64,000 bases of DNA from Candidatus Bacteroides merdigallinarum (GTDB lineage Bacteria; Bacteroidota; Bacteroidia; Bacteroidales; Bacteroidaceae): NCBI GenBank assembly GCA_019116285.1, contig DXBX01000063.1, positions 1 through 64,000 on the forward strand, read 5' to 3'. The notes below the pieces were generated by a model. The model saw only the letters and a program-made list of their open reading frames with translations. It was not told where the DNA came from and did not search any database. Shown piece by piece: positions 1 through 64,000 of the stretch. The translations under genes were made by a program, and so were the position numbers. Position 1 is the stretch's first letter. Each line of letters opens with the position of its first letter.

Positions 1-114
1 CCCAAAAACAAGGTTACGATCCAGCGTAACTTCAGAAAACGTCTCATTTTACTGCTTATATTATATGAAAAACCACTTTTTTTGCCCTTTCGAGGCAAAT
101 TTTCTGCAAAGATA

Positions 115-145
115 TTGCATATTTCAAAATATACCACTACTTTTG
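115..145 (+). promoter_or_regulatory. Bacteroidota-type promoter for the tRNA-Asn pair
   Basis: A TTG at 115-117 lies 20 nt before TACTTTTG at 138-145. This matches the -33 (TTG) and -7 (TAnnTTTG) elements of the Bacteroidota housekeeping sigma factor. Transcription would start near 152, about 20 nt before the first tRNA. The surrounding first 170 bases are AT-rich and show no gene. Confidence 0.65.
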
Positions 146-170
146 CACCGCATTTGAGAAAAAACAACAC

Positions 171-244
171 TCTTCGTTAGCTCAGTCGGTTAGAGCATCT
201 GACTGTTAATCAGAGGGTCCTTGGTTCAAGTCCAAGACGAAGAG
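171..244 (+). tRNA. tRNA-Asn (GTT), copy 1
   Basis: The 74-nt sequence folds as a full cloverleaf: acceptor arms TCTTCGT (171-177) and ACGAAGA (237-243), a D arm with GCTC/GAGC, an anticodon arm TCTGA-CTGTTAA-TCAGA and a T arm CTTGG-TTCAAGT-CCAAG. The anticodon GTT reads AAC/AAU, so it is charged with asparagine. The discriminator base is G244 and CCA is not encoded. The second copy begins 23 nt downstream. Confidence 0.96.
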
Positions 245-267
245 CAAAGATGCTCAAGTGCACTCAT

Positions 268-341
268 TCTTCGTTAGCTCAGTCGGTTAGAGCATCTGAC
301 TGTTAATCAGAGGGTCCTTGGTTCAAGTCCAAGACGAAGAG
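268..341 (+). tRNA. tRNA-Asn (GTT), copy 2
   Basis: This copy is identical base for base to the tRNA at 171-244. Probably both are cut from one precursor started by the promoter at 115-145, because the 23-nt spacer has no promoter of its own. A terminator hairpin follows at 356. Confidence 0.96.
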
Positions 342-355
342 CACGAGACAAGCAA

Positions 356-384
356 GAGGAACGTCGAGGCGTTCCTCTTTTTTT
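356..384 (+). terminator. Rho-independent terminator of the tRNA-Asn transcript
   Basis: GAGGAACG (356-363) pairs perfectly with CGTTCCTC (370-377) around a 6-nt loop and is followed by seven T residues (378-384). It sits 15 nt after the second tRNA. Confidence 0.9.
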
Positions 385-412
385 ATGCCCGGCCTCCACC
401 CCCGCACAGCCC

Positions 413-501
413 GGTATCGACGGGCAGGAGCGTCGGTACCGACGAGCACGAGCGCGGGAGCCGACGAACGCCCTCGCGGGTATCGACGAGCAACCCCCGC
501 G
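413..501 (+). repeat. 22-nt intergenic repeat array A (4 units)
   Basis: Four degenerate units start at 413, 435, 457 and 479 with GGTATC, GGTACC, GGAGCC and GGTATC, each followed by a GACGAGC-like stretch. The second unit is embedded in the palindrome CGTCGGTACCGACG. The array fills the gap between the tRNA terminator and the 3' end of comF. The same unit recurs at seven other spacers in this window. Confidence 0.85.
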
Positions 502-505
502 AAGT

Positions 506-1210
506 TCAGTCTCCGGCCACGGCCAGCGTCAGCACACTGAAGCGCACCCCCTCCACGCCATCCAGGGCATCGGCGCAGGCTGTAATCGTGGAGCCCGTGG
601 TCAGCACGTCGTCCACGAGCAGGATATGCCGCCCGGCCAAGGCCGCCGCATCCGTCACTACAAAACTGCCGTCCACATTGTCCCACCGCTGCCGGGCCGA
701 CTTCCGCGTCTGCGTCTCCGTGAACTTCCTGCGCTGCACGTACCCTACCGACACCGGGATGCCCGTCACGGCCGACACGCCCCGCGCGATGCACTCGCTC
801 TGATTGTATCCACGACGCCGCTGCTTGTCGGGATGCAAGGGAACGGGCAGCAGCAGGTCCACCCCCTCGAAGAAGCCTGTCCGCATCAGGTCCGCCGCCA
901 TCAGGCGCCCCATCGCCTCGGCACAATCCTGCCGCCCCTCATACTTCAGGCTGAACAAGACGCGCGGGTAGTCCCCGCCCTTTTGGTAACGGAAATAAGA
1001 CGTGGCCCGCTCCAGCGGGAAGCGCCCCCACAGACGGCACGCCACAGGATTGTCCGGCCGCAGGTGATAGCCGGTACGGGGCAAGGCGATGTTGCACTTC
1101 AGACACAGCACCTCCTCGGCATCATCCAAGGGAGCACCGCACACCACGCAACGCCTCGGCACGAACAGGCGGAACAGGGAGAGGAACCAGAGCTTACAGG
1201 TTTTCCACAT
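506..1210 (-). CDS. comF: ComF-family phosphoribosyltransferase-like protein
   Basis: This 234-aa protein has the ComF architecture. An N-terminal four-cysteine zinc site (C21, C24, C36, C39) comes first, then a type I phosphoribosyltransferase fold with the PRPP-binding loop ILLVDDVLTTGSTI at about 196-209. In other bacteria ComF helps bring transformed single-stranded DNA into the cytoplasm, but many naturally non-competent Bacteroidota carry it, so the role here is unknown. It is monocistronic on the minus strand, with its 3' end facing the tRNA genes across a repeat array. The length is normal and no defect was seen. Confidence 0.9.
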   Translation of the reverse strand: MWKTCKLWFLSLFRLFVPRRCVVCGAPLDDAEEVLCLKCNIALPRTGYHLRPDNPVACRLWGRFPLERATSYFRYQKGGDYPRVLFSLKYEGRQDCAEAMGRLMAADLMRTGFFEGVDLLLPVPLHPDKQRRRGYNQSECIARGVSAVTGIPVSVGYVQRRKFTETQTRKSARQRWDNVDGSFVVTDAAALAGRHILLVDDVLTTGSTITACADALDGVEGVRFSVLTLAVAGD

Positions 1211-1490
1211 TATTATATTCTCTGCAGAGTTATATCACTCACAATGTCTGGCACAAAGATACGCAATCTGCCCCAAAGCGGAACACCCTCTGCGGGAAAA
1301 AGCAAGACACCCGCCGGCGCTCGCCCACCTGCAAAGTTCTCCCTCCGACGGACAGCCCGGCAAGACGGCTTGGCAACGGGAAATGTTAATAACTGATAAG
1401 AACAGCCTTGAAGTGCAGGTACTGCGCCGTATTTTCCCTATCTTTAAGGCAGTTTTCATTGACAACCCGTTTACCTAAAAAAACATTCGC

Positions 1491-3035
1491 ATGCAAACCC
1501 ACAGATTTCCCCTCCTTTGCGCCGGCCTCGTCGCCACAACCTGCGCAGTGAATGCCCACACGGCGGACAAAGACAAGGACGCAAAGCCCAACATCCTCTT
1601 CATCCTCTGCGACGACATGGGCTACGGCGACCTGGGCTGCTACGGACAGCAGTACATCCGGACCCCCAACCTCGACCGTATGGCCCAAGAGGGCATGCTC
1701 TTCACCCAGGCCTATGCCGGAAGCCCGGTCAGCGCACCGTCGCGCGCCGCCCTGATGACCGGACAACACTCCGGCCACGGACACGTGCGCGGCAACAAGG
1801 AATACTGGCAGGGGGAGGTGATGTACGGCCGGAACAAAGACTACGCCGTCACGGGCCAGGAGCCCTATGACCCGCGCCACATCATCCTGCCCGAAGTGAT
1901 GAAACGCAACGGATACACCACCGGCATGTTCGGCAAGTGGGCCGGCGGCTACGAGGGCTCCGTCTCCACCCCGGACAAGCGCGGCGTGGACGAGTACTAC
2001 GGCTACATCTGCCAGTATCAGGCCCACCTCTATTATCCCAACTTCCTCAACCGCTTCAGCCGTGCCATGGGCGACACCGCCGTGGTGCGCGAGGTATTGG
2101 AAGAGAACATCCGCCACGCCATGTTCGGCGACGACTACCGCAACCGCACGCAGTACTCCGCCGACCTCATCCACCGGCGGGCCCTCCGGTGGCTGGACAG
2201 CCAGGACGGCTCGCAACCGTTCTGCGGCATCCTCACCTACACCCTGCCCCACGCCGAACTGGCACAGCCCGAAGACTCCATCCTGCAGGGGTACAAGAAA
2301 CAGTTCTTCACCGACAAGACCTGGGGCGGGAGCGAAGGCTCGCGCTACAACCCGGTGGAACACACGCACGCCCACTTCGCCGGCATGATTACCCGGCTGG
2401 ATGCCTATGTGGGCGAGATTCTGGCCAAGCTGAAGGAGAAGGGCCTGGCTGAGAACACGCTGGTCATCTTCAGCAGCGACAACGGCCCCCACGAGGAGGG
2501 CGGTGCGGACCCCGCGTTCTTCGGGCGGGACGGCAAGTTGCGCGGCCTGAAACGCCAGTGTTACGAGGGCGGCATCCGCGTGCCCTTCATTGCCTGGTGG
2601 CCGGGCCACGTCCCCGCAGGCCGGGTCAATGACCATCAGCTCGCCTTCTACGACGTGCTGCCTACCTTCTGCGAACTTATCGGCGACAAGCGCTTCCCCA
2701 AGAAATACGTGAACAAAGACCTGGAGGGTGACGGCTTCGACGGCCTCTCCTTCGCCCCCACCCTGCTGGGGCAGGACGAACGGCAGGCGCGGCATGACTT
2801 CCTCTACTGGGAGTTCCACGAGACAGACCAGATCGGGCTGCGCATGGGCGACTGGAAGCTGGTGGTGGTCCGCGGCGTGCCCCGCCTCTATGACCTGGCC
2901 ACCGACCTCCACGAAGACCACGACGTGGCCGACCGGCACCCCGACATCGTGCGCCGGATGACGGACATCATCCTGCGCGAACACCGCCCGAGTGACCTCT
3001 TCCGCGTGACCCTCCCCCGGGGCGCCGGACAGTGA
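1491..3035 (+). CDS. S1-family sulfatase with a serine (not cysteine) maturation motif
   Basis: This 514-aa enzyme probably removes sulfate esters from a glycan or another sulfated substrate in the periplasm. It has a signal peptide (about 1-23), then the sulfatase start NILFILCDDMGYGDLG with the metal-binding D41-D42. The active-site motif is S81-A-P-S-R85, read as S-x-P-S-R-A-x-L-x-T-G. The residue converted to formylglycine is therefore serine, which needs a radical-SAM maturase (anSME) not found in this window. A second metal site, SSDNGPHEEGG, lies near 325. The usual KWHLG motif reads KWAGG here. The gene stands alone, convergent with glsB, and its substrate cannot be named. Confidence 0.92.
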   Translation: MQTHRFPLLCAGLVATTCAVNAHTADKDKDAKPNILFILCDDMGYGDLGCYGQQYIRTPNLDRMAQEGMLFTQAYAGSPVSAPSRAALMTGQHSGHGHVRGNKEYWQGEVMYGRNKDYAVTGQEPYDPRHIILPEVMKRNGYTTGMFGKWAGGYEGSVSTPDKRGVDEYYGYICQYQAHLYYPNFLNRFSRAMGDTAVVREVLEENIRHAMFGDDYRNRTQYSADLIHRRALRWLDSQDGSQPFCGILTYTLPHAELAQPEDSILQGYKKQFFTDKTWGGSEGSRYNPVEHTHAHFAGMITRLDAYVGEILAKLKEKGLAENTLVIFSSDNGPHEEGGADPAFFGRDGKLRGLKRQCYEGGIRVPFIAWWPGHVPAGRVNDHQLAFYDVLPTFCELIGDKRFPKKYVNKDLEGDGFDGLSFAPTLLGQDERQARHDFLYWEFHETDQIGLRMGDWKLVVVRGVPRLYDLATDLHEDHDVADRHPDIVRRMTDIILREHRPSDLFRVTLPRGAGQ

Positions 3036-3059
3036 TATCGCCGGGAACATGCGCGGGAA

Positions 3060-3125
3060 TTGCCGTGCCTGCTCGCGGATACCGACGCTCGTGCTCGCGG
3101 GAGCCGACGAACACGGACACGGAAA
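3060..3125 (+). repeat. 22-nt intergenic repeat array B
   Basis: Two clear units start at 3077 (GGATACCGACG) and 3100 (GGAGCCGACGA), with weaker flanking copies. They belong to the same family as array A and lie between the convergent sulfatase and glsB genes. Confidence 0.7.
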
Positions 3126-3149
3126 CCGGCCCCGCGCACGGCAAAAGAC

Positions 3150-3217
3150 AAGGCGCGGAAAGTGCGGACACACGGGGCAAACCTGCCTCAACGTGAAATC
3201 CGCGCTTTCCGCGCCTT
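3150..3217 (-). terminator. Long hairpin between convergent sulfatase and glsB
   Basis: A 19-nt arm at 3150-3168 pairs with 3199-3217 with one mismatch (core GGCGCGGAAAG / CTTTCCGCGCC) around a 30-nt loop. Read on the minus strand the stem is followed by GTCTTTTGC, which suits termination of the glsA-glsB transcript. It may work in both directions. Confidence 0.65.
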
Positions 3218-3241
3218 CGTATGTGACGGCCCGCGGCCGTG

Positions 3242-4201
3242 TCAGAAGCACTTGGCCTCGCCGCGCTTGGCCTCGTTCTCGATGTAAGACTGGATGTGGC
3301 GCATGCGCTTCTCCACCAGGATTTCGTCCACGGCGATGAGGATGCCCGTCTCTTCGACGTCGCCGAACTCGCGGTTGATGGCGGTGCCGAACATGCGCAT
3401 CGTGGGGCTAAGGCTCATATAGGCATTGACCAGCGGGGGAATGTTGTAGCCCAACTTGCGCACCTCGCTGTTCAGTATCTTGTAATCCTCCTTGAAGGTG
3501 TCCTTGCAGAAGAGGGCGGCCAGCTCGCGTTCATCGGTCTCGATCTGCAGCGGATCGATGGGGGTGACGAGGCCCTCCTTGTCGCCAAAGTGCTTTTTCA
3601 AGAAATAGAGTATCATGTCGCGTCCCGGACGGGAGTAGTTGGGATACATCGTGACCTTGCCGAAGAAGTACTTCACATTGGGCATGACAACGGTCAGGGC
3701 ACCCAGGCCGTCCCACAGATTGTCCAAGGCGAAGAGTCCCTTGTTGTCCATGCGGGTGCGCTGATACTCCAGCGTGACGAACGACCGGGCCAGTTCGATG
3801 GTGGTGGGGAGATATTCGCGCAGGAACTTGTCGGAGAAGTGGAACATGTGGGCCGTGGCCAGCAGGGGCTGCCCCGCAGCGTCGAAGCGGACGTCCGTGC
3901 CCAGGATGTAGCGGTAGCCGCCCAGGATTTCTTCGGCCTCCGGATTCCAGACTATAAGCTGCTTGTAGGGGTGCTCCATGACATCGAACTCGTCGATGTC
4001 CACCGATTTGCCCGTACCTCCGCCGGCGGCGCGGAAGGCAATCTCGCGCAGGCGGCCGATCTCTTGCATCGTGTGAGGAGAGTCGTGGGCCGTGACGATG
4101 TAGATCTGGTTGTGACTGCGGTTGGTCATGCGCAGGCGTTTGTCTTCAGTGAGTTCCGCCTTGAGCAGTTCTTTGCTTACCGGTGCAATGATATCTTCCA
4201 T
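3242..4201 (-). CDS. glsB: GlsB-like N-acyltransferase (glycine lipid synthesis)
   Basis: This 319-aa protein belongs to the GNAT-like family annotated as hemolysin or acyl-ACP N-acyltransferase. In Bacteroides thetaiotaomicron the equivalent enzyme joins a 3-hydroxy fatty acid to glycine, the first step to glycine (and flavolipin-type) lipids. It contains the family stretches EILGGYRYILG and LARSFVTLEYQR and has no membrane segment, so it probably works at the inner face of the membrane. It follows the O-acyltransferase gene with a 7-nt gap, the same pairing as in Bacteroides. Identification rests on family resemblance and gene order. Confidence 0.88.
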   Translation of the reverse strand: MEDIIAPVSKELLKAELTEDKRLRMTNRSHNQIYIVTAHDSPHTMQEIGRLREIAFRAAGGGTGKSVDIDEFDVMEHPYKQLIVWNPEAEEILGGYRYILGTDVRFDAAGQPLLATAHMFHFSDKFLREYLPTTIELARSFVTLEYQRTRMDNKGLFALDNLWDGLGALTVVMPNVKYFFGKVTMYPNYSRPGRDMILYFLKKHFGDKEGLVTPIDPLQIETDERELAALFCKDTFKEDYKILNSEVRKLGYNIPPLVNAYMSLSPTMRMFGTAINREFGDVEETGILIAVDEILVEKRMRHIQSYIENEAKRGEAKCF

Positions 4202-4208
4202 ATGCTGT

Positions 4209-5030
4209 TCAGAGTTTATACACGATGTCTTTAACGTATTGTGCCCATTGCAGGGGCGTCTTCGACTTGTCGAAGGTCTGCCAGGGGATGGGCTTCCCGA
4301 TGGTGATGGTGAAAGTCTTGTGGCGGTTCTTCAGCATCTCGTCGGCCAAGTAGAGCATGGCGATGTTGAACTTGATGCCGAGGGCCTTGCAGACGTTGGC
4401 CAGGTTGTAGAAGAAGTTGGAGTTCCGACCGTCGAAGTGGATGGGTACCACGTCGCGTTGGTGCTGCACGCTCTTGACGATGAAAGCCTTCTTCCACTCC
4501 AGGTCGCGGATGACGCCCCCCCGGCGCCGCGAGCACAACCCGGCAGGAAACATGAGCAACTGATTGTCCGAGGCGAATCCGGCCTCGACCACGCGGGGAA
4601 AGTCCTTGGCCTGGCGTCCGGTCTTGTTGATGGGGATGCAGAGGGGCGCGAGGCCGTGCAGGTTCATCAGCAGGTCGTTGACCAGGTACTTGATCTTGCC
4701 GTCGTAGCGCGTGCCCAGCACGTAGCCCAGGGCCAGACCGTCCTGCCCGCCCAGGGGATGATTGGAAACGAAGGTGCAGAGGCGGCCGTCGGCGGGCAGA
4801 TTCTCTTCGCCACGCACCACGAGCTTCGCATCCAGGAAGTCCAGGCTGGCTTTCAAGAAGTCTACCCCGACCTTATCCTGCGCGCCACGCAGGAAGCCGT
4901 TCAGCTCATCCTGGTGGACGATACGCTTGAGGTAGGAGACGACAAACTTCGGGATATACTTCGCCTTCTGCGGAGCTTTCTCCCGCAACACCTTGTCTAT
5001 GTCTATCAGAAACAGAGAATCGTCAGCCAT
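4209..5030 (-). CDS. glsA: GlsA-like O-acyltransferase (PlsC family)
   Basis: This PlsC-fold acyltransferase has the HX4D catalytic box as NHPLGGQDG and a downstream substrate-binding stretch, LLMFPAGLCSRR. In Bacteroides the partner of GlsB adds the second fatty acid to the hydroxyl of the N-acyl glycine. The frame is open to an ATG at 5057, but the predicted promoter (-7 box at 5062-5055) places transcription start near 5048, so the ATG at 5030 is preferred and gives 273 aa. It is first in a two-gene operon with glsB. Confidence 0.87.
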   Translation of the reverse strand: MADDSLFLIDIDKVLREKAPQKAKYIPKFVVSYLKRIVHQDELNGFLRGAQDKVGVDFLKASLDFLDAKLVVRGEENLPADGRLCTFVSNHPLGGQDGLALGYVLGTRYDGKIKYLVNDLLMNLHGLAPLCIPINKTGRQAKDFPRVVEAGFASDNQLLMFPAGLCSRRRGGVIRDLEWKKAFIVKSVQHQRDVVPIHFDGRNSNFFYNLANVCKALGIKFNIAMLYLADEMLKNRHKTFTITIGKPIPWQTFDKSKTPLQWAQYVKDIVYKL

Positions 5031-5054
5031 GCTCGTTGCTATAATTTTACAGCG

Positions 5055-5086
5055 CAAAATTAGCGCATCTTTTTAATTATACACAA
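5055..5086 (-). promoter_or_regulatory. Promoter of the glsA-glsB operon
   Basis: On the minus strand TTG (5086-5084) is followed after 21 nt by TAATTTTG (5062-5055), a good match to the Bacteroidota -33/-7 pair. It decides the start codon of glsA. Confidence 0.6.
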
Positions 5087-5372
5087 CGATTTGTCAGAAA
5101 ACTGACACCAAAATCTATCAAAAGCCGTATAATATCTGCCAAGCAACTGATTTTAGCCACCGGATTGCGCAAAAGGCGCCGGAGTGTGCAAGAATTCGGG
5201 ACACGACGTCAAACATTCCGGAAACACAGATTATCTGCCCGTTGACAGTTTTCCCCCTAAAGAATGGCTGAAATCGGCCCGCCGGTTTGACGGAAAACCC
5301 GTAAACTTGCAAACACAACATTCCGGTCCCGGCAAAATGCCGGGACGGCCTGAACCTCTAAAATGAAAGATT
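5063..5372. other. Intergenic region between glsA and the ECF sigma gene
   Basis: No gene is supported in these 310 bases. Beyond the glsA promoter there is a small hairpin TGTCAG-AAAA-CTGACA (5092-5107). There is also a strong 9-bp hairpin, GTCCCGGCA / TGCCGGGAC (5326-5334 and 5338-5346, loop AAA), ending 26 nt before the sigma factor start. Short open frames on both strands lack coding character. Confidence 0.6.
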
Positions 5373-5876
5373 ATGAACAGTGTGACATTTACTAAGGAAC
5401 TGGTGAACGCGCAAGACGAACTGCTGCGCTTCGCCCTCAAACTCACCGCCGACCGTGAGGACGCCAACGACCTGCTGCAAGAAACTTCGCTCAAGGCGCT
5501 GGACAACGAAGACAAATACGAACCGCGCACCAACTTCAAGGGCTGGATATACACCATCATGCGCAATATCTTCATCAACAACTACCGGCGTATCGTGCGC
5601 GAACAGACCTTCGTGGACACCACCGAGAACCATTACCACCTGAGCGCCCCGGGCGAGACACCCGCCGAAAGCACCGAAAGTGCCTACGACCTGAAGGAAA
5701 TGCACCGCATAGTGAACGCCTTGCCCAAGGAATACCGCATCCCCTTCTCAATGCACATCGCCGGCTTCAAGTATCGCGAGATTGCCGAGAAGCTGGACCT
5801 GCCCATCGGCACGGTGAAAAGCCGCATCTTCTTCACGCGACAACGGCTGCAGCGGGAGCTGAAGGATTTCCGGTGA
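5373..5876 (+). CDS. ECF-type RNA polymerase sigma factor
   Basis: This 167-aa sigma-70-family factor has region 2 at about 10-80 (core ADREDANDLLQETSLKAL then GWIYTIMRNIFINNYRR) and region 4 at about 105-165 (LPKEYRIPFSMHIAGFKYREIAEKLDLPIGTVKSRIFFTRQRLQ). It lacks regions 1 and 3, which defines the ECF group. No anti-sigma factor or TonB-linked transducer is adjacent, so the usual membrane signalling partner is missing or distant. The next genes are convergent, so it is monocistronic. Its regulon cannot be inferred. The strong hairpin just upstream may sit in its 5' leader. Confidence 0.93.
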   Translation: MNSVTFTKELVNAQDELLRFALKLTADREDANDLLQETSLKALDNEDKYEPRTNFKGWIYTIMRNIFINNYRRIVREQTFVDTTENHYHLSAPGETPAESTESAYDLKEMHRIVNALPKEYRIPFSMHIAGFKYREIAEKLDLPIGTVKSRIFFTRQRLQRELKDFR

Positions 5877-5890
5877 ATAATCCAAGTAAA

Positions 5891-5934
5891 GGAAGAGGAT
5901 ACGCTCTGCGGAGACGCAGCGCATACCCTCTTCC
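5891..5934. terminator. Hairpin terminator between sigma gene and CE1 esterase
   Basis: The arms at 5891-5910 and 5915-5934 pair over 17 of 20 positions around loop GAGA (cores GGAAGAGG / CCTCTTCC and CTGCG / CGCAG). The two flanking genes converge here. No T-tract is present, so the function is inferred from position and stability. Confidence 0.6.
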
Positions 5935-5961
5935 CGCATGAATCGCACTTCTCACGAGGTG

Positions 5962-7155
<1,194 letters not shown>

Positions 7156-7255
7156 TCAAAATGCTCCTGCCGACTGCGTCTCGAGAAGCGGCCTTGCCTG
7201 TAGGAAAAACATCAGAACCCGCCGGAAAAAGCTGTCGAAAGCTCTGAAAAGTTGT

Positions 7256-7335
7256 ATTTCCAGGCTGGAAATACACATTTCTAGGTTGGAAATACACATT
7301 TCTAGGCTGGAAATGTACATTTCTAGGCTGGAAAT
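7256..7335. repeat. 21-nt tandem palindromic repeat, 4 units
   Basis: Units start at 7256, 7277, 7298 and 7319. Each carries the 17-nt near-palindrome ATTTCYAGGYTGGAAAT, with 8-nt arms around a central G, and units are joined by 4 nt (mostly ACAC). The first unit is a perfect palindrome. The array sits between two minus-strand genes of the glycan locus. Confidence 0.9.
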
Positions 7336-7398
7336 ACAGTTTTCAAGCGGCAAAGGCAGGTTTTTCTCTGCACTTCACAAGTTTTCCCGGGGGATTCC

Positions 7399-7432
7399 GA
7401 TGCTTCGCCCGGGGGCAGACGGGCGAAGCATC
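7399..7432 (-). terminator. Hairpin after the carboxylesterase gene
   Basis: A perfect 13-bp stem, GATGCTTCGCCCG (7399-7411) with CGGGCGAAGCATC (7420-7432), encloses an 8-nt loop 24 nt after the stop of the minus-strand carboxylesterase. No T-run follows, so it could equally stabilise the transcript end. Confidence 0.6.
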
Positions 7433-7456
7433 GCGGATATATCCTTCCGGCCGGGG

Positions 7457-9109
7457 TCAATCCAATGCCGCGCGTGCCGGCCCGTCGGGGTCGTTCTTCA
7501 CCTCGCAGCGGTCATCCAGGATCATCGTCTCCCCCTTCTCGCTGGTATATTCCGGCCAAGAAGGCAGGGCGTCTGTGTTCGGATTTCCCGTACGCATGAA
7601 TTGGAGCAAGGCGGCCCCCATCTTGTCTGCCAGCTTCCGGGGCTGGATGCCGCCGCCGGTGTGCGTAATCATCAGGTCGGTATTCATCAGCCAAAAACTG
7701 ATGTCCAGGCAATGGAAGGCCCGATGACGCCCGTCGAAGAGCGGAGATTTCCAGCCGAACCACGCCATATAGACGGGCGACTTCTGGTGCAGTTTCTGAT
7801 TAGCGGCCTCCACCACCCCGCGGCGGGTAGAGGTGACCAGCGCCCAGATTTCGGCGGGCGATTTGTCCGGAAATGTCTTTGCATAGGCCTCGACCACCTT
7901 TTCTGCCTTCTCGCCATAGGAGGGGCGGACTTTCTCGACAACGCCTGCCAGGTCGATCTTCTCAAGTTCCGCATGGTCGCGGGTAGGCGTAGACTCGTGG
8001 AAGGTGGAGCAGAACAGCATGGGGATGTCCGGTCCTTGCCCTTCCGGAGTGAAGAACAGGCCCTGTGGCACATTCTCCCCGTCGGCCACCGGACTGAAGC
8101 CTCCGCGACCACCCCAATGAGGTTCGCGGCTCATCCGTTCCACTGCCCTCTCGCCAATGCGCAAGTATTCTTCCCAAGGAATATCCTGCAGCTTGTCCAC
8201 CTCGGCCGGCGTCAGTCCGGCTTCTTCCAGGATACACTCGCCCAACTTCTGCGAATAGGGTTTGTCCGTCGCACTGATGGCATTGCCACTCAGAGCCACA
8301 CCCTTATGTACCAGCCCCTTAGCGGCAGGCATGGCGGCAATGGTGCAAACCTTTGCACCGCCGCCGGACTGCCCCATGATGGTCACATTGTCCGGGTCTC
8401 CGCCAAAGTTGGCGATATTCTTGTTGACCCAGCGCAAGGCCGCGATGATGTCCAGTATGCCGACATTGCCGGAGTCCTTATACTTCTCGCCTCCCACCTT
8501 GGAAAGGTCGGAAAAGCCGAACGCATTCAGGCGGTGATTGACGGACACGAAAACGATGTCGCCCCGGCGAACGATGTTCTCACCATTATAAGAATCCTGC
8601 TCGATGCCGTTGCCCCGGGCATAGCCGCCTCCATGCAACCAGACCAGGACCGGCCTTTTCTTTCCGTCCAGTGCCGGTGTCCACACGTTCAGGCGGAGGC
8701 AGTCCTCGTCAAGCAGGTCATAATTCCAATGATCCACAAACATGGCGTATGACTCGGGGCGACGGTCATACATCGACTGCGGGCAAGAGGCTCCGTAAGC
8801 CACCGTCGGGCGCACTCCGGTCCAAGGCTCCGGCTCCTGCGGCGACATAAAACGATTCTTCCCGGCGGTACTTGCGCCATAAGGGATGCCCCGGAAATTA
8901 TAAATACCGCGCATGATGAAGCCGCGCACTTTTCCATAAGTGGTCGAAGCCACCGCGATATCTTCGCCGATAAACACCTGCTGCTTATCGGGATCATATG
9001 GTGTTGTTTGTGTTGTCTGGGCTGTCAGAGACAGAGGGAAGGCCAGCCCCAAGAGCAGGCACCCGGCGAACAGGTCCCGCCCAATATAGCTTATATTTTT
9101 CATAATCAT
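7457..9109 (-). CDS. Secreted type-B carboxylesterase
   Basis: This 550-aa protein of the cholinesterase/para-nitrobenzyl esterase family has an N-terminal signal peptide (about 1-30). The oxyanion stretch VLVWLHGGGYARG lies at 154-166, and the nucleophile elbow GQSGGG carries S248 (the family usually has GESAGG). Such enzymes hydrolyse simple esters, here plausibly acetyl groups on a polysaccharide or oligosaccharide. Its start overlaps the stop of the upstream glycosidase gene by 4 nt (ATGA), so the two are co-translated. An alternative start two codons later (9103) would give a more standard signal peptide. Confidence 0.87.
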   Translation of the reverse strand: MIMKNISYIGRDLFAGCLLLGLAFPLSLTAQTTQTTPYDPDKQQVFIGEDIAVASTTYGKVRGFIMRGIYNFRGIPYGASTAGKNRFMSPQEPEPWTGVRPTVAYGASCPQSMYDRRPESYAMFVDHWNYDLLDEDCLRLNVWTPALDGKKRPVLVWLHGGGYARGNGIEQDSYNGENIVRRGDIVFVSVNHRLNAFGFSDLSKVGGEKYKDSGNVGILDIIAALRWVNKNIANFGGDPDNVTIMGQSGGGAKVCTIAAMPAAKGLVHKGVALSGNAISATDKPYSQKLGECILEEAGLTPAEVDKLQDIPWEEYLRIGERAVERMSREPHWGGRGGFSPVADGENVPQGLFFTPEGQGPDIPMLFCSTFHESTPTRDHAELEKIDLAGVVEKVRPSYGEKAEKVVEAYAKTFPDKSPAEIWALVTSTRRGVVEAANQKLHQKSPVYMAWFGWKSPLFDGRHRAFHCLDISFWLMNTDLMITHTGGGIQPRKLADKMGAALLQFMRTGNPNTDALPSWPEYTSEKGETMILDDRCEVKNDPDGPARAALD

Positions 9110-10797
9110 TCTTTAGGTAAAGAGGTTAAAACATAGACCATCTCACACTGCGCGCCCAATACCTCGGCAGGCATCGTCAGCCCGCTGCCGGTCTCCGCAA
9201 CGTTCAACGGCTCCGAATAGGTTGCATACGTAGGCAGGAAGCGCTGATACAGGTAATTTCCTTCGCCCGGAACGGTTACCTGAATATCCGATACGGCGAT
9301 TTTCTTCGCCGGATTGAACGCGTAGACATAAATCTCGTCGCCACACTTCACACCGAATACCTGCATGCCTTCCGCACGTACCTCCACCGGTACAAACTCA
9401 CCTTTGCCCGCCTGCAACATGCGATCGCAAATGGTCCGCACGCCCCGATAGTAGGCTGTCATGCCACGGGCATCGAAATACTCCCACCACCAGCTCATCG
9501 GCAGAACCGGTGTCGGCGAGAATACGCCATACCACAAGCCCCGACGGAAATCGATATCCATCTCGTCGGCAAAGTCATCGAAATTCTTCGACCAGTCCCA
9601 CTCTCGTCCAAACTCACCGATGATGTAGGGTTTCCCAAACTCGACGACGTATTGCCTTATCTCGCCGGGAATGGCGTCCGTCCGGTTATAGATATGCTTC
9701 TGGTTGATATCCATGTCGGGTACGGAATTCAGGCCTTCCAGGTCACGATGCGAGATGCTGGTCGTCACAATGTGCCCATACGGGTCTATCTGCTTCAAAT
9801 AAGCACTCATCTCGGCATGCCAATCCACGATTTTCGAGGCAGCAATGGGTTCCGGTTTGTGGCGGTGTTGCACATTGTCCACTTCGTTGAAGAACTCCCA
9901 CATGGCTATGGAGGTGCTGTATCCCCAACGTGCCACGATATAACGCAAACGGTTCTTGTACCAAGCCCGCGCCTCCGGCTTTCCGAAGAATTCATCCGAA
10001 TTTGCGGCAACGTTCTGATGGCCGGGGCCAAAGCCGCCCTGTCCCAAGGTCAGCATCATATAAAGCTGCAAGGACTCGCAAAGCTCTACCAGTTCATCCA
10101 TCCGCTGCAAAGCGCTCGGATTATACCGGCTGTCCGAAGCCACATAACGGACATTATTGAAATGGTCCTTATGGTCTATCGGCAAATTCCACGAGCACAT
10201 CCACGTCCGGAAGAAGTTACCCCCGTTCCGTGCCAGGTTCGTCAGCAGATAATCGTAGTTATAACGGCTTCCCAACTCGTGCAAATCCTTAAAAAATTTC
10301 GAGTCGTCGCTACTCCTCGACTCCCAGCAGACGTTCTCGCCTACCCCACGGAAGACTTCTCCATTGTCAAAGCGCAGCACCCAGTCTGACTTGGGATGCA
10401 AAAAACCACGCTTCTGGCTGGAGGCAGCCCGGAAGGATTGCTCCGGCGAACGGTCTACCTCTTTTCCTTTTTTGCTCAACAGGAAGGAATACGTATAGCC
10501 CCCCACCTCTTGCGGCGTGAAACGGGCTTTCCAATAAGAGTATTTCCCGTTGCCATTCTTGTCAAAATAACAAGGCAAACGAAGTTCCTTTCCCGACGGG
10601 GCGGTAATCAACATATCCAAAGCCACTTCTTCTTGGGCATAGGGATTCTTATAAGTCTCTTTGATTTCAATATCAATCTCTACCTTGTCATATTGCTTGG
10701 GCAAGAACTCACGCTGAGTGGTCCGCACAATCTGGGCGCACAAATTCCACCCCAGCCCCATCAACATACAGGCTAGACACACATATTTCTTCATCAT
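9106..10797 (-). CDS. DUF5060-containing GH5-like glycoside hydrolase, secreted
   Basis: This 563-aa protein has a signal peptide (about 1-21), an immunoglobulin-like DUF5060 domain (about 28-125) and a clan GH-A TIM barrel (about 135-460), with a small C-terminal beta domain. Catalytic candidates are the acid/base E305 in MWEFFNEVD and the nucleophile E395 in IIGEFGREW. Related proteins are annotated as GH5-like or unclassified glycosidases of plant-glycan loci. In this locus a beta-mannoside or beta-glucoside is likely, but the exact linkage is unknown. It overlaps the carboxylesterase by 4 nt. Confidence 0.8.
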   Translation of the reverse strand: MMKKYVCLACMLMGLGWNLCAQIVRTTQREFLPKQYDKVEIDIEIKETYKNPYAQEEVALDMLITAPSGKELRLPCYFDKNGNGKYSYWKARFTPQEVGGYTYSFLLSKKGKEVDRSPEQSFRAASSQKRGFLHPKSDWVLRFDNGEVFRGVGENVCWESRSSDDSKFFKDLHELGSRYNYDYLLTNLARNGGNFFRTWMCSWNLPIDHKDHFNNVRYVASDSRYNPSALQRMDELVELCESLQLYMMLTLGQGGFGPGHQNVAANSDEFFGKPEARAWYKNRLRYIVARWGYSTSIAMWEFFNEVDNVQHRHKPEPIAASKIVDWHAEMSAYLKQIDPYGHIVTTSISHRDLEGLNSVPDMDINQKHIYNRTDAIPGEIRQYVVEFGKPYIIGEFGREWDWSKNFDDFADEMDIDFRRGLWYGVFSPTPVLPMSWWWEYFDARGMTAYYRGVRTICDRMLQAGKGEFVPVEVRAEGMQVFGVKCGDEIYVYAFNPAKKIAVSDIQVTVPGEGNYLYQRFLPTYATYSEPLNVAETGSGLTMPAEVLGAQCEMVYVLTSLPKE

Positions 10798-10821
10798 ACA
10801 GCTGACAGAATTACAAAATTA

Positions 10822-10870
10822 AACAAACAGAGCCGGACAGGCATGCAGAGGCGCGACACCTGCCCGGCTC
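10822..10870 (-). terminator. Terminator-like hairpin after GH30
   Basis: GAGCCGGACAGG (10830-10841) pairs with CCTGCCCGGCTC (10859-10870) with one mismatch around a 17-nt loop. On the minus strand the stem is followed by the T-rich stretch TGTTTGTTTAATTTTG. That stretch also contains a -7-like TAATTTTG (10821-10814), so transcription could stop and restart here. Confidence 0.6.
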
Positions 10871-10890
10871 CTACCTCACTAAAAACGAGC

Positions 10891-12372
10891 TTACCACACG
10901 TATGTACCACAGGCTCCTGCCGGCAAAGTCAGCCGGGCATAAGCGCCATTATGCTGCACGGTAAAAGTGCGAGTCAACCACGTGTCGTTGACGACTATCA
11001 AGACCACCTTTCCTTCCGGCGTACGGAAAGCCACATTGGGCAACACATCTGCCTGTGCGATGGGCACCGTACGGAACACGCCGGGATTCTGTTCGTCCTC
11101 ATACATCCCAAGACTTTGATCTCCACGGTTGGTTGATGCAATGCGGACAGACCCCGGGCGGACAAACTTCGAAGCATGAGCCACTGTATAATAGGCCACA
11201 TTACGCCACATGACTTCATCGCCGTCAATCGTGATGGCACCTTGACACATGGAGCATCCTCCGTTGTCCGTATGAGGATCGAAGTTCGGGTCAGCAGCCA
11301 GATTCCACAAGATGGAGTTCCGGCTCCAATTACGCATCACATCAATAATAGTACGCTTCACGGCAGGCACAATGCTGATATGGTCATCGTCGCCCCGGTC
11401 TGTAGTCATCTGTTCCGTAAAATAGAGATTCTTGTCCGGACGTGCGTTATGCACCAACGACATGGCACTCATCTCACCCACATAATTATGGAAAGCCGCA
11501 CCATCCACATATTGGGCCGCCTCGGGATCGCTGAATATCGTCAACGGATAGTCGGGACGATCCGTGTTGTGGTCGAACACAATGATTTTCGTCTGAATAC
11601 CTGCCTGACGGAATGCCGGTCCCAGATGATCACGAACGAACTCTGTCTGATCGGCCGGAGACCACGGCATGCTGGGCGTATTTCGCGAGTTCAACGGCTC
11701 GTTCTGGAAAGTAATCGCATCCAAATGAATGCCTTGCTTCTCCATCGCCTGGATATACTTCACAAAATAACGGGCATATACCGCATAACATTCTTTACGC
11801 AATTTACCACCCCGTACATTGAAATGCTCTTTCATCCAAGCCGGAGCCGACCAAGGCGAAGCCATGATACGGATATTCGGATTGATAGCCAGGATTTCCT
11901 TCATCACCGGCACCACATCCTTCAAGTCTTGCGACAGACTGAATTTCTTCAGTTCATAGTCTGTCTCGCCTTCGGGCAAATCATTGTATGAGAAGACGAA
12001 ACTGTTCATGTCCGATGCGCCAATCGTCAAGCGAAGATAACTGAACCCCACATTGTTGCCATCGTAAGCAAACATCTCCCGCAAAATTTTATCGCGGGCC
12101 GGTGCAGACATCTTTATCAGATGCTCTGCACTACCTCCGGTCAAAGCAAAGCCAAAGCCATCAATCTCCTGATACTGCTGACGGTCATCCACTATAATGG
12201 GAACTCCACTTTTACCGCCTACCTTGTCTTGGAAGACTATTGCCTTCTCCTGCTTGGTAAACAAATTGGCACGGTCATTCGTCGTAATCCACGATTCAAT
12301 CTGACGCCCGGACTGAGCATATACGGCCGGAGCTGCCAACAGCATAAGATAAAGTAGATTTTGTATTTTCAT
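10891..12372 (-). CDS. GH30 glycoside hydrolase, secreted
   Basis: This 493-aa enzyme has a signal peptide (about 1-19), a GH30 TIM barrel and the side beta-domain that completes the fold at the C terminus. The typical opening IDGFGFALTGGSA (70-82) is present, with acid/base E225 in TFQNEP and nucleophile E320 in LYFTEQM. The sequence looks closest to the subfamily that includes Bacteroides beta-1,6-glucanases, so a beta-glucosidic side linkage is a fair guess rather than a demonstrated one. The frame is open 13 codons further upstream, but the ATG at 12372 begins the signal peptide. Confidence 0.88.
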   Translation of the reverse strand: MKIQNLLYLMLLAAPAVYAQSGRQIESWITTNDRANLFTKQEKAIVFQDKVGGKSGVPIIVDDRQQYQEIDGFGFALTGGSAEHLIKMSAPARDKILREMFAYDGNNVGFSYLRLTIGASDMNSFVFSYNDLPEGETDYELKKFSLSQDLKDVVPVMKEILAINPNIRIMASPWSAPAWMKEHFNVRGGKLRKECYAVYARYFVKYIQAMEKQGIHLDAITFQNEPLNSRNTPSMPWSPADQTEFVRDHLGPAFRQAGIQTKIIVFDHNTDRPDYPLTIFSDPEAAQYVDGAAFHNYVGEMSAMSLVHNARPDKNLYFTEQMTTDRGDDDHISIVPAVKRTIIDVMRNWSRNSILWNLAADPNFDPHTDNGGCSMCQGAITIDGDEVMWRNVAYYTVAHASKFVRPGSVRIASTNRGDQSLGMYEDEQNPGVFRTVPIAQADVLPNVAFRTPEGKVVLIVVNDTWLTRTFTVQHNGAYARLTLPAGACGTYVW

Positions 12373-12501
12373 AACTGCTAATAAATTTACTAATTGGTAA
12401 GGGACAGGCAAGTAGAACGCAAAAAGATATGCGTAAACCCACTTGCGCTATCCCATATACTACTTAAAATTTCAACTATTATACATGCCAAGAACTAATG
12501 C

Positions 12502-14241
12502 TTAATCTGTATAAATACAATCAGGTGTATTCCAAGCTTCATCTTGAACCAATACTCCTTCAGAAAGATTTATCTGATCTACAGGAATCGGGAAAAATCC
12601 ACCAGTTTCTTCAACACGCTTGACCATATCACCTAAATCTGCCGTAGTCCACACACCCGCATTACAGATAGCCACACCGTTCTTCTTATTCAATTGTTCG
12701 CCAGCAATATGCCAACGCAGCAAATCGTAATAACGAATTCCTTCAAAACACAATTCATAACGGCGTTCTTGACGCAAAGCCTCATCAGAATAGGCCGGCA
12801 GCGGATCCAATCCGGCTCTTGTACGAACTCTATTCATATAAGAAACATCTTGAGTCAGTTCAGACAGCATCAACAAAACATCAGCATAACGAACTATATA
12901 CGTATCCTGAGTGTTATTACGTCTATAATCATCGGAAGCATTGAACAGAATTGTACTATAGCTTACCGCCTCAATTGTACCATCCTCTTTCGTCCGCTTG
13001 GCATTGATAGCCATATATTTCTTATTCCAATAACCGGTCTCTTCCATCTGGCTATCACCACCCCAAGAATATTCTTCCATCTCATCCTTATCTCTTACAT
13101 CCATAATGGAAGCTTGTCGACGAATATCGTTAGGTTCGTTTTCCAGCCATTCATCCCATAACTGAGAATTGACTGTGCCACCTCCCCATCCGAAACCTAA
13201 GGGGAACATGTTCATTTGCTGCTCAGCCGTAAAGCTCCAGCCACGTATACCACTATAAAGAACCATCTGATTGGCTGCAGCCTCACCATACACATCGCCC
13301 AGCGTTGAATATTTATAGCTAAATATGTTTTCTATATTGGCACCTTCTTCCTTTATCCAAGTTATGTCGCCATATTCATCCGCATATTCCGCCTTAATTC
13401 GTTGCATATACTTATAGTCTTGCGAAGTAGCCTCGTTACTATATGGCCACAACGACCAGAAGTTAGGCAGCAACCCATGTCCACTGTTGATTTCTACATC
13501 TTTCAGCCAATCTATCACTTGTTGCTTAGTAATGCTTCCACCATCCGGAAGAGGCATAGCATCCTTCTCATAGTAGCCTGTATAGAACAACCATGCACGT
13601 GCCATCAACGCTTCTGCAGCCCACTTGGTGGCATGACCTAACCGCGATTTATCCATATCTTGGAAACGTTCGGCTGGCATTTTCTCTATGGCAGCCTTAA
13701 AGTCTGCACCAATTTGTCCCCACAATTCATCAGGAGTAGCTCTCGGTAAGTTCACACGCTCGGTAGTTAAAACCAAAGGAACAGTTCCGTATACACGGCA
13801 AAGATTCATATAAGCATAAGCTCTAAGGAACAAAGCTTCACCTTCTATCGCCGTCCGAGCTTCTTCACTACTCCACTCCACCATATCCATACCATTCAAG
13901 ATAGTGTGCACACGATAGATAACAGAATATAATTTGCTCCACAAGGTGCCAAATTGATTTTCACCATTCCGTTTCAAACGCCCGATTGCTCGGTTGTCTC
14001 TATCACTTCGTCCTGCCGCTCCAAAACGATCGTCTGAAACCAATTCACTCATAAAGAACGGATTATTCAACGGCGCAATCTGCACAATATTCTGATATGC
14101 AGCAGTCATTAGCATTGCAATATCCTCTTCCGTAGATGGGACAGAAGAAGTGTCCTTCTTTGTCAAGTTCTCCACATCCAGAAAATCCTCACATCCGAAC
14201 AGGAAGAACAGAGGTACTATATAAAGCCATATCTTTTTCAT
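12502..14241 (-). CDS. susD: SusD/RagB-family glycan-binding lipoprotein
   Basis: This 579-aa outer-membrane lipoprotein has a lipobox cysteine C17 (LFGCEDFLDVE). The helical TPR-like SusD core includes ALFLRAYAYMNLCRVYG, and the C-terminal region has the family stretch RRYELCFEGIRYYDLLRWH. It captures oligosaccharide at the cell surface and hands it to the SusC barrel, whose gene ends 11 nt upstream. The pair is the defining element of a polysaccharide utilisation locus. Codon use is more AT-rich than in the division cluster, which suggests separate ancestry. The ligand cannot be read from sequence. Confidence 0.95.
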   Translation of the reverse strand: MKKIWLYIVPLFFLFGCEDFLDVENLTKKDTSSVPSTEEDIAMLMTAAYQNIVQIAPLNNPFFMSELVSDDRFGAAGRSDRDNRAIGRLKRNGENQFGTLWSKLYSVIYRVHTILNGMDMVEWSSEEARTAIEGEALFLRAYAYMNLCRVYGTVPLVLTTERVNLPRATPDELWGQIGADFKAAIEKMPAERFQDMDKSRLGHATKWAAEALMARAWLFYTGYYEKDAMPLPDGGSITKQQVIDWLKDVEINSGHGLLPNFWSLWPYSNEATSQDYKYMQRIKAEYADEYGDITWIKEEGANIENIFSYKYSTLGDVYGEAAANQMVLYSGIRGWSFTAEQQMNMFPLGFGWGGGTVNSQLWDEWLENEPNDIRRQASIMDVRDKDEMEEYSWGGDSQMEETGYWNKKYMAINAKRTKEDGTIEAVSYSTILFNASDDYRRNNTQDTYIVRYADVLLMLSELTQDVSYMNRVRTRAGLDPLPAYSDEALRQERRYELCFEGIRYYDLLRWHIAGEQLNKKNGVAICNAGVWTTADLGDMVKRVEETGGFFPIPVDQINLSEGVLVQDEAWNTPDCIYTD

Positions 14242-14252
14242 ATTCGTCTATA

Positions 14253-17200
14253 TTAAAAGTTAAGATTAAAACCAACCATAATTGTACGCGGCGAAGGATA
14301 GTTACCTATATCAATGCCCGAAACCCAACTCTTGCCGTCTCCATAACCAACTTCAGGATCCAATCCATTATAGCCTGTGATGGTCAACAAATTCTGAACA
14401 GCAAAATAAATACGCGCTTTTTCCAGAGGCATATTGGCGAACAAATGCTTGAAATCATAACCAATAGTCAAGTTAGATATACGCAAATAGTCACCATCTT
14501 CAATATAAATATCCGAGACATTTTGCCAGTTCAAAGAAGCCGTGCTAGTCAATCTCGGAAGACGATTAGAAGTGCCTTCACCATGCCAACGTCCATAAAT
14601 CTCAGTCGTATAGTTATCCAAAGGTGCATCCTTCACATCGCGATACGAGCGTGCAATCTGATTACCCAAAACAGCCACAGCAGCTATGTTCAAATCAAAA
14701 CCTTTGTAACCAAGATTAACATTCAAACCCATATTGACATCCGGATGAGGATTACCAATCATAGTGCGGTCATCCGATGTAATCTGACCATCCTGATTTA
14801 CATCGACAAAAATCAGATCACCAGGCTGAGTATTGTCATATTTAGCCCCTTTGTAAGCATCTATCTGAGCCTCACTTTGGAATACACCTGCAGTCTTATA
14901 GCCATAGAAGTAGCCTATAGGATAACCTACTTGTGCACGGTACATCTCATCACTGTTTCTCCACAAGACATTGGAACTTCCATAGATTATGCCATCATTG
15001 TTATTAATCTTGGTAACTTCATTCTTGTTATGAGAGATATTATAACCAATCGCATAGGTAAAGTCTCCCACTTTGTCTTGCCAAGTCAAACCGATTTCAA
15101 TACCTTTATTCTGCACGTCTCCACCATTTACATAAGGTGCGCCTGCACCATAGCTGCTTAATGCCGGAGCTTGTAACAACCAATCACGAGTATTCTTCAC
15201 ATACCAGTCAAATGTCAATCCCAAACGGCTGTCAAAGAAACGAGCATCAAAACCCAAATCAAACTGCTCGGAGGTTTCCCATGTGACATCTTCATTAGGC
15301 AAGATATCAGGGTAAGCACCGGTAGTCAAGATACTCTTATCCGGGCCGAAGAAATAATAAGCTCCATAGTTGATTGTAGCCAAATATTGGAAAGGAGAGA
15401 TGGACTGATTACCATTCTGACCATAGCTGGCTCTCAGTTTGAAGAAATCCATAACAGGTCTCACACTCTCCATAAAAGGCTCGTTAGTAACAACCCAACC
15501 AGCAGACACAGAGGGGAATACGCCCCAACGATTACCCCGTTTGAAATTGGACGAGCCATCCGCTCTTACCACGGCTGTCAACATATAGGTCTCATTATAG
15601 TCGTAGTTGATACGTCCGAAGAAAGAAGCCATTTTGTGAGGAGACATAGGACCACCACTTAAAGACGTCATATCAGCAGAAACGGCTTGCGTATTATCCA
15701 GCCAAGCATGCTCAAAATCGTCGAATACAGAATTTCTATTCGTTCCGCTCATAGACATACCCAAGCTATTGTTTTCCACAGACTGTCCTACCAATACGTC
15801 AAAGTTATTGCGTGCAAGAGAGAATTTATAGTTCAAGGTATTCTCTATCATCCAGTTCATCCGAGTAGTCATCGTCTGCGTTACTTGATTTTCATTACGG
15901 AAATGGTCACTGGCCAAATTGAACTCTGGTATAAATCTCCGATAATTATTTTGACGGAAACGAACACCAAAGCTACTCTTGAACACTAAATTCTTAATCG
16001 GTTGAATTGTCAAATAAGCATTGGCATGCAAACCATAAAACTTCGTCTCATTTTGACCATCCTCGTAATCCATCAAGCCGATAGGATTAGCACGATTACT
16101 CTCCAAAGGAATAGAAGTCGTATAATCCCCATTCTCATCATACACATCGAACAAGGGGAAAGCCGTCAATAAACGACGGATACTATTTCCATCCAAATTA
16201 CCGATTCCGATACCATTACGGCTTCCTGCATGGAAATTTACATTCTCGCCGAACTTCAGAATTTCAAGATTCCCTTTCTTGAAAAGAACATGCTCTGAAT
16301 TGATACGAACTGTCGTACGATCATATTTGGGTGCTACGGGTTCTCCTATGATACCCTCTTGACTTGTATTTGATAAACCTATTGAGAACACGGAGGATTC
16401 ATTACCACCTGTGATATTTAATGAATGATTTCTGATCAGAGCATTTTTGTTCAGCGAAGTTTCAAACCATTCCGGACCTGCCCATCCGTTCTGCACTCTA
16501 TCCCATTCCGGTACCAAATTGGCCCAGTCAAGAGTCTTACCATCATTGGCCCATGCCTCATTGATGATTTCTACGTATTGCTGTGGATTGAGCACATCCG
16601 GCTTCTTATATACATTCTGCCAACCAACGTACGTATCCAGAGAAACATCTATTTTACCCACACGGCCTTGCTTGGTTGTAATCAATACTACGCCATTAGC
16701 AGCACGTGAACCATAAATAGCTGCCGAAGCAGCGTCCTTCAATATGTCAATGGATTCTATATCAGCAGGATTCAATGAATTGATATCACCACCTGTTACA
16801 CCATCGATAATATACAAAGGCTCAGAATCGCCAATTGTACCTAAACCACGGACTGCCACCTTAAAACCTTCGCCCGGCATACCGGAAGAGGAAACGATGC
16901 TTACGCCAGGCGTCTGGCTGGCCAACGCACCCAAAGCATTCACCGTATTTAATTTGGCAATGTCATCTCCCTTCACTTGAGTGGTGGCACCCGTTACCAA
17001 TTTCTTCTTTTGCACGCCATATCCCACTACAACAACATCGTCAAGAGCCAAGACATCAGACTTCAACACAATTCTCAAATTTGTACGGCCTCCTACTTTC
17101 ACACTCTGTGACATATAGCCCACGAATGAGAAAGTCAGGACTGACTCTCCACTGGGAACTGCAATCTGGAAATTACCATCCAAGTCTGTGATAACTCCCG

Positions 17201-17465
17201 TTGAAGTTCCCTTCAACACAACATTGACACCGGGCATTGTCAACCCATCTTCATCAACAACCGTACCCGTCACCGTTATCTTAGCCTGTGATACAGCTTG
17301 GCTTTCCAATACTACATTCAAATTAGAAAGCTGGCCGTCTTCAGCTACCGCATAACCACCCTGCAAGGGTAATAACATCAGACATAAATACTTTGCCCAC
17401 GAGGATATTCTTCCTTCTGAATTCCCCCAAAGCTTCTTCTCTTTTCGATTACAATATTTTTGCAT
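14253..17465 (-). CDS. susC: SusC/RagA-family TonB-dependent glycan transporter
   Basis: This 1070-aa outer-membrane barrel has a long signal region (about 1-42) and a carboxypeptidase-D-like regulatory domain (TVTGTVVDEDGLTMPGVNV through GYMSQSV). A plug domain follows (DDVVVVGYGVQKKKLVTGA through DGVTGGDINSLNP and GSRAANGVVLITTK), then a 22-strand barrel ending in ...GFNLNF. It imports the oligosaccharide bound by the SusD partner, using TonB energy. Length and domain order are standard, with no fused anti-sigma signalling extension. It is the upstream gene of the susC-susD pair. Confidence 0.96.
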   Translation of the reverse strand: MQKYCNRKEKKLWGNSEGRISSWAKYLCLMLLPLQGGYAVAEDGQLSNLNVVLESQAVSQAKITVTGTVVDEDGLTMPGVNVVLKGTSTGVITDLDGNFQIAVPSGESVLTFSFVGYMSQSVKVGGRTNLRIVLKSDVLALDDVVVVGYGVQKKKLVTGATTQVKGDDIAKLNTVNALGALASQTPGVSIVSSSGMPGEGFKVAVRGLGTIGDSEPLYIIDGVTGGDINSLNPADIESIDILKDAASAAIYGSRAANGVVLITTKQGRVGKIDVSLDTYVGWQNVYKKPDVLNPQQYVEIINEAWANDGKTLDWANLVPEWDRVQNGWAGPEWFETSLNKNALIRNHSLNITGGNESSVFSIGLSNTSQEGIIGEPVAPKYDRTTVRINSEHVLFKKGNLEILKFGENVNFHAGSRNGIGIGNLDGNSIRRLLTAFPLFDVYDENGDYTTSIPLESNRANPIGLMDYEDGQNETKFYGLHANAYLTIQPIKNLVFKSSFGVRFRQNNYRRFIPEFNLASDHFRNENQVTQTMTTRMNWMIENTLNYKFSLARNNFDVLVGQSVENNSLGMSMSGTNRNSVFDDFEHAWLDNTQAVSADMTSLSGGPMSPHKMASFFGRINYDYNETYMLTAVVRADGSSNFKRGNRWGVFPSVSAGWVVTNEPFMESVRPVMDFFKLRASYGQNGNQSISPFQYLATINYGAYYFFGPDKSILTTGAYPDILPNEDVTWETSEQFDLGFDARFFDSRLGLTFDWYVKNTRDWLLQAPALSSYGAGAPYVNGGDVQNKGIEIGLTWQDKVGDFTYAIGYNISHNKNEVTKINNNDGIIYGSSNVLWRNSDEMYRAQVGYPIGYFYGYKTAGVFQSEAQIDAYKGAKYDNTQPGDLIFVDVNQDGQITSDDRTMIGNPHPDVNMGLNVNLGYKGFDLNIAAVAVLGNQIARSYRDVKDAPLDNYTTEIYGRWHGEGTSNRLPRLTSTASLNWQNVSDIYIEDGDYLRISNLTIGYDFKHLFANMPLEKARIYFAVQNLLTITGYNGLDPEVGYGDGKSWVSGIDIGNYPSPRTIMVGFNLNF

Positions 17466-17575
17466 GGTTTTTAGTTTTAATTAATAACTTTCTTACGTTT
17501 GTCTCTTCAATTTTGCAGGTCATTGCCTGCTTTTACTCACAACTAATTCTCATAGGCATCATTGTTTAATGGTTA

Positions 17576-18727
17576 TTACTTCTTTAACTTATAATCGTTT
17601 CCGGAGAAATCAATTTCATCCAATGTAAGACTACGCGGATGATTATAGATATCATTCGCAAGACGTTGGTTGTTCTTATTCAGAATAAAATATCCCCATG
17701 GCATAAACCATGCCCAGTTGGTTTGTTGTTCATAGACTTGCACAGAAGGTAAATCACCCACTTCACCTAAAGCGATTATCTTCCCTTTGCCCAAAGAAAT
17801 CAATTCATCATGATGAGACGGTTTCCAATCTCCGTGATACACATCTGCTGCCAATACATCCACATATTCATTACCGGGGTAATAATCAGCATATGGGCCG
17901 GCTTCGTCGCCGGGTGTTGTCCGAGGCGCATTCGCATCCCACACCCAAAGTAGATTGTTCAGCTTGTGATGTTTCGTAAAATAATCATACATGGCTATCC
18001 AGAGCTTTTGGAAGCCGTCTTTACCCGGTTTATTGCACCACCAGAACCAAACTCCATTCATTTCATGGAAAGGCCTCCACAACACAGGCACTTTAGCTTC
18101 CTGTAATTGTTTCAGATAGCCGGCAACACCGTCCATCTGCTTTTTCCAAGCCGTGTTCAGTTCCGTACCTTCTGTAACCAATTCATTCCATTCTTCTTGT
18201 GTAGGCAATTTATCAGCCCATCGCCAAATATCATCTCCATCGCATACATCGCAATTTACCGGCCAACAACAATGCCACATCAAAGTAATCACACGCCCTT
18301 CTGCATGCTTTCTGATAGCGGTATCCACAATCAACTGACGTTGTTCCTCCGTGGTCACCTCCAGCGTGGCACAAGGCTCTCCATTACCGGGAACTGTCAG
18401 ATTCAGCGGCCCACAATGCCGGAAATCTGCAGGATTGTCCCCCACAGCGTTGAAGCTGAAATCAGATCCCCACACTACCGGCGTCTTTCCCGTCAAGGAA
18501 TGAACCACCGAATCATAACGTTCCATCCCGCTGGCAAAGTTGTGCATGCCGGTCAGCGTATAATCCCCTTGGATGGAATAGAGAAAATCCAACAACTGCA
18601 CTGCCTCCGGCGTAGCGTTCTCATTCACCGGGCTAAAAATCGTTTGCTGCTCCTTTTTTTCCGAGCAACTGACCAGGGCCAGAGCAACCGCTCCTACCAC
18701 ACCGGCCATTAATCTGTACGGTCTCAT
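17576..18727 (-). CDS. GH26 endo-beta-mannanase-like lipoprotein
   Basis: This 383-aa lipoprotein (lipobox LALVSC, C21) has a complete GH26 barrel. Catalytic residues are acid/base E222 in WRPFHEMNG and nucleophile E322 in IIALGEVG, both in the family's expected contexts. GH26 enzymes are mostly endo-beta-1,4-mannanases or mannobiohydrolases, which gives the best clue that the locus targets beta-mannan. The lipid anchor suggests surface or periplasmic location. It stands 110 nt upstream of susC in the same direction. Confidence 0.92.
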   Translation of the reverse strand: MRPYRLMAGVVGAVALALVSCSEKKEQQTIFSPVNENATPEAVQLLDFLYSIQGDYTLTGMHNFASGMERYDSVVHSLTGKTPVVWGSDFSFNAVGDNPADFRHCGPLNLTVPGNGEPCATLEVTTEEQRQLIVDTAIRKHAEGRVITLMWHCCWPVNCDVCDGDDIWRWADKLPTQEEWNELVTEGTELNTAWKKQMDGVAGYLKQLQEAKVPVLWRPFHEMNGVWFWWCNKPGKDGFQKLWIAMYDYFTKHHKLNNLLWVWDANAPRTTPGDEAGPYADYYPGNEYVDVLAADVYHGDWKPSHHDELISLGKGKIIALGEVGDLPSVQVYEQQTNWAWFMPWGYFILNKNNQRLANDIYNHPRSLTLDEIDFSGNDYKLKK

Positions 18728-18764
18728 TGTTTTGTTTATTTAGGTAATTAGTAAATATCAGTCA

Positions 18765-20249
18765 TCAATCCTTTATTTCGGTCAGCAACCGGAAGGAACT
18801 GGCTTTCAACGTCGTAGCATATGTTTCTTCCACATTCAACCCCTCTTCTGCAGCAACCGGGAAACCTTGCTTGTTTTTCTGCATATTTTCCTCTTCATAG
18901 ACATACAAGCTAGCGTCCTGCATTTTTTTTGGAAGACGGATTCGCAAATTGTAATCCTCATCACCCACGTTCACCAAAGCCACAGTGGTCTTACCTTCCC
19001 AGCTACCGGCCACAGCATACACAGACTTATCCGCGGAAACGATTTCCGTCTTCAGCACGTCGGTACCTGCAGGGAAAAAGCGACACATCAACGACCATGT
19101 ATAAAACCAAGGACGCATTTCTTCTTCATCCGGCTTGCCGAAAACTTCCTCGCCCAGAATATTCCACATTCCCCAGATTTTTATGTCTTCTGTATTACCG
19201 GAATCCCATTTGCTGTGCATGGCATCATCCAACATCCAGGCTGCAACGCCGGAGAGGCCGTTATTCATCACTTCCATAGCCAGCAAGGGCATATCCAAAC
19301 CATAGAAATAGTCATATACCAACATATTACAATCGGTTCCTTTCGTGAAAGGATGCCCCTCTACTCTACGATTATACTCCGCCATCAAAGCCGAATCGGC
19401 CAGTTGCTTATACTTATATCCGGCTTCGCCCAGGATTATTTTCTTATGTTGAGGCACACTCTGCTTATACAATGGCAGAATCTCTGAATAATGTCCACTG
19501 CGCACCTCGTGCTGGCCGGGATAAGCGTGAATGTCATACACACCAATCAATGAATCCAATTCTGCGGCAGTCTGCTTCACCCAGCCCACCGCATCATAGG
19601 GCGAAGCCGGATTCTTATACCCCACCACTACATCAGGACCGGCAAATGTAACCTGATCCGTCAGCCCGGGATATTTGTCCATCTCGCGACGGAAGCGGAG
19701 CAGCACGCTCTTCCACAGCTCATAGTCACCATTGGTCGAAGCCCAGTCACCATCTGGTTCATTAAATATCACAAAATGCTTGATACATGAATAGCCACAA
19801 TCATTCACCAGAAAATTCAAGTAATCCACCGACATCTCTATCCAACGGGAATCAGCCTTCATCTCCCAAGTAGGAGGATTATACTCACCATACACCACTG
19901 TGATTCCTTTCTCCGTGCAATACTTCAGCAACCGGGAGAGCGAATCAAAATTCCGATGCTTATCATATTTTCCTGTCGCTGCATCATAGTAACGGTAGGG
20001 ACTGTTAATCATACAACGGACATAGGGAGGCCTCATATAGTCCAATCTTTCGTAAAGTTTCCCCCAATCTTCGTCCGACACCTCCTGTCCCCATGACTTT
20101 GCTTCATCATAAGGATCCCATTCCACACCGTTACCTATATATCCGGCATTTATCACTTCGGAAGAAATGGTTACCGACACCTCTTTTTCTTCTGCACAAG
20201 CCCCCGCAACCAACAGCATCGAGGCTATCAATAAATGGCCTAACTTCAT
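18765..20249 (-). CDS. Clan GH-A glycosidase-like lipoprotein, family unclear
   Basis: This 494-aa protein has a lipoprotein signal (cysteine C18 in VAGACAEE) and a TIM-barrel glycosidase layout. The likely acid/base is E164 in FVIFNEPDGDW and the nucleophile E275 in KIILGEAGYKY. A C-terminal beta-sandwich (about 395-494) resembles that of GH30, GH39 or GH79 enzymes, but no single family signature was decisive. Position between GH26 and GH130 suggests an exo- or endo-enzyme acting on the same glycan. The frame is open 53 codons upstream, but those codons cover a promoter-like AT-rich region and the ATG at 20249 opens the signal peptide. Confidence 0.75.
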   Translation of the reverse strand: MKLGHLLIASMLLVAGACAEEKEVSVTISSEVINAGYIGNGVEWDPYDEAKSWGQEVSDEDWGKLYERLDYMRPPYVRCMINSPYRYYDAATGKYDKHRNFDSLSRLLKYCTEKGITVVYGEYNPPTWEMKADSRWIEMSVDYLNFLVNDCGYSCIKHFVIFNEPDGDWASTNGDYELWKSVLLRFRREMDKYPGLTDQVTFAGPDVVVGYKNPASPYDAVGWVKQTAAELDSLIGVYDIHAYPGQHEVRSGHYSEILPLYKQSVPQHKKIILGEAGYKYKQLADSALMAEYNRRVEGHPFTKGTDCNMLVYDYFYGLDMPLLAMEVMNNGLSGVAAWMLDDAMHSKWDSGNTEDIKIWGMWNILGEEVFGKPDEEEMRPWFYTWSLMCRFFPAGTDVLKTEIVSADKSVYAVAGSWEGKTTVALVNVGDEDYNLRIRLPKKMQDASLYVYEEENMQKNKQGFPVAAEEGLNVEETYATTLKASSFRLLTEIKD

Positions 20250-20279
20250 AACTTCATTTAGTTTGTTTGAATACTTTAG

Positions 20280-20287
20280 CAAAGGTA
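20280..20287 (-). promoter_or_regulatory. Possible -7 element before the clan-A lipoprotein gene
   Basis: TACCTTTG is read on the minus strand, 31 nt before the start codon. No well-spaced TTG was found, so this is a partial match that may need an activator. Confidence 0.35.
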
Positions 20288-20367
20288 GTGTTCTTGAAGC
20301 AATCCGCATTGCTAATATATGCTCAATATTTGTATTTTTTTGAATCCAGCAAGAACACCAAGCCTTA

Positions 20368-21402
20368 TTATACATCCGCCCGACATTCGTCCGATAGCAG
20401 ATACTCAACCAGTTCGTCTACGGCACAAGTCGCCACACCTACATATTTATCCGCACTGCCATAATACACGAACAACGTCCCGTCTACGATTACATTGCCA
20501 ACCGGGAATATACATCCCGAATAAAGGCCGGACAACTCGAACTCAAACTCCGGCTCCAGAATCGGCCGGGGGGTCCGTGCCAGCACATGCAGCGGATTGT
20601 CCAGATCAAGCAATAAGGCACCGACACGATAGTATCCCAAACCGCCATGCTCCACGCCATGATACAACATCAGCCAACCGGCCTCTGTCTTCAGCGGAGG
20701 GGTGCTGCCGCCGATCTTCTCTTCCCACGTACCTTCCACGCCGGACAGTAGCAGATGGCTTTCCTTGTCTTCCCAGCTCAGCAAATCATCCGAGTACTTC
20801 AACCAAATGGACGGGTATTTCACCCCGTAGCTGTCGCCCACAAATTCTTTCGGCCGGTGAAGCATGACGTACTTCCCCCGTATCTTCTCCGGGAACAGGA
20901 TGACGTCTCTATCGTCCAAGACGGGTGACGTGAGCCGCCCAAGACGCCTGAACGAACGAAAATCCGACGTGACAGCCAGCCCCGTATTGCCCAGGTTCTT
21001 GCGGATGGCCAACGGCGCATCCGAACCACACTCAGGGGTCAGCACCTCATCGTGCGCGAACTTCCAGTACTGCCCCGGAGCATAGGGACGATAAGCGTAG
21101 GTCACGTAGAACTCGTCGTCATACTTCACAATGCGGGGATCTTCCACGCAACCGGAATCAGGACCGTTCTGGCTGGGGCCGAATACAGGCTGGTCGGAGG
21201 CCCGTTCAAAGTGGAAGCCATCCTTGCTGACGGCCAGCCCCAGGCGTATCACATGCTGCTCGTCGTTACCGGCGGCACGATACAGCATATAAAAGATGCC
21301 CTTATCGTAAATGACTCCCGGATTGCTGGTCACCAGAGATTCCCAGTCACTGGATGCTAGCGGGGAAAGGATAGGATTCCCCTCAAATTTCTTCAGTTTC
21401 AT
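20368..21402 (-). CDS. GH130 beta-mannoside phosphorylase-like enzyme
   Basis: This protein of about 344 aa has the five-bladed beta-propeller pattern of GH130. The opening GNPILSP and NPGVIYDKGIFYMLYRA are typical, and the expected catalytic aspartate is in GCVEDPRIV. GH130 enzymes split beta-1,4- or beta-1,2-linked mannosides with phosphate to give mannose 1-phosphate. No signal peptide is present, so it acts in the cytoplasm on imported disaccharides. An in-frame ATG three codons earlier (21411) is an alternative start. With GH26 it makes beta-mannan or mannoglucan the likeliest substrate. Confidence 0.9.
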   Translation of the reverse strand: MKLKKFEGNPILSPLASSDWESLVTSNPGVIYDKGIFYMLYRAAGNDEQHVIRLGLAVSKDGFHFERASDQPVFGPSQNGPDSGCVEDPRIVKYDDEFYVTYAYRPYAPGQYWKFAHDEVLTPECGSDAPLAIRKNLGNTGLAVTSDFRSFRRLGRLTSPVLDDRDVILFPEKIRGKYVMLHRPKEFVGDSYGVKYPSIWLKYSDDLLSWEDKESHLLLSGVEGTWEEKIGGSTPPLKTEAGWLMLYHGVEHGGLGYYRVGALLLDLDNPLHVLARTPRPILEPEFEFELSGLYSGCIFPVGNVIVDGTLFVYYGSADKYVGVATCAVDELVEYLLSDECRADV

Positions 21403-21427
21403 ATTATACACTCATTATAATAGGTTA

Positions 21428-23005
21428 TCAACTAAAAACGATCCAAATCACGGCACTGAGCAGCAGTAACAGCAAGGCCCACCACAAATAATATTCGTAC
21501 CAAGGACGTCCCCGATGAGCCCGGAACTCAGCCGCCATGTCCTTCCACGAAAAGACGGTGTTCTCCAGCTTCTCCGGCAGCGGAGCTGCGGAAAAACGGC
21601 TGGCCACATACATCAGCAAGCCACTGACCACCAGCAGGAACGGCACAATCAACAGGAAGTGCAGATTACCAAACACATAGGACTTGAAGAACAGCAGGTT
21701 TACGGCTATCACCAGGCCACCCAACAACCCGACAAACACCCCGTTACCATTGACACGACGGTTGAAAATTCCCAGCAGGAAAGCAGCCACAATGGGAGGC
21801 GACAGATAAGAAAGCATCTCTTGGTAATACTTCAGCAGCGAGCCGAACTTACCTATTTGCGGTGCCCACAAGGCAGCCACAAGGATAGCCACGCAAGCGG
21901 CAATTTTGCCCACAACCACCAGCCGGGCCGAAGAGGCATGCTTGTCATATTTGGCATAGAAGTCCATCGTGAACAGCGTGGAGGCGGAGTTCATGATGGC
22001 GCTCAAGGCTGAAGTCAAAGCCGAGAGCAGAGCGGCAATCAGGATACCCATCACGCCCACCGGCGCCAGACGCATAATCATGGTTGGGTAGACCATGTCC
22101 GGACGCTCCAGCCCCGGGAAAAGATCACGGGCAATAACGCCGGGAATGGCAATGATGAATAGCGTCATCATGGTCAGGAAGCCGGCAAAAAGCACTCCTT
22201 TACGGCCTTCGTCCACTGAACGGGCGCTCAGCACACGCTGCACCAACGTCTGGTTGTTGGCCCAAAAATAAATGCCCAGCACCGGCATGCCGACAATCAG
22301 CCCCAGCCAAGGAGTGGCCGAGTCCGTCAAAGGACGTATCAGCTTGACCAGCAGGTCATCGGACGCATAGAGCGAGTAGAAATAATCACCCCCTTGGCGG
22401 AAGCAGAAGAAGGTCAGCAACATAGACCCCACAATGAGCACCACGGCCTGTATCAGCTCCGTATTGATGACGGACGACAGCCCGCCCGGTATCGTATAGG
22501 AGGCTGCGAACAAAGCAAAGATCAAAATAATGAGCTGCAAATCGGCTTCCGGCAATATCAGCTTGATAATCAGTGCAGCCGAATAAAGGGCACCGGCCGC
22601 ATCCAGGAAAATATTACCTACGATACAAATAAAGGAGAAATAATAGCGCGACCGGCTGTCGAAACGCTTCTCCAGAAACTCAGGAATAGTGAAGATGCCC
22701 GACTTGATGTATAACGGCAGCAGGAAGATGGCAAAGCAGACCATCACCACCATGCCTGTCAGATTATAATTATATACAGCCAGCCCCGTGTCATATGCAT
22801 CGCCCGACTGTCCTATCAGCGTTGTACTGGAGATGCTGGCCGCAAACAGCGACAAACCCACCACCCACCACGGCATCGAGCGTCCGGCCAGAAAATAAGA
22901 CCGAGAGTCGGCACTCTTCCCGTGCCTCATCCCCCACCAGACTATGAAAACCAGGTAGATGACCACAATCACCACATCCACTCCATTCATCGCAAACATT
23001 TCCAT
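21428..23005 (-). CDS. Sodium:solute symporter (SSS family), probable sugar importer
   Basis: This 525-aa inner-membrane protein has about 13 hydrophobic segments and SSS signatures, including FLAGRSMPWWVVGLSLFAASIS near the N terminus and SALTSALSAIMNSASTLFTMDFY in the middle. Homologues in glycan loci carry mono- or disaccharides across the inner membrane with sodium, here probably a manno-oligosaccharide delivered to the GH130 enzyme 25 nt downstream. A TATCTTTG -7 element (23062-23055) precedes it. The gene faces away from the araC-type regulator. Confidence 0.92.
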   Translation of the reverse strand: MEMFAMNGVDVVIVVIYLVFIVWWGMRHGKSADSRSYFLAGRSMPWWVVGLSLFAASISSTTLIGQSGDAYDTGLAVYNYNLTGMVVMVCFAIFLLPLYIKSGIFTIPEFLEKRFDSRSRYYFSFICIVGNIFLDAAGALYSAALIIKLILPEADLQLIILIFALFAASYTIPGGLSSVINTELIQAVVLIVGSMLLTFFCFRQGGDYFYSLYASDDLLVKLIRPLTDSATPWLGLIVGMPVLGIYFWANNQTLVQRVLSARSVDEGRKGVLFAGFLTMMTLFIIAIPGVIARDLFPGLERPDMVYPTMIMRLAPVGVMGILIAALLSALTSALSAIMNSASTLFTMDFYAKYDKHASSARLVVVGKIAACVAILVAALWAPQIGKFGSLLKYYQEMLSYLSPPIVAAFLLGIFNRRVNGNGVFVGLLGGLVIAVNLLFFKSYVFGNLHFLLIVPFLLVVSGLLMYVASRFSAAPLPEKLENTVFSWKDMAAEFRAHRGRPWYEYYLWWALLLLLLSAVIWIVFS

Positions 23006-23054
23006 AATAACAACAATATCTATTTTTAATCGGTTAGCTATATTTCCGTCACTG

Positions 23055-23062
23055 CAAAGATA
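23055..23062 (-). promoter_or_regulatory. -7 element before the symporter gene
   Basis: TATCTTTG on the minus strand, 50 nt before the symporter start, matches the Bacteroidota -7 consensus. A -33 TTG at suitable spacing was not found, which would fit activation by the divergent AraC-type protein. Confidence 0.4.
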
Positions 23063-23126
23063 AGCGAGTTGTCGAAAAAGCCTTTATATTTTTCCACTCA
23101 TTAATTGTACTTTTTTGAATAGTTAC

Positions 23127-23156
23127 TTGTATTCTGATTATAAATATTTACCTTTG
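23127..23156 (+). promoter_or_regulatory. Promoter of the araC-type regulator
   Basis: TTG (23127-23129), 19 nt, then TACCTTTG (23149-23156) make a full -33/-7 pair 20 nt before the ATG. Confidence 0.65.
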
Positions 23157-23176
23157 TCTGCAAAACCACGAGCCTT

Positions 23177-24043
23177 ATGAAAGAGATACAAAAAGAGATT
23201 ATCCCGATTGCCGACGACGACCTGTTCATCGTCCTTGACCATCCGAACGCCGACTTTGATTACGCCGTGCATTACCATCCCGAATATGAAATCAACCTCG
23301 TGGTGGATTCGTACGGGAAACGCATCATAGGCGACTCGGAAGAAGAGTTCTCCTCGCTGGACCTCATCATGGTCGGCCCCAACCTGCCCCACGCCTGGAA
23401 AGGAGAAGTGGTGGAGGGCAACCATGTGGTCACCATCCAATTCTCCGAGAAGCTGCTCAACTTTCCCATCCTCGAAAAACGGCTTTTCTCCTCCATCCGG
23501 AAGATGCTGCTCGACTCACAAAAAGGCATAGACTTCTCCTACGACACCAAACTGCGGATGAAAGACGAAATCCTGCAGCTGACACGCATGCAAGGCTTCC
23601 ACACCGTCCTGACGTTTCTCTCCATCCTGCATCAGCTGTCCGTGTCCGACCACCGCATCTTGGTAAGCAACCAATATGACACCCAAGACACCATCCGAAG
23701 TTCTAAGAGCCGGCGGATCGCCAAAGTCTGCGAATACCTCGAAGCACACTATGAAGAACCCGTGAAGCTGGAGGACGTGGCACAGCTGGTCAACATGTCC
23801 GAGTCTGCCTTCAGCCACTTCTTCAAGAAGAAGACCAACTCCACCTTTATCGAGTACATCACCAACCTGCGCATCGCCAAGGCCTGCCGCATGTTGTCGG
23901 ACACCTCCACGGGTATCGCCGAAATCTGTTACGATTGCGGGTTCAATAACCTGTCCAACTTCATCCGCATCTTCAAGAAGAAGAAAGGAACCACCCCCAG
24001 CGACTACCGGACCTTCACGCAGCAGATTCTGATTAAATACTGA
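23177..24043 (+). CDS. AraC-family transcriptional regulator of the glycan locus
   Basis: This 288-aa regulator has an N-terminal cupin-like sensor domain (about 10-140; YAVHYHPEYEINLVV) and a C-terminal double helix-turn-helix of the AraC type (about 185-285; LEDVAQLVNMSESAFSHFFKKKTNSTFIEYI then GIAEICYDCGFNNLSNFIRIFKKKKGTTPSDYR). It is transcribed away from the symporter-GH130-GH26-susCD genes, the usual arrangement for a local activator. No hybrid two-component or sigma/anti-sigma system is present, so this is the only candidate regulator. The inducing sugar is not known. Confidence 0.92.
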   Translation: MKEIQKEIIPIADDDLFIVLDHPNADFDYAVHYHPEYEINLVVDSYGKRIIGDSEEEFSSLDLIMVGPNLPHAWKGEVVEGNHVVTIQFSEKLLNFPILEKRLFSSIRKMLLDSQKGIDFSYDTKLRMKDEILQLTRMQGFHTVLTFLSILHQLSVSDHRILVSNQYDTQDTIRSSKSRRIAKVCEYLEAHYEEPVKLEDVAQLVNMSESAFSHFFKKKTNSTFIEYITNLRIAKACRMLSDTSTGIAEICYDCGFNNLSNFIRIFKKKKGTTPSDYRTFTQQILIKY

Positions 24044-24097
24044 GCGCACCGGCCTTACCCTGCCGGCACATTCCCTATATCCCCGCACGCCCACGCC

Positions 24098-24166
24098 GGT
24101 ACCCGCGCTCCCGCTCGTCGGTACCCCCGCTCCCGCTCGTCGGTACCCGCGCTCGCGAGCCCCGGC
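24098..24166 (-). repeat. 22-nt intergenic repeat array C
   Basis: Three units start with GGTACC at 24098, 24120 and 24142, at an exact 22-nt period. They read in the opposite orientation to the other arrays (unit core GACGAGCGGGAGCG then GGTACC on the minus strand). Confidence 0.85.
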
Positions 24167-24302
24167 TCTCCCCCTTGCGGGGCGGGTCGGGACCCCGCAA
24201 TCCCCCACCAGCAAAGCGTTTCAGAAGAATACTTATTTTCAAGGGAATAAGTAATCAACAGGCTGTTGAAAACTTATTCGAAAGTTTTTCTGCGAAATAT
24301 GG

Positions 24303-24322
24303 TGGGGGATTGTGGGGAATTG
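24303..24322 (+). promoter_or_regulatory. MraZ-type operator upstream of mraZ
   Basis: Two direct TGGGG boxes (24303-24307 and 24313-24317) are separated by GATTG, with a degenerate third box after another 5 nt. MraZ of E. coli and other bacteria binds TGGGN boxes spaced by 5 nt before its own gene. The site is 43 nt from the mraZ ATG and implies autoregulation of the division cluster. Confidence 0.7.
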
Positions 24323-24359
24323 TGTACTTTTACAGCCTGATATTATAATAAGGAAAGAA

Positions 24360-24836
24360 ATGATACGTTTTTTGGGCAACATAGAGGCCAAGACCGACGC
24401 CAAGGGACGGGTGTTCATCCCCGCCGCCTTCCGGAAACAGCTGCAGGCTGCGTCCGAGGAGAGCCTCGTGCTGCGCAAAGATGTATTCCAGGACTGCCTG
24501 GTGCTCTACCCCGAAAGCGTCTGGTTTAAGACGCAGGAGGAACTGCGCCGGCGGCTGAACCGCTGGAATGCCCGCCAGCAGGCCGTGTTCCGCCAGTTCG
24601 TCAGCGATGCGGAGGTGGTGGTGCCGGACGGCAACGGACGCATCCTCATCCCCCGACGCTACCTCCAGATGGCGGGCATCCGGGACGAGGTGCGCTTCAT
24701 CGGCGTGGACAACACCATCGAAATCTGGGCACGCGAACGGGCGGAAATCCCGTTCATGGATGCGGAAGAGTTCAGCCAAGCCTTGCAAGAGACCTTGGGC
24801 GAGGATTTGTGGGATAACAACAAAGGAGAGCTATAA
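24360..24836 (+). CDS. mraZ: MraZ, transcriptional regulator of the dcw cluster
   Basis: This 158-aa protein has two AbrB-like MraZ half-domains, each with the D-x-x-G-R motif: DAKGR at 13-17 followed by VFIPAAFR, and DGNGR at 90-94 followed by ILIPRRYL. MraZ forms a ring-shaped oligomer that binds TGGGN repeats and usually represses the division/cell-wall operon. Such repeats occur at 24303. The open frame extends upstream, but the ATG at 24360 starts the conserved MIRFLGN sequence. rsmH follows after 2 nt. Confidence 0.95.
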   Translation: MIRFLGNIEAKTDAKGRVFIPAAFRKQLQAASEESLVLRKDVFQDCLVLYPESVWFKTQEELRRRLNRWNARQQAVFRQFVSDAEVVVPDGNGRILIPRRYLQMAGIRDEVRFIGVDNTIEIWARERAEIPFMDAEEFSQALQETLGEDLWDNNKGEL

Positions 24837-24838
24837 TC

Positions 24839-25777
24839 ATGACGCAAGAGACTACTACGACCTATCACATACCGGTGCTGCTGACACCCGCCGTGGACGG
24901 ACTGGACATCCGCCCGGACGGCACGTACGTGGACGTTACCCTGGGAGGCGGCGGACACACGCGCGAAATCCTGCGGCGGCTGGGGCCCGACGGACGCCTG
25001 CTGGGCTTCGACCAGGACGAGGACGCGGAACGGAATATCCCGGACGACCCGCGCTTCACCTTCGTGCGAAGCAACTTCCGCTACCTGCACAACTTCCTGC
25101 GCTACCACGGCATCCGCCACATCGACGGGCTGCTGGCCGACCTGGGTGTGTCGTCCCACCACTTCGACGACAGCCAGCGGGGCTTCTCCTTCCGCTTCGA
25201 CGGCGCGCTGGACATGCGCATGAACAAGCGGGCGGGACAGACGGCGGCCGACATCGTGAACACCTACGACGAGGAGCGCCTGGCCAACATCTTCTACCTC
25301 TACGGCGAGCTGAAGAACAGCCGGCGACTGGCAGCCGCCCTTGTACGGGCACGGGCACAGGCCCCGGTAGCCACCATCGGCCAGTTTCTGGACATCGTAA
25401 AACCGCTGTTCGGCCGCGAGCGCGAGAAGAAGGAACTGGCCCGTGTCTTCCAGGCCCTGCGCATCGAGGTGAACCACGAGATGGAAGCCCTGCGCGAGAT
25501 GCTCCAAGCCGCCACCGAGGCCCTGCGCCCGGGCGGACGGCTGGCGGTCATCACCTACCACTCGCTGGAGGACCGCCTGGTGAAGAACCTGATGAAGACC
25601 GGCAACATGGAAGGCACGGTGGTGAAGGACTTCTACGGCAACGTGCAGACGCCCTTCCGCACGGTGAACAACAAGGTCATCACGCCGGACGAAGACGAAG
25701 TGGCCCGCAACCCCCGGTCGCGCAGCGCCAAGCTCCGCATCGCCGAGAAACGGGAAGAGAACAACAACGACAACTGA
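24839..25777 (+). CDS. rsmH: 16S rRNA (cytosine-1402 N4) methyltransferase
   Basis: This 312-aa SAM-dependent methyltransferase (MraW) has the glycine loop VTLGGGGHT (GGGGH at 36-40), the SAM acidic stretch LLGFDQDEDA, the family motif GLLADLGVSSHHFDD and the late GGRLAVITYHSLEDRLVK. It methylates N4 of C1402 in 16S rRNA at the decoding site. It is the second gene of the cluster, 15 nt before ftsL. Confidence 0.97.
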   Translation: MTQETTTTYHIPVLLTPAVDGLDIRPDGTYVDVTLGGGGHTREILRRLGPDGRLLGFDQDEDAERNIPDDPRFTFVRSNFRYLHNFLRYHGIRHIDGLLADLGVSSHHFDDSQRGFSFRFDGALDMRMNKRAGQTAADIVNTYDEERLANIFYLYGELKNSRRLAAALVRARAQAPVATIGQFLDIVKPLFGREREKKELARVFQALRIEVNHEMEALREMLQAATEALRPGGRLAVITYHSLEDRLVKNLMKTGNMEGTVVKDFYGNVQTPFRTVNNKVITPDEDEVARNPRSRSAKLRIAEKREENNNDN

Positions 25778-25792
25778 ACACAAGGAGGAATC

Positions 25793-26143
25793 ATGGATAC
25801 CGAGACAAAGAAAACCCGCCCGTCCGCACCGCGCACGTCGTGGCGAAGCATCATCGGCGGCGACATCCTGGCTACCGAATTTTTCCGCCGGCAAGCCAAG
25901 TTGCTGGTGCTCATCATGGTGCTTGTCATATTCTATATAAACAACCGTTACGAATGCCAGCAGCTGATGATCCGCATCGAGGAACTGAAGAAGGACCTGA
26001 CAGACATCAAGTACGACGCCCTGACGCGCAGCTCGGAGCTGATGGAGCATAGCCGCCAGTCGCGCATCGAGGAGTACATCGCCACGCAGCACAGTGACCT
26101 GCAGAGCGCCACGACGCCGCCCTACCTGATTCGCAACGATTAA
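25793..26143 (+). CDS. ftsL: FtsL-like division protein
   Basis: This 116-aa protein has the expected bitopic layout. A cytoplasmic tail of about 35 residues is followed by a membrane segment at about 36-50 (LLVLIMVLVIFYI) and a periplasmic coiled-coil stretch (about 54-95, rich in Glu, Leu and Lys). Sequence conservation is low in this family, so the call rests on size, topology and position between rsmH and ftsI. It would form the FtsQLB-type complex that activates septal synthesis. Confidence 0.85.
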   Translation: MDTETKKTRPSAPRTSWRSIIGGDILATEFFRRQAKLLVLIMVLVIFYINNRYECQQLMIRIEELKKDLTDIKYDALTRSSELMEHSRQSRIEEYIATQHSDLQSATTPPYLIRND

Positions 26144-26164
26144 CGCCCGGAGGAGAAACGCATT

Positions 26165-28306
26165 ATGACCATAAACAAGAAAAGCATAGTCAACCGTTAC
26201 TTCTTCATCGTGGTAGTGATGTTGCTCCTGGGCGTATTCGTCATCATAAAGGCAGCCGTCATCATGTATGCCGAACGGGAGTATTGGCAGGAAGTGGCCG
26301 ACCGCTTCGTGCGCGAGAATGTCACCATCCACCCCAACCGCGGCAACATTCTCTCGTCCGACGGCAAGCTGATGGCCAGCTCGCTGCCGGAATACCGCAT
26401 CTACATGGACTTCATGTCCGGCGAGCGCGACGAAGAACGCCGCAAGAAGGACCAGCAGCGCCGCGACCGCAACCTGACGGACAGCATCGACAGCATCTGC
26501 AAGGGCTTGCACCGGATTTTCCCGGACAAGAGCGTGGCCTACTTCAAGCAGCGCCTGCGCCAGGGCCGCAAGAAGAAGAGCCGTCACTGGCTTATCTACC
26601 CCCGACGCATCTCCTACATCCAGTACAAGGAAGCCAAGCGCCTGCCCGTCTTCCGGCAGGGAGCCAATGCAGGCGGCTTCCACGAGCAGGTGTACAACCA
26701 GCGCAAGAAACCCTTCGGCTCACTGGCCTCGCAGACCCTGGGACGCCTCTACGCCGACACGGCCAAGGGCGCACGCAGCGGCATCGAGCTGGCTTTCGAC
26801 TCCGTGTTGCGGGGACGCAACGGCATCACGCACCGCCAGAAAGTGATGGACCGCTATCTGGACATCGTGGACATCCCCGCCCAGGACGGCTGTGACGTGG
26901 TCTCCACCATCGACGTGGGCATGCAGGACATCTGCGAGAAAGCCTTGCGCGACGAGCTGGAACGCATCAACGCCATGGTGGGCGTGGCCGTGCTGATGGA
27001 GGTGAAGACCGGCGAGGTGAAGGCCATTGTCAACCTCAGCAAGGCCAGCGACGGGCAGTACTACGAGATGAACAGCAACGCTATCAGTGACCTGCTGGAG
27101 CCGGGTTCAACCTTCAAGACGGCTTCCATCATGGTGGCCCTCGAGGACGGGAAAATCACCCCGCACACCATGGTGGACACGGGCAACGGCATCATGAACA
27201 TGCACGGCAGCAAGATGCGCGACCACAACTGGCACCGCGGCGGCTACGGCAAGATAGACGTCACGCGCATCCTAGAGGTCTCGTCCAACATCGGGGTCTC
27301 CTACTTGATAGACAAGTATTACCGCGACGACCCGCAGAAATTCGTGGACGGCCTGAAGCGCATGAGCCTCGACCAACCCCTGCATCTGCAGATACAGGGC
27401 GAGGGCAAGCCCTACCTGAAAGGCCCGGACGAACGCTACTTCGCCAAGACCACCCTGCCCTGGATGAGCATCGGCTACGAGACGCAGTTGCCGCCCCTCA
27501 ACATACTGACGTTCTATAACGCCATCGCCAACGACGGCGTCATGGTGCGTCCTAAGTTTGTCCGGGCCTTGCTCCGCGACGGGGAGGTCATCCAAGAGTA
27601 CCCCACCGAGGTAATCAATCCGAAAATCTGTTCGGACAGCACGCTGAGCCAGATCCGCGTCATCCTGCGCCGCGTGGTGTCGCACGGCCTGGCCAAGCCT
27701 GCGGGCAACCCGGAGTTCGCCGTGTCGGGCAAGACAGGCACGGCCCAGATCTCCAAGGGCAAGGAGGGCTACAAGTCCGGCCGCGTCAACTACCTGGTGA
27801 GCTTCTGCGGTTACTTCCCCTCGGAAGCACCCAAATACAGCTGCATCGTCTCCATCCAGAAGCCGGGATTGCCGGCGTCGGGCGGTCTGATGGCCGGTGG
27901 CGTCTTCGGCAAGATTGCTAAGCAAGTGTTCGCCCAAGACCTGCGCTTCGACCTGTCCGCCGCCGTGGATAGCACCTCGTGCCCCATCCCCGACGTCAAG
28001 GCCGGCGAACTGGAGGACACGCGCGAAGTGCTGGCCGCCCTGGACATCCCCGTCGAGGCAGAAGGTACGCCCGATGCCTGGGGCGTGCAACAACCCGACA
28101 CCACCGCCGTTGTCCTGCACGAACGCGAACCCAAGCCGGGACTGATGCCCAACGTGGTAGGCATGGGGGCCAAGGATGCCGTCTACCTGCTGGAAAACGC
28201 GGGCCTGAAGGTACACCTCAGCGGCATCGGACGTGTACGGCGCCAGTCGCTTCCCCCGGGCAGCCGCATCGTGCGGGGACGGACCGTGGCACTGACACTG
28301 AAATAG
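26165..28306 (+). CDS. ftsI: Septal transpeptidase (class B PBP) with PASTA domain
   Basis: This 713-aa penicillin-binding protein has an N-terminal anchor (about 12-33), a PBP dimerisation domain and a transpeptidase domain with S315-T-F-K318, S373-S-N375 and K523-T-G. A single C-terminal PASTA repeat spans about 652-713 (LMPNVVGMGAKDAVYLLENAGLKV). It crosslinks septal peptidoglycan with the FtsW glycosyltransferase encoded nearby. E. coli FtsI lacks PASTA, but this form is usual in Bacteroidota. A short AT-only spacer (28307-28336) separates it from murE. Confidence 0.96.
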   Translation: MTINKKSIVNRYFFIVVVMLLLGVFVIIKAAVIMYAEREYWQEVADRFVRENVTIHPNRGNILSSDGKLMASSLPEYRIYMDFMSGERDEERRKKDQQRRDRNLTDSIDSICKGLHRIFPDKSVAYFKQRLRQGRKKKSRHWLIYPRRISYIQYKEAKRLPVFRQGANAGGFHEQVYNQRKKPFGSLASQTLGRLYADTAKGARSGIELAFDSVLRGRNGITHRQKVMDRYLDIVDIPAQDGCDVVSTIDVGMQDICEKALRDELERINAMVGVAVLMEVKTGEVKAIVNLSKASDGQYYEMNSNAISDLLEPGSTFKTASIMVALEDGKITPHTMVDTGNGIMNMHGSKMRDHNWHRGGYGKIDVTRILEVSSNIGVSYLIDKYYRDDPQKFVDGLKRMSLDQPLHLQIQGEGKPYLKGPDERYFAKTTLPWMSIGYETQLPPLNILTFYNAIANDGVMVRPKFVRALLRDGEVIQEYPTEVINPKICSDSTLSQIRVILRRVVSHGLAKPAGNPEFAVSGKTGTAQISKGKEGYKSGRVNYLVSFCGYFPSEAPKYSCIVSIQKPGLPASGGLMAGGVFGKIAKQVFAQDLRFDLSAAVDSTSCPIPDVKAGELEDTREVLAALDIPVEAEGTPDAWGVQQPDTTAVVLHEREPKPGLMPNVVGMGAKDAVYLLENAGLKVHLSGIGRVRRQSLPPGSRIVRGRTVALTLK

Positions 28307-28336
28307 GTATCTATACATATTATATATTATATAGGA

Positions 28337-29788
28337 ATGAAACTGAACGAACTGTTGAAAACGGTGCAGCCGGTGGAGGTCATCGGCCGCACGGACATCG
28401 AAATAACGGGTGTGGACATCGACTCGCGCCGCGTGGAGGCAGGCCACCTCTTCATGGCCATGCGCGGCACGCAGACCGACGGACATGCCTACATCCCCGC
28501 CGCCATCGGCCGGGGTGCCTGCGCCATCGTCTGCGAGGAACTGCCTGCCGAGACGCAGGAGGGCGTCACGTATGTGGTGGTGAAGGACAGCGAAGACGCC
28601 ACGGGGCGTATCGCCACCCTGTACTACGGCGACCCGACGTCGCGCCTGGAGCTGGTGGGCGTCACCGGCACCAACGGCAAGACCACGACGGCCACCCTGC
28701 TCTATCGCCTGTTCCGCTACTTCGGCTACAAGGTGGGGCTGGTTTCCACCGTGTGCAACTATATCGACGATGAGGCCGTGCCCACCGAGCATACCACGCC
28801 CGACCCCATCACGCTCAACCAACTGCTGGGCCGCATGGCCGACGCCGGCTGCCAGTACGCCTTCATGGAGGTCAGCTCGCACGCCATCGCCCAAAAGCGC
28901 ATCAGCGGCCTGCGCTTCGCCGGAGGCATCTTCACCAACCTGACGCGCGACCATCTGGATTACCACAAGACGGTGGACAACTACCTCCGTGCCAAGAAGA
29001 AATTCTTCGACGACATGCCCCGCGACGCCTTCAGCCTGGTGAACGTGGACGACAAGAACGGCATGGTGATGGTGCAGAACACCCGCTCGCACGTCCACAC
29101 CTACTCCCTGCGCAGCCTGTGCGACTTCAAGGGCCGGGTGCTGGAGAGCCACTTCGAAGGCATGCTGCTCGACTTCAACGGGCACGAGGTGGCCGTGCCG
29201 TTCGTGGGGCGCTTCAACGCCTATAACCTGCTGGCCGTCTTCGGCGCGGCCGTCCTGCTGGGGCAGAAGCCGGAGGAGGTGCTCATCGGACTGAGCACGC
29301 TGCACCCCGTGTCCGGACGTTTTGAGACCATTCGTTCGCCCAAGGGATTCACCGCCATCGTGGATTACGCCCACACGCCGGACGCACTGGTCAACGTGCT
29401 GAACGCCATCCACGGCGTACTGGAGGGACGGGGCAGGGTCATCACCGTCGTAGGCGCGGGAGGCAACCGCGACAAGGGCAAGCGCCCCCTGATGGCCAAG
29501 GAAGCCGCCCGGCAGAGCGACCGCCTGATCCTGACCAGCGACAATCCCCGCTTCGAGGAGCCGCAGGACATCATCCGCGACATGCAGGCCGGACTCAACG
29601 CCGAGGACCTGCAAAAGACGCTCTCCATCACCGACCGCCGCGAGGCCATACGCACCGCCTGCATGTTGGCGCAGAAGGGAGACGTCGTCCTGGTGGCCGG
29701 CAAGGGGCACGAGGACTACCAGGAAGTGAAGGGCGTGAAGCACCACTTTGACGACAAGGAGGAACTGAAAAAGATAATGATGAACTGA
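28337..29788 (+). CDS. murE: UDP-MurNAc-L-Ala-D-Glu:meso-diaminopimelate ligase
   Basis: This 483-aa Mur ligase adds the third residue of the stem peptide in the cytoplasm. The ATP loop GTNGKTT is at 111-117. The specificity motif DNPR at 402-405 is the form that selects meso-diaminopimelate, as expected for a Bacteroidota peptidoglycan. The closing GKGHEDYQ stretch is intact. It lies 30 nt after ftsI and 7 nt before mraY. Confidence 0.97.
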
Positions 29789-29795
29789 TACGACT

Positions 29796-31061
29796 ATGCT
29801 ATACTACTTATTCCAATGGCTTGACCAATATGACTTTCCCGGCGCGGGGATGTTCTCCTACACCTCGTTCCGCTCGCTGATGGCCGTCATCCTGGCGCTG
29901 CTCATCTCCAGCATCTGGGGCGACCGCTTCATCCACATGCTGAAGCGGAAGCAAATCACGGAGACGCAGCGCGACGCGAAGGTTGACCCCTTCGGCGTAC
30001 AGAAGGTGGGCGTACCGTCCATGGGCGGTGTCATCATCATCGTCGCCATCCTCATCCCCTGCCTGCTGCTGGGCCGGCTGGACAATGTCTACATGCTGCT
30101 GATGCTCATCACCACCGTCTGGTTGGGTTCGCTGGGCTTTGCGGACGACTACATCAAGATATTCAAGAAGGACAAGGAAGGCCTCCACGGCAAGTTCAAG
30201 ATCATCGGCCAGGTGGGCCTGGGGCTCATCGTGGGCCTGACGCTCTACCTCAGCCCGCAGGTGGTCATCCGCGAGAACATCGAGGTGGAGCAGGGCGGCC
30301 GGACGGAGGTGGTACACGCCGCCAAGGAAATCAAGGCCACGCAGACGACCATCCCCTTCTTCAAGAGCAACAACCTGGACTATGCCGACCTCATGGGCTT
30401 CCTCGGCGACCACGCCCAGGCGGCAGGCTGGGTGCTGTTTGTCTTCGTCACCATCTTCGTGGTGACGGCCGTCAGCAACGGTGCCAACCTGAACGACGGC
30501 ATGGACGGCATGGCGGCGGGAAACTCGGCCATCATCGGCCTGACGCTCGGCATCCTGGCCTACGTGTCGAGCCACATCGAGTTCGCGGGCTATCTGAACA
30601 TCATGTTCATACCGGGCTCGGAAGAGCTGGTTATCTTCATCTGCGCCTTCATCGGCGCGCTGATAGGCTTCCTGTGGTACAATGCCTATCCGGCGCAGGT
30701 GTTCATGGGCGACACGGGCAGCCTGACCATCGGGGGCATCATCGCCGTCTTTGCCATCATCATCCACAAGGAGCTGCTCATCCCCATCCTCTGCGGCGTA
30801 TTCCTGGTGGAGAACCTGTCGGTCATCCTGCAACGGGTGTACTACAAGGTGGGCAAGCGGCACGGACGGAAACAGCGCCTCTTCAAACGCACGCCCATCC
30901 ACGATCACTTCCGCACGTCGCTGTCGCAGATTGAGCAGGGCTGCAGCGTGGTCTTCACGAAGCCCGACCAACTCTTCCACGAGTCGAAAATCACCGTCCG
31001 CTTCTGGATTGTGACCATCGTGCTGGCGGCGATTACCATCATTACGCTGAAAATCAGGTAA
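29796..31061 (+). CDS. mraY: Phospho-N-acetylmuramoyl-pentapeptide transferase
   Basis: This 421-aa integral membrane enzyme has about ten hydrophobic segments and makes lipid I from UDP-MurNAc-pentapeptide and undecaprenyl phosphate. Motifs include GSLGFADDYIK (magnesium-binding aspartates), NLNDGMDGMAAG, and KRTPIHDHF in the late loop. It is about 60 residues longer than the E. coli enzyme because of an insertion around 165-200 (EVEQGGRTEVVHAAKEIKAT), common in Bacteroidota. A repeat array separates it from murD. Confidence 0.96.
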   Translation: MLYYLFQWLDQYDFPGAGMFSYTSFRSLMAVILALLISSIWGDRFIHMLKRKQITETQRDAKVDPFGVQKVGVPSMGGVIIIVAILIPCLLLGRLDNVYMLLMLITTVWLGSLGFADDYIKIFKKDKEGLHGKFKIIGQVGLGLIVGLTLYLSPQVVIRENIEVEQGGRTEVVHAAKEIKATQTTIPFFKSNNLDYADLMGFLGDHAQAAGWVLFVFVTIFVVTAVSNGANLNDGMDGMAAGNSAIIGLTLGILAYVSSHIEFAGYLNIMFIPGSEELVIFICAFIGALIGFLWYNAYPAQVFMGDTGSLTIGGIIAVFAIIIHKELLIPILCGVFLVENLSVILQRVYYKVGKRHGRKQRLFKRTPIHDHFRTSLSQIEQGCSVVFTKPDQLFHESKITVRFWIVTIVLAAITIITLKIR

Positions 31062-31074
31062 GCGCAGCGCACTT

Positions 31075-31146
31075 TGCTCGCCGGCTCCCGCGAACGCGCT
31101 CGTCGGTATCCGCGAGCACGAGCATCGGTACCCGCGAGCACAAGCA
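31075..31146 (+). repeat. 22-nt intergenic repeat array D
   Basis: Units start with GGCTCC near 31083, GGTATC at 31105 and GGTACC at 31127, at a 22-nt period, between mraY and murD. It is the only large gap in the first half of the division cluster. Confidence 0.8.
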
Positions 31147-31206
31147 ACCATATCCCGGCGGAGAAGCCGGGTGACCAAACTTAAAAAACCAAGGAGAATC
31201 TGAAAT

Positions 31207-32559
31207 ATGACCAAAGAAGAAAGAAAAAAACGTATCGTTATCCTGGGCGCCGGCGAGAGCGGCGCAGGAGCCGCCGTGCTGGCCAAGGTGAAAGGCCTGG
31301 ACACCTTCGTCTCCGACCAGGGCAGCATCAAGGACAAGTACAAGGCCCTGCTGGATCAATATGGCATTGAATGGGAAGAGGGCCGGCACACGGAGGAGAA
31401 AATCCTCAACGCCGATGAGGTGGTGAAAAGCCCCGGCATCCCCAACGACGCGCCCCTCGTGCTGAAACTGAAGGCACAGGGCACACCCATCATCTCGGAG
31501 ATAGAGTTCGCGGGACGCTACACGCACGCCAAGATGATCTGCATCACCGGCTCCAACGGCAAGACCACCACCACGTCGCTCATCTATCATATCTTCAAGA
31601 GCGCCGGCCTCAACGTGGGCCTGGCGGGCAACATCGGCCGAAGCCTGGCGCTGCAGGTCGCCACCGAGCAACACGACTATTACGTCATCGAGCTCAGCTC
31701 CTTCCAGCTGGACAACATGTACAGCTTCCGCGCCAACATCGCTGTGCTGATGAACATCACGCCGGATCACCTCGACCGCTACGAGCACGACATGCAGAAG
31801 TACGTGGACGCCAAGTTCCGCATCACGCAGAACCAGACGCCGGACGACGCCTTTATCTACTGGCAGGACGACCCCATCATCCGCCGCGAGCTGGCCAAAC
31901 ACGGCCTGCAGGCACGCCTGTATCCCTTCTCCGCCGTCAAGGAAGACGGCGCCATCGCCTACGTCGAGGACGAGGAGGTGCACATCGACCAGCCCATCGC
32001 CTTCAACATGGAGCAGGAGGAGCTGGCCCTGACCGGCACACACAACCTCTACAACTCGCTGGCGGCCGGCATCTCGGCCAACGTGGCGGGCATCGATAAG
32101 GCCGACATCCGCAAGGCATTGTCCGACTTCGAGGGCGTGCCCCACCGGCTGGAGTACGTGGCCACCGTGCGCGACGTGCGCTTCGTCAACGACTCGAAAG
32201 CCACCAATGTCAACTCCTGCTGGTACGCTCTGCAGAGCATGAAGACGCCTGTCGTCCTGATCCTGGGCGGGAAGGACAAGGGCAATGACTACCGGGAGAT
32301 AGAGGACCTCGTGCGCCGCAAGTGCCGCGCGCTGGTCTTCCTGGGCCTGCACAACGAGAAGCTGCACGACTTCTTCGACCCGATGGGCCTGCCCACCGCC
32401 GAGGTGCAGACAGGCATGAAGGAGGCCGTGGAAGCCGCCTACCGCCTGGCCGGGCGGGGCGACACCGTGCTCTTGAGCCCCTGCTGCGCCTCGTTCGACC
32501 TCTTCCGGAGCTATGAGGACCGGGGCGACCAGTTCAAGGCGTGCGTGCGGGCACTGTAA
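31207..32559 (+). CDS. murD: UDP-MurNAc-L-alanine:D-glutamate ligase
   Basis: This 450-aa Mur ligase has the Rossmann-like start VILGAGESGAGAA, the ATP loop GSNGKTTT at 115-122, the central NITPDHLDRY metal/carbamate region and the C-terminal LILGGKDKGNDY. It adds D-glutamate to UDP-MurNAc-L-alanine. It follows mraY after a 145-nt spacer holding a repeat array, the widest break between mraZ and ftsQ. Confidence 0.96.
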   Translation: MTKEERKKRIVILGAGESGAGAAVLAKVKGLDTFVSDQGSIKDKYKALLDQYGIEWEEGRHTEEKILNADEVVKSPGIPNDAPLVLKLKAQGTPIISEIEFAGRYTHAKMICITGSNGKTTTTSLIYHIFKSAGLNVGLAGNIGRSLALQVATEQHDYYVIELSSFQLDNMYSFRANIAVLMNITPDHLDRYEHDMQKYVDAKFRITQNQTPDDAFIYWQDDPIIRRELAKHGLQARLYPFSAVKEDGAIAYVEDEEVHIDQPIAFNMEQEELALTGTHNLYNSLAAGISANVAGIDKADIRKALSDFEGVPHRLEYVATVRDVRFVNDSKATNVNSCWYALQSMKTPVVLILGGKDKGNDYREIEDLVRRKCRALVFLGLHNEKLHDFFDPMGLPTAEVQTGMKEAVEAAYRLAGRGDTVLLSPCCASFDLFRSYEDRGDQFKACVRAL

Positions 32560-32593
32560 TCTCTAAAACACTAAACGCTAAACCCGAACAGAA

Positions 32594-33904
32594 GTGGACT
32601 TATTACGTAACATATTCAGGGGCGACAAGGTGGTGTGGATCATCTTCCTCTGCCTGTGCGTCATCTCGATCATCGAGGTGTTCAGCGCGTCAAGCACGCT
32701 GGCCTACAAGACAGGCAACCACCTGGCACCCATCTCTCGCCACGCCGTCTTCCTGCTGGTGGGGGCCGGGGCGGTGTGGGCTTTCCACCTGATTCCCTAC
32801 CAATGGTATCAGTTGCTTCCCCGCATCCTGCTGCCCGTGGCGGCCATCTTCCTGGTGTTGCTGCTCGCCTTCGACGACCTGCACATCGGCAGCATCCTGG
32901 TCATCGAGAAGACCAACGAGGCAGGACGCTGGGTGAAGTTCTTCGGCCTCCCCTTCCAGCCCTCGGAGTTTGCCAAAATGGGCATCATCATCTACACAGC
33001 CTGGCGCCTGTCGCGCGGACAAACCGAGCAGGGCGCCGACCCGAAGGCCTTCAAGTACATCCTGGGGGTGGCGGGAGTGACGTGCTTCCTCATCCTGCCG
33101 GAAAACTACTCTACGGCCGTGTTGCTGTTCGGGGTGGTCTTCCTGATGATGTTCGTCGGACGTGTCCAGGCGCGGAAACTGCTGAAGTTGGGCGGAGGCC
33201 TGATGGCCGTGGCGGCCCTGTTCGTGGGTTTCCTGTTTGTCACGCCCAACGACACGCTGGAGAAGATTCCCCTGGGGCACCGCTTCACCACGGTGAAGAG
33301 CCGCATAGCTAACTTCACCAACGACGAGAAGGTGCCGCCGGCCAAGTATGACATGAGCGGCAACGGACGCCAGGTGGGCAACGCGCGCATCGCCGTGGCC
33401 ACCAGCGGATTCCTGGGCAAAGGCCCCGGCAACTCCGTGCAGCGCGACTTCCTGAGCCAGGCCTACTCGGACTTTATCTTCGCCATCATCATCGAAGAGC
33501 TGGGGCTGGCGGGAGGCATCATCGTTGTCTTCCTCTACCTGTGGCTCCTCATCCGGTGCTGGCGCATCGCCAACCGGTGCGAGCGCACGTTTCCGGCCTT
33601 CCTGGTGCTGGGCGTGGGCCTGCTGCTGACGGTGCAGGCCATGTTCAACATGATGGTGGCCGTGGGCTTGGCCCCCGTCACGGGGCAGCCGCTGCCCCTC
33701 ATCAGCCGCGGCGGTACGTCCACCCTGATCAACTGTGTGTACATCGGCATCATCCTGAGTGTCAGCCGCTATACCATCGAGCTGAAGGAGCGTCGCGAAG
33801 CGGCCGCCACCGACAACCAGTTATATCCCGCCACCACCCCGGAGGTGCTTCAGGCCGAGCCGCCCCGTTCGCCCGAGCTGAACAACGACGAGGAAATGGC
33901 CTGA
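32594..33904 (+). CDS. ftsW: Septal peptidoglycan glycosyltransferase FtsW
   Basis: This 436-aa SEDS-family protein has ten or so membrane segments. It polymerises lipid II at the septum with the class B PBP encoded upstream. Family stretches include PFQPSEFAKMGIIIY, the long periplasmic loop near 220-260, and a late PVTGQPLPLISRGGTSTL. The best start is GTG at 32594 (reading VDLLRNIF). No ATG gives the full first membrane helix. Confidence 0.95.
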   Translation: MDLLRNIFRGDKVVWIIFLCLCVISIIEVFSASSTLAYKTGNHLAPISRHAVFLLVGAGAVWAFHLIPYQWYQLLPRILLPVAAIFLVLLLAFDDLHIGSILVIEKTNEAGRWVKFFGLPFQPSEFAKMGIIIYTAWRLSRGQTEQGADPKAFKYILGVAGVTCFLILPENYSTAVLLFGVVFLMMFVGRVQARKLLKLGGGLMAVAALFVGFLFVTPNDTLEKIPLGHRFTTVKSRIANFTNDEKVPPAKYDMSGNGRQVGNARIAVATSGFLGKGPGNSVQRDFLSQAYSDFIFAIIIEELGLAGGIIVVFLYLWLLIRCWRIANRCERTFPAFLVLGVGLLLTVQAMFNMMVAVGLAPVTGQPLPLISRGGTSTLINCVYIGIILSVSRYTIELKERREAAATDNQLYPATTPEVLQAEPPRSPELNNDEEMA

Positions 33905-33936
33905 CCCCCATCATCCGATTAAAAGCATAGAAGACA

Positions 33937-35103
33937 ATGAATACCAACCCCTCAACAACCTCATCCGCCGCCCCCCGCATCATCATCAGCGGAGGCGGCA
34001 CCGGCGGGCATATCTTCCCCGCCATCTCCATCGCCAATGCGCTGAAGGCCCTGCGCCCCGACGCGGACATCCTCTTCGTGGGTGCGGAAGGCCGCATGGA
34101 GATGCAGCGCGTGCCCGACGCGGGCTATCGCATCATCGGCCTGCCCGTCGCCGGCTTCGACCGCCAACACTTGTGGAAGAACTTCGCCGTCCTCGTCAAG
34201 CTCTTGCGCAGCCAATGGCGGGCGCGACGCATCGTCCGCGAATTTCGCCCGCAGGTAGCCGTGGGGGTGGGCGGATACGCCAGCGGCCCCATGCTGAAGG
34301 CATGCGCCCTGGCCGGCATCCCCACCCTGATACAAGAGCAGAATTCCTACGCCGGCGTCACCAACAAGCTGCTGGCCAAGCAGGCGGCCAAGATTTGTGT
34401 GGCCTACGACGGCATGGAGCGTTTCTTCCCCGCCGGGAAAATCATCCTGACGGGCAACCCCGTGCGCCAAAACCTGCTGGACAATCCCGTCACCCGCGAG
34501 CAGGCCGCCGAGCACTTCGGCCTCGACCCGCGGAAGAAGACCATCCTCATCCTGGGCGGAAGCCTGGGCGCACGCACCCTCAACCGCACCATGGAGGCCG
34601 CCCTGCGCGACATCAAGGGACACCCCGAGGTGCAATTCATCTGGCAGACGGGACGCATCTATATCGACGAGGTGAAGAGCGCCATCACAGCCTTCACGGG
34701 CGACACCATGCGCAACGTCCGCGTGGAGAGCCTTCCCAACCTCTACGTCAACGACTTCATCCGTGAGATGCCCATGGCCTACGGCCTGGCCGACCTGGTG
34801 GTGTCGCGCGCAGGGGCCGGCTCCATCTCCGAGTTCTGCCTGCTGGGCAAGCCCGTCATTCTGGTGCCTTCGCCCAACGTGGCGGAAGACCACCAGACGA
34901 AGAACGCCCTGGCCCTGGTGGAAAAGGAGGCCGCTCTCTACGTGAAGGATGCCGACGCACCCGCCCGCCTCATCGACCTCGCCCTGCGGACAGTAGCCGA
35001 CGACGCCAAGCTGCACAGCCTCTCGGAGCATATCCTGCGCCTGGCTCTGCCCGATTCGGCAAACACGATCGCCCGCGAAGTATTGAAACTCATACACCAA
35101 TGA
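33937..35103 (+). CDS. murG: Lipid II synthase (GlcNAc transferase)
   Basis: This 388-aa peripheral membrane glycosyltransferase adds GlcNAc to lipid I. The glycine-rich lipid-binding loop GGGTGGHIFPA spans 19-29, and the UDP-GlcNAc site includes LVVSRAGAGSISEFCLLGKPVILVPSP. It has a 10-residue Ser/Thr-rich N-terminal extension. The stop overlaps the murC start by 4 nt (ATGA), so the two are translationally coupled. Confidence 0.97.
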   Translation: MNTNPSTTSSAAPRIIISGGGTGGHIFPAISIANALKALRPDADILFVGAEGRMEMQRVPDAGYRIIGLPVAGFDRQHLWKNFAVLVKLLRSQWRARRIVREFRPQVAVGVGGYASGPMLKACALAGIPTLIQEQNSYAGVTNKLLAKQAAKICVAYDGMERFFPAGKIILTGNPVRQNLLDNPVTREQAAEHFGLDPRKKTILILGGSLGARTLNRTMEAALRDIKGHPEVQFIWQTGRIYIDEVKSAITAFTGDTMRNVRVESLPNLYVNDFIREMPMAYGLADLVVSRAGAGSISEFCLLGKPVILVPSPNVAEDHQTKNALALVEKEAALYVKDADAPARLIDLALRTVADDAKLHSLSEHILRLALPDSANTIAREVLKLIHQ

Positions 35104-36512
35104 AAGGAAAAGACATGAACAAGATAGAAGATATACAATCCGTCTATTTCGTCGGAGCGGGCGGCATCGGCATGAGCGCCCTCATCCGCTATTTCCTGGC
35201 AAGGGGCAAGCAAGTGGCCGGATACGACCGCACGCCCAGCCCACTGACCAAGCAACTCATCGCCGAAGGGGCACGCCTGCACTACGAGGAGAACCCCGCC
35301 CTGATCCCCGACGACTGCCGCCGCCCGGACACGACGCTGGTCATCTATACCCCCGCCGTACCCGCCGACCATGCCGAGCTGGTGTGGTTTCGCGAGCACG
35401 GCTTCGAGCCGCACAAGCGCGCCCAGGTCTTGGGCCTCATCACCCGCAGCAGCCGCGGCCTGTGCGTGGCCGGCACCCACGGGAAGACCACGACCAGCAC
35501 CATGGCCGCCCACCTGCTCTACCAGTCGCACGTGGGGTGCACGGCCTTCCTCGGAGGCATATCGAAGAACTACGGCACCAACCTGCTGCTCTCCTCCGAC
35601 AGCCCGTACACGGTCATCGAGGCCGACGAGTTCGACCGCTCCTTCCATTGGCTCAGCCCGTGTATGAGCGTCATCACAGCCACTGACCCCGACCACCTGG
35701 ACATCTACGGCACCCCCGAAGCCTACCTCGAGAGCTTCCGGCACTACACCACCCTCATCCGCCCGGGAGGCGCCCTGATCATCCACAAGGACCTCGCCCT
35801 GCGCCCCGACGTGCAGGAGGGTGTCCGCGTCCTCACCTACGGACGCACGGAGGGCGACTTCCACGCAGAGAATATCCGCATCGGAGAGGGCAAGATATTC
35901 CTCGACTTCGTGGCGCCCGACACACGCATCGCCGACGTCCAGCTGGGCGTGCCCGTCAGCATCAACATCGAAAACGGCGTGGCCGCCATGGCCCTGGCAC
36001 ACCTTGCCGGCGCCACCGATGCCGAAATCCGCCTGGGCATGGCCACCTTCCGCGGCGTGGACAGGCGCTTCGACTTCAAGCTGAAGACCCCCACGCACGC
36101 CGTCCTGAGCGACTATGCCCACCACCCCGCGGAGATTGCCCAGAGCATCCGCTCCGTGCGCGAGCTGTACGAAGGCCGGCGCATCACCGTCATCTTCCAG
36201 CCGCACCTCTACACCCGCACGCGCGACTTCTACCGGGAGTTTGCCGAGAGCCTCTCGCTGGCCGACGAGGTCATCCTGACCGACATCTACCCCGCCCGCG
36301 AAGAGCCTATCCCCGGCGTTACGAGCCAACTCATCCTGGACAACCTGCACGGGGATGTCGCCAAGCGCCTGTGCCGCAAGGAGGACCTCCCCGCCCTGCT
36401 GCGCCAGGAGCCCGACCTCCAGGTGGTCATTGTCCTCGGGGCCGGAGACATCGACCTCCAGGCTCCCGGCATCGCCCGGATGATGAACGAACGACTGAAC
36501 GCCGATAACTAA
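35100..36512 (+). CDS. murC: UDP-N-acetylmuramate:L-alanine ligase
   Basis: This 470-aa first Mur ligase of stem-peptide assembly has GAGGIGMS at 19-26, the ATP loop GTHGKT at 125-130, and SDYAHHPAEI in the C-terminal domain. The start at 35100 overlaps murG, and an in-frame ATG at 35115 (MNKIED) is an alternative. murB and ddl, often near in other bacteria, are absent here. Confidence 0.97.
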   Translation: MKGKDMNKIEDIQSVYFVGAGGIGMSALIRYFLARGKQVAGYDRTPSPLTKQLIAEGARLHYEENPALIPDDCRRPDTTLVIYTPAVPADHAELVWFREHGFEPHKRAQVLGLITRSSRGLCVAGTHGKTTTSTMAAHLLYQSHVGCTAFLGGISKNYGTNLLLSSDSPYTVIEADEFDRSFHWLSPCMSVITATDPDHLDIYGTPEAYLESFRHYTTLIRPGGALIIHKDLALRPDVQEGVRVLTYGRTEGDFHAENIRIGEGKIFLDFVAPDTRIADVQLGVPVSINIENGVAAMALAHLAGATDAEIRLGMATFRGVDRRFDFKLKTPTHAVLSDYAHHPAEIAQSIRSVRELYEGRRITVIFQPHLYTRTRDFYREFAESLSLADEVILTDIYPAREEPIPGVTSQLILDNLHGDVAKRLCRKEDLPALLRQEPDLQVVIVLGAGDIDLQAPGIARMMNERLNADN

Positions 36513-36527
36513 CCAAGGAGAAACCCT

Positions 36528-37262
36528 ATGCTGAAGAAGATTCTGACCCTCGCCTGCACCCTCGTGGCGGCCGCCTACCTTTTCCTGGCCGTCACCGCCT
36601 TCAACCGGAAGCCCGGCGGACAAGCCTGCCCCGGCCTCGAGCTGGCCGTACGCGACAGTGTCTACGCCGGCTTCGTCACCGGGCAGGACATCTCCGCCCT
36701 GCTCAGCCGCCAGGGCCTCGACCCCGCCGGGAAGAACACGGACAGCATCGACACACGCCGCATGGAGGAAGCCCTCGCCGGACACCCCCTCATTGACGAC
36801 GTGCAATGCTACAAGACACCCCGCGGAGGCGTGTGCGTCGAGGTCAGCCAGCGCCTCCCCATCCTGCGCATCATGAGCGACGGAGGAGAGAGCTACTACG
36901 TGGACAACAAAGGCCGCACGATGCCCCTCTCGGCCAAGTGCGTCGCCCGCCTGCCCGTGGCCACGGGCAGCGTCACACGCGCCTTTGCCACCGACTCCCT
37001 CTACGGCTTCGGGCAATTCCTGCGGGGCGACCCCTTCTGGCAGGCACAGACGGAGCAGATACACGTCCTCCCCGACCATACCATTGAGCTCGTGCCCCGC
37101 GTGGGCGACCACATCATCTACCTGGGCACCCTCGAAGGCTACGAGCGGAAGCTGCGCCGCGTCCGGCTCTTCTACGAGAAAGCACTCAACCGCGTGGGAT
37201 GGAACAAATATTCGCGCATCAACGTGGAGTTCGACAACCAGATTATCTGCACGCGCCGCTGA
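36528..37262 (+). CDS. ftsQ: FtsQ/DivIB-like division protein
   Basis: This 244-aa protein has a single N-terminal membrane anchor (about 5-23) followed by a periplasmic domain. Residues 65-110 (AGHPLIDDVQCYKTPRGGVCVEVSQRLPILRI) show the POTRA-like strand pattern, and the rest resembles the beta domain of FtsQ. Sequence identity in this family is low, so the call depends on topology and position between murC and ftsA. It links FtsL and the septal synthase to the divisome. A 22-nt repeat array follows its stop. Confidence 0.88.
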   Translation: MLKKILTLACTLVAAAYLFLAVTAFNRKPGGQACPGLELAVRDSVYAGFVTGQDISALLSRQGLDPAGKNTDSIDTRRMEEALAGHPLIDDVQCYKTPRGGVCVEVSQRLPILRIMSDGGESYYVDNKGRTMPLSAKCVARLPVATGSVTRAFATDSLYGFGQFLRGDPFWQAQTEQIHVLPDHTIELVPRVGDHIIYLGTLEGYERKLRRVRLFYEKALNRVGWNKYSRINVEFDNQIICTRR

Positions 37263-37273
37263 CCGCGGACACC

Positions 37274-37340
37274 GGTACCGACGGACACGAGCGCAGGTAC
37301 CGACGGGCACAAGCGCGGATACCGACGAACACAACCCGCA
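37274..37340 (+). repeat. 22-nt intergenic repeat array E
   Basis: Units start at 37274 (GGTACC), 37296 (GGTACC) and 37318 (GGATACC) with an exact 22-nt period, 11 nt after the ftsQ stop and 6 nt before the ftsA promoter. Confidence 0.88.
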
Positions 37341-37345
37341 ATACC

Positions 37346-37377
37346 TTGGGATAAACGATAGAAAATAACTAACTTTG
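37346..37377 (+). promoter_or_regulatory. Internal promoter for ftsA-ftsZ
   Basis: TTG (37346-37348), 21 nt, then TAACTTTG (37370-37377) make a good -33/-7 pair 27 nt before the ftsA ATG. It would let ftsA and ftsZ be expressed independently of the mraZ promoter. Confidence 0.65.
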
Positions 37378-37403
37378 CAGCCAAATACTAAACAACAGAA
37401 ACT

Positions 37404-38816
37404 ATGTCAACAACCGAATTTATCGCCGCCATCGAGTTGGGCTCATCACGCATCGCCGGCATCGCCGGACAGAAGCATGACGACGGAAGCCTCGAAGTCC
37501 TGGCCTACGCCTCGGAAGACTCGTCTTCGTTCGTACGCAAGGGCATCGTCTACAACATCGACAAGGCTGCCCACGCCATCCAAGGCATCGTCGCCACCTT
37601 GGAGGAGCAGCTGGGACAATCCATAGCCAAAGTCTACGCGGGCATCGGAGGACAGTCGCTGCGCACCGTGCGCAACGCCGTCAGCCGCACGCTGGATGAG
37701 GAGGGCATCATCTCCAACGACCTGGTGGACGAACTGAACGACGAGAACCTGCAAATCCCCCTGGCGGACATGTGCATCCTCGACGTCGCACCCCAGGAAT
37801 ACAAGATAGACAACACCCTGCACGCCGATCCCGTGGGCGTGGCCGGGCAACGCATCACCGGGCAATACCTCAACCTCGTCGCACGCCACCAGCTCCGCAA
37901 GAACCTCGAGCAAAGCTTCGAGAAAGCCGGAGTCAAGCTGGTCGACATGCCCGTGGCACCCCTCGCCCTGGCACGCGCCGTACTCTCCAAGAACGAGATG
38001 CGCGCCGGATGCGCCCTCGTCGACCTCGGCGCGGACACCACCACCGTACAGGTCTACAAGGACAATATCCTGCGCTACCTCTGCGTGCTCCCCCTGGGCG
38101 GACAGAACATCACCCGCGACCTCACCCTCCTGAAAATCGAGGAAGAAGAGGCCGAGCAACTCAAGCTGCAATACGGCGACGCCTGCTACCAGCCCGACAC
38201 CGACGATGCCAACCCGGCGGACACCCCTCAAACCTGCACCCTGGCCGACGGACGAGCCATTGAGCTGACCGCCCTGAACGACATCATCGGCGCACGCGCC
38301 GAGGAAATCCTGGCCAACGCATGGAATCAGATCAGGCAGTCCGGCTACGAGCGCGAACTGCTGGCAGGCACCATACTGACCGGCGGCAGTGCCCTCCTGA
38401 CGGGCACGGAAGCCCTCTTCCGCAAGCTCAGCCGCACGGAGAGAGTGCGCACCGCCCTCGCCATACAAGCCCCCCTGCACGACGCGCCGGGCACCCTCGC
38501 CTCCGACGCACGCCAAAACACCCTGTTGGGCCTCCTGGCCGTCGGCAGCGTGAACTGCGCCGTGCAGCCCAAGCCGCAGCCCAAGCCCGAACCCCAGCAG
38601 GCCAACATCTTCCGCGAAGAAGAAGTGGAAAAGCCCGAGCCGCCCAAGCCCGAGCCCAAGGAACCCCAAAGCACCGACAAGGACAAAGACCACAAGACCA
38701 CGAAGAAGCCCATCAAAGAACCCGACACGGGCAAGCGAGGCTCCTTCTTCGGCAACCTGTTCGAGAAATTCCGCAACGAGGTGCTGGACGACAACAGCGA
38801 AAAGCTGAACAATTAA
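37404..38816 (+). CDS. ftsA: Cell division protein FtsA
   Basis: This 470-aa actin-like ATPase tethers FtsZ to the membrane. The first phosphate loop is in AAIELGSSRIAGIAG, the second in GCALVDLGADTTTVQVYKD, and a late adenosine motif reads GTILTGGSALL. After the actin core (about 1-385) comes a Pro/Glu/Lys-rich linker (about 390-445) and a C-terminal amphipathic stretch, GSFFGNLFEKFRNEVL, the likely membrane-targeting helix. The long linker makes it larger than the E. coli protein (420 aa). It has its own predicted promoter and lies 37 nt before ftsZ. Confidence 0.96.
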   Translation: MSTTEFIAAIELGSSRIAGIAGQKHDDGSLEVLAYASEDSSSFVRKGIVYNIDKAAHAIQGIVATLEEQLGQSIAKVYAGIGGQSLRTVRNAVSRTLDEEGIISNDLVDELNDENLQIPLADMCILDVAPQEYKIDNTLHADPVGVAGQRITGQYLNLVARHQLRKNLEQSFEKAGVKLVDMPVAPLALARAVLSKNEMRAGCALVDLGADTTTVQVYKDNILRYLCVLPLGGQNITRDLTLLKIEEEEAEQLKLQYGDACYQPDTDDANPADTPQTCTLADGRAIELTALNDIIGARAEEILANAWNQIRQSGYERELLAGTILTGGSALLTGTEALFRKLSRTERVRTALAIQAPLHDAPGTLASDARQNTLLGLLAVGSVNCAVQPKPQPKPEPQQANIFREEEVEKPEPPKPEPKEPQSTDKDKDHKTTKKPIKEPDTGKRGSFFGNLFEKFRNEVLDDNSEKLNN

Positions 38817-38853
38817 CCATAGAGCAATAACCACTTAACCATTACATACGAAA

Positions 38854-40167
38854 ATGGACGACAGAGTACAATTCGACTTCCCCACCGACTCCCCTAAGAT
38901 CATCAAGGTCATCGGCGTGGGAGGAGGCGGCGGCAACGCCGTCAACCACATGTACCGCGAAGGCATCCACGAGGTGGCATTCGTGGTATGCAACACCGAC
39001 CGCAAGGCACTCGAAGAATCGCCCGTGCCCGTCAAAGTGCAACTCGGACACGAAGGCCTCGGAGCCGGCAACCGCCCCAGCAAGGCCAAGGAAGCCACCG
39101 AAGAAAGCATCGAAGAAGTCAAGAATATGCTCAACGACGGCACCAAGATGGTGTTCATCACCGCAGGCATGGGAGGCGGAACCGGCACCGGCGCCGCACC
39201 CACCATCGCCCGCATCACCAAGGAGATGGACATCCTGACGGTGGGCATCGTCACCATACCCTTCCGCTGGGAAGGCGACAAGAAAATCGACCAGGCCCTG
39301 GACGGCGTCGAGGAAATCAGCAAGAACGTAGACGCCCTGCTCGTCATCAACAACGAGAAGCTGGGCGAGATATACCCCGACCTCTCCGTCAAGAACGCCT
39401 TCGCCAAGGCCAACGACACCCTCCTCGTAGCCGCCAAGAGCATCGCCGAGATCATCACCATGCGCGGCATCATCAACCTGGACTTCAACGACGTCAAGAC
39501 CGTCATGAAGGACGGCGGCGTGGCCATCATGAGCACCGGATACGGCGAGGGCGAGAGCCGCGTCAGCAAGGCCATCGAGCAGGCCCGCCACTCACCCCTG
39601 CTCAACAACAACGACATCTTCAACTCCCAGAAAGTCCTCCTCAACATCTCCTACAGCCCCGACCACGAGCTGATGATGAGCGAGATGGACGAAGTCAAGG
39701 AGTTCATGAACCGCTTCAACCGCAACTTCGAGACCAAGTTCGGCATGGCCGAGGATCCCGCCCTGGGCGAACAGGTGAAAATCACCCTCCTCGCCACCGG
39801 ATTCGGCATCCAGGACATCCACATGAAGGAGATGGACCAGCGCCTCGAACAGCGCAGCCAGGAAGAGCAGAAGCGCCTGGCCGAACTGGAAGAGAAGGAA
39901 GAAGAACGGCGCAAACGCCGCGAGAGCTATTACGGACGCGATACCAACGCCCGCTACCAGCCCGTCCGCCGGCGCCACATCTACCTCTTCGCCCCCGAAG
40001 ACCTGGACAACACCGACGTCGTCACCCTGGTCGAAGAATCGCCCACCTGCCGGCGCGACAAGACCACCCTCAACGCCATCCGCGACAAAGCCGAGCAAGA
40101 GCGGGCCGAAGCCATCGCCACCGGAGGCGGACAACAAGGGGAAGAAGAAGGGGTCATTACATTCTGA
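38854..40167 (+). CDS. ftsZ: Cell division GTPase FtsZ
   Basis: This 437-aa tubulin homologue forms the Z-ring. The GTP-binding signature GGGTGTG is at 107-113, preceded by GVGGGGGNAVNHM near 22-33, and the synergy-loop region NLDFNDVKTVM is present. The globular core ends near 325. The tail holds a charged coiled-coil-like stretch (about 330-365, QRLEQRSQEEQKRLAELEEK). The classic C-terminal peptide (D/E-I-P-x-F-L) is not obvious, and ESPTCRRDK near 393 may serve that role. Confidence 0.97.
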   Translation: MDDRVQFDFPTDSPKIIKVIGVGGGGGNAVNHMYREGIHEVAFVVCNTDRKALEESPVPVKVQLGHEGLGAGNRPSKAKEATEESIEEVKNMLNDGTKMVFITAGMGGGTGTGAAPTIARITKEMDILTVGIVTIPFRWEGDKKIDQALDGVEEISKNVDALLVINNEKLGEIYPDLSVKNAFAKANDTLLVAAKSIAEIITMRGIINLDFNDVKTVMKDGGVAIMSTGYGEGESRVSKAIEQARHSPLLNNNDIFNSQKVLLNISYSPDHELMMSEMDEVKEFMNRFNRNFETKFGMAEDPALGEQVKITLLATGFGIQDIHMKEMDQRLEQRSQEEQKRLAELEEKEEERRKRRESYYGRDTNARYQPVRRRHIYLFAPEDLDNTDVVTLVEESPTCRRDKTTLNAIRDKAEQERAEAIATGGGQQGEEEGVITF

Positions 40168-40192
40168 ACTAAATCAAAAAAACAATAGCACT

Positions 40193-40645
40193 ATGAGTTT
40201 ATTCGACAAAGTCAGCGAAGACATTAAAACCGCAATGAAGGCCAAGGACAAAGTAGCCCTCGAGACACTGCGCAATATCAAGAAGGTATTTCTGGAGGCG
40301 AAGACCGCGCCGGGCGCCAACGACACCCTGAGCGATGCCGACGCCCTGAAGCTCATCCAGAAGCTGGCCAAGCAGGGCAAGGACGCCGCAGACATCTACA
40401 TCCAGCAGGGACGTCAGGACCTGGCCGACGAGGAGCTGGCGCAGGTGAAGGTGATGGAGACGTATCTGCCCAAACAGCTCTCGGCCGAAGAACTGGAGGC
40501 TGCCCTCCGCGAAATCATCGCCGAAGTGGGCGCCGAAGGCCCCAAGGACATGGGCAAGGTGATGGGCACCGCCACCAAGCGCCTGGCCGGCGTGGCCGAG
40601 GGTCGCGCCATCTCGGCCAAGGTGAAGGAGCTTTTGAACCTGTAA
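40193..40645 (+). CDS. YqeY/GatB-related small protein
   Basis: This 150-aa protein matches the GatB/YqeY family, which shares its fold with the tRNA-binding tail of amidotransferase GatB. The helical N-terminal half (SEDIKTAMKAKDKVALETLRNIKK) and the terminal MGKVMGTATKRLAGVAEGRAISAKVKELL stretch are typical. The function of stand-alone YqeY is not settled. It follows ftsZ by 25 nt and ends the cluster at a terminator hairpin. Confidence 0.9.
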   Translation: MSLFDKVSEDIKTAMKAKDKVALETLRNIKKVFLEAKTAPGANDTLSDADALKLIQKLAKQGKDAADIYIQQGRQDLADEELAQVKVMETYLPKQLSAEELEAALREIIAEVGAEGPKDMGKVMGTATKRLAGVAEGRAISAKVKELLNL

Positions 40646-40680
40646 GCAGGAAGAGCCCGACCCTGAAAAGCCGGTACATA

Positions 40681-40723
40681 ATGCCTGTCCCACGGTTATA
40701 CCCGCCGCCGGACAGGCATTTTT
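40681..40723 (+). terminator. Terminator after ftsZ-yqeY
   Basis: A perfect 10-bp stem, ATGCCTGTCC (40681-40690) with GGACAGGCAT (40710-40719), encloses a 19-nt loop and is followed by TTTT. It reaches the stop codon of the convergent recO gene. Confidence 0.8.
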
Positions 40724-41451
40724 CATAGAAAGACTTCGCGCAACACCTCCACCGAGCGCAGCTCCGGGAGGTCGGGCAGATGGAGGCGATAGTAGGTCAG
40801 AATGACCTCCAGGCAACGGGCACGCTCCTCGCGCGTGAGGCGGAAGAGGTGCATCGTAGCGTAATCCATGCGCATCAGGCGGGCCATGCGGGCGGCCTCG
40901 TCGGGCGGAAGGCAGTCGTTGTGTGCCGCGGGACGCAGGGGCGTGAAGCACGCGGCACGCAGGTCGAACCAGTCGCCCGCGGCATAATCCTCCAGGTTGG
41001 GATAAAGCCCCAGGAAGCGCGAGAGGCGCATGAGAAAGACCAGGTGGAAGTTGGCAAAGCCCGTGCGACACTCGTCCAGCCACAGCAGCGACGAGCGCAG
41101 GTAGGCAAAGAGAGGCCGGTTCTCCGTCTCCTCGCGCAACACCCGGTAGAGAAACTCGGAGAGGAACAGGGCAATGGCCGCCTTGCGCGGGTCGTAGGGC
41201 AGGGACGTATAGGGACAGGCCGTCCGGGCCTCCTTCACCCGCCCCACCGACGACGAGGAACGCACCTCGGCCTCCAGCTCCACCAGCGCGGGGGGCTGAA
41301 ACAGCACGCTCCGCACCGCCGCACGCCGCGAGCGCGACACCGGCACCACCACCGATGCCCGGCCCGACACCTCGGTATAGACGGTGGCCATCAGGGCCGT
41401 GTCCTTATACTTCACCGTGCGGAGCACGATACACTCTGTCTTCTGTAACAT
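40723..41451 (-). CDS. recO: DNA repair protein RecO
   Basis: This protein of about 242 aa has the RecO layout. An N-terminal OB-fold spans about 1-80 ([21 protein letters not shown] and SRASVVVP-like strands), followed by an alpha-helical domain ([27 protein letters not shown]). RecO works with RecR to load RecA at single-stranded gaps. The zinc-finger cysteines of some RecO proteins are absent, as usual in Bacteroidota. The open frame extends 19 codons further, but the ATG at 41451 begins the conserved [10 protein letters not shown] sequence. Confidence 0.92.
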
Positions 41452-41562
41452 CTCATTCCGTTTCGTTAGCGGGAGCAAAGCTACGAAAAATCCGCGAAAC
41501 CCGACCATCCCACCGCTGCCAAATCACACCCCATCCCGCCGCAGACGTCCGGGGATATTGCC

Positions 41563-41635
41563 GTCCGCGCTCGCCGGTATCCCCGAGCGCGTTCGTCGGC
41601 TCCCGCGAGCACGAGCGCCGATACCGCCGAATCCG
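41563..41635 (+). repeat. 22-nt intergenic repeat array F
   Basis: Units start at 41576 (GGTATC), 41598 (GGCTCC) and 41620 (GATACC) with an exact 22-nt period. It lies between the divergent recO and argS genes, upstream of the argS promoter. It is one of the few arrays not next to a gene 3' end. Confidence 0.82.
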
Positions 41636-41654
41636 CACGGATTCTCCCCACGGA

Positions 41655-41687
41655 TTGCCGCCGTCTCATTTAAATGTCGTATCTTTG
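41655..41687 (+). promoter_or_regulatory. Promoter of argS
   Basis: TTG (41655-41657), 22 nt, then TATCTTTG (41680-41687), 29 nt before the ATG. The -7 element matches the Bacteroidota consensus exactly, and the spacing is at the long end. Confidence 0.6.
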
Positions 41688-41716
41688 TGCCCAATAACAG
41701 AAATACCTTATCACTC

Positions 41717-43510
41717 ATGAAGATAGAAGAAAGACTGACCGCAGCCGTCGTGAACGGCCTGAAAGCACTGTACGGACAGGACGTGCCCTCCGCACAAGTG
41801 CAATTGCAGAAGACGAAGAAAGAGTTTGAAGGACACCTGACACTGGTAGTGTTCCCCTTCCTGCGCATGTCGCGCAAAGGACCCGAGCAGACAGCCGGGG
41901 AGATCGGCGAATACCTGGTGGCCAACGAGCCCGCCGTGGCCGCCTACAACGTGATCAAGGGCTTCCTCAACCTCACCGTGGCCCCCGCAGCCTGGATCGA
42001 ACTCCTGGATGATATCCATGCGCAGCCCGAGTACGGGTTGACACCCGCCACGCCGGAGTCGCCCCTGGTGATGATCGAGTATTCGTCGCCCAACACCAAC
42101 AAGCCCCTCCACCTGGGCCACGTGCGCAACAACCTCCTGGGCAACGCCCTGGCAAGGATTATCGCCGCCAACGGCAACCGTGTGGTCAAGACCAACATCG
42201 TCAACGACCGCGGCATACACATCTGCAAGTCCATGCTGGCCTGGCTGAAGTATGGCAACGGCGAGACACCCGAATCCTCCGGCAAGAAGGGCGACCACCT
42301 CATAGGCGACTATTACGTGGCCTTCGACAAGCACTACAAAGCCGAAGTGAGCCAACTCATGGAGCAGGGCATGACAAAGGAAGAGGCCGAGGCCGCCTCG
42401 CCGCTGATGAAGGAGGCGCGCGAGATGCTCGTCAAGTGGGAAGCCGGCGACCCCGAAGTGCGTGCCCTGTGGAAGAAGATGAACGACTGGGTGTACGCCG
42501 GATTCGACGAGACCTACCGCATGATGGGCGTCAGCTTCGACAAGATATATTACGAATCCGAGACCTACCTGGAGGGCAAGAAGAAGGTGCTCGAAGGACT
42601 GGACAAGGGGTTGTTCTACCGCAAGGAAGACGGATCGGTGTGGGCCGACCTGACGGGCGAGGGGCTGGACCACAAGCTGCTGCTCCGCTCGGACGGCACG
42701 TCGGTCTACATGACGCAGGACATCGGCACGGCCGAGCAACGCTTCGCCGACTACCCCATCGACAAGATGATCTACGTGGTGGGCAACGAGCAAAACTACC
42801 ACTTCCAGGTGCTCAGCATCCTGCTAGACCGCCTGGGCTTCGAGTGGGGCAAGAGCCTGGTGCACTTCTCCTACGGCATGGTGGAGCTGCCCGAAGGCAA
42901 GATGAAGAGCCGCGAGGGCACCGTGGTGGACGCTGACGACCTGATGGCGGAGATGATTGCCACCGCCCGCGAGACCAGCGGCGACCTGGGCAAGCTGGAC
43001 GGCCTGACGCCGGAGGAGGCGGAGGACATCGCCCGCATCGTGGGCCTGGGCGCGCTGAAGTACTTCATCCTCAAGGTGGACGCCCGCAAGAACATGACGT
43101 TCAACCCCAAGGAGTCCATCGACTTCAACGGCAACACGGGCCCCTTCATCCAGTACACCTACGCCCGCATCCGCAGCGTGCTGCGCAAGGCACAGGAGGC
43201 TGGCATCCAGCTGCCCGAACGCCTGCCCGAAGGCATCAGCCTCAGCACGAAGGAAGAGGGCCTGGTGCAGATGCTGGCCGACTTTGCCGCCGTGGTGCGC
43301 CAGGCAGGCACGGACTACAGCCCGTCCGTCATCGCCAACTACTGCTACGACCTGGTGAAGGAGTACAACCAGTTCTACCACGACTTCAGCATCCTGCGCG
43401 AGGAGAATGAGGCCGTGCGTCTGTTCCGTCTGGTGCTCTCCGCCGAGGTGGCGAAGATTGTGAAGCTGGGCATGGGCCTGCTGGGCATCGAGGTGCCGGA
43501 ACGGATGTAA
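41717..43510 (+). CDS. argS: Arginyl-tRNA synthetase
   Basis: This 597-aa class I aminoacyl-tRNA synthetase has an N-terminal Add-1 domain (about 1-100) and the HIGH motif as HLGH at 132-135 in SSPNTNKPLHLGHVRNN. The KMSKS region is replaced by GKMKSREGTVV, as in many ArgRS, and a helical anticodon-binding domain (DALR type) fills the C-terminal third, ending LLGIEVPERM. It charges tRNA-Arg. The frame is open for more than 100 codons upstream through a repeat array, but the ATG at 41717 follows a good promoter. Confidence 0.97.
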   Translation: MKIEERLTAAVVNGLKALYGQDVPSAQVQLQKTKKEFEGHLTLVVFPFLRMSRKGPEQTAGEIGEYLVANEPAVAAYNVIKGFLNLTVAPAAWIELLDDIHAQPEYGLTPATPESPLVMIEYSSPNTNKPLHLGHVRNNLLGNALARIIAANGNRVVKTNIVNDRGIHICKSMLAWLKYGNGETPESSGKKGDHLIGDYYVAFDKHYKAEVSQLMEQGMTKEEAEAASPLMKEAREMLVKWEAGDPEVRALWKKMNDWVYAGFDETYRMMGVSFDKIYYESETYLEGKKKVLEGLDKGLFYRKEDGSVWADLTGEGLDHKLLLRSDGTSVYMTQDIGTAEQRFADYPIDKMIYVVGNEQNYHFQVLSILLDRLGFEWGKSLVHFSYGMVELPEGKMKSREGTVVDADDLMAEMIATARETSGDLGKLDGLTPEEAEDIARIVGLGALKYFILKVDARKNMTFNPKESIDFNGNTGPFIQYTYARIRSVLRKAQEAGIQLPERLPEGISLSTKEEGLVQMLADFAAVVRQAGTDYSPSVIANYCYDLVKEYNQFYHDFSILREENEAVRLFRLVLSAEVAKIVKLGMGLLGIEVPERM

Positions 43511-43535
43511 GACATTGGCTTAGATACATGGATTG

Positions 43536-43608
43536 GGCGCGGATGGCGCGGATGACACGGATAAAACCCTTCCCAAAAGGAATCCGTGAGATCCGCGTAA
43601 TCCGCGCC
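43536..43608. repeat. Inverted array of 9-nt units between argS and the histidine kinase
   Basis: Three 9-nt units of the form NNCGCGGAT (43536, 43545, 43554) are followed by a 19-nt loop and three complementary units (43582, 43591, 43600). The arms pair in the 7-nt cores while the two linker bases vary. The third unit of each arm has CACGGAT instead of CGCGGAT. It lies between convergent genes and may act as a two-way terminator. Confidence 0.88.
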
Positions 43609-43628
43609 TAAGTCATATAACAGGTGCC

Positions 43629-44597
43629 TCACGGGAACTGCAACGTGAAGCAACTGCCCTGCCCCACGGCGGACTGCAACGTGATGTTCCCGCCGTGGCG
43701 GTTCATGACCTGACGGCAGAGGCTCAGGCCGATGCCGGAGCCGCCGGGCTTGGTGGTGAAGAAGGGGACGAACACCTTGTCCTGCACGTCGGGCAGGATG
43801 CCCTCGCCATTGTCGCGCACGTAGATGACGCACTTCCAGGGGAGGGCTTCGGCGGTGCCCACCTCGATGCAGGGATCGGGCGTCCGGGCGCAGGCCTCGC
43901 GCGCGTTCTTCAGGAGGTTGATGAGCACCTGCTCCACCTGGGCGCGGTCGATGTGCAACTGGATGTCGTCGGCGGGGAGATGGATGCGGATGGCGGGGTC
44001 GTCGGGATAGAGCTTGCGCAGGTCGGCCAGCAGTTCGCGCACGGAGACGGGACGGCGCACGGGCGCGGGCAGGCGGGTCAGACGGCGGTAGTTCTCCACA
44101 AACTCCAGCAGGCCCTTGCTGCGGCGGCAGATGGTCTTCATGCCCTGCTGCATCACGGCATAGTTCCGCTCGTTCATCTCGCGCTCGCTCAGGGTCTCGC
44201 TCAGGGAGAGGATGGGCGTGATGGAGTTCATGATTTCGTGCGTCAGCACGCGGATGAGCTTCTGCCAGGCCTCCATCTCGTTGCGTTCCAGCAGGCGGGT
44301 GCGGAATCCCTGCATCGCATCGGACAATTCCCCGGCCATCTCCTCCATCGGACGGTTGCGGTAGGGCGAACGGAAGGAAATCATCCGGTCGTCGTGGCGC
44401 AGGCTCTCCGCCAGGCCGCGCATCATGCGCATCTGCACCATCTGCAACCGGTAGAGGCGGACAGCCATCAGCAGCAGCAACAGGAAGAGGGTGGCGGCAC
44501 AGAACCACAAGCGGCGCTCCGCCAGCACATACACCCCGACCGACATCAGGGCAAAGCCTGCCACGTGGAGCAGGACGATGAAAGAATAGCGTCTCAT
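43629..44597 (-). CDS. NtrB-like sensor histidine kinase
   Basis: This 322-aa membrane kinase has two adjacent membrane helices (about 6-25 and 31-48) with almost no periplasmic loop. A HisKA-like region follows, with phosphoacceptor H120 in VLTHEIMNSITPI, then an HATPase domain with the N box INLLKNAREA, G1 DNGEGI, and GGSGIGLSLCRQVMNRHGG. The short extracytoplasmic part suggests it senses a membrane or intracellular cue. Its start overlaps the response regulator stop by 4 nt. It probably controls the divergent export operon. Confidence 0.93.
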   Translation of the reverse strand: MRRYSFIVLLHVAGFALMSVGVYVLAERRLWFCAATLFLLLLLMAVRLYRLQMVQMRMMRGLAESLRHDDRMISFRSPYRNRPMEEMAGELSDAMQGFRTRLLERNEMEAWQKLIRVLTHEIMNSITPILSLSETLSEREMNERNYAVMQQGMKTICRRSKGLLEFVENYRRLTRLPAPVRRPVSVRELLADLRKLYPDDPAIRIHLPADDIQLHIDRAQVEQVLINLLKNAREACARTPDPCIEVGTAEALPWKCVIYVRDNGEGILPDVQDKVFVPFFTTKPGGSGIGLSLCRQVMNRHGGNITLQSAVGQGSCFTLQFP

Positions 44598-45973
44598 AAG
44601 CCCAGTTTTTCCAGTTTGCGATAGAGGGCGAAGCGGGTAATGCCCAGGTATTCCGCCGCGCGGGTCATGTTGCCGCCGCTCAGGCGCAGGGCACGCTCGA
44701 TGGTCTGCCGCTCCAGTTGCTCCAGGTTCAGCATCTTGGCATCTTTCAGTTTGTCCGGCTGCGGGTCTGCCGCCTGGAAGAGGAAGTTCTCGGGACGGAG
44801 CAGCGAGCCGTCGCCCAGGAGCACGGCACGCTCCATCAGGTGCTGCAACTCGCGCACGTTGCCGGGCCAGGCATATTTCAGCAGCTTGTTCTTGGCCTCG
44901 CGCGAGAGGCCGCGCATCTCCTTGCGGTACTTGCGGGCATAGCGTTGCAGGAAACACTCTGCCAGCAGGAGGATATCCTCGCCCCGTTCGCGCAAGGGCG
45001 GGATGTGCAGCTCGATGGTGTTGATGCGGTAGAGCAGGTCCTGGCGGAAACGCCCCTCCTCCACCAGGCGGTGGATGTCCGCATTGGTGGCGCAGATGAG
45101 GCGCACGTCGATGGGCGTGGCTTGCGTGCTGCCCAGGCGGACGATTTGCCGCTTCTCGATGGCGGTCAGCAGCTTGGCCTGCATCGGCAAGGAGAGGTTG
45201 CCAATCTCGTCCAGGAAGAGCGTGCCGCCCGTGGCCGCCTCCATGCGTCCCGCTTTGGCCTTGCGGGCATCGGTGAAGGCGCCTTTCTCGTAGCCGAACA
45301 GCTCGCTCTCGAACAGTTGCTCGGGGATGCTGCCCAGGTCGATGGTGACGAAGGGCCGCCCGTAGCGGGGCGAATGACGGTAGAGCAACCGGGCGATGAC
45401 GTCCTTGCCGGTGCCGTTCTCGCCCAGGACAAGGATGTTGGCATCGGCCTCGCGCAGCTTCTCCACGGTGGCGAACACCTGGCGCATGGGCTCGGACTCG
45501 CCGATAATCCGCTCCTCGGAGCTTCCGCCCGCAGGGTCGCTCAGCACCTCCACTTGTTCCTTCAGCTGGTCCACCTCGCGGCGGGAGCGGCGCAGCTTCA
45601 TGCCGGAGGAGAGGGTGGCCAGCAGTTTCTCCTTCTCCCACGGCTTGGGGATGAAGTCGGTGGCGCCCGCCTTGATGGCACGCACGGCCTTGTCGGTGTC
45701 GGAGTAGGCAGTCATGAAGATGACCACCGCCTGCGGGTCGATGCGCAGGATTTGCTTCAGCGCGTCGAAGCCCTCCTGCCCGCTGACCACGTCGCGGCTG
45801 AAGTTCATGTCCAGCAGGATGAGGTCGGGACAGAACGTGCGCATGAAGTGCTCGATGCGCTCCGGGCTGACGGCCACCTTGATTTTCTCCGCCAGCGGCT
45901 CCAGCAGCAGGTTGAGGGCGAAGAGGACGTCTTCGTTGTCGTCGATGATAAGGATTCTTCCCAGTTGTTCCAT
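44594..45973 (-). CDS. NtrC-family sigma-54-dependent response regulator
   Basis: This 459-aa regulator has a receiver domain (1-125; D11-D12, phosphoacceptor D55, K110) and an AAA+ domain (about 155-385). Walker A is GENGTGK at 184-190 and Walker B is TLFLDE at 251-256. A Fis-type helix-turn-helix sits at the C terminus (MTRAAEYLGITRFALYRKLEK). The sigma-54 contact loop reads GAFTDA at 231-236 rather than GAFTGA. It would activate RNA polymerase carrying sigma-54, and a sigma-54-like promoter lies before the divergent tolC-like gene. The frame is open upstream, but the ATG at 45973 starts the receiver. Confidence 0.94.
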   Translation of the reverse strand: MEQLGRILIIDDNEDVLFALNLLLEPLAEKIKVAVSPERIEHFMRTFCPDLILLDMNFSRDVVSGQEGFDALKQILRIDPQAVVIFMTAYSDTDKAVRAIKAGATDFIPKPWEKEKLLATLSSGMKLRRSRREVDQLKEQVEVLSDPAGGSSEERIIGESEPMRQVFATVEKLREADANILVLGENGTGKDVIARLLYRHSPRYGRPFVTIDLGSIPEQLFESELFGYEKGAFTDARKAKAGRMEAATGGTLFLDEIGNLSLPMQAKLLTAIEKRQIVRLGSTQATPIDVRLICATNADIHRLVEEGRFRQDLLYRINTIELHIPPLRERGEDILLLAECFLQRYARKYRKEMRGLSREAKNKLLKYAWPGNVRELQHLMERAVLLGDGSLLRPENFLFQAADPQPDKLKDAKMLNLEQLERQTIERALRLSGGNMTRAAEYLGITRFALYRKLEKLGL

Positions 45974-46001
45974 TGCAGATGATAATTTGTCTTCCCGCGG
46001 G

Positions 46002-46009
46002 CAAAGATA
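46002..46009 (-). promoter_or_regulatory. -7 element before the response regulator gene
   Basis: TATCTTTG on the minus strand, 29 nt before the ATG. A -33 TTG is not found where expected. The two palindromes at 46027-46069 cover that position, so binding there could control the regulator itself. Confidence 0.45.
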
Positions 46010-46026
46010 CGCATAATATCCGTGTG

Positions 46027-46069
46027 TTGTGCGTGCGGATGCGCACGATTTTTGTGCGGAGTCGCACAA
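46027..46069. promoter_or_regulatory. Two similar palindromes, candidate activator sites
   Basis: Site 1 (46027-46048) has TTGTGCG and CGCACGA around 8 nt. Site 2 (46052-46069) is TTGTGCG-GAGT-CGCACAA, a perfect inverted repeat. Centres are about 23 nt apart, two helical turns. They lie about 55-110 nt before the sigma-54-like promoter, as expected for NtrC-type activator sites. Confidence 0.6.
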
Positions 46070-46122
46070 GTGCCGGAAGGTCGGCGAGGGTCTTATATCC
46101 TATAGGACAATACGTTGTCTGT

Positions 46123-46139
46123 TTGGCACGGGATTTGAT
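46123..46139 (+). promoter_or_regulatory. Sigma-54-like promoter of the export operon
   Basis: TTGGCACGGGATTTGAT fits the -24/-12 consensus TTGGCACG-N4-TTGC at all but one key base: GG (46125-46126), 10 nt, then GA instead of GC (46137-46138). Transcription would begin near 46150, 9 nt before the first possible ATG. Confidence 0.6.
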
Positions 46140-46158
46140 GGCTTATAGGCGAACAACC

Positions 46159-47640
46159 ATGCCGTTTATGAAGAATGTAATCACATACGCCCTCCTGCTC
46201 CTCGCCCTGTCCGCCCCCGCTTGGGTACACGGGCAAGCCCTGACGCTCACGTTGGAGCAGGCCATCGAACAGGCACGGGAGATGTCGCCCGACGCGCAGA
46301 GCGCCCGCCACACCTTCCGCTCGGCCTACTGGAACTACCGCTACTACCGCGCCAACTACCTGCCCGCCCTCACGCTGACCTCCGCCCCCTATATGGACCG
46401 CGCCATCAACCGCATCACGATGGGCGACGGCTCGGTACAGTTCGTGGAGCAGAACCTGCTGAGCACCGATCTCAGCCTGAGCGTCACGCAGAACATCGCG
46501 CTGACGGGCGGCACCCTCTCCCTGACCACCTCCGCCCAACGGCTTGACCTGCTGAGCGAACACACCTCGTCGTGGCAGACCTCGCCCGTCATCCTCGGCT
46601 ACAGCCAAAGCCTCTTCGGCTACAACAGCCTGAAGTGGGACCGCCGCATCGAGCCGGTGCGCTACGAGGAGGCACGCAAGAGCTACGTGGAGACCCTGGA
46701 GCTGGTGGCCGCCACCGCCACGCAGAAGTTCTTCGACCTGGCCACGGCGCAGAGCAACCTGGAGATAGCCACCACCAACTATGCCAACGCCGACACCCTC
46801 TATGCCTACGCGCAGGGACGCTACGAGATAGGCACCATCAGCGAGAACGAGATGCTGCAGCTGGAAATCAACAAGCTGAACGAAGAGGCCAACTGCATGA
46901 GCGCCCGCATCGAGGTGGAGAACGCCATGCAGGAACTGCGCTCCTACCTCGGCATCCGCGAGGACACGGACCTGCAAGTAAGGCTGAACGACTCCATCCC
47001 CGACTTTGTGGTGAACCTGAACGAAGCCCTCCTGCTGGCCAACGCCAACAGCCCCGACATCCAGAACATGCGCCGCCGCGAACTGGAGAGCGAGAGCAAC
47101 GTGGCACAGGCACGCGCCAACGCCGGACTGAAGGCGGACATCTACCTGCGCTTCGGCCTCACCCAGACGGGCGACAAGCTGCGCGACGCCTACCGCGACC
47201 CGCTGGACCAGCAATACGTCAGCCTCACCCTTTCCCTCCCCATTCTGGACTGGGGGCGCGGCAAGGGGCAGGTGCGCGTGGCACGCTCCAACCGCGACCT
47301 GGTCTACACACAGGTGGAGCAGAACAAGACCGACTTCCAGCTGAACGTGCGCAAGCTGGTGAAGCAGTTCAATCTCCAAGCACAGCGCGTGCGCATCGCG
47401 GCCCGCACCGACCGCACCGCCCAACGCCGCGCCGAGGTGGCACGCCGGCTCTACCTGCTGGGCAAGTCGTCCGTGCTGGACCTCAACGCCTCCATCAGCG
47501 AGAAGGACTCGGCACGGCGCAACTACATCGCCGCCCTCAACGAATACTGGAGCCTCTTCTATACCCTCCGCAGCCTGACGCTCCACGACTTCGAGCACGA
47601 CAGGCCGCTGGAGGAGGACTTGGAGAGGCTGCTGGAATAA
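46159..47640 (+). CDS. TolC-family outer-membrane efflux protein
   Basis: This 493-aa outer-membrane factor has a signal peptide (about 1-27, cut after VHGQ) and the two OEP repeats of long helices (for example QAIEQAREMSPDAQSARHTFRS and SLPILDWGRGKGQVRVARSNRDLVYTQVEQNKTDF). It would form the outer-membrane channel of the tripartite exporter encoded downstream. An in-frame ATG at 46168 is an equally good start and would leave a longer leader after the predicted sigma-54 start site. The open frame continues much further upstream but covers the promoter. Confidence 0.93.
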   Translation: MPFMKNVITYALLLLALSAPAWVHGQALTLTLEQAIEQAREMSPDAQSARHTFRSAYWNYRYYRANYLPALTLTSAPYMDRAINRITMGDGSVQFVEQNLLSTDLSLSVTQNIALTGGTLSLTTSAQRLDLLSEHTSSWQTSPVILGYSQSLFGYNSLKWDRRIEPVRYEEARKSYVETLELVAATATQKFFDLATAQSNLEIATTNYANADTLYAYAQGRYEIGTISENEMLQLEINKLNEEANCMSARIEVENAMQELRSYLGIREDTDLQVRLNDSIPDFVVNLNEALLLANANSPDIQNMRRRELESESNVAQARANAGLKADIYLRFGLTQTGDKLRDAYRDPLDQQYVSLTLSLPILDWGRGKGQVRVARSNRDLVYTQVEQNKTDFQLNVRKLVKQFNLQAQRVRIAARTDRTAQRRAEVARRLYLLGKSSVLDLNASISEKDSARRNYIAALNEYWSLFYTLRSLTLHDFEHDRPLEEDLERLLE

Positions 47641-47661
47641 ATAGGAATTTACCAACAAGAT

Positions 47662-48915
47662 ATGGACATACAACTGGAAAAGAAACCGTGGTACATCCGC
47701 TACCGTTACCACCTGCTGGGCGGGACCGCCTTCCTGGGCCTGCTCGTCTACGTCATCGTCCTCTCGCTGGGTCCGCGCCGCCTGCGCGTCTCGCCGGACG
47801 ACATACAGATCTGCGAAGTGAAGAACGACAAGTTCCTGGAATACGTCGATGTGGAAGGCCTCGTCCAGCCCATCCTCACCATCCTGGTCAACGCCGGCGA
47901 GGCGGGCAGCGTGCAGCGCATCGTGGCGGAGGAAGGCAGCCTCCTCCAAAAGGGCGACACCATCCTCGTGCTGGACAATCCCGAACTGCTGCGCGAGATA
48001 GAAGACCAGCGCGACGAGTGGGAGAAACAGCTCTTCACCTACCGCGAGAAGGAGATAGAGATGGAGCAGCAGCGCATCACCCTCCGGAAGCAGGCCCTGC
48101 AGACGGAGTATGAGCTGGAGAGCCTGCGCAAGACCTTCGAGCTGGACAAGGAGGAATACCGCATGGGCGTCAAGAGCAAGGCCCAGCTGGACGTGGCCGA
48201 GGCCGAATACCGCTTCAAGCTGGAGACCGCCCGCCTGGAGCGCGAGAGCCTGCGCCACGACTCGGCCGTCAACCTCATCCAGCGCGACCTGCTCCGCAAC
48301 GACCGCGAACGCGAGCGCAAGAAGTACGAGCGTGCCCGCCGACGCCTGGACGGTCTGGTGGTGACGGCCCCCGTGGGCGGACAACTGAGCTTCGTCAAGG
48401 TGGTGCCCGGTCAGCAGGTGACCGCCACGGAGAACATCGCCGAGGTGAAGGTGCTGGACCAGTACAAGATACACACCGCCCTGAGCGAGTACTACATCGA
48501 CCGCGTCACCACCGGTCTGCCCGCCGCCATCACCTACCAGGGACGCCGCTACCCGCTGCGCGTCTCCAAGGTGGTGCCCGAGGTGAAGGACCGTACCTTC
48601 GACGTGGACCTGGTCTTCGCCGCCGACTCCCTGCCGGACAACCTGCGCGTGGGCAAGAGCTTCCGCGTGCAGATTAAGCTGGGACAACCCGAAGAAGCCT
48701 TGGTCATCCGCCGCGGCGACTTCTACCAGTCCACCGCCGGGCAATGGATCTACAAGCTCAATGCCGACCGCACCCGCGCCCGCCGTGTGCCCCTCGGCAT
48801 CGGACGGCAGAACCCGCAACAATACGAAGTGACCGACGGTTTGCAGCCCGGAGATTGGGTCATTACCACGGGATATAGTAACTTTGGCGAGGCGGAGGAG
48901 CTGGTGATTAAATAG
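47662..48915 (+). CDS. HlyD/MacA-like periplasmic adaptor protein
   Basis: This 417-aa protein has an N-terminal membrane anchor (about 18-36), a split biotinyl-lipoyl-like domain (GSVQRIVAEEGSLLQKGDTILVLDNPELL, and RRRLDGLVVTAPVGGQLSFVKVVPGQQV), a helical hairpin (about 110-220, many Glu/Arg/Lys) and beta-barrel plus membrane-proximal domains at the C terminus. It bridges the inner-membrane ABC transporter and the TolC-like channel. It begins 21 nt after the tolC-like stop, behind the first TAGGAATTTA spacer motif. Confidence 0.93.
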   Translation: MDIQLEKKPWYIRYRYHLLGGTAFLGLLVYVIVLSLGPRRLRVSPDDIQICEVKNDKFLEYVDVEGLVQPILTILVNAGEAGSVQRIVAEEGSLLQKGDTILVLDNPELLREIEDQRDEWEKQLFTYREKEIEMEQQRITLRKQALQTEYELESLRKTFELDKEEYRMGVKSKAQLDVAEAEYRFKLETARLERESLRHDSAVNLIQRDLLRNDRERERKKYERARRRLDGLVVTAPVGGQLSFVKVVPGQQVTATENIAEVKVLDQYKIHTALSEYYIDRVTTGLPAAITYQGRRYPLRVSKVVPEVKDRTFDVDLVFAADSLPDNLRVGKSFRVQIKLGQPEEALVIRRGDFYQSTAGQWIYKLNADRTRARRVPLGIGRQNPQQYEVTDGLQPGDWVITTGYSNFGEAEELVIK

Positions 48916-49044
48916 GAATTTATAAGTTGACAAGGGGACGAGTTAACGAGGCAACAAGGCCTGTTAGCAAACAGATTTACAAGTGATAAGCCCTGTCCTC
49001 GTAGTCTTGTTTACTTGTCAACTCGTCAACTAAATTATCATTTA
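48913..49044. other. Operon spacer with fixed ends and an inverted array
   Basis: The spacer begins at the stop codon with TAGGAATTTA (48913-48922) and ends with TAAATTATCATTTA (49031-49044) right before the permease ATG. The same end motifs bound the spacers at 51541-51752 and 56659-56762, each with a different hairpin-forming insert. Confidence 0.75.
48927..49029. repeat. Inverted array of 8-nt units
   Basis: Four 8-nt units NNNACRAG (48927, 48935, 48943, 48951) are mirrored by four units CTYGTNNN (48998, 49006, 49014, 49022) across 39 nt. The unit ends (ACAAG/ACGAG) are constant while the first three bases vary, so the arms pair imperfectly. Confidence 0.85.
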
Positions 49045-49045
49045 T

Positions 49046-51445
49046 ATGAAAACCCTGAAATACGCGGCACGCCACCTGGCACGTGCCAAAGCTTACACCC
49101 TTATCAACGTCGTCGGCCTGGCCCTGAGCCTGGGCTGCTGCATCCTGCTGGCGCGCTACCTGCACCGCGAGTACACGACGGACACGCACTGCGTGGATCG
49201 CGGGCGCGTTGTGATTCCCTTGCAGGACATTGACGGCAATGTATATCCTTCGATACTGCATCCCGACTGGGTCACCCTGGACACCACCTATATCACGGAC
49301 AGCCAGGTGCAGGAGCGGTGCCGCCTCATCCTGCTGCAGGATGACCTCGTGCAGCGGGGCGAGAGCAGCCATCAAGCCCATGTGCTGGCGGCAGACTCCA
49401 GCTTCTTCCACCTCTTCCGCTACCCGGTGCAAGTGGGCGAAGCGGCGTTGCACGCCCCCACGGACGCTGTGCTGACCGAAGCGTTCGCCCGCCGCCTCTT
49501 CGGGCACGAGAACCCCGTGGGGCAGGTGCTGGACTATGCCGGGCATGAGGTGACCGTGCGGGGCGTGATAGGCGAACCCGCCTGCAAGACCACCCTGCAC
49601 TTCGACCTGGTGGTGGCCTACGACCTAAGTGACGAATGGGGGCGGATGCCGTGGGAGCTGGTGCACGTGCTGCCCGCCGTGGACCTGCCCGCCATCAACC
49701 GGCAAGCCCATATTTACCGCCCGGTGAAAGCGGCCGGAGACTGGTATCCGGTGGGCAAACAAATACGCCAGCAGTTCCTCACGCTGGAGGAATTCTATTT
49801 CGACCAGACTTCCACCGATGAGGACACCCGCCTGATGCGCAGCCAAGGCAACCTGCGCTACCTCCACTTGCTGGCGGGCGTGGCCGTGCTGCTGTTGCTG
49901 GTAGGGATGCTCAACTTTGTCAACCTCTACATGGTGCTGATGATGAAGCGCAGCAAGGAGTATGGCATCAAGAAGGTGTTCGGCCTGCACCGCCTGCCCC
50001 TCTTCCTGCAGATTTATACCGAAAATTTCCTGCTCTGCGCCGGGGCGTTGCTGCTGGCCGGGGTCGTGGTGGAGGCAGGCCAGCCCCTGCTGAACCGCCT
50101 GGCCGGCGACCTCATCGGCTACACCGCCTTCGATGCCTGGCTGATGCCCGGCTTCCTCGTGCTCTTTCCGCTGCTGACGTCGCTCTATCCCTACCTGCGC
50201 TACAACTACCGCCCGCCGATGGTCTCCATCCGCACCATCGGCACCAGCCGCCAGTCCATCGCGGTGCGTATGGGCTTCCTCTTCGGGCAATACCTGGTGA
50301 CGCTCCTGCTGCTGGTGCTGTCCGTCTACTTCGTCCATCAGTTGCACACGTGGCTGGACACGCCGCCGGGCTTCCGCACCGAAGGTATCGTCCACGCCAA
50401 TCTCAGTCCCCGCAGCCACAATTTCTATATGGCCGGCGAAGAGGAAAGGCAGGCGGAGACAGGCCGTGCGCAAGAATTGGGCCATCGCATCAAGTCCTGC
50501 CCTTACGTGGACAAAGCACAAAAAATAAGCAAGGACGGTGTGCTGGCAAAAGGCTTTCTCTCCACCTTGCTGAACGACCGGGGCGAGAAGGTCGCTATGA
50601 ATATGACCTTCGTCCCCAAGGGGTTCTTCGACTTCTACGGCATCCCCGTGCTCGATGGCAACCTGGAGGGGGAAGGCTACCTGATGGTGCTCAACCGCCG
50701 GGCGATGGAGATGTTCGGCTACCAGAACCGTGAGGAAGCCTTCGTGCGCAGCGAGTCTCCCTTGTGGATTTTCGTCGACACAAAAGGCAATGTGGTGGAA
50801 GGAGGCACGAAGCTGATGCCCGTCGCCGCCGTGGTGGAAGACTATTGCAACGGCCACCTCTCGCTGGGACGGCAGCCGATGGCCTATATGGTACAGGGCA
50901 CGTTGATCGGCGACGAATGGGCCTTCTCCGTCACGCCCGGCCACGAACGCGACCTGCACGACTACCTGCGCCAGACGGTGCAGGAGGTCTACCACAGCGA
51001 TGACTTCGCCTTCACCCCCCTCGCGGACCAGGTGGCAGCCATCTATGACGATGATCGCCGCGTGGCTTGGGTCAGCACCGCCTTTGCCCTGATGGCCATC
51101 GTGGTGTCCTGTCTGGGACTGCTGGGCGTGTCGCTCTTCGACCTGCGCCAACGCTACCGCGAGATAGCCATCCGCAAGGTGAACGGCGCGAAGCGGGGCG
51201 ACCTCTACCGCCTGCTCTTCCGCAAGTATGCCGTGGTGCTGGGCGCGGCCTTCGCGGTGTCGGTGCCCGTGGCGTGGTACATCGTACACCGATACACGGC
51301 GGACTATGTGGTGAAGACGCCGCTCCAATGGTGGATGTTCCTCGCGGCCCTGGCGGTGGTGGCCCTGCTGTCGCTGGGCACGCTGTGGTGGCAAGTGCGC
51401 CGCGCCGCCTCCGCCAATCCCGTGGATTCGCTCAAGCGTGAATAG
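49046..51445 (+). CDS. FtsX/MacB-type ABC transporter permease 1
   Basis: This 799-aa inner-membrane protein has two copies of the MacB core plus FtsX permease arrangement. It has an N-terminal helix (about 20-37), an extracytoplasmic domain, three helices at about 280-400, another helix near 410-430, a second periplasmic domain and three C-terminal helices. The cytoplasmic coupling motif YREIAIRKVNGAKRGDLYRLLF lies before the last pair. Such permeases push lipids, peptides or drugs toward the periplasmic adaptor. It is the most divergent of the three permeases here and lacks the shared 5' segment of the next two. Confidence 0.9.
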   Translation: MKTLKYAARHLARAKAYTLINVVGLALSLGCCILLARYLHREYTTDTHCVDRGRVVIPLQDIDGNVYPSILHPDWVTLDTTYITDSQVQERCRLILLQDDLVQRGESSHQAHVLAADSSFFHLFRYPVQVGEAALHAPTDAVLTEAFARRLFGHENPVGQVLDYAGHEVTVRGVIGEPACKTTLHFDLVVAYDLSDEWGRMPWELVHVLPAVDLPAINRQAHIYRPVKAAGDWYPVGKQIRQQFLTLEEFYFDQTSTDEDTRLMRSQGNLRYLHLLAGVAVLLLLVGMLNFVNLYMVLMMKRSKEYGIKKVFGLHRLPLFLQIYTENFLLCAGALLLAGVVVEAGQPLLNRLAGDLIGYTAFDAWLMPGFLVLFPLLTSLYPYLRYNYRPPMVSIRTIGTSRQSIAVRMGFLFGQYLVTLLLLVLSVYFVHQLHTWLDTPPGFRTEGIVHANLSPRSHNFYMAGEEERQAETGRAQELGHRIKSCPYVDKAQKISKDGVLAKGFLSTLLNDRGEKVAMNMTFVPKGFFDFYGIPVLDGNLEGEGYLMVLNRRAMEMFGYQNREEAFVRSESPLWIFVDTKGNVVEGGTKLMPVAAVVEDYCNGHLSLGRQPMAYMVQGTLIGDEWAFSVTPGHERDLHDYLRQTVQEVYHSDDFAFTPLADQVAAIYDDDRRVAWVSTAFALMAIVVSCLGLLGVSLFDLRQRYREIAIRKVNGAKRGDLYRLLFRKYAVVLGAAFAVSVPVAWYIVHRYTADYVVKTPLQWWMFLAALAVVALLSLGTLWWQVRRAASANPVDSLKRE

Positions 51446-51457
51446 GGTTCGGGCGGG

Positions 51458-51545
51458 GGTACCGCCGGGCGCGGGCGGAGGTACGGGTAAGCGCGGGCGG
51501 AGGTACCGCCGGACGAGGGCGGGGGTACCGCCGGGCAAACAGGAA
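51458..51545 (+). repeat. 22-nt intergenic repeat array G
   Basis: Units start at 51458, 51480, 51502 and 51524, an exact 22-nt period. The unit here is a G-rich variant (GGTACCGCCGGGCGCGGGCG). It begins 13 nt after the stop of permease 1, inside the export operon. Confidence 0.85.
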
Positions 51546-51552
51546 TTTAGAT

Positions 51553-51727
51553 GGAACGCAAATGGTAACTGAATTCCCCTCCTCCGGGGAGGAGGGGTGC
51601 CCAACGGGCGGGGTGGTAGCGGCAGATATACACTGCTAATGATTTCAGAGCGAGCGGGTTTCGCTACCACCTCCCCCTTCGGGTACTCCTCCTCCCCGGA
51701 GGAGGAGAAATAAGTTACCACCGTTCC
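51553..51727. mobile_element. MITE-like palindromic element, long form
   Basis: The 175-nt element has ends GGAACG and CGTTCC and imperfect inverted arms of about 65 nt, including GGTAACT / AGTTACC, CCTCCTCCGGGGAGGAGG and GTGGTAGCG / CGCTACCAC. The centre reads about 45 nt of non-palindromic sequence. A shortened copy lies at 56672. No transposase is encoded, so a mobile origin is only inferred. Confidence 0.7.
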
Positions 51728-51746
51728 AATCAACCCGATAAATTAT

Positions 51747-51937
51747 CATTTAACGAAACGACTATGTTACTGCACTACCTGAAAGTCGCCGTCCGGCAAC
51801 TGCTGAAGTACCGGACGCAAAACCTGATAAGCATCGTGGGGCTGGGCGTGTGCCTGCTCTGCTTCAGCGTCTGCCTCTACGTGGGGCGGTTCATCCTCAG
51901 CACGGATCGGTGCTTCGAGAAGCGGGACCGCATCGCG
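51747..51937 (+). repeat. Near-identical 5' segment shared by permeases 2 and 3 (copy 1)
   Basis: These 191 bases, from CATTTAACGAAACGACT before the ATG through codon 58, match 54220-54410 at all but about 4 positions by eye. After that the two genes diverge sharply. Confidence 0.92.
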
Positions 51938-54214
51938 AACATCGAACTGCTGCGGGAGGACGGCACGCCATTCGGCGCCGGCTGCATCCCCTTGGCCCAC
52001 CGTCTGGCCGCCCAACCACCCGCCGGGGTGGAGGCTGTGACCTACGTGAACCCGGGCGACAAGCGCGACTATACTGTCGTGCTGGCTTCGGGCGAGGAAC
52101 TGCCTTTCCAGAATCTGGATGTGCTGGAGGCGGACACCAGTTTCCACCACGTGTTTGGCGGGGAACTGCTGGCCGGCTCGTGGGAAGCCGCTGCACGCAC
52201 GCGCAACGCCGTCATCCTGACCGAGCGGATGGCGCGCCGCCTCTTTGCCCAACCCGCCGAGGCCATCGGGCGGACGATGTTGCTGACCAATGCCCGGAGG
52301 ATGATGACCGCCCGGGAGGCCGGGGTGACCGGCGATGTGTCCTACACCGTGCAGGCCGTCATGCGGGACCTGCCCGCCAACAACTCTCTGACGCGAATGA
52401 AGCCGGTGGACCTGCTGACGGTGAACGACGAGCTGAGCTACCACGAAGCCTTCCGGCAGGCGGACTACCTCCTGAGCGGACAAATCTGCGCCCTGCTGCG
52501 CCCCGGCTTCACGCCCGACCGACTGAACGCCACCTTCCTGCAACAGGGCCTGAAGATGACGTTCGGGCCGAATGAATGCCCGGTGGCGGCACAGCCCTTC
52601 GGCGAAGACTTCCTGAGCGAGGGCGGTTTCTTGATTTTCGCCGTCATTTTCATGGCATTGGGCACGCTCATCCTGCTGGTGGGGCTGCTCAACTTCTTCA
52701 ACTTCGCCTGCGGCTCCTACCTCACCCGCCTGCGCGAATATGCCCTTCGCCGCGTGCAGGGCAGCCGTCCCGGACAATTGCTGGGCCTGCTATTCACCCA
52801 GGCCGTGCTGACAGTGGTGTTGGCCTTCTTGGTGGCAGGCTGCTTGGTGGAGGTGTGGGTGCCCAACCTGCACATCTCCCTGGAGACCTTCCGTCTGGAG
52901 ATAGACGGCGGGGCATTGCTGGGCCAGTGCGTGCAATACCTCGCGGTCCTCCTGCTCCTGACCCTGGTTGTCTGCGCGGGCACGGTGGCCTACGCCTGCC
53001 GCATCCCCATCCAGACCGGCATCCGGGGCACGGGCCGCGTGCGCCGTGGCAGCAGGCACATCGCGCGCAACGCCCTGCTGGCCGTGCAGTTCTTTGTCTG
53101 CTGGGTGTTTGTGGCCCTGGCCGCCGCCCTCTACTTGCAGACGGACACGCTCACATCGTCCGTGTTCAACACCCTGACAGACCGCCAGAAGGAAGAGATA
53201 CTGAGCATCCCCCTGAACTACACGTTCCTGACGGAGGCCGACAAACAGGCCCTCATCGACCGGATGAAGCAGCACGCCGGGGTGGAAGACTGTCTGCCCG
53301 CCGAGGAATCCTACGTGAGTGGCCTGACGCGCACCAGCGTGTTTGCAGACGAGCAGAAAAGCCGTGACAAGGTCATCCAGATATTTTACCACCGCATTGC
53401 CCCTAACTTTTTCCACTTCATGAACATCCCGCTGCTGCAAGGTGAAACCTTGCGCGACTCCACCGGCATCGTCATCAACACGAAGACAGCCGAGAACTAC
53501 ACCCGCCTGACGGGCAAGGAAGCGATGGGTGCCGTGCTCTATCCGTGGGACGGTCCGGCCATGACGGTGTGCGGACTGGCCGGCGATATCAATAACTATC
53601 TCTATGCGCCGCCCGAGGACTGGGACAGCAGGAAGATTGGCATGTGCTACCAATACTCGGACTTCAGCCTCTTTCTGGGACATTGCTACCTGAAGTGTCG
53701 TCCAGGCCAGGCCGACGCCGTGCGCCGCCACGTGACCGCCGTCCTGACGGAAACCCTCCCGCCCACCATCCCCGCGCAGGTGAACACCCTGCAACAGGAT
53801 CTGGAAGCGGAGTGCAGCATGGAGGCCAACCTGCGCAGCCTCATCCTGTTCTTCGCCCTGGTGTGCGTGGTGGTCACGCTGCTGGGCGTCTATGCCGCCA
53901 TCACGCTGGACACCGAGCGGAGGCGCAAGGAGGTGGCCATCCGCAAGGTGAACGGCGCAGGCCGCCGACAGATATTCCGGCTCTTCGCCAAGACCTACGT
54001 CTGGCTGCTCACGGGCACGGCGGTGGTAGCCTTCCCGCTCATCTACGTGATCTTCCAGCAATGGCAGACGCTGTACGTGTCCTTCTTCAGCTACGGCCCG
54101 TGGTTCTGGGCGGGACTGTTCCTGTCCGTCACGCTGGTCACGGCGCTGACGGTGGTGTTCCGCATCACGAAGATAGCGCGGGTGAATCCGGCGGAGGCGG
54201 TAAAGACGGAATAA
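51764..54214 (+). CDS. FtsX/MacB-type ABC transporter permease 2
   Basis: This 816-aa inner-membrane permease has the same duplicated MacB/FtsX plan as its neighbours: an N-terminal helix (about 20-37), a first FtsX bundle (about 285-420), a helix near 440-455 and a C-terminal bundle. The coupling motif ERRRKEVAIRKVNGAGRRQIFRLFAK is present. Its first 58 residues are identical to permease 3, and the C-terminal 120 are similar, while the periplasmic domains differ. This suggests two paralogues that pair as a heterodimer with shared ATPase contacts but different substrate-side surfaces. Confidence 0.9.
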   Translation: MLLHYLKVAVRQLLKYRTQNLISIVGLGVCLLCFSVCLYVGRFILSTDRCFEKRDRIANIELLREDGTPFGAGCIPLAHRLAAQPPAGVEAVTYVNPGDKRDYTVVLASGEELPFQNLDVLEADTSFHHVFGGELLAGSWEAAARTRNAVILTERMARRLFAQPAEAIGRTMLLTNARRMMTAREAGVTGDVSYTVQAVMRDLPANNSLTRMKPVDLLTVNDELSYHEAFRQADYLLSGQICALLRPGFTPDRLNATFLQQGLKMTFGPNECPVAAQPFGEDFLSEGGFLIFAVIFMALGTLILLVGLLNFFNFACGSYLTRLREYALRRVQGSRPGQLLGLLFTQAVLTVVLAFLVAGCLVEVWVPNLHISLETFRLEIDGGALLGQCVQYLAVLLLLTLVVCAGTVAYACRIPIQTGIRGTGRVRRGSRHIARNALLAVQFFVCWVFVALAAALYLQTDTLTSSVFNTLTDRQKEEILSIPLNYTFLTEADKQALIDRMKQHAGVEDCLPAEESYVSGLTRTSVFADEQKSRDKVIQIFYHRIAPNFFHFMNIPLLQGETLRDSTGIVINTKTAENYTRLTGKEAMGAVLYPWDGPAMTVCGLAGDINNYLYAPPEDWDSRKIGMCYQYSDFSLFLGHCYLKCRPGQADAVRRHVTAVLTETLPPTIPAQVNTLQQDLEAECSMEANLRSLILFFALVCVVVTLLGVYAAITLDTERRRKEVAIRKVNGAGRRQIFRLFAKTYVWLLTGTAVVAFPLIYVIFQQWQTLYVSFFSYGPWFWAGLFLSVTLVTALTVVFRITKIARVNPAEAVKTE

Positions 54215-54219
54215 TCAAC

Positions 54220-54410
54220 CATTTAACGAAACGACTATGTTACTACACTACCTGAAAGTCGCCGTCCGGCAACTGCTGAAATACCGGACGCAAAACCTGA
54301 TAAGCATCGTGGGGCTGGGCGTGTGCCTGCTCTGCTTCAGCGTCTGCCTCTACGTGGGGCGGTTCATCCTCAGCACGGACCGCTGCTTCGAGAAGCGGGA
54401 CCGCATCGCG
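54220..54410 (+). repeat. Near-identical 5' segment shared by permeases 2 and 3 (copy 2)
   Basis: Partner of 51747-51937. Differences seen are single bases in the third codon region, in the AAGTACC/AAATACC pair and in the GATCGG/GACCGC codons. Confidence 0.92.
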
Positions 54411-56654
54411 GAGGTGGTACTGGACTCGGAGGACGGCAAGCCGTTTTCGGGCACGCCTGCCCCGCTGGCCGACCGCCTGCGGCAGCTGCAGTGGGACGAG
54501 GTGGAAGCCCTGACCTACGTGGCCTATCCGGACAAACGGCTCTTTGACGTCGAGGCCAAGGAGGGCGAGATGTACCCCTTCGATCCCCTGACCTGCATGG
54601 AGACGGACAGCTGCTTCCGGCAGGTCTTCACCCCGCGCATCGTGGCCGGCTCGTGGGAGACCGCCGCACAGACCCCCAACGCCGTGGTGCTGAGCGAGCG
54701 TACGGCCCGCCGCATCTTCGGGACCAACCTGGCCGATGCCATCGGCCGCCAGCTGGTGACCACGCTGAAGATGCCCTATTCCGACAAGCGGGGAGGCGTG
54801 GCCTACACCGTGCAGGCCGTCATGGCAGACCTGCCCCTGAACAACAGCCTGAACTTCATGGAGCCGCTGGACCTGCTGGTGCTGAACGACAGCGACGGAC
54901 TGCTGCACTATGAAAGGAACAACGAAATGACCGGCGGCTTCACCTACGCCCTGCTGCGCCGGGACGGGACGGCCCTGTCCGGCCTGGAGAAGAGTTTCCG
55001 CCGCACCGGGATGAAACACACGCTCTACGCGAAGGAATTTGACGTGAGCGCCCGGCCGTTCGGCCAAAACTTCTGGGAATACTCCATTGCCAAATTCATG
55101 CTGGCCGTGGTGCTGGCCCTGGGCATCCTGGTGCTGGTGGTGGGACTGCTCAACTTTTTCTACTTCCAGATAGGCTCCTTCCTGGGCCGCAGCCGCGAGT
55201 ACAGCCTGCGGCGCGTGCTGGGAGGCGGCACTGTGCAACTCACGGCCCAACTTTTCGTGCAGGCGGCATTGGTGGTGCTGCTGTCCTTCCTGCTGACGTT
55301 CTGCCTCATCGAGCTGTCGGCCCCCCGGCTGCACTTCTCGCTGATGGAGTGGCAGATGAAGATTGACCCGGCGGTGCTGAACGTGCAGTGCGCCCAATAC
55401 CTGCTGGGCGTGTTGGCCGTCAGCCTCGCAGTGTGTGCCTTCACGGCCCTGCGGGCACGCCGCGCCGACCCGCAGTCCGCCCTGCGCGGAGGCAGCCGTC
55501 ACCGGATGCGGAGCGTGATGATGGGCGTGCAGTACTTTGTCTGCTGGGTGTTCGTCACGTTGGCCGCCGCCCTCTACTTGCAGGCGGGAAAGACCACGTC
55601 CACCCTGTTCGGCACACTGACGCGGCAGGAGAAGGCGGACATCCTGAGCATCCCCCTGGACTATCCTTCCCTGAAGAATGCCGACAAGCTGGCCCTCATC
55701 GAGCGGATGAAGCAACACGCCGGGGTGGCCGACTGCCTGCTGGCCGACATCGGCTACACGCGCGGCGTGTCCGGCAACCAGCTCCTGACCTCCCCGCCCG
55801 CCGACGAGAACGGACGCGAGGTCGTGGTCAACCTGCTCAGCGTGCCGTCCAATTTCTTCGACTTCATGCACATCCCCTTGGTGCAAGGACGTGCCTTGGA
55901 GAACAAGAACGAGATGGTGGTGGACCAAACCTTCGAGGCCGACATGCAGGCCGAACGCCGCGAGAGCCTGATGGGCGTCACGCTCCACGATTATCAAGGC
56001 AGCTACACCGTGAGTGGCATCTGCGCCCCGTTCGTGACCGATGTTTATGGTTTGGACTACGGCCCCGGCTACTTCCAGGGCTTCGCCTTCCTGCCTTCGG
56101 ACTTCAGCCACTACATAGGCCACTGCTACCTGAAATGCCATCACGGCCGGACAGAGGAAGTACGCCGCCATGTGCTGGAACTCCTTTCGCAGGCCCTGCC
56201 CTACACCCTCCGCCCGGAGGTCGGCACCCTGCTGGACGACCTGGAGGAGATGCAGGGCCTGGAGAGCAAGCTGAAAGGCGTGGTATTGTTCCTGGCCGTG
56301 GTGTGCGTCATTCTCACCTTGCTGGGCGTCTATGCCGCCATCACCCTCGACACCGAGCGGCGGCGCAAGGAGGTGGCCATCCGCAAGGTGAACGGCGCGG
56401 GCCTGCGGCACATCTTCCGGCTGTTTGCCCGGTCGTACCTGTGGATATTGGGCATCACCTTCGCCCTGGCCGTGCCGCTGCTCTACGTGCTGTTGCAACA
56501 ATGGAAGCAACTGTACACCGTGTTCTTCAATGACGGGCCGCTGTTCTGGCTCAGCATCGGGCTGTTTGTCCTGCTGGCCACGGCGCTGACGGTGGTGTTC
56601 CGCATTGCGAAGATAGCACGGCTGAACCCGGCGGAGGCGGTGAAGGCGGAATAA
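54237..56654 (+). CDS. FtsX/MacB-type ABC transporter permease 3
   Basis: This 805-aa paralogue of permease 2 starts 22 nt after it, behind a duplicate of the same ribosome-loading sequence. Domain order and the coupling motif ERRRKEVAIRKVNGAGLRHIFRLFAR are the same. The N-terminal 58 residues are identical to permease 2 and the periplasmic domains are about as different as those of separate genes. It completes a set of three permeases for one ATPase, more than the two halves an ABC exporter needs, so alternative pairings are possible. Confidence 0.9.
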   Translation: MLLHYLKVAVRQLLKYRTQNLISIVGLGVCLLCFSVCLYVGRFILSTDRCFEKRDRIAEVVLDSEDGKPFSGTPAPLADRLRQLQWDEVEALTYVAYPDKRLFDVEAKEGEMYPFDPLTCMETDSCFRQVFTPRIVAGSWETAAQTPNAVVLSERTARRIFGTNLADAIGRQLVTTLKMPYSDKRGGVAYTVQAVMADLPLNNSLNFMEPLDLLVLNDSDGLLHYERNNEMTGGFTYALLRRDGTALSGLEKSFRRTGMKHTLYAKEFDVSARPFGQNFWEYSIAKFMLAVVLALGILVLVVGLLNFFYFQIGSFLGRSREYSLRRVLGGGTVQLTAQLFVQAALVVLLSFLLTFCLIELSAPRLHFSLMEWQMKIDPAVLNVQCAQYLLGVLAVSLAVCAFTALRARRADPQSALRGGSRHRMRSVMMGVQYFVCWVFVTLAAALYLQAGKTTSTLFGTLTRQEKADILSIPLDYPSLKNADKLALIERMKQHAGVADCLLADIGYTRGVSGNQLLTSPPADENGREVVVNLLSVPSNFFDFMHIPLVQGRALENKNEMVVDQTFEADMQAERRESLMGVTLHDYQGSYTVSGICAPFVTDVYGLDYGPGYFQGFAFLPSDFSHYIGHCYLKCHHGRTEEVRRHVLELLSQALPYTLRPEVGTLLDDLEEMQGLESKLKGVVLFLAVVCVILTLLGVYAAITLDTERRRKEVAIRKVNGAGLRHIFRLFARSYLWILGITFALAVPLLYVLLQQWKQLYTVFFNDGPLFWLSIGLFVLLATALTVVFRIAKIARLNPAEAVKAE

Positions 56655-56658
56655 GAAA

Positions 56659-56762
56659 TAGGAATTTAGATGGGACGCAAATGGTAACTGAATTCCCCTT
56701 CTCCGGGGAGGAGGAGAATCAAGTTACCAACGTTCCAATCATCACTGCTAAATTATCATTTA
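56659..56762. mobile_element. Spacer with short form of the palindromic element
   Basis: TAGGAATTTA (56659-56668) is followed by a 65-nt element (56672-56736) with ends GGGACG and CGTTCC and the inner pairs GGTAACT / AGTTACC and CTCCGGGGAG. TAAATTATCATTTA (56749-56762) closes the spacer. Relative to the copy at 51553 the central 110 nt or so are missing. Confidence 0.7.
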
Positions 56763-56785
56763 ACCAATACATATACCAACCGATT

Positions 56786-57445
56786 ATGATCAAGACAGTA
56801 AACCTGCAGAAAATCTTCCGCACGGAAGAAGTACAGACGTTGGCCCTGACCAACGTGAACATCGAAGTCAATGAAGGCGAGTTCGTCGCCATCATGGGCC
56901 CGTCCGGTTGCGGCAAGTCCACCCTGCTCAACATCCTGGGCCTGCTGGACAATCCCACGGCGGGCGAGTATTACCTCAACGGCACAGAAGTGTCGCGCTA
57001 CACCGAGTCGCAGCGCACCGACCTGCGCAAGGGCGTCATCGGCTTCGTCTTCCAGAGCTTCAACCTGATAGACGAACTGAATGTGTACGAGAACGTGGAG
57101 CTGCCCCTGCTCTACATGGGCATCCCCAGCGCCGAGCGCAAGAAGCGTGTGGAGGATGCCTTGGAGCGCATGGGCATGATGCACCGCGTGAAGCACTTCC
57201 CCCAGCAGCTCAGCGGCGGACAGCAGCAGCGCGCCGCCATCGCCCGCGCCGTGGTGGCCAACCCCAAGCTGATCCTGGCGGACGAGCCCACCGGCAACCT
57301 CGACTCGAAGAACGGCCGCGAGGTAATGGAGCTGCTCAAGGAACTGCATCGCGACGGCACCACCATCGTCATGGTGACGCACTCGCAGCACGATGCCGAC
57401 TATGCCGACCGCATCATCCACCTGTTTGACGGGCAGGTGGTGTGA
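56786..57445 (+). CDS. ABC transporter ATP-binding protein (MacB/LolD type)
   Basis: This 219-aa ATPase has Walker [11 protein letters not shown] (about 37-46), the Q loop in [13 protein letters not shown], the signature [14 protein letters not shown], Walker [14 protein letters not shown] and the switch histidine in VTHSQHD. It would power the FtsX-type permeases encoded just upstream. Size and motifs are those of stand-alone MacB/LolD-like ATPases. The ATG at 56786 follows a 24-nt leader after the AT-rich spacer motif. topA converges 9 nt downstream. Confidence 0.95.
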
Positions 57446-57454
57446 GCGGAAGGC

Positions 57455-59836
57455 TCACTTCTTTGCGCCCTTCGCCGGTTTCGCCTCCTTGGCGGCCGAC
57501 GCCTTGGGCGCACGCTTCTTGCGCGTGGAGGCCTTGTCCGCCTGCAGCTTGATGAGGTCCATGCAGGATGCCAGGCTGAGGTCGGCGGGCTCAATACCGG
57601 CGGGAATCTTGTAGTTGTTGCCCTGGTAGGCGATGTAGGGGCCGTAGCGGCCGTTCATGATTTCCAGGTCCGGCTCTTCGGGGAACTTCTTGATGTGGCG
57701 CTTGGCCTCGGCCTCCAGCTTGTCCTTCAGCAGGCCGATGGCCACGTCGAGGGTGACGTCCAGCGGGTCGAGATCCTTGGGCAGGGTGACGTAGATGCCG
57801 TGGCCGTGCACGTAGGCGCCGAAGCGGCCGTTGCCCACGCTGACGGGCTGCCCGTCCCAGTCGCCCAGTTCGCGCGGCAGCTTGAAGAGGTCCAACACCT
57901 CGTCCAGGGTGATGGTCTCGATGGACTGTCCCCGCTTCAGCTGGGCGAAGCGCGGCTTCTCGTCCTCGTTGGCACTGCCTATCTGCGCCACGGGTCCGAA
58001 GCGGCCAATCTTGACGCTGACCTGCTTGCCGCTCTTGGGGTCGGTGCCCAGGATGCGTTCGCCCGCCTTGTGCTCGCTCTTGGCAGCCAGGGTGCTCTCC
58101 ACGGACGGGTGGAACTGGCTGTAGAATTTCTTCAGGACGCCCGTCCATTGCTTTTCGCCCTCGGCTATCTCGTCGAACTGCTTCTCCACCGTGGCGGTGA
58201 AGTTGTAGTCCAGTATGTCGGGGAAGTATTCCGTCAGGAAGTCGTTCACCACCAGGCCCGTGTCCGTGGGCAGCAGCTTGGACTTCTCCGCGCCGGTGAT
58301 TTCCTTGTGCGTCTCGTCTGCAATCTGCCCGTCCTTCAGGGTGAGCACGTTGCAGTCGCGCTCCTCGCCCGGCTTGTCGCCCTTGACGACGTATTCGCGC
58401 TGCTGGATGGTGCTGATGGTGGGCGCGTAGGTGGAGGGTCGGCCGATGCCCAGTTCCTCCAGCTTGCGCACCAGGCTGGCCTCAGTATAGCGGGGCGGAT
58501 GCTGGCTGAAACGCTCGGTGGCGGTGACGTCGCTGTACGCCAACTGCTGTCCCTTCTTCAGCGGGGGCAGCAGGCCGGCCTCGTCCTCGCGGCCCTCGAT
58601 GTCCTCGTCCTGCGAGTCGCGGTAGACGCGGAGGAAACCGTCGAACTTGACCACCTCGCCGGTGGCGGTGAAAGTCTCGGCACTGTTGCCGAGGGCGATG
58701 GTGACGGTGGTCTTCTCCAGCTCGGCGTCGGCCATCTGCGAGGCGATGGTGCGCTTCCATATCAGTTCATACAGACGCTTCTCCTGGTGGGTGCCGTCTA
58801 TCTTGGGTGCCTGCATGTTGGTGGGGCGGATGGCCTCGTGCGCCTCTTGCGCGCCCTTGGTCCGGGTGGCGAAGTGGCGGGTGCAAATGTAGCGTTCGCC
58901 CATCATCGTCCCGATGGCCTCGCGGCTGCTCTGCAGGGCGAAGTCGGAGAGGTTGACGGAGTCGGTACGCATATAGGTAATCATACCGGATTCATACAGC
59001 CGCTGCGCCACCATCATGGTCTGCGCCACGGTGAAGCCCAGCTTGCGGGCCGCCTCCTGTTGCAGGGTGGAGGTGGTGAAGGGGGCCGACGGGCTCTTGC
59101 GCAGGGGCTTCGTGGTGATGTCGCTGATGCTGAACGTGGCCGACTTGCACAGCTCCAGGAACTTGCGGGCCTCGGCCTTCGTCTTGAAGCGGCGGGCCAG
59201 CTCGGCCTTCAGTTCGACGGGCTTGCCGTCCGCATCGGGCACCAGGAAGACGGCGGTGACGCGGTAGGCGGCTTCGGTCTTGAAGGCGTTGATTTCGCGC
59301 TCGCGCTCCACGATGAGGCGCACGGCCACGGACTGCACGCGCCCGGCGGAGAGGGCGGGCTTGACTTTGCGCCACAGGACGGGCGACAGCTCGAAGCCCA
59401 CGATGCGGTCCAGCACGCGGCGGGCCTGCTGCGCGTCCACCAGGTTGAGGTCGATGTCGCGCGGATGCTCGATGGCCCGCAGGATGGCGTTCTTGGTGAT
59501 TTCATGGAACACGATTCGCTTGGTGTGCTCCGGGTTCAGGCCCAACACCTCATACAGGTGCCAGGCGATGGCTTCTCCCTCGCGGTCCTCATCGGATGCC
59601 AGCCAGACGGTGTCCGCCTTGGCGGCCTCGTCCTTCAGTTGGCTGACCAGGGCGCGCTTGTCCGCGGGGATTTCATATTCGGGCTTGAAGTCGTGGGTGA
59701 TGTCGATGCTGAACGCCTTCTTCTTCAGGTCGCGGATATGCCCGTAACTGGACAGCACTTTATAGTCCTTTCCGAGGAACTTCTCGATGGTTTTCGCTTT
59801 TGCCGGAGACTCGACAATGACAAGGTTCTTCTGCAT
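57455..59836 (-). CDS. topA: DNA topoisomerase I
   Basis: This 793-aa type IA topoisomerase relaxes negative supercoils. The TOPRIM domain has VIVESPAKAKTIEKFLG (about 6-22) and the acidic SDEDREGEAIAWHL (81-94). The active-site tyrosine is Y288 in SGMITYMRTDSVNLS. The C-terminal part lacks the four-cysteine zinc fingers of E. coli TopA and instead has several topo-C repeats with R-[FY]-G-[AP] motifs (IGRFGPVAQIG, GNGRFGAYVHG, MNGRYGPYIAY). A lysine/alanine-rich tail (about 775-793) probably helps DNA binding. The ATG at 59836 starts the conserved MQKNLVIVES. Confidence 0.97.
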   Translation of the reverse strand: MQKNLVIVESPAKAKTIEKFLGKDYKVLSSYGHIRDLKKKAFSIDITHDFKPEYEIPADKRALVSQLKDEAAKADTVWLASDEDREGEAIAWHLYEVLGLNPEHTKRIVFHEITKNAILRAIEHPRDIDLNLVDAQQARRVLDRIVGFELSPVLWRKVKPALSAGRVQSVAVRLIVEREREINAFKTEAAYRVTAVFLVPDADGKPVELKAELARRFKTKAEARKFLELCKSATFSISDITTKPLRKSPSAPFTTSTLQQEAARKLGFTVAQTMMVAQRLYESGMITYMRTDSVNLSDFALQSSREAIGTMMGERYICTRHFATRTKGAQEAHEAIRPTNMQAPKIDGTHQEKRLYELIWKRTIASQMADAELEKTTVTIALGNSAETFTATGEVVKFDGFLRVYRDSQDEDIEGREDEAGLLPPLKKGQQLAYSDVTATERFSQHPPRYTEASLVRKLEELGIGRPSTYAPTISTIQQREYVVKGDKPGEERDCNVLTLKDGQIADETHKEITGAEKSKLLPTDTGLVVNDFLTEYFPDILDYNFTATVEKQFDEIAEGEKQWTGVLKKFYSQFHPSVESTLAAKSEHKAGERILGTDPKSGKQVSVKIGRFGPVAQIGSANEDEKPRFAQLKRGQSIETITLDEVLDLFKLPRELGDWDGQPVSVGNGRFGAYVHGHGIYVTLPKDLDPLDVTLDVAIGLLKDKLEAEAKRHIKKFPEEPDLEIMNGRYGPYIAYQGNNYKIPAGIEPADLSLASCMDLIKLQADKASTRKKRAPKASAAKEAKPAKGAKK

Positions 59837-60039
59837 AGGTTTTTCCTTTGTTGGTGGCTCGTGCCACGGTTTTCGCGGCAAATGTAGGAAAAAAAGCCGC
59901 TTCCCACCTTATAATAAGGAAAGTTTTAGCAAAAAAAGTTGGGCACTGCTCCTTGGTCAACAAGCCATCAAAGATTCCATGCTTATACCGTTTGCCCCAA
60001 AAGCTGTGCCGGAACAGGAGATACAATTTCCCGTTCTGC

Positions 60040-60070
60040 TTGGTTCTCTTCCGCCGAATGCCTACATTTG
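60040..60070 (+). promoter_or_regulatory. Promoter of the vsr remnant
   Basis: TTG (60040-60042), 20 nt, then TACATTTG (60063-60070), 27 nt before the ATG. It is a textbook Bacteroidota promoter left in front of a broken gene. Confidence 0.6.
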
Positions 60071-60097
60071 CGGAACAGTTATACAGAAAGACCTTCC

Positions 60098-60364
60098 ATG
60101 GACATCTGGGACAAAATGAAACGCTCCGCCGTCATGGCTAGAATCAAATGCAAGAACACGAAGCCGGAGCTTATCGTGCTCCGGAAGTACCGGGTGGCGA
60201 TATTTGTGCACGGGTGCTTCTGGCACGGGCATGAGGTGGACGGGCATATTCCACATTCCAACACCGCGTTCTAGGCAAAGAAGATAAGCCGGAACAAAGA
60301 ACGGGACGAACGCAACAAGAAACGTCTACAGGAAATAGGTTGGATATGGAAAGGACGATTCTAG
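60098..60364 (+). pseudogene. vsr: Decayed vsr (very short patch repair endonuclease)
   Basis: The start MDIWDKMKRSAVMARIKCKNTKPE and the segment VAIFVHGCFWHGHE are clear Vsr signatures. The intact protein nicks T:G mismatches left by deamination at Dcm sites. Two defects are visible. About 22-25 residues between KPELIVLRKY and VAIF are missing, which removes part of the catalytic core. The codon for a conserved tryptophan (SNTAFW in relatives) is TAG at 60272, with the frame continuing as AKKISRNKERDERNKKRLQEIGW to a stop at 60362. It sits beside the Dcm-type methyltransferase it normally serves. Confidence 0.85.
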
Positions 60365-61561
60365 TCAGGAAAGCAGGAAATGACGCGGCATACGTTCTTG
60401 CTTCTCTTTCACCAAGCGAATGAACCCGGCAAGGTCTTGCAGCTTGTCCCTCCATTCTGGCGGAAAGCTGGTGACATACTTGTGCGGAACTACCAACGTC
60501 AGGTGCGAATCGGCCATTTCTTTCAGCTGGTTGCGCGAGATGCCTTGTTGCAGGGTAAAAAGGAACTTCTCCTCCACGCGGTCGGCTTCGGTCAGAACCT
60601 GCCGCCAACGATCCTTACAAGTGGTCTTGGCGCCAAGTACGGTCAAGTCGTCGGCAGGAAAGAGCAAGTTGTGATAACATTCTCCGTTCGGGAAAAGGAA
60701 GTCGGGCTTCTTGTTGTCTTCCGTCACAGCCTGTTCTTCGAATATCAGCCCGTTGCCGGTGAAGATGTCCGCCAGGTGGTGTTCCAGCGACTTGCCGGCG
60801 CGGGACTTGCGACGATTGAGAACCTCGTTAGCAGCCTGTACGAAGGCGTCTACCGTACCAAATGGCCGGGAAACGAGGTCACCATACACTTTCTCCTCCA
60901 TATACTTGAACAGGCGGAACTCCGTGTCTATCCATCCAAGGAGAATATCATCCGGGCAGGTCATCAAGGTGTGCGCAGACAGGTTGCCGACTTTATTGTA
61001 ACACTCGCGTGCACCAGCTGCCATCTGCCTTGTTTCCGGGAAACCGCTGAAGCGGGCGGTGAACTCCTCGAAAAGCTGCAAAAGCCGTTCTTCCGGCTTT
61101 ATGCTTCCGGCCACGTCTATCAGACGGTTAATCTCGTCTGGCGACAAGTTGAAACTGGCTAGGAAGCCGTCTATGTCATCGTCTGTACCGAGCACATACC
61201 CCGCATAATCCTCCTCGCTGAATTTGGCTATGACCAGCAAGTCGCCCACGTTGTCATCTTGCAGGAAAGGGAAGTTGCGTCCGAAACGGGTAATGCGGTA
61301 TTCATTGCGCGTCTTTTGGCCATAATATTTCATACAACTCTCCGTGACAAAATCGTCCTGCCAACGGATACGGACGGTTTTTTCCTTGTTCTCGCCCTTG
61401 CGCCCAGGCTGGTCAAAGAGCAAAGTGGATGCATACTTGGGCACATAGAAACCTGCCTGATGGCTTCCGGTCGTACCTGCATCATTGCCTGTGATAAAAC
61501 GGCACCACGCTGCTTGGGATTGTCGGACGCTTTGGATGGCTGCACTCAATAATTCACTCAT
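60365..61561 (-). CDS. EcoRII-type type II restriction endonuclease
   Basis: This 398-aa enzyme has both EcoRII domains. The N-terminal DNA-binding regulatory domain (about 1-150; YGQKTRNEYRITRFGRNFPFL) is present. So is the C-terminal PD-(D/E)xK catalytic domain (about 230-390), with NRRKSRAGKSLEHHL, KKPDFLFPNGECYH and the catalytic AKTTCKDRWRQ. EcoRII cuts before CCWGG and needs two sites, so the same target is likely here. Its start overlaps the methyltransferase stop by 8 nt (ATGAGTGA). The ATG at 61561 is preferred over upstream in-frame codons for this coupling. No defect was seen. Confidence 0.93.
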   Translation of the reverse strand: MSELLSAAIQSVRQSQAAWCRFITGNDAGTTGSHQAGFYVPKYASTLLFDQPGRKGENKEKTVRIRWQDDFVTESCMKYYGQKTRNEYRITRFGRNFPFLQDDNVGDLLVIAKFSEEDYAGYVLGTDDDIDGFLASFNLSPDEINRLIDVAGSIKPEERLLQLFEEFTARFSGFPETRQMAAGARECYNKVGNLSAHTLMTCPDDILLGWIDTEFRLFKYMEEKVYGDLVSRPFGTVDAFVQAANEVLNRRKSRAGKSLEHHLADIFTGNGLIFEEQAVTEDNKKPDFLFPNGECYHNLLFPADDLTVLGAKTTCKDRWRQVLTEADRVEEKFLFTLQQGISRNQLKEMADSHLTLVVPHKYVTSFPPEWRDKLQDLAGFIRLVKEKQERMPRHFLLS

Positions 61562-62837
61562 AACCGTCAAGTGTTTGGATAATTTGCTTGGCAACAGCTG
61601 TTATAAGCGGCACCACTACCGAATTTCCGCATTGACGGTAGGCCTGCACGTCGGACACCTTGTCCAAGATGTAATTGTCCGGATAGCCCATAAGGCGGGC
61701 ACATTCGCGCGGCGTCAGCTTGCGGGGATTCCTGCCTTCCTGCGGAATTAGGATTTCCGAACCGTCCTTATAGTAACGTGCGCTCAGCGTGCGAGTAATG
61801 CCGTCAAGGTCGGCCATACCGAAACCGAAACCGTTTCCCTTGGCCTTATGCTTCTCGGCATATCCTTGCAGATAGTTCCACAGTTTGTCGGACAGGGTGT
61901 ATTTCTCGACCGGAGCATCCTCCAGGATGTTGCGCAGTCTGGGTTGAATCCCGGTAGGAGCGGGAAACTCAAAGTGCTCCTCCCCTTGATAACGTCTTTT
62001 GTCAAAACCCACTATCATAATGCGCTCGCGATGCTGGGGCACGTAGTCCTTTCCGTCCATCACCTGGTAATGGATGGAGTATTCCAGCTCTTCCAGCGTA
62101 GAACGGATGACGCGGAAGGTGTTGCCCTTGTCGTGCGCCACGAGGTTCTTCACGTTCTCAAGGAAAAAGGCCTTCGGGCGGTGGCGGCTGATGATGTCGG
62201 CCACGTCAAAGAACAGCGTGCCCTGGGTCTTGTCCCTGAACCCGGTTTCCCTGCCGAGGCTCTTCTTCTTGGAAACGCCGGCTATCGAAAAAGGCTGGCA
62301 AGGGAAGCCTGCGCAGAGCACGTCGAACTGCTCCGGGATATACCGCTTCGTCTCTTCCTTGGTGATGTCCCCGAAAGGCATTTCGCCGAAATTGGCCAAG
62401 TACGTTTTCTGCGCAAAAGGGTTCCACTCGGACGAAAACACGCATTTCCCGCCCTGTGCCCGCATCGCGAGGCGGAAACCGCCCATTCCCGCAAAGAGGT
62501 CGATGAAGGTGAATTTGTAATCTATTGGGTCAGGAAACGGCACCTTGAAGAAATCGCCGAACAGTCCGGCCTGCAAGGGTTCACTTAGCACTTGATCGGA
62601 GATGTATGCTTGGGGGAATTTGTATTCGAGATATTCTTTCAGATATTGCTTTGCTTCCAGCCGGGTGAAATCGCGTATCATGTCCTGCCCGTGCAAACAA
62701 TGGGTGATGACGGCCAATTGGTTGTCGTAGGACTTGGGACCGTAGAAATAGACCTGTACCTTCTCCCCGGAAATATCTTTAACAGAAATCTTTTCCGGAA
62801 AGTTGGATAGTCTGATATCGGACAAAGCGATGCTCAT
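61554..62837 (-). CDS. dcm: Dcm-type DNA (cytosine-5) methyltransferase
   Basis: This 427-aa methyltransferase protects the restriction sites of the adjacent endonuclease. Conserved blocks are FTFIDLFAGMGGFRLAM (SAM binding), CAGFPCQPFSIAG (catalytic cysteine of the PCQ loop), QGTLFFDVADII, FFLENVKNL, QHRERIMIVGF, and the late RQCGNSVVVPL. An N-terminal extension of about 130 residues is like that of Dcm and M.EcoRII. CCWGG specificity is inferred from the EcoRII partner. The frame is open 68 codons upstream across a tandem repeat, but the ATG at 62837 lies after a good promoter. Confidence 0.94.
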   Translation of the reverse strand: MSIALSDIRLSNFPEKISVKDISGEKVQVYFYGPKSYDNQLAVITHCLHGQDMIRDFTRLEAKQYLKEYLEYKFPQAYISDQVLSEPLQAGLFGDFFKVPFPDPIDYKFTFIDLFAGMGGFRLAMRAQGGKCVFSSEWNPFAQKTYLANFGEMPFGDITKEETKRYIPEQFDVLCAGFPCQPFSIAGVSKKKSLGRETGFRDKTQGTLFFDVADIISRHRPKAFFLENVKNLVAHDKGNTFRVIRSTLEELEYSIHYQVMDGKDYVPQHRERIMIVGFDKRRYQGEEHFEFPAPTGIQPRLRNILEDAPVEKYTLSDKLWNYLQGYAEKHKAKGNGFGFGMADLDGITRTLSARYYKDGSEILIPQEGRNPRKLTPRECARLMGYPDNYILDKVSDVQAYRQCGNSVVVPLITAVAKQIIQTLDGYE

Positions 62838-62862
62838 AAATTTTTGTTCGTGATTAATGCTG

Positions 62863-62894
62863 CAAAGATAAGACATTTTCTGCAAATTCGGCAA
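62863..62894 (-). promoter_or_regulatory. Promoter of the restriction-modification operon
   Basis: On the minus strand TTG (62894-62892), 21 nt, then TATCTTTG (62870-62863), 26 nt before the methyltransferase ATG. The -33 element lies within the first unit of the 23-nt repeat. Confidence 0.6.
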
Positions 62895-62978
62895 TTTGGC
62901 GCGGATTTGTTCGGCAATTTGGCATGAAATCGTTCGGCAATTTGGCGCGGATTTGTCCGGCAATTTGGCGGCAACGGG
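62887..62978. repeat. 23-nt tandem repeat upstream of the methyltransferase (4 units)
   Basis: Units start at 62887, 62910, 62933 and 62956 with the core TTCGGCAATTTGGC. Units 1 and 3 are identical over 23 nt, unit 2 differs in its second half and unit 4 diverges into array H. The repeats cover the -33 region of the methyltransferase promoter. Confidence 0.9.
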
Positions 62979-62982
62979 CACA

Positions 62983-63070
62983 GGCACGCCCGCCCTCGGG
63001 CGGAGGTACGCCCAAGCACGGGCAGGGGTACCCCCGGACACAAGCGGAGGTACCCCTGCCCACGAGCGGC
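62983..63070 (+). repeat. 22-nt intergenic repeat array H
   Basis: Units start at 62983 (GGCACG), 63005 (GGTACG), 63027 (GGTACC) and 63049 (GGTACC) at an exact 22-nt period. It directly follows the 23-nt array and ends 13 nt before the stop of the TonB-dependent receptor gene. Confidence 0.85.
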
Positions 63071-63082
63071 AATCATGCCGTG

Positions 63083-64000
63083 TCAGAAACGGAACGTCAC
63101 CCCGCCCCAGAAGTTTATCCCCTGCGTGGGATAGTACCAGTCATAGCGGTAGTCCTTGTCCAGCAGGTTGTCCAGGCGGGCGTAGACACCAACGCCGCGG
63201 AAGAGGTCGTAGGTGGCACCGGCGTAGAGGTTGCAGACGGGGTCGGCATGCTCGCCCTGGATTTCCGCCCGGCTGACGTGGCGATAGCCCACCTCGACGC
63301 GCAGGGGCGTGATGGGGTGCAACTCCACTTTGAAGTCTCCCTCGAAGGCGGGTTTGAAGGCCAGGACACCGGCAAGGTCTCCCCCGTCCTTGGCCGACCA
63401 GTCGCGGTAGGTGCCGCGGGCGCTGAAGGTGACGATGTCGCGGTAGCTGTAGCCCAGCTCGGCACCGGCGTAGATGTTGTCCGTGTCCCAGACTCCCAGG
63501 GACAAAGCTTCGGGAATGGCCCCCCAAGGAACGAGGGCGAAATAGGTGTCATCCTCCAGGCTCTGATATCCCCCGAAGATGTGCAGGCTGAAGCCGGAGC
63601 GCGTGCCCACACGGACTCCCACGGCAGCATTGACCCGCTCATAGGTGGCATCCAGCTGCCCGGCGGGCGAGGCGTAGGGATTGAGGGCCTCCAGGCGGCG
63701 GAAGTCGTTCAAGAGGCGGCCGCCCTTGGCCTGCGCGTAGAGCACGACGCGGGCGGGGAAGGCATACTGCACCCGCACGTCGGGCGACACGCGGAACTCC
63801 TTGCCGAAGCCGAAGGAGGGATCGACGTTTGCCCCGGCACGGAGCGTCCAGCCGTTGGCCTCGTAAGCATAGTAGGGCGTCAGGGAGAGGGCGGTGTAAT
63901 TGTCATACAGATTGTCCTTGTAGAGCAGGTTGTCCATGCGCAGGGCCACGCCCACACGCTGCCCGCCGCCCAGGCTTCCCCAAGCCTCGGCCTCGGTGCG
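63083..64000 (-). CDS. TonB-dependent receptor, C-terminal barrel (partial, 5' end outside window)
   Basis: The frame runs open to the window edge, giving the last 305 residues of an outer-membrane protein. Alternating aromatic and polar strands (LRAGANVDPSFGFGKEFRVSPDVRVQYAF, GYSYRDIVTFSARGTYRDW) end in NLLDKDYRYDWYYPTQGINFWGGVTFRF, the typical closing strand of TonB-dependent receptors, with terminal phenylalanine. The N-terminal plug is not in the window, so the ligand is unknown. It is not paired with a susD gene on the visible side. Confidence 0.8.
   Translation of the reverse strand, partial: RTEAEAWGSLGGGQRVGVALRMDNLLYKDNLYDNYTALSLTPYYAYEANGWTLRAGANVDPSFGFGKEFRVSPDVRVQYAFPARVVLYAQAKGGRLLNDFRRLEALNPYASPAGQLDATYERVNAAVGVRVGTRSGFSLHIFGGYQSLEDDTYFALVPWGAIPEALSLGVWDTDNIYAGAELGYSYRDIVTFSARGTYRDWSAKDGGDLAGVLAFKPAFEGDFKVELHPITPLRVEVGYRHVSRAEIQGEHADPVCNLYAGATYDLFRGVGVYARLDNLLDKDYRYDWYYPTQGINFWGGVTFRF

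What the first reader, a model, noticed from the sequence alone, without database searches (positions are those of the whole stretch)
413..63070. One degenerate 22-nt unit repeated in short arrays at eight intergenic sites
Arrays lie at 413-501, 3060-3125, 24098-24166, 31075-31146, 37274-37340, 41563-41635, 51458-51545 and 62983-63070. The period is 22 nt almost everywhere. The first six bases (GGTACC, GGTATC, GGAGCC or GGATACC) and the following GACGAGC-like part are best kept. Some junctions form the palindrome GTCGGTACCGAC. None was found inside a coding region, and seven of eight adjoin a gene 3' end. A 22-nt period is close to two helical turns, which would put every unit on the same face of DNA. 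This could be a site for an architectural or chromosome-organising protein, a transcript-end element, or a REP-like selfish repeat. I know of no named family that it matches.
Basis: partly seen in the sequence, partly recalled or inferred. Interest (0 to 1): 0.8.

Follow-up and report, generated by a model that had tools for sequence, protein, structure and literature searches.

The report
Exactly 22-base repeat arrays in Bacteroides
Scattered through the gaps between genes of this gut Bacteroides are dozens of short arrays of a 22-base unit; related species carry arrays of quite different units, yet the 22-base step stays the same, which points to a little-known kind of dispersed DNA element whose spacing matters more than its sequence.

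Summary
All eight arrays are real and intergenic. The genome, a Bacteroides close to Candidatus B. intestinavium, holds at least 68 such arrays of 2-5 units; in 464 kb they are 16 intergenic, 0 coding. In intergenic DNA every pair of GRTAYC cores up to 70 nt apart lies at exactly 22, 44 or 66 nt: 41 of 41 here, 120 of 120 in the sister species, although neighbouring units differ at a third of positions. Eighty Bacteroidaceae loci show the same period, 51 intergenic against 2 coding, mostly with unrelated units; other families of the order give 1 in 393 kb. Arrays are often dyad-symmetric, unbiased in strand, and come and go between relatives. Tests for terminators, RAYT-linked REPs and CRISPRs were not met. 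The nearest published thing is the BrickBuilt minisatellite-MITE of Porphyromonas gingivalis. Best reading (0.4): a dispersed cassette whose working part is a DNA-phased array of dyads, read by an unidentified protein. Main rival (0.33): a BrickBuilt-like selfish element. No protein, transcript or transposition was shown.

The parts
413..500 (+). Array 1, 4 units of 22 nt, between tRNA-Asn and the 3' end of a comF-like gene
3034..3121 (+). Array 2, about 4 units (first two degenerate), between convergent genes (sulfatase-like; GlsB acyltransferase)
24082..24169 (-). Array 3, 4 units, 38 nt after an AraC-type gene
31067..31152 (-). Array 4, 3-4 units, in the mraY-murD spacer; the sister species has a GATATC-type array here, and G033 a third kind of repeat (not at lag 21-23)
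37274..37339 (+). Array 5, 3 units, in the spacer before ftsA; array also present in Ca. B. intestinavium, absent in G015 and G033
41538..41625 (-). Array 6, 4 units, between divergent genes (recO-like on the left)
51458..51545 (+). Array 7, 4 units of the GGTACGGGTAAGCGCGGGCGGA type that is common in G015; spacer is 290 nt here and 6 nt in G015
62983..63070 (+). Array 8, 4 units (first degenerate), 12 nt from a gene 3' end
7236..7365 (.). Related kind, family B: 4 units of 21 nt (ATTTCYAGGCTGGAAATACAC-like), dyad-symmetric; another copy (L217:2833) is flanked by the arms CCGCTTGAAAACTCT/AGAGTTTTCAAGCGG
62876..62984 (.). Related kind: 23-nt array (TTCGGCAATTTGGCGCGGATTTG) that abuts array 8

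Best explanation
These are dispersed, non-coding cassettes of mostly 3-4 quasi-palindromic 22-bp units. Shown: they are multi-copy, intergenic, present at some orthologous spacers and absent at others, and fixed in phase to the single base while the sequence drifts and the genome's favoured core 6-mer changes (GGTACC-type here, largely GATATC in the sister species). Inferred: the working part is double-stranded DNA. A dyad every 22 bp, two helical turns at an in-vivo repeat near 11 bp (recalled), lines up equal sites on one face so that a dimeric or structure-reading protein can bind several units cooperatively; the cassette acts as a docking platform in the gene spacer, for chromosome organisation or local regulation, and units follow the protein's changing taste. 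Inferred: copies spread as whole cassettes, as the dispersed four-unit arrays of P. vulgatus and family B suggest. The protein and the copying enzyme are unknown.
For: Exact spacing: 41 of 41 core pairs in this genome and 120 of 120 in G100 are at 22, 44 or 66 nt (the G100 stretches were chosen around model hits), while adjacent units here are only 67% identical (161 pairs), so many substitutions and no indel were kept between recognisable cores. Of 15 sites that could be paired with G100 DNA, 8 gave comparable arrays in both genomes; with a looser core the gaps are 22 or 44 in both at 6 of the 8, beside a few stray matches, and unclear at sites 3 and 31. Core 6-mers: GATATC 77 of 132 units in G100, 4 of 287 here. 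Unit number is narrow: 60 of 68 arrays have 3 or 4. Dyad symmetry: 25 of 39 arrays of other Bacteroidaceae fold with z below -2 on at least one strand against column-permuted arrays, mean -2.3 and -2.4 on the two strands. Strand use is not biased (16 same, 23 opposite to transcription), nor are G-U pairs on the sense strand (25 v 17, p 0.28; 5 v 8, p 0.58), which suits DNA better than RNA. Family B keeps an exact period of its own with the core ATTTC[CT]A: 46 of 46 at 21/42/63.
Against: One genome carries several unrelated unit families, all near 22; a single sequence-specific protein cannot read them all. Family B is exact at 21 and others are at 23, so 22 is not obligatory; looser family-B cores also give stray distances. 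Array presence turns over fast: the ftsA spacer is empty in G015 and G033, and 7 of the 15 paired sites had a missing, partial, different or rearranged partner in G100. Intrinsic curvature is not above column-permuted controls (own mean z -0.56, others 0.17 with 7 of 76 above 2; wedge parameters recalled). Folding predictions cannot tell DNA from RNA, and the own family's fold signal is weak (mean z -0.9 and -1.0, 18 of 68 below -2). In a consensus-dyad test only 9 of 39 arrays reach p 0.05. Ortholog units are still somewhat more alike than non-ortholog ones (0.54 v 0.47), so homogenisation is partial; unit orientation there was assigned by a quasi-symmetric motif.
Confidence: 0.4

Rival explanations
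1. A selfish, non-autonomous mobile repeat of the BrickBuilt kind: a small cassette with a tandem core, copied by a transposase acting in trans, with no host function; exact spacing reflects copying of whole units and recency.
For: Multi-copy families private to a genome: 68 arrays here; 169 matches in B. ndongoniae with its own unit, 91 weaker ones in one other genome and 0 in the remaining five of the seven searched. Units of arrays more than 1 kb apart in one locus match at 15.6 of 22 positions (8 pairs, six of them from two genomes; the pairs in L092 and L098 are not alike), between genomes at 10.06 (1261 pairs), permutation p 0.0002. One four-unit array of P. vulgatus lies at 7 places, the other six 74-82% identical over 84-88 nt; of five copies aligned, three have the left end ATCGTTTCAC and three the right end GTGAAACGAT. 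Occupied and empty orthologous spacers. Family B copies with inverted arms. Placement near the upstream stop codon, away from the next gene's start (31 of 39).
Against: The 22-nt family here has no shared terminal sequence (flank information at most 0.41 bit except in the four positions next to the array on each side, which reach 1.10 on the left and 0.56 on the right) and no left-right flank complementarity (z 0.3); no target duplication was seen by eye at the empty sites read. Most arrays compared at shared sites keep their phase in both species, where neutral relics should have gained indels. No transposase was linked; Y1_Tnp is absent here.
Confidence: 0.33
2. RNA elements: tandem hairpins in operon spacers and untranslated regions that set mRNA stability, processing or termination.
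For: Strong predicted folding in other species; in codirectional spacers 31 of 39 arrays sit nearer the upstream stop codon, median 28 nt; several P. vulgatus copies have extra complementary flanks; in the 80 other loci 14 of 51 arrays lie between convergent genes.
Against: No strand or wobble bias relative to transcription; here 24 of 65 arrays lie between divergent genes and only 2 between convergent ones; no terminator-like site inside the three arrays scanned, one at an edge; no Rfam family matches in the window at gathering score apart from two tRNAs; exact 22-nt spacing is not needed for separate hairpins.
Confidence: 0.15
3. Plain minisatellites born by replication slippage at tolerated places, with no function and no dispersal.
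For: Neighbouring units are more alike (0.667) than units of different arrays (0.584); one orthologous pair differs by about one 22-nt unit (S54).
Against: One family at 68 places needs dispersal; one period across unrelated sequences, absence of indels between cores and dyads are not expected of random slippage.
Confidence: 0.08

Closest known systems
BrickBuilt minisatellite-MITE, Porphyromonas gingivalis (PMC4596501; abstract and sections 5, 7 part 1, 8 and 9 read)
   Same: Dispersed, intergenic only, imperfect tandem units of 23 nt without spacers, predicted stem-loops, whole-unit copy-number changes, some occupied/empty sites; same order (recalled). The paper also says that 41-, 23- and 22-nt tandem repeats had been noted in strain W83 without locations
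   Different: BrickBuilt has 1-23 units, leader and tail segments and IS5-like terminal repeats, and is reported only from P. gingivalis and P. gulae; the family here has 2-5 units, no shared ends, a 22-nt step, and relatives of the same design but other sequence across Bacteroidaceae
REP elements, GTAG- and CGTC-tagged (PMC3733652; abstract and passages read)
   Same: Short palindromic intergenic repeats, many copies; the paper reports CGTC-tagged repeats in Bacteroidetes too, and those have no dedicated transposase
   Different: No RAYT domain in this genome; tandem exact phasing. Whether the units here fall under the CGTC kind was not tested; one strand of the unit does hold CGTC next to the core
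Plasmid iterons (recalled)
   Same: Directly repeated sites about two helical turns apart, bound on one face
   Different: Tens of chromosomal copies, dyad-symmetric, no replication gene named beside the arrays of the window
Noc and SlmA binding sites (recalled)
   Same: Tens of palindromic chromosomal sites; in B. ndongoniae none of 93 listed places of its main family falls in about 1 Mb around the likely terminus
   Different: Those are single sites of one fixed sequence, not arrays; no such protein was identified here

Membership tests
BrickBuilt MITE | 23-nt unit of BrickBuilt sequence | tested here: not met
   Unit is 22 nt; majority unit GGTACCGACGAGCACGAGCGCG. The BrickBuilt sequence itself was not fetched or aligned
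BrickBuilt MITE | Leader/tail segments with terminal inverted repeats | tested here: not met
   No conserved flank beyond partial units; left-right complementarity z 0.3
BrickBuilt MITE | Always intergenic, multi-copy, tandem core | tested here: met
   16 intergenic, 0 coding in 464 kb; 68 arrays, 2 of which fall inside called ORFs in short loci
BrickBuilt MITE | Target site duplication at empty/filled sites | tested here: inconclusive
   Empty sites exist but edges are too degenerate to call a duplication
REP with RAYT | Y1 transposase (PF01797) in the genome | tested here: not met
   No match in this genome (80.6% complete); 12 of 60 genus genomes match
REP, GTAG- or CGTC-tagged | Palindromic hairpin of 20-40 nt with an unpaired GTAG or CGTC end tag | not tested
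   No systematic test of a tag was made; PMC3733652 reports CGTC repeats in Bacteroidetes
CRISPR | Repeats separated by unique spacers | tested here: not met
   Units abut directly
Intrinsic terminator | GC-rich hairpin followed by a T run | tested here: not met
   None of 13 terminator-like sites in 30.5-42.5 kb (11.1 in shuffles) lies inside the three arrays there; one (31060-31074) touches the edge of array 4. The other five arrays were not scanned
Phased protein-binding array | Exact helical spacing kept under sequence drift | tested here: met
   161 of 161 core pairs at multiples of 22; adjacent units 67% identical
Phased protein-binding array | A cognate DNA-binding protein | not testable with these tools
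   Needs pull-down or ChIP

The most novel reading that the evidence does not exclude
Bacteroidaceae chromosomes carry a genome-wide set of docking platforms whose code is spacing and dyad symmetry rather than sequence: unit sequences are replaced from species to species while the 22-bp step is held to the base. They would be read by an undescribed structure-reading or fast-evolving protein that organises the nucleoid, perhaps excluding the terminus as Noc and SlmA sites do.
Probability: 0.22. Interest if true: 0.92.

Novelty: new variant of a known kind. Interest (0 to 1): 0.75.

Why it matters
Bacteroides, Phocaeicola and Prevotella are among the commonest human gut bacteria, and 39 of 80 sampled loci of this family hold at least one such array, a kind of element that I found described only for P. 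gingivalis. A period held to one base while sequence turns over is an unusual signature. It gives a direct experimental handle (change spacing, keep sequence) on what holds such arrays in place, and may lead to an unknown chromosome-binding protein or copying enzyme of this family.

Tried and rejected
Coding repeat: rejected, 22 is not a multiple of 3 and the arrays are intergenic. Terminators: rejected for this family. RAYT-linked REP: no Y1_Tnp. Intrinsic curvature: not above column-permuted controls. RNA-level selection through sense-strand wobble: no signal. Terminal inverted repeats or locus-specific outer stems: none in general (own z 0.3, other Bacteroidaceae 1.0; G100 2.4 with 3 of 37 above the 95th percentile), though several P. 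vulgatus copies and family B show them. Full homogenisation of units between sites: only partial; at eight sites ortholog identity 0.54, non-ortholog 0.47, within own 0.51, within G100 0.54. Origin/terminus pattern: seen for one family in one genome from a capped list, not repeated. Literature: eight listings on repeats (one search listed none) and one on nucleoid occlusion showed no account of a family-wide 22-nt array class; the library is open-access only, so this is weak. Papers seen: PMC4596501 (abstract, sections 5, 7 part 1, 8, 9), PMC3733652, PMC5771137, PMC7585543 and PMC4060949 (passages only), the rest as listings. Rows dropped: one weak own candidate (C8, 11.8 bits) was never fetched; the tool scored 150 of 1561 first-look candidates and cut its list, so 68 is a lower bound; simple repeats were filtered out of the lag counts, not. 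Of the 14 within-locus pairs, six lie in one spacer, some overlapping; one search repeats the test without them.
Full report
What was checked. Genes were called with a codon-usage script; some flanking genes were named with NCBIfam: mraY, murD, ftsA and GlsB above their cut-offs; comF-like, sulfatase-like, AraC-type and recO-like below. Two arrays therefore sit inside the division/wall gene cluster, between mraY and murD and just before ftsA. The genome (G000, 2.73 Mb, 93 contigs; 80.6% complete) is closest, among named records, to Candidatus Bacteroides intestinavium (MurC 92% identical); G100 appears to be that same genome (contig of 50171 bases and an identical ftsA spacer).

Genome-wide. 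A 44-position sequence model of two units gave 170 matches at E up to 10 here and matches at E up to 0.01 in 7 of 149 genus genomes, this one included. Fetching the places gave 68 distinct arrays with 229 units: 5 of 2 units, 36 of 3, 24 of 4 and 3 of 5. Half of the 16 are in the window, so it is richer than the rest.

Exactness. Taking only the core GRTAYC and no assumption of phase, all pairs within 70 nt in intergenic DNA fall at 22, 44 or 66 nt: 21+15+5 here and 66+40+14 in G100 (the G100 stretches were chosen around model hits). Coding DNA shows no such peak in the distances printed (15-30 and 40-49). Adjacent units here are 66.7% identical (161 pairs), units of different arrays 58.4%. 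Substitutions have been kept in number, and indels between recognisable cores not at all. A set of 21-nt arrays (family B) is equally exact with the core ATTTC[CT]A, 46 of 46 at 21/42/63; looser cores give some strays.

Generality. Autocorrelation in 80 named Bacteroidaceae loci (1.58 Mb around murC) gives 51 intergenic and 2 coding arrays at lag 22, in 39 of the 80 loci; apart from the harmonic lag 44 (33), no other lag from 12 to 30, nor 42 or 46, exceeds 7 intergenic (an earlier, cruder gene call gave 39 and 14). Bacteroides, Mediterranea, Phocaeicola and Prevotella groups all contribute. Other families of the order give 1 in 393 kb, other families of the class 0 in 200 kb, other classes 1 in 200 kb. 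B. ndongoniae sampled at 20 places along three contigs gives 25 intergenic and 0 coding at lag 22 in 400 kb, other lags 12-30 at most 3, with several unrelated unit families. Units tend to be private to genomes: arrays more than 1 kb apart in one locus match at 15.6 of 22 positions (8 pairs, six from L019 and L043; L092 and L098 gave 12 and 9), between genomes 10.06 (1261 pairs), permutation p 0.0002. A model of the B. ndongoniae unit finds 169 matches in its own genome, 91 weaker ones in one other, and none in the remaining five of seven searched. Some hairpin units (AAAGGTGGCACCTTT) recur in several species.

Symmetry. In 39 arrays of other species the mean folding z against column-permuted arrays is -2.33 and -2.39 on the two strands, 25 of 39 below -2 on one or the other; this genome's 68 arrays average -0.89 and -0.97, with 18 below -2. 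A consensus-dyad test is weaker: 9 of 39 at p 0.05, 5 of 39 at p 0.01. Core variants here (GGTACC 60, GGTATC 41, GATACC 38, GATATC 4 of 287 units; strand labels uncertain) are what C-to-T changes at the fifth base on either strand would give; GGCTCC (22) and GGAGCC (20) are not.

Turnover and inheritance. Of the 68 sites, 15 could be paired with the G100 DNA at hand. Eight had arrays in both that could be compared; at the other seven the partner was missing, partial, of another kind or in a rearranged spacer. One pair differs by about one whole unit (S54). With a looser core the gaps are 22 or 44 in both genomes at 6 of the 8, beside stray matches, and unclear at sites 3 and 31. The favoured core differs by genome: GATATC in 77 of 132 G100 units against 4 of 287 here. 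Elsewhere an array is present in one relative and missing in another: the ftsA spacer is empty in G015 and G033; array 7's spacer is 290 nt here and 6 in G015; G015 has an array in a spacer that is 12 nt here; the mraY-murD spacer has three different repeats in three genomes. In P. vulgatus one four-unit array occurs at seven places; the six other copies are 74-82% identical over 84-88 nt; of five aligned, three have the left end ATCGTTTCAC and three the right end GTGAAACGAT. So arrays seem to be copied as cassettes, lost and gained, yet those retained mostly keep their phase.

Placement. Of the 68, 39 are codirectional, 24 between divergent and 2 between convergent genes, 2 inside called ORFs in short loci (L158, L184; perhaps gene-call errors) and 1 without a left gene; spacers of 100 nt or more in the sample are 94, 39 and 22. 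In codirectional spacers 31 of 39 lie nearer the upstream stop codon, and unit strand is not biased (16 same, 23 opposite). In the 80 other loci convergent spacers are common (14 of 51), so no single rule of placement holds; many of those loci share one spacer and are not independent.

Mechanism. Shown: dispersal, intergenic confinement, exact phase, dyad tendency, genome-specific units, turnover. Inferred: that phase is kept because a protein binds several units on one face of the DNA. The strongest objection is that several unrelated families share the step in one genome, which argues for a reader of structure or for a copying enzyme with a fixed step rather than one sequence-specific protein. 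RNA function, curvature, termination and RAYT mobilisation were each tested and not supported.

Comparison. BrickBuilt of P. gingivalis (PMC4596501; abstract and sections 5, 7 part 1, 8 and 9 read) is the nearest in kind: intergenic, dispersed, 23-nt tandem core, stem-loops, occupied and empty sites. It differs in length, leader/tail and terminal repeats, and reported range. The same paper says that 22-nt tandem repeats had been noted in strain W83 without locations, so short arrays of this size in the order are not wholly unreported. PMC3733652 (passages) reports CGTC-tagged palindromic repeats in Bacteroidetes; I did not test the units against that definition. I therefore call the present find a new variant of a known kind, with the family-wide, base-exact 22-nt step as the new part. 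None of the nine literature listings showed that class described.

Noticed in passing
window 7236-7365; L217:2833-2948, L224:13208-13323 and others: Family B: four 21-nt dyad units flanked in several copies by inverted arms, themselves of 21-22-nt units (AAGCCGCTGGAAAAGTTCTCG); 10 copies read in 464 kb.
   Followed up: partly
window 62876-62984: A 23-nt array of another sequence directly abuts array 8; similar arrays occur in G015 (L253:10960) and G100 (L242:12458).
   Followed up: no
G266 (B. ndongoniae) contig C1 0.06-1.07 Mb: None of 93 listed places of its main array family (capped list) falls in this 1 Mb, where GC skew changes sign as at a terminus; 39 lie on C10 from 0.38 to 0.97 Mb beside the likely origin. 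Confounded by GC content; arrays of other families do occur at C1 0.1 and 0.4 Mb.
   Followed up: partly
L247:6738, L262:16887, L263:17053, L266:17744, L021:17041: Hairpin unit AAAGGTGGCACCTTT or close relatives recur in several Bacteroides species at 22-nt spacing, so some families are shared across species.
   Followed up: no
L340, L338, L339 around position 1500: Several P. vulgatus copies have locus-specific complementary flanks outside the array (e.g. CTGCCTTTTCA/TGAAAAGGCAG).
   Followed up: partly
G266 contig C1 1,940,617: dnaA lies on a different contig from the GC-skew origin (C10 about 0.4 Mb).
   Followed up: no
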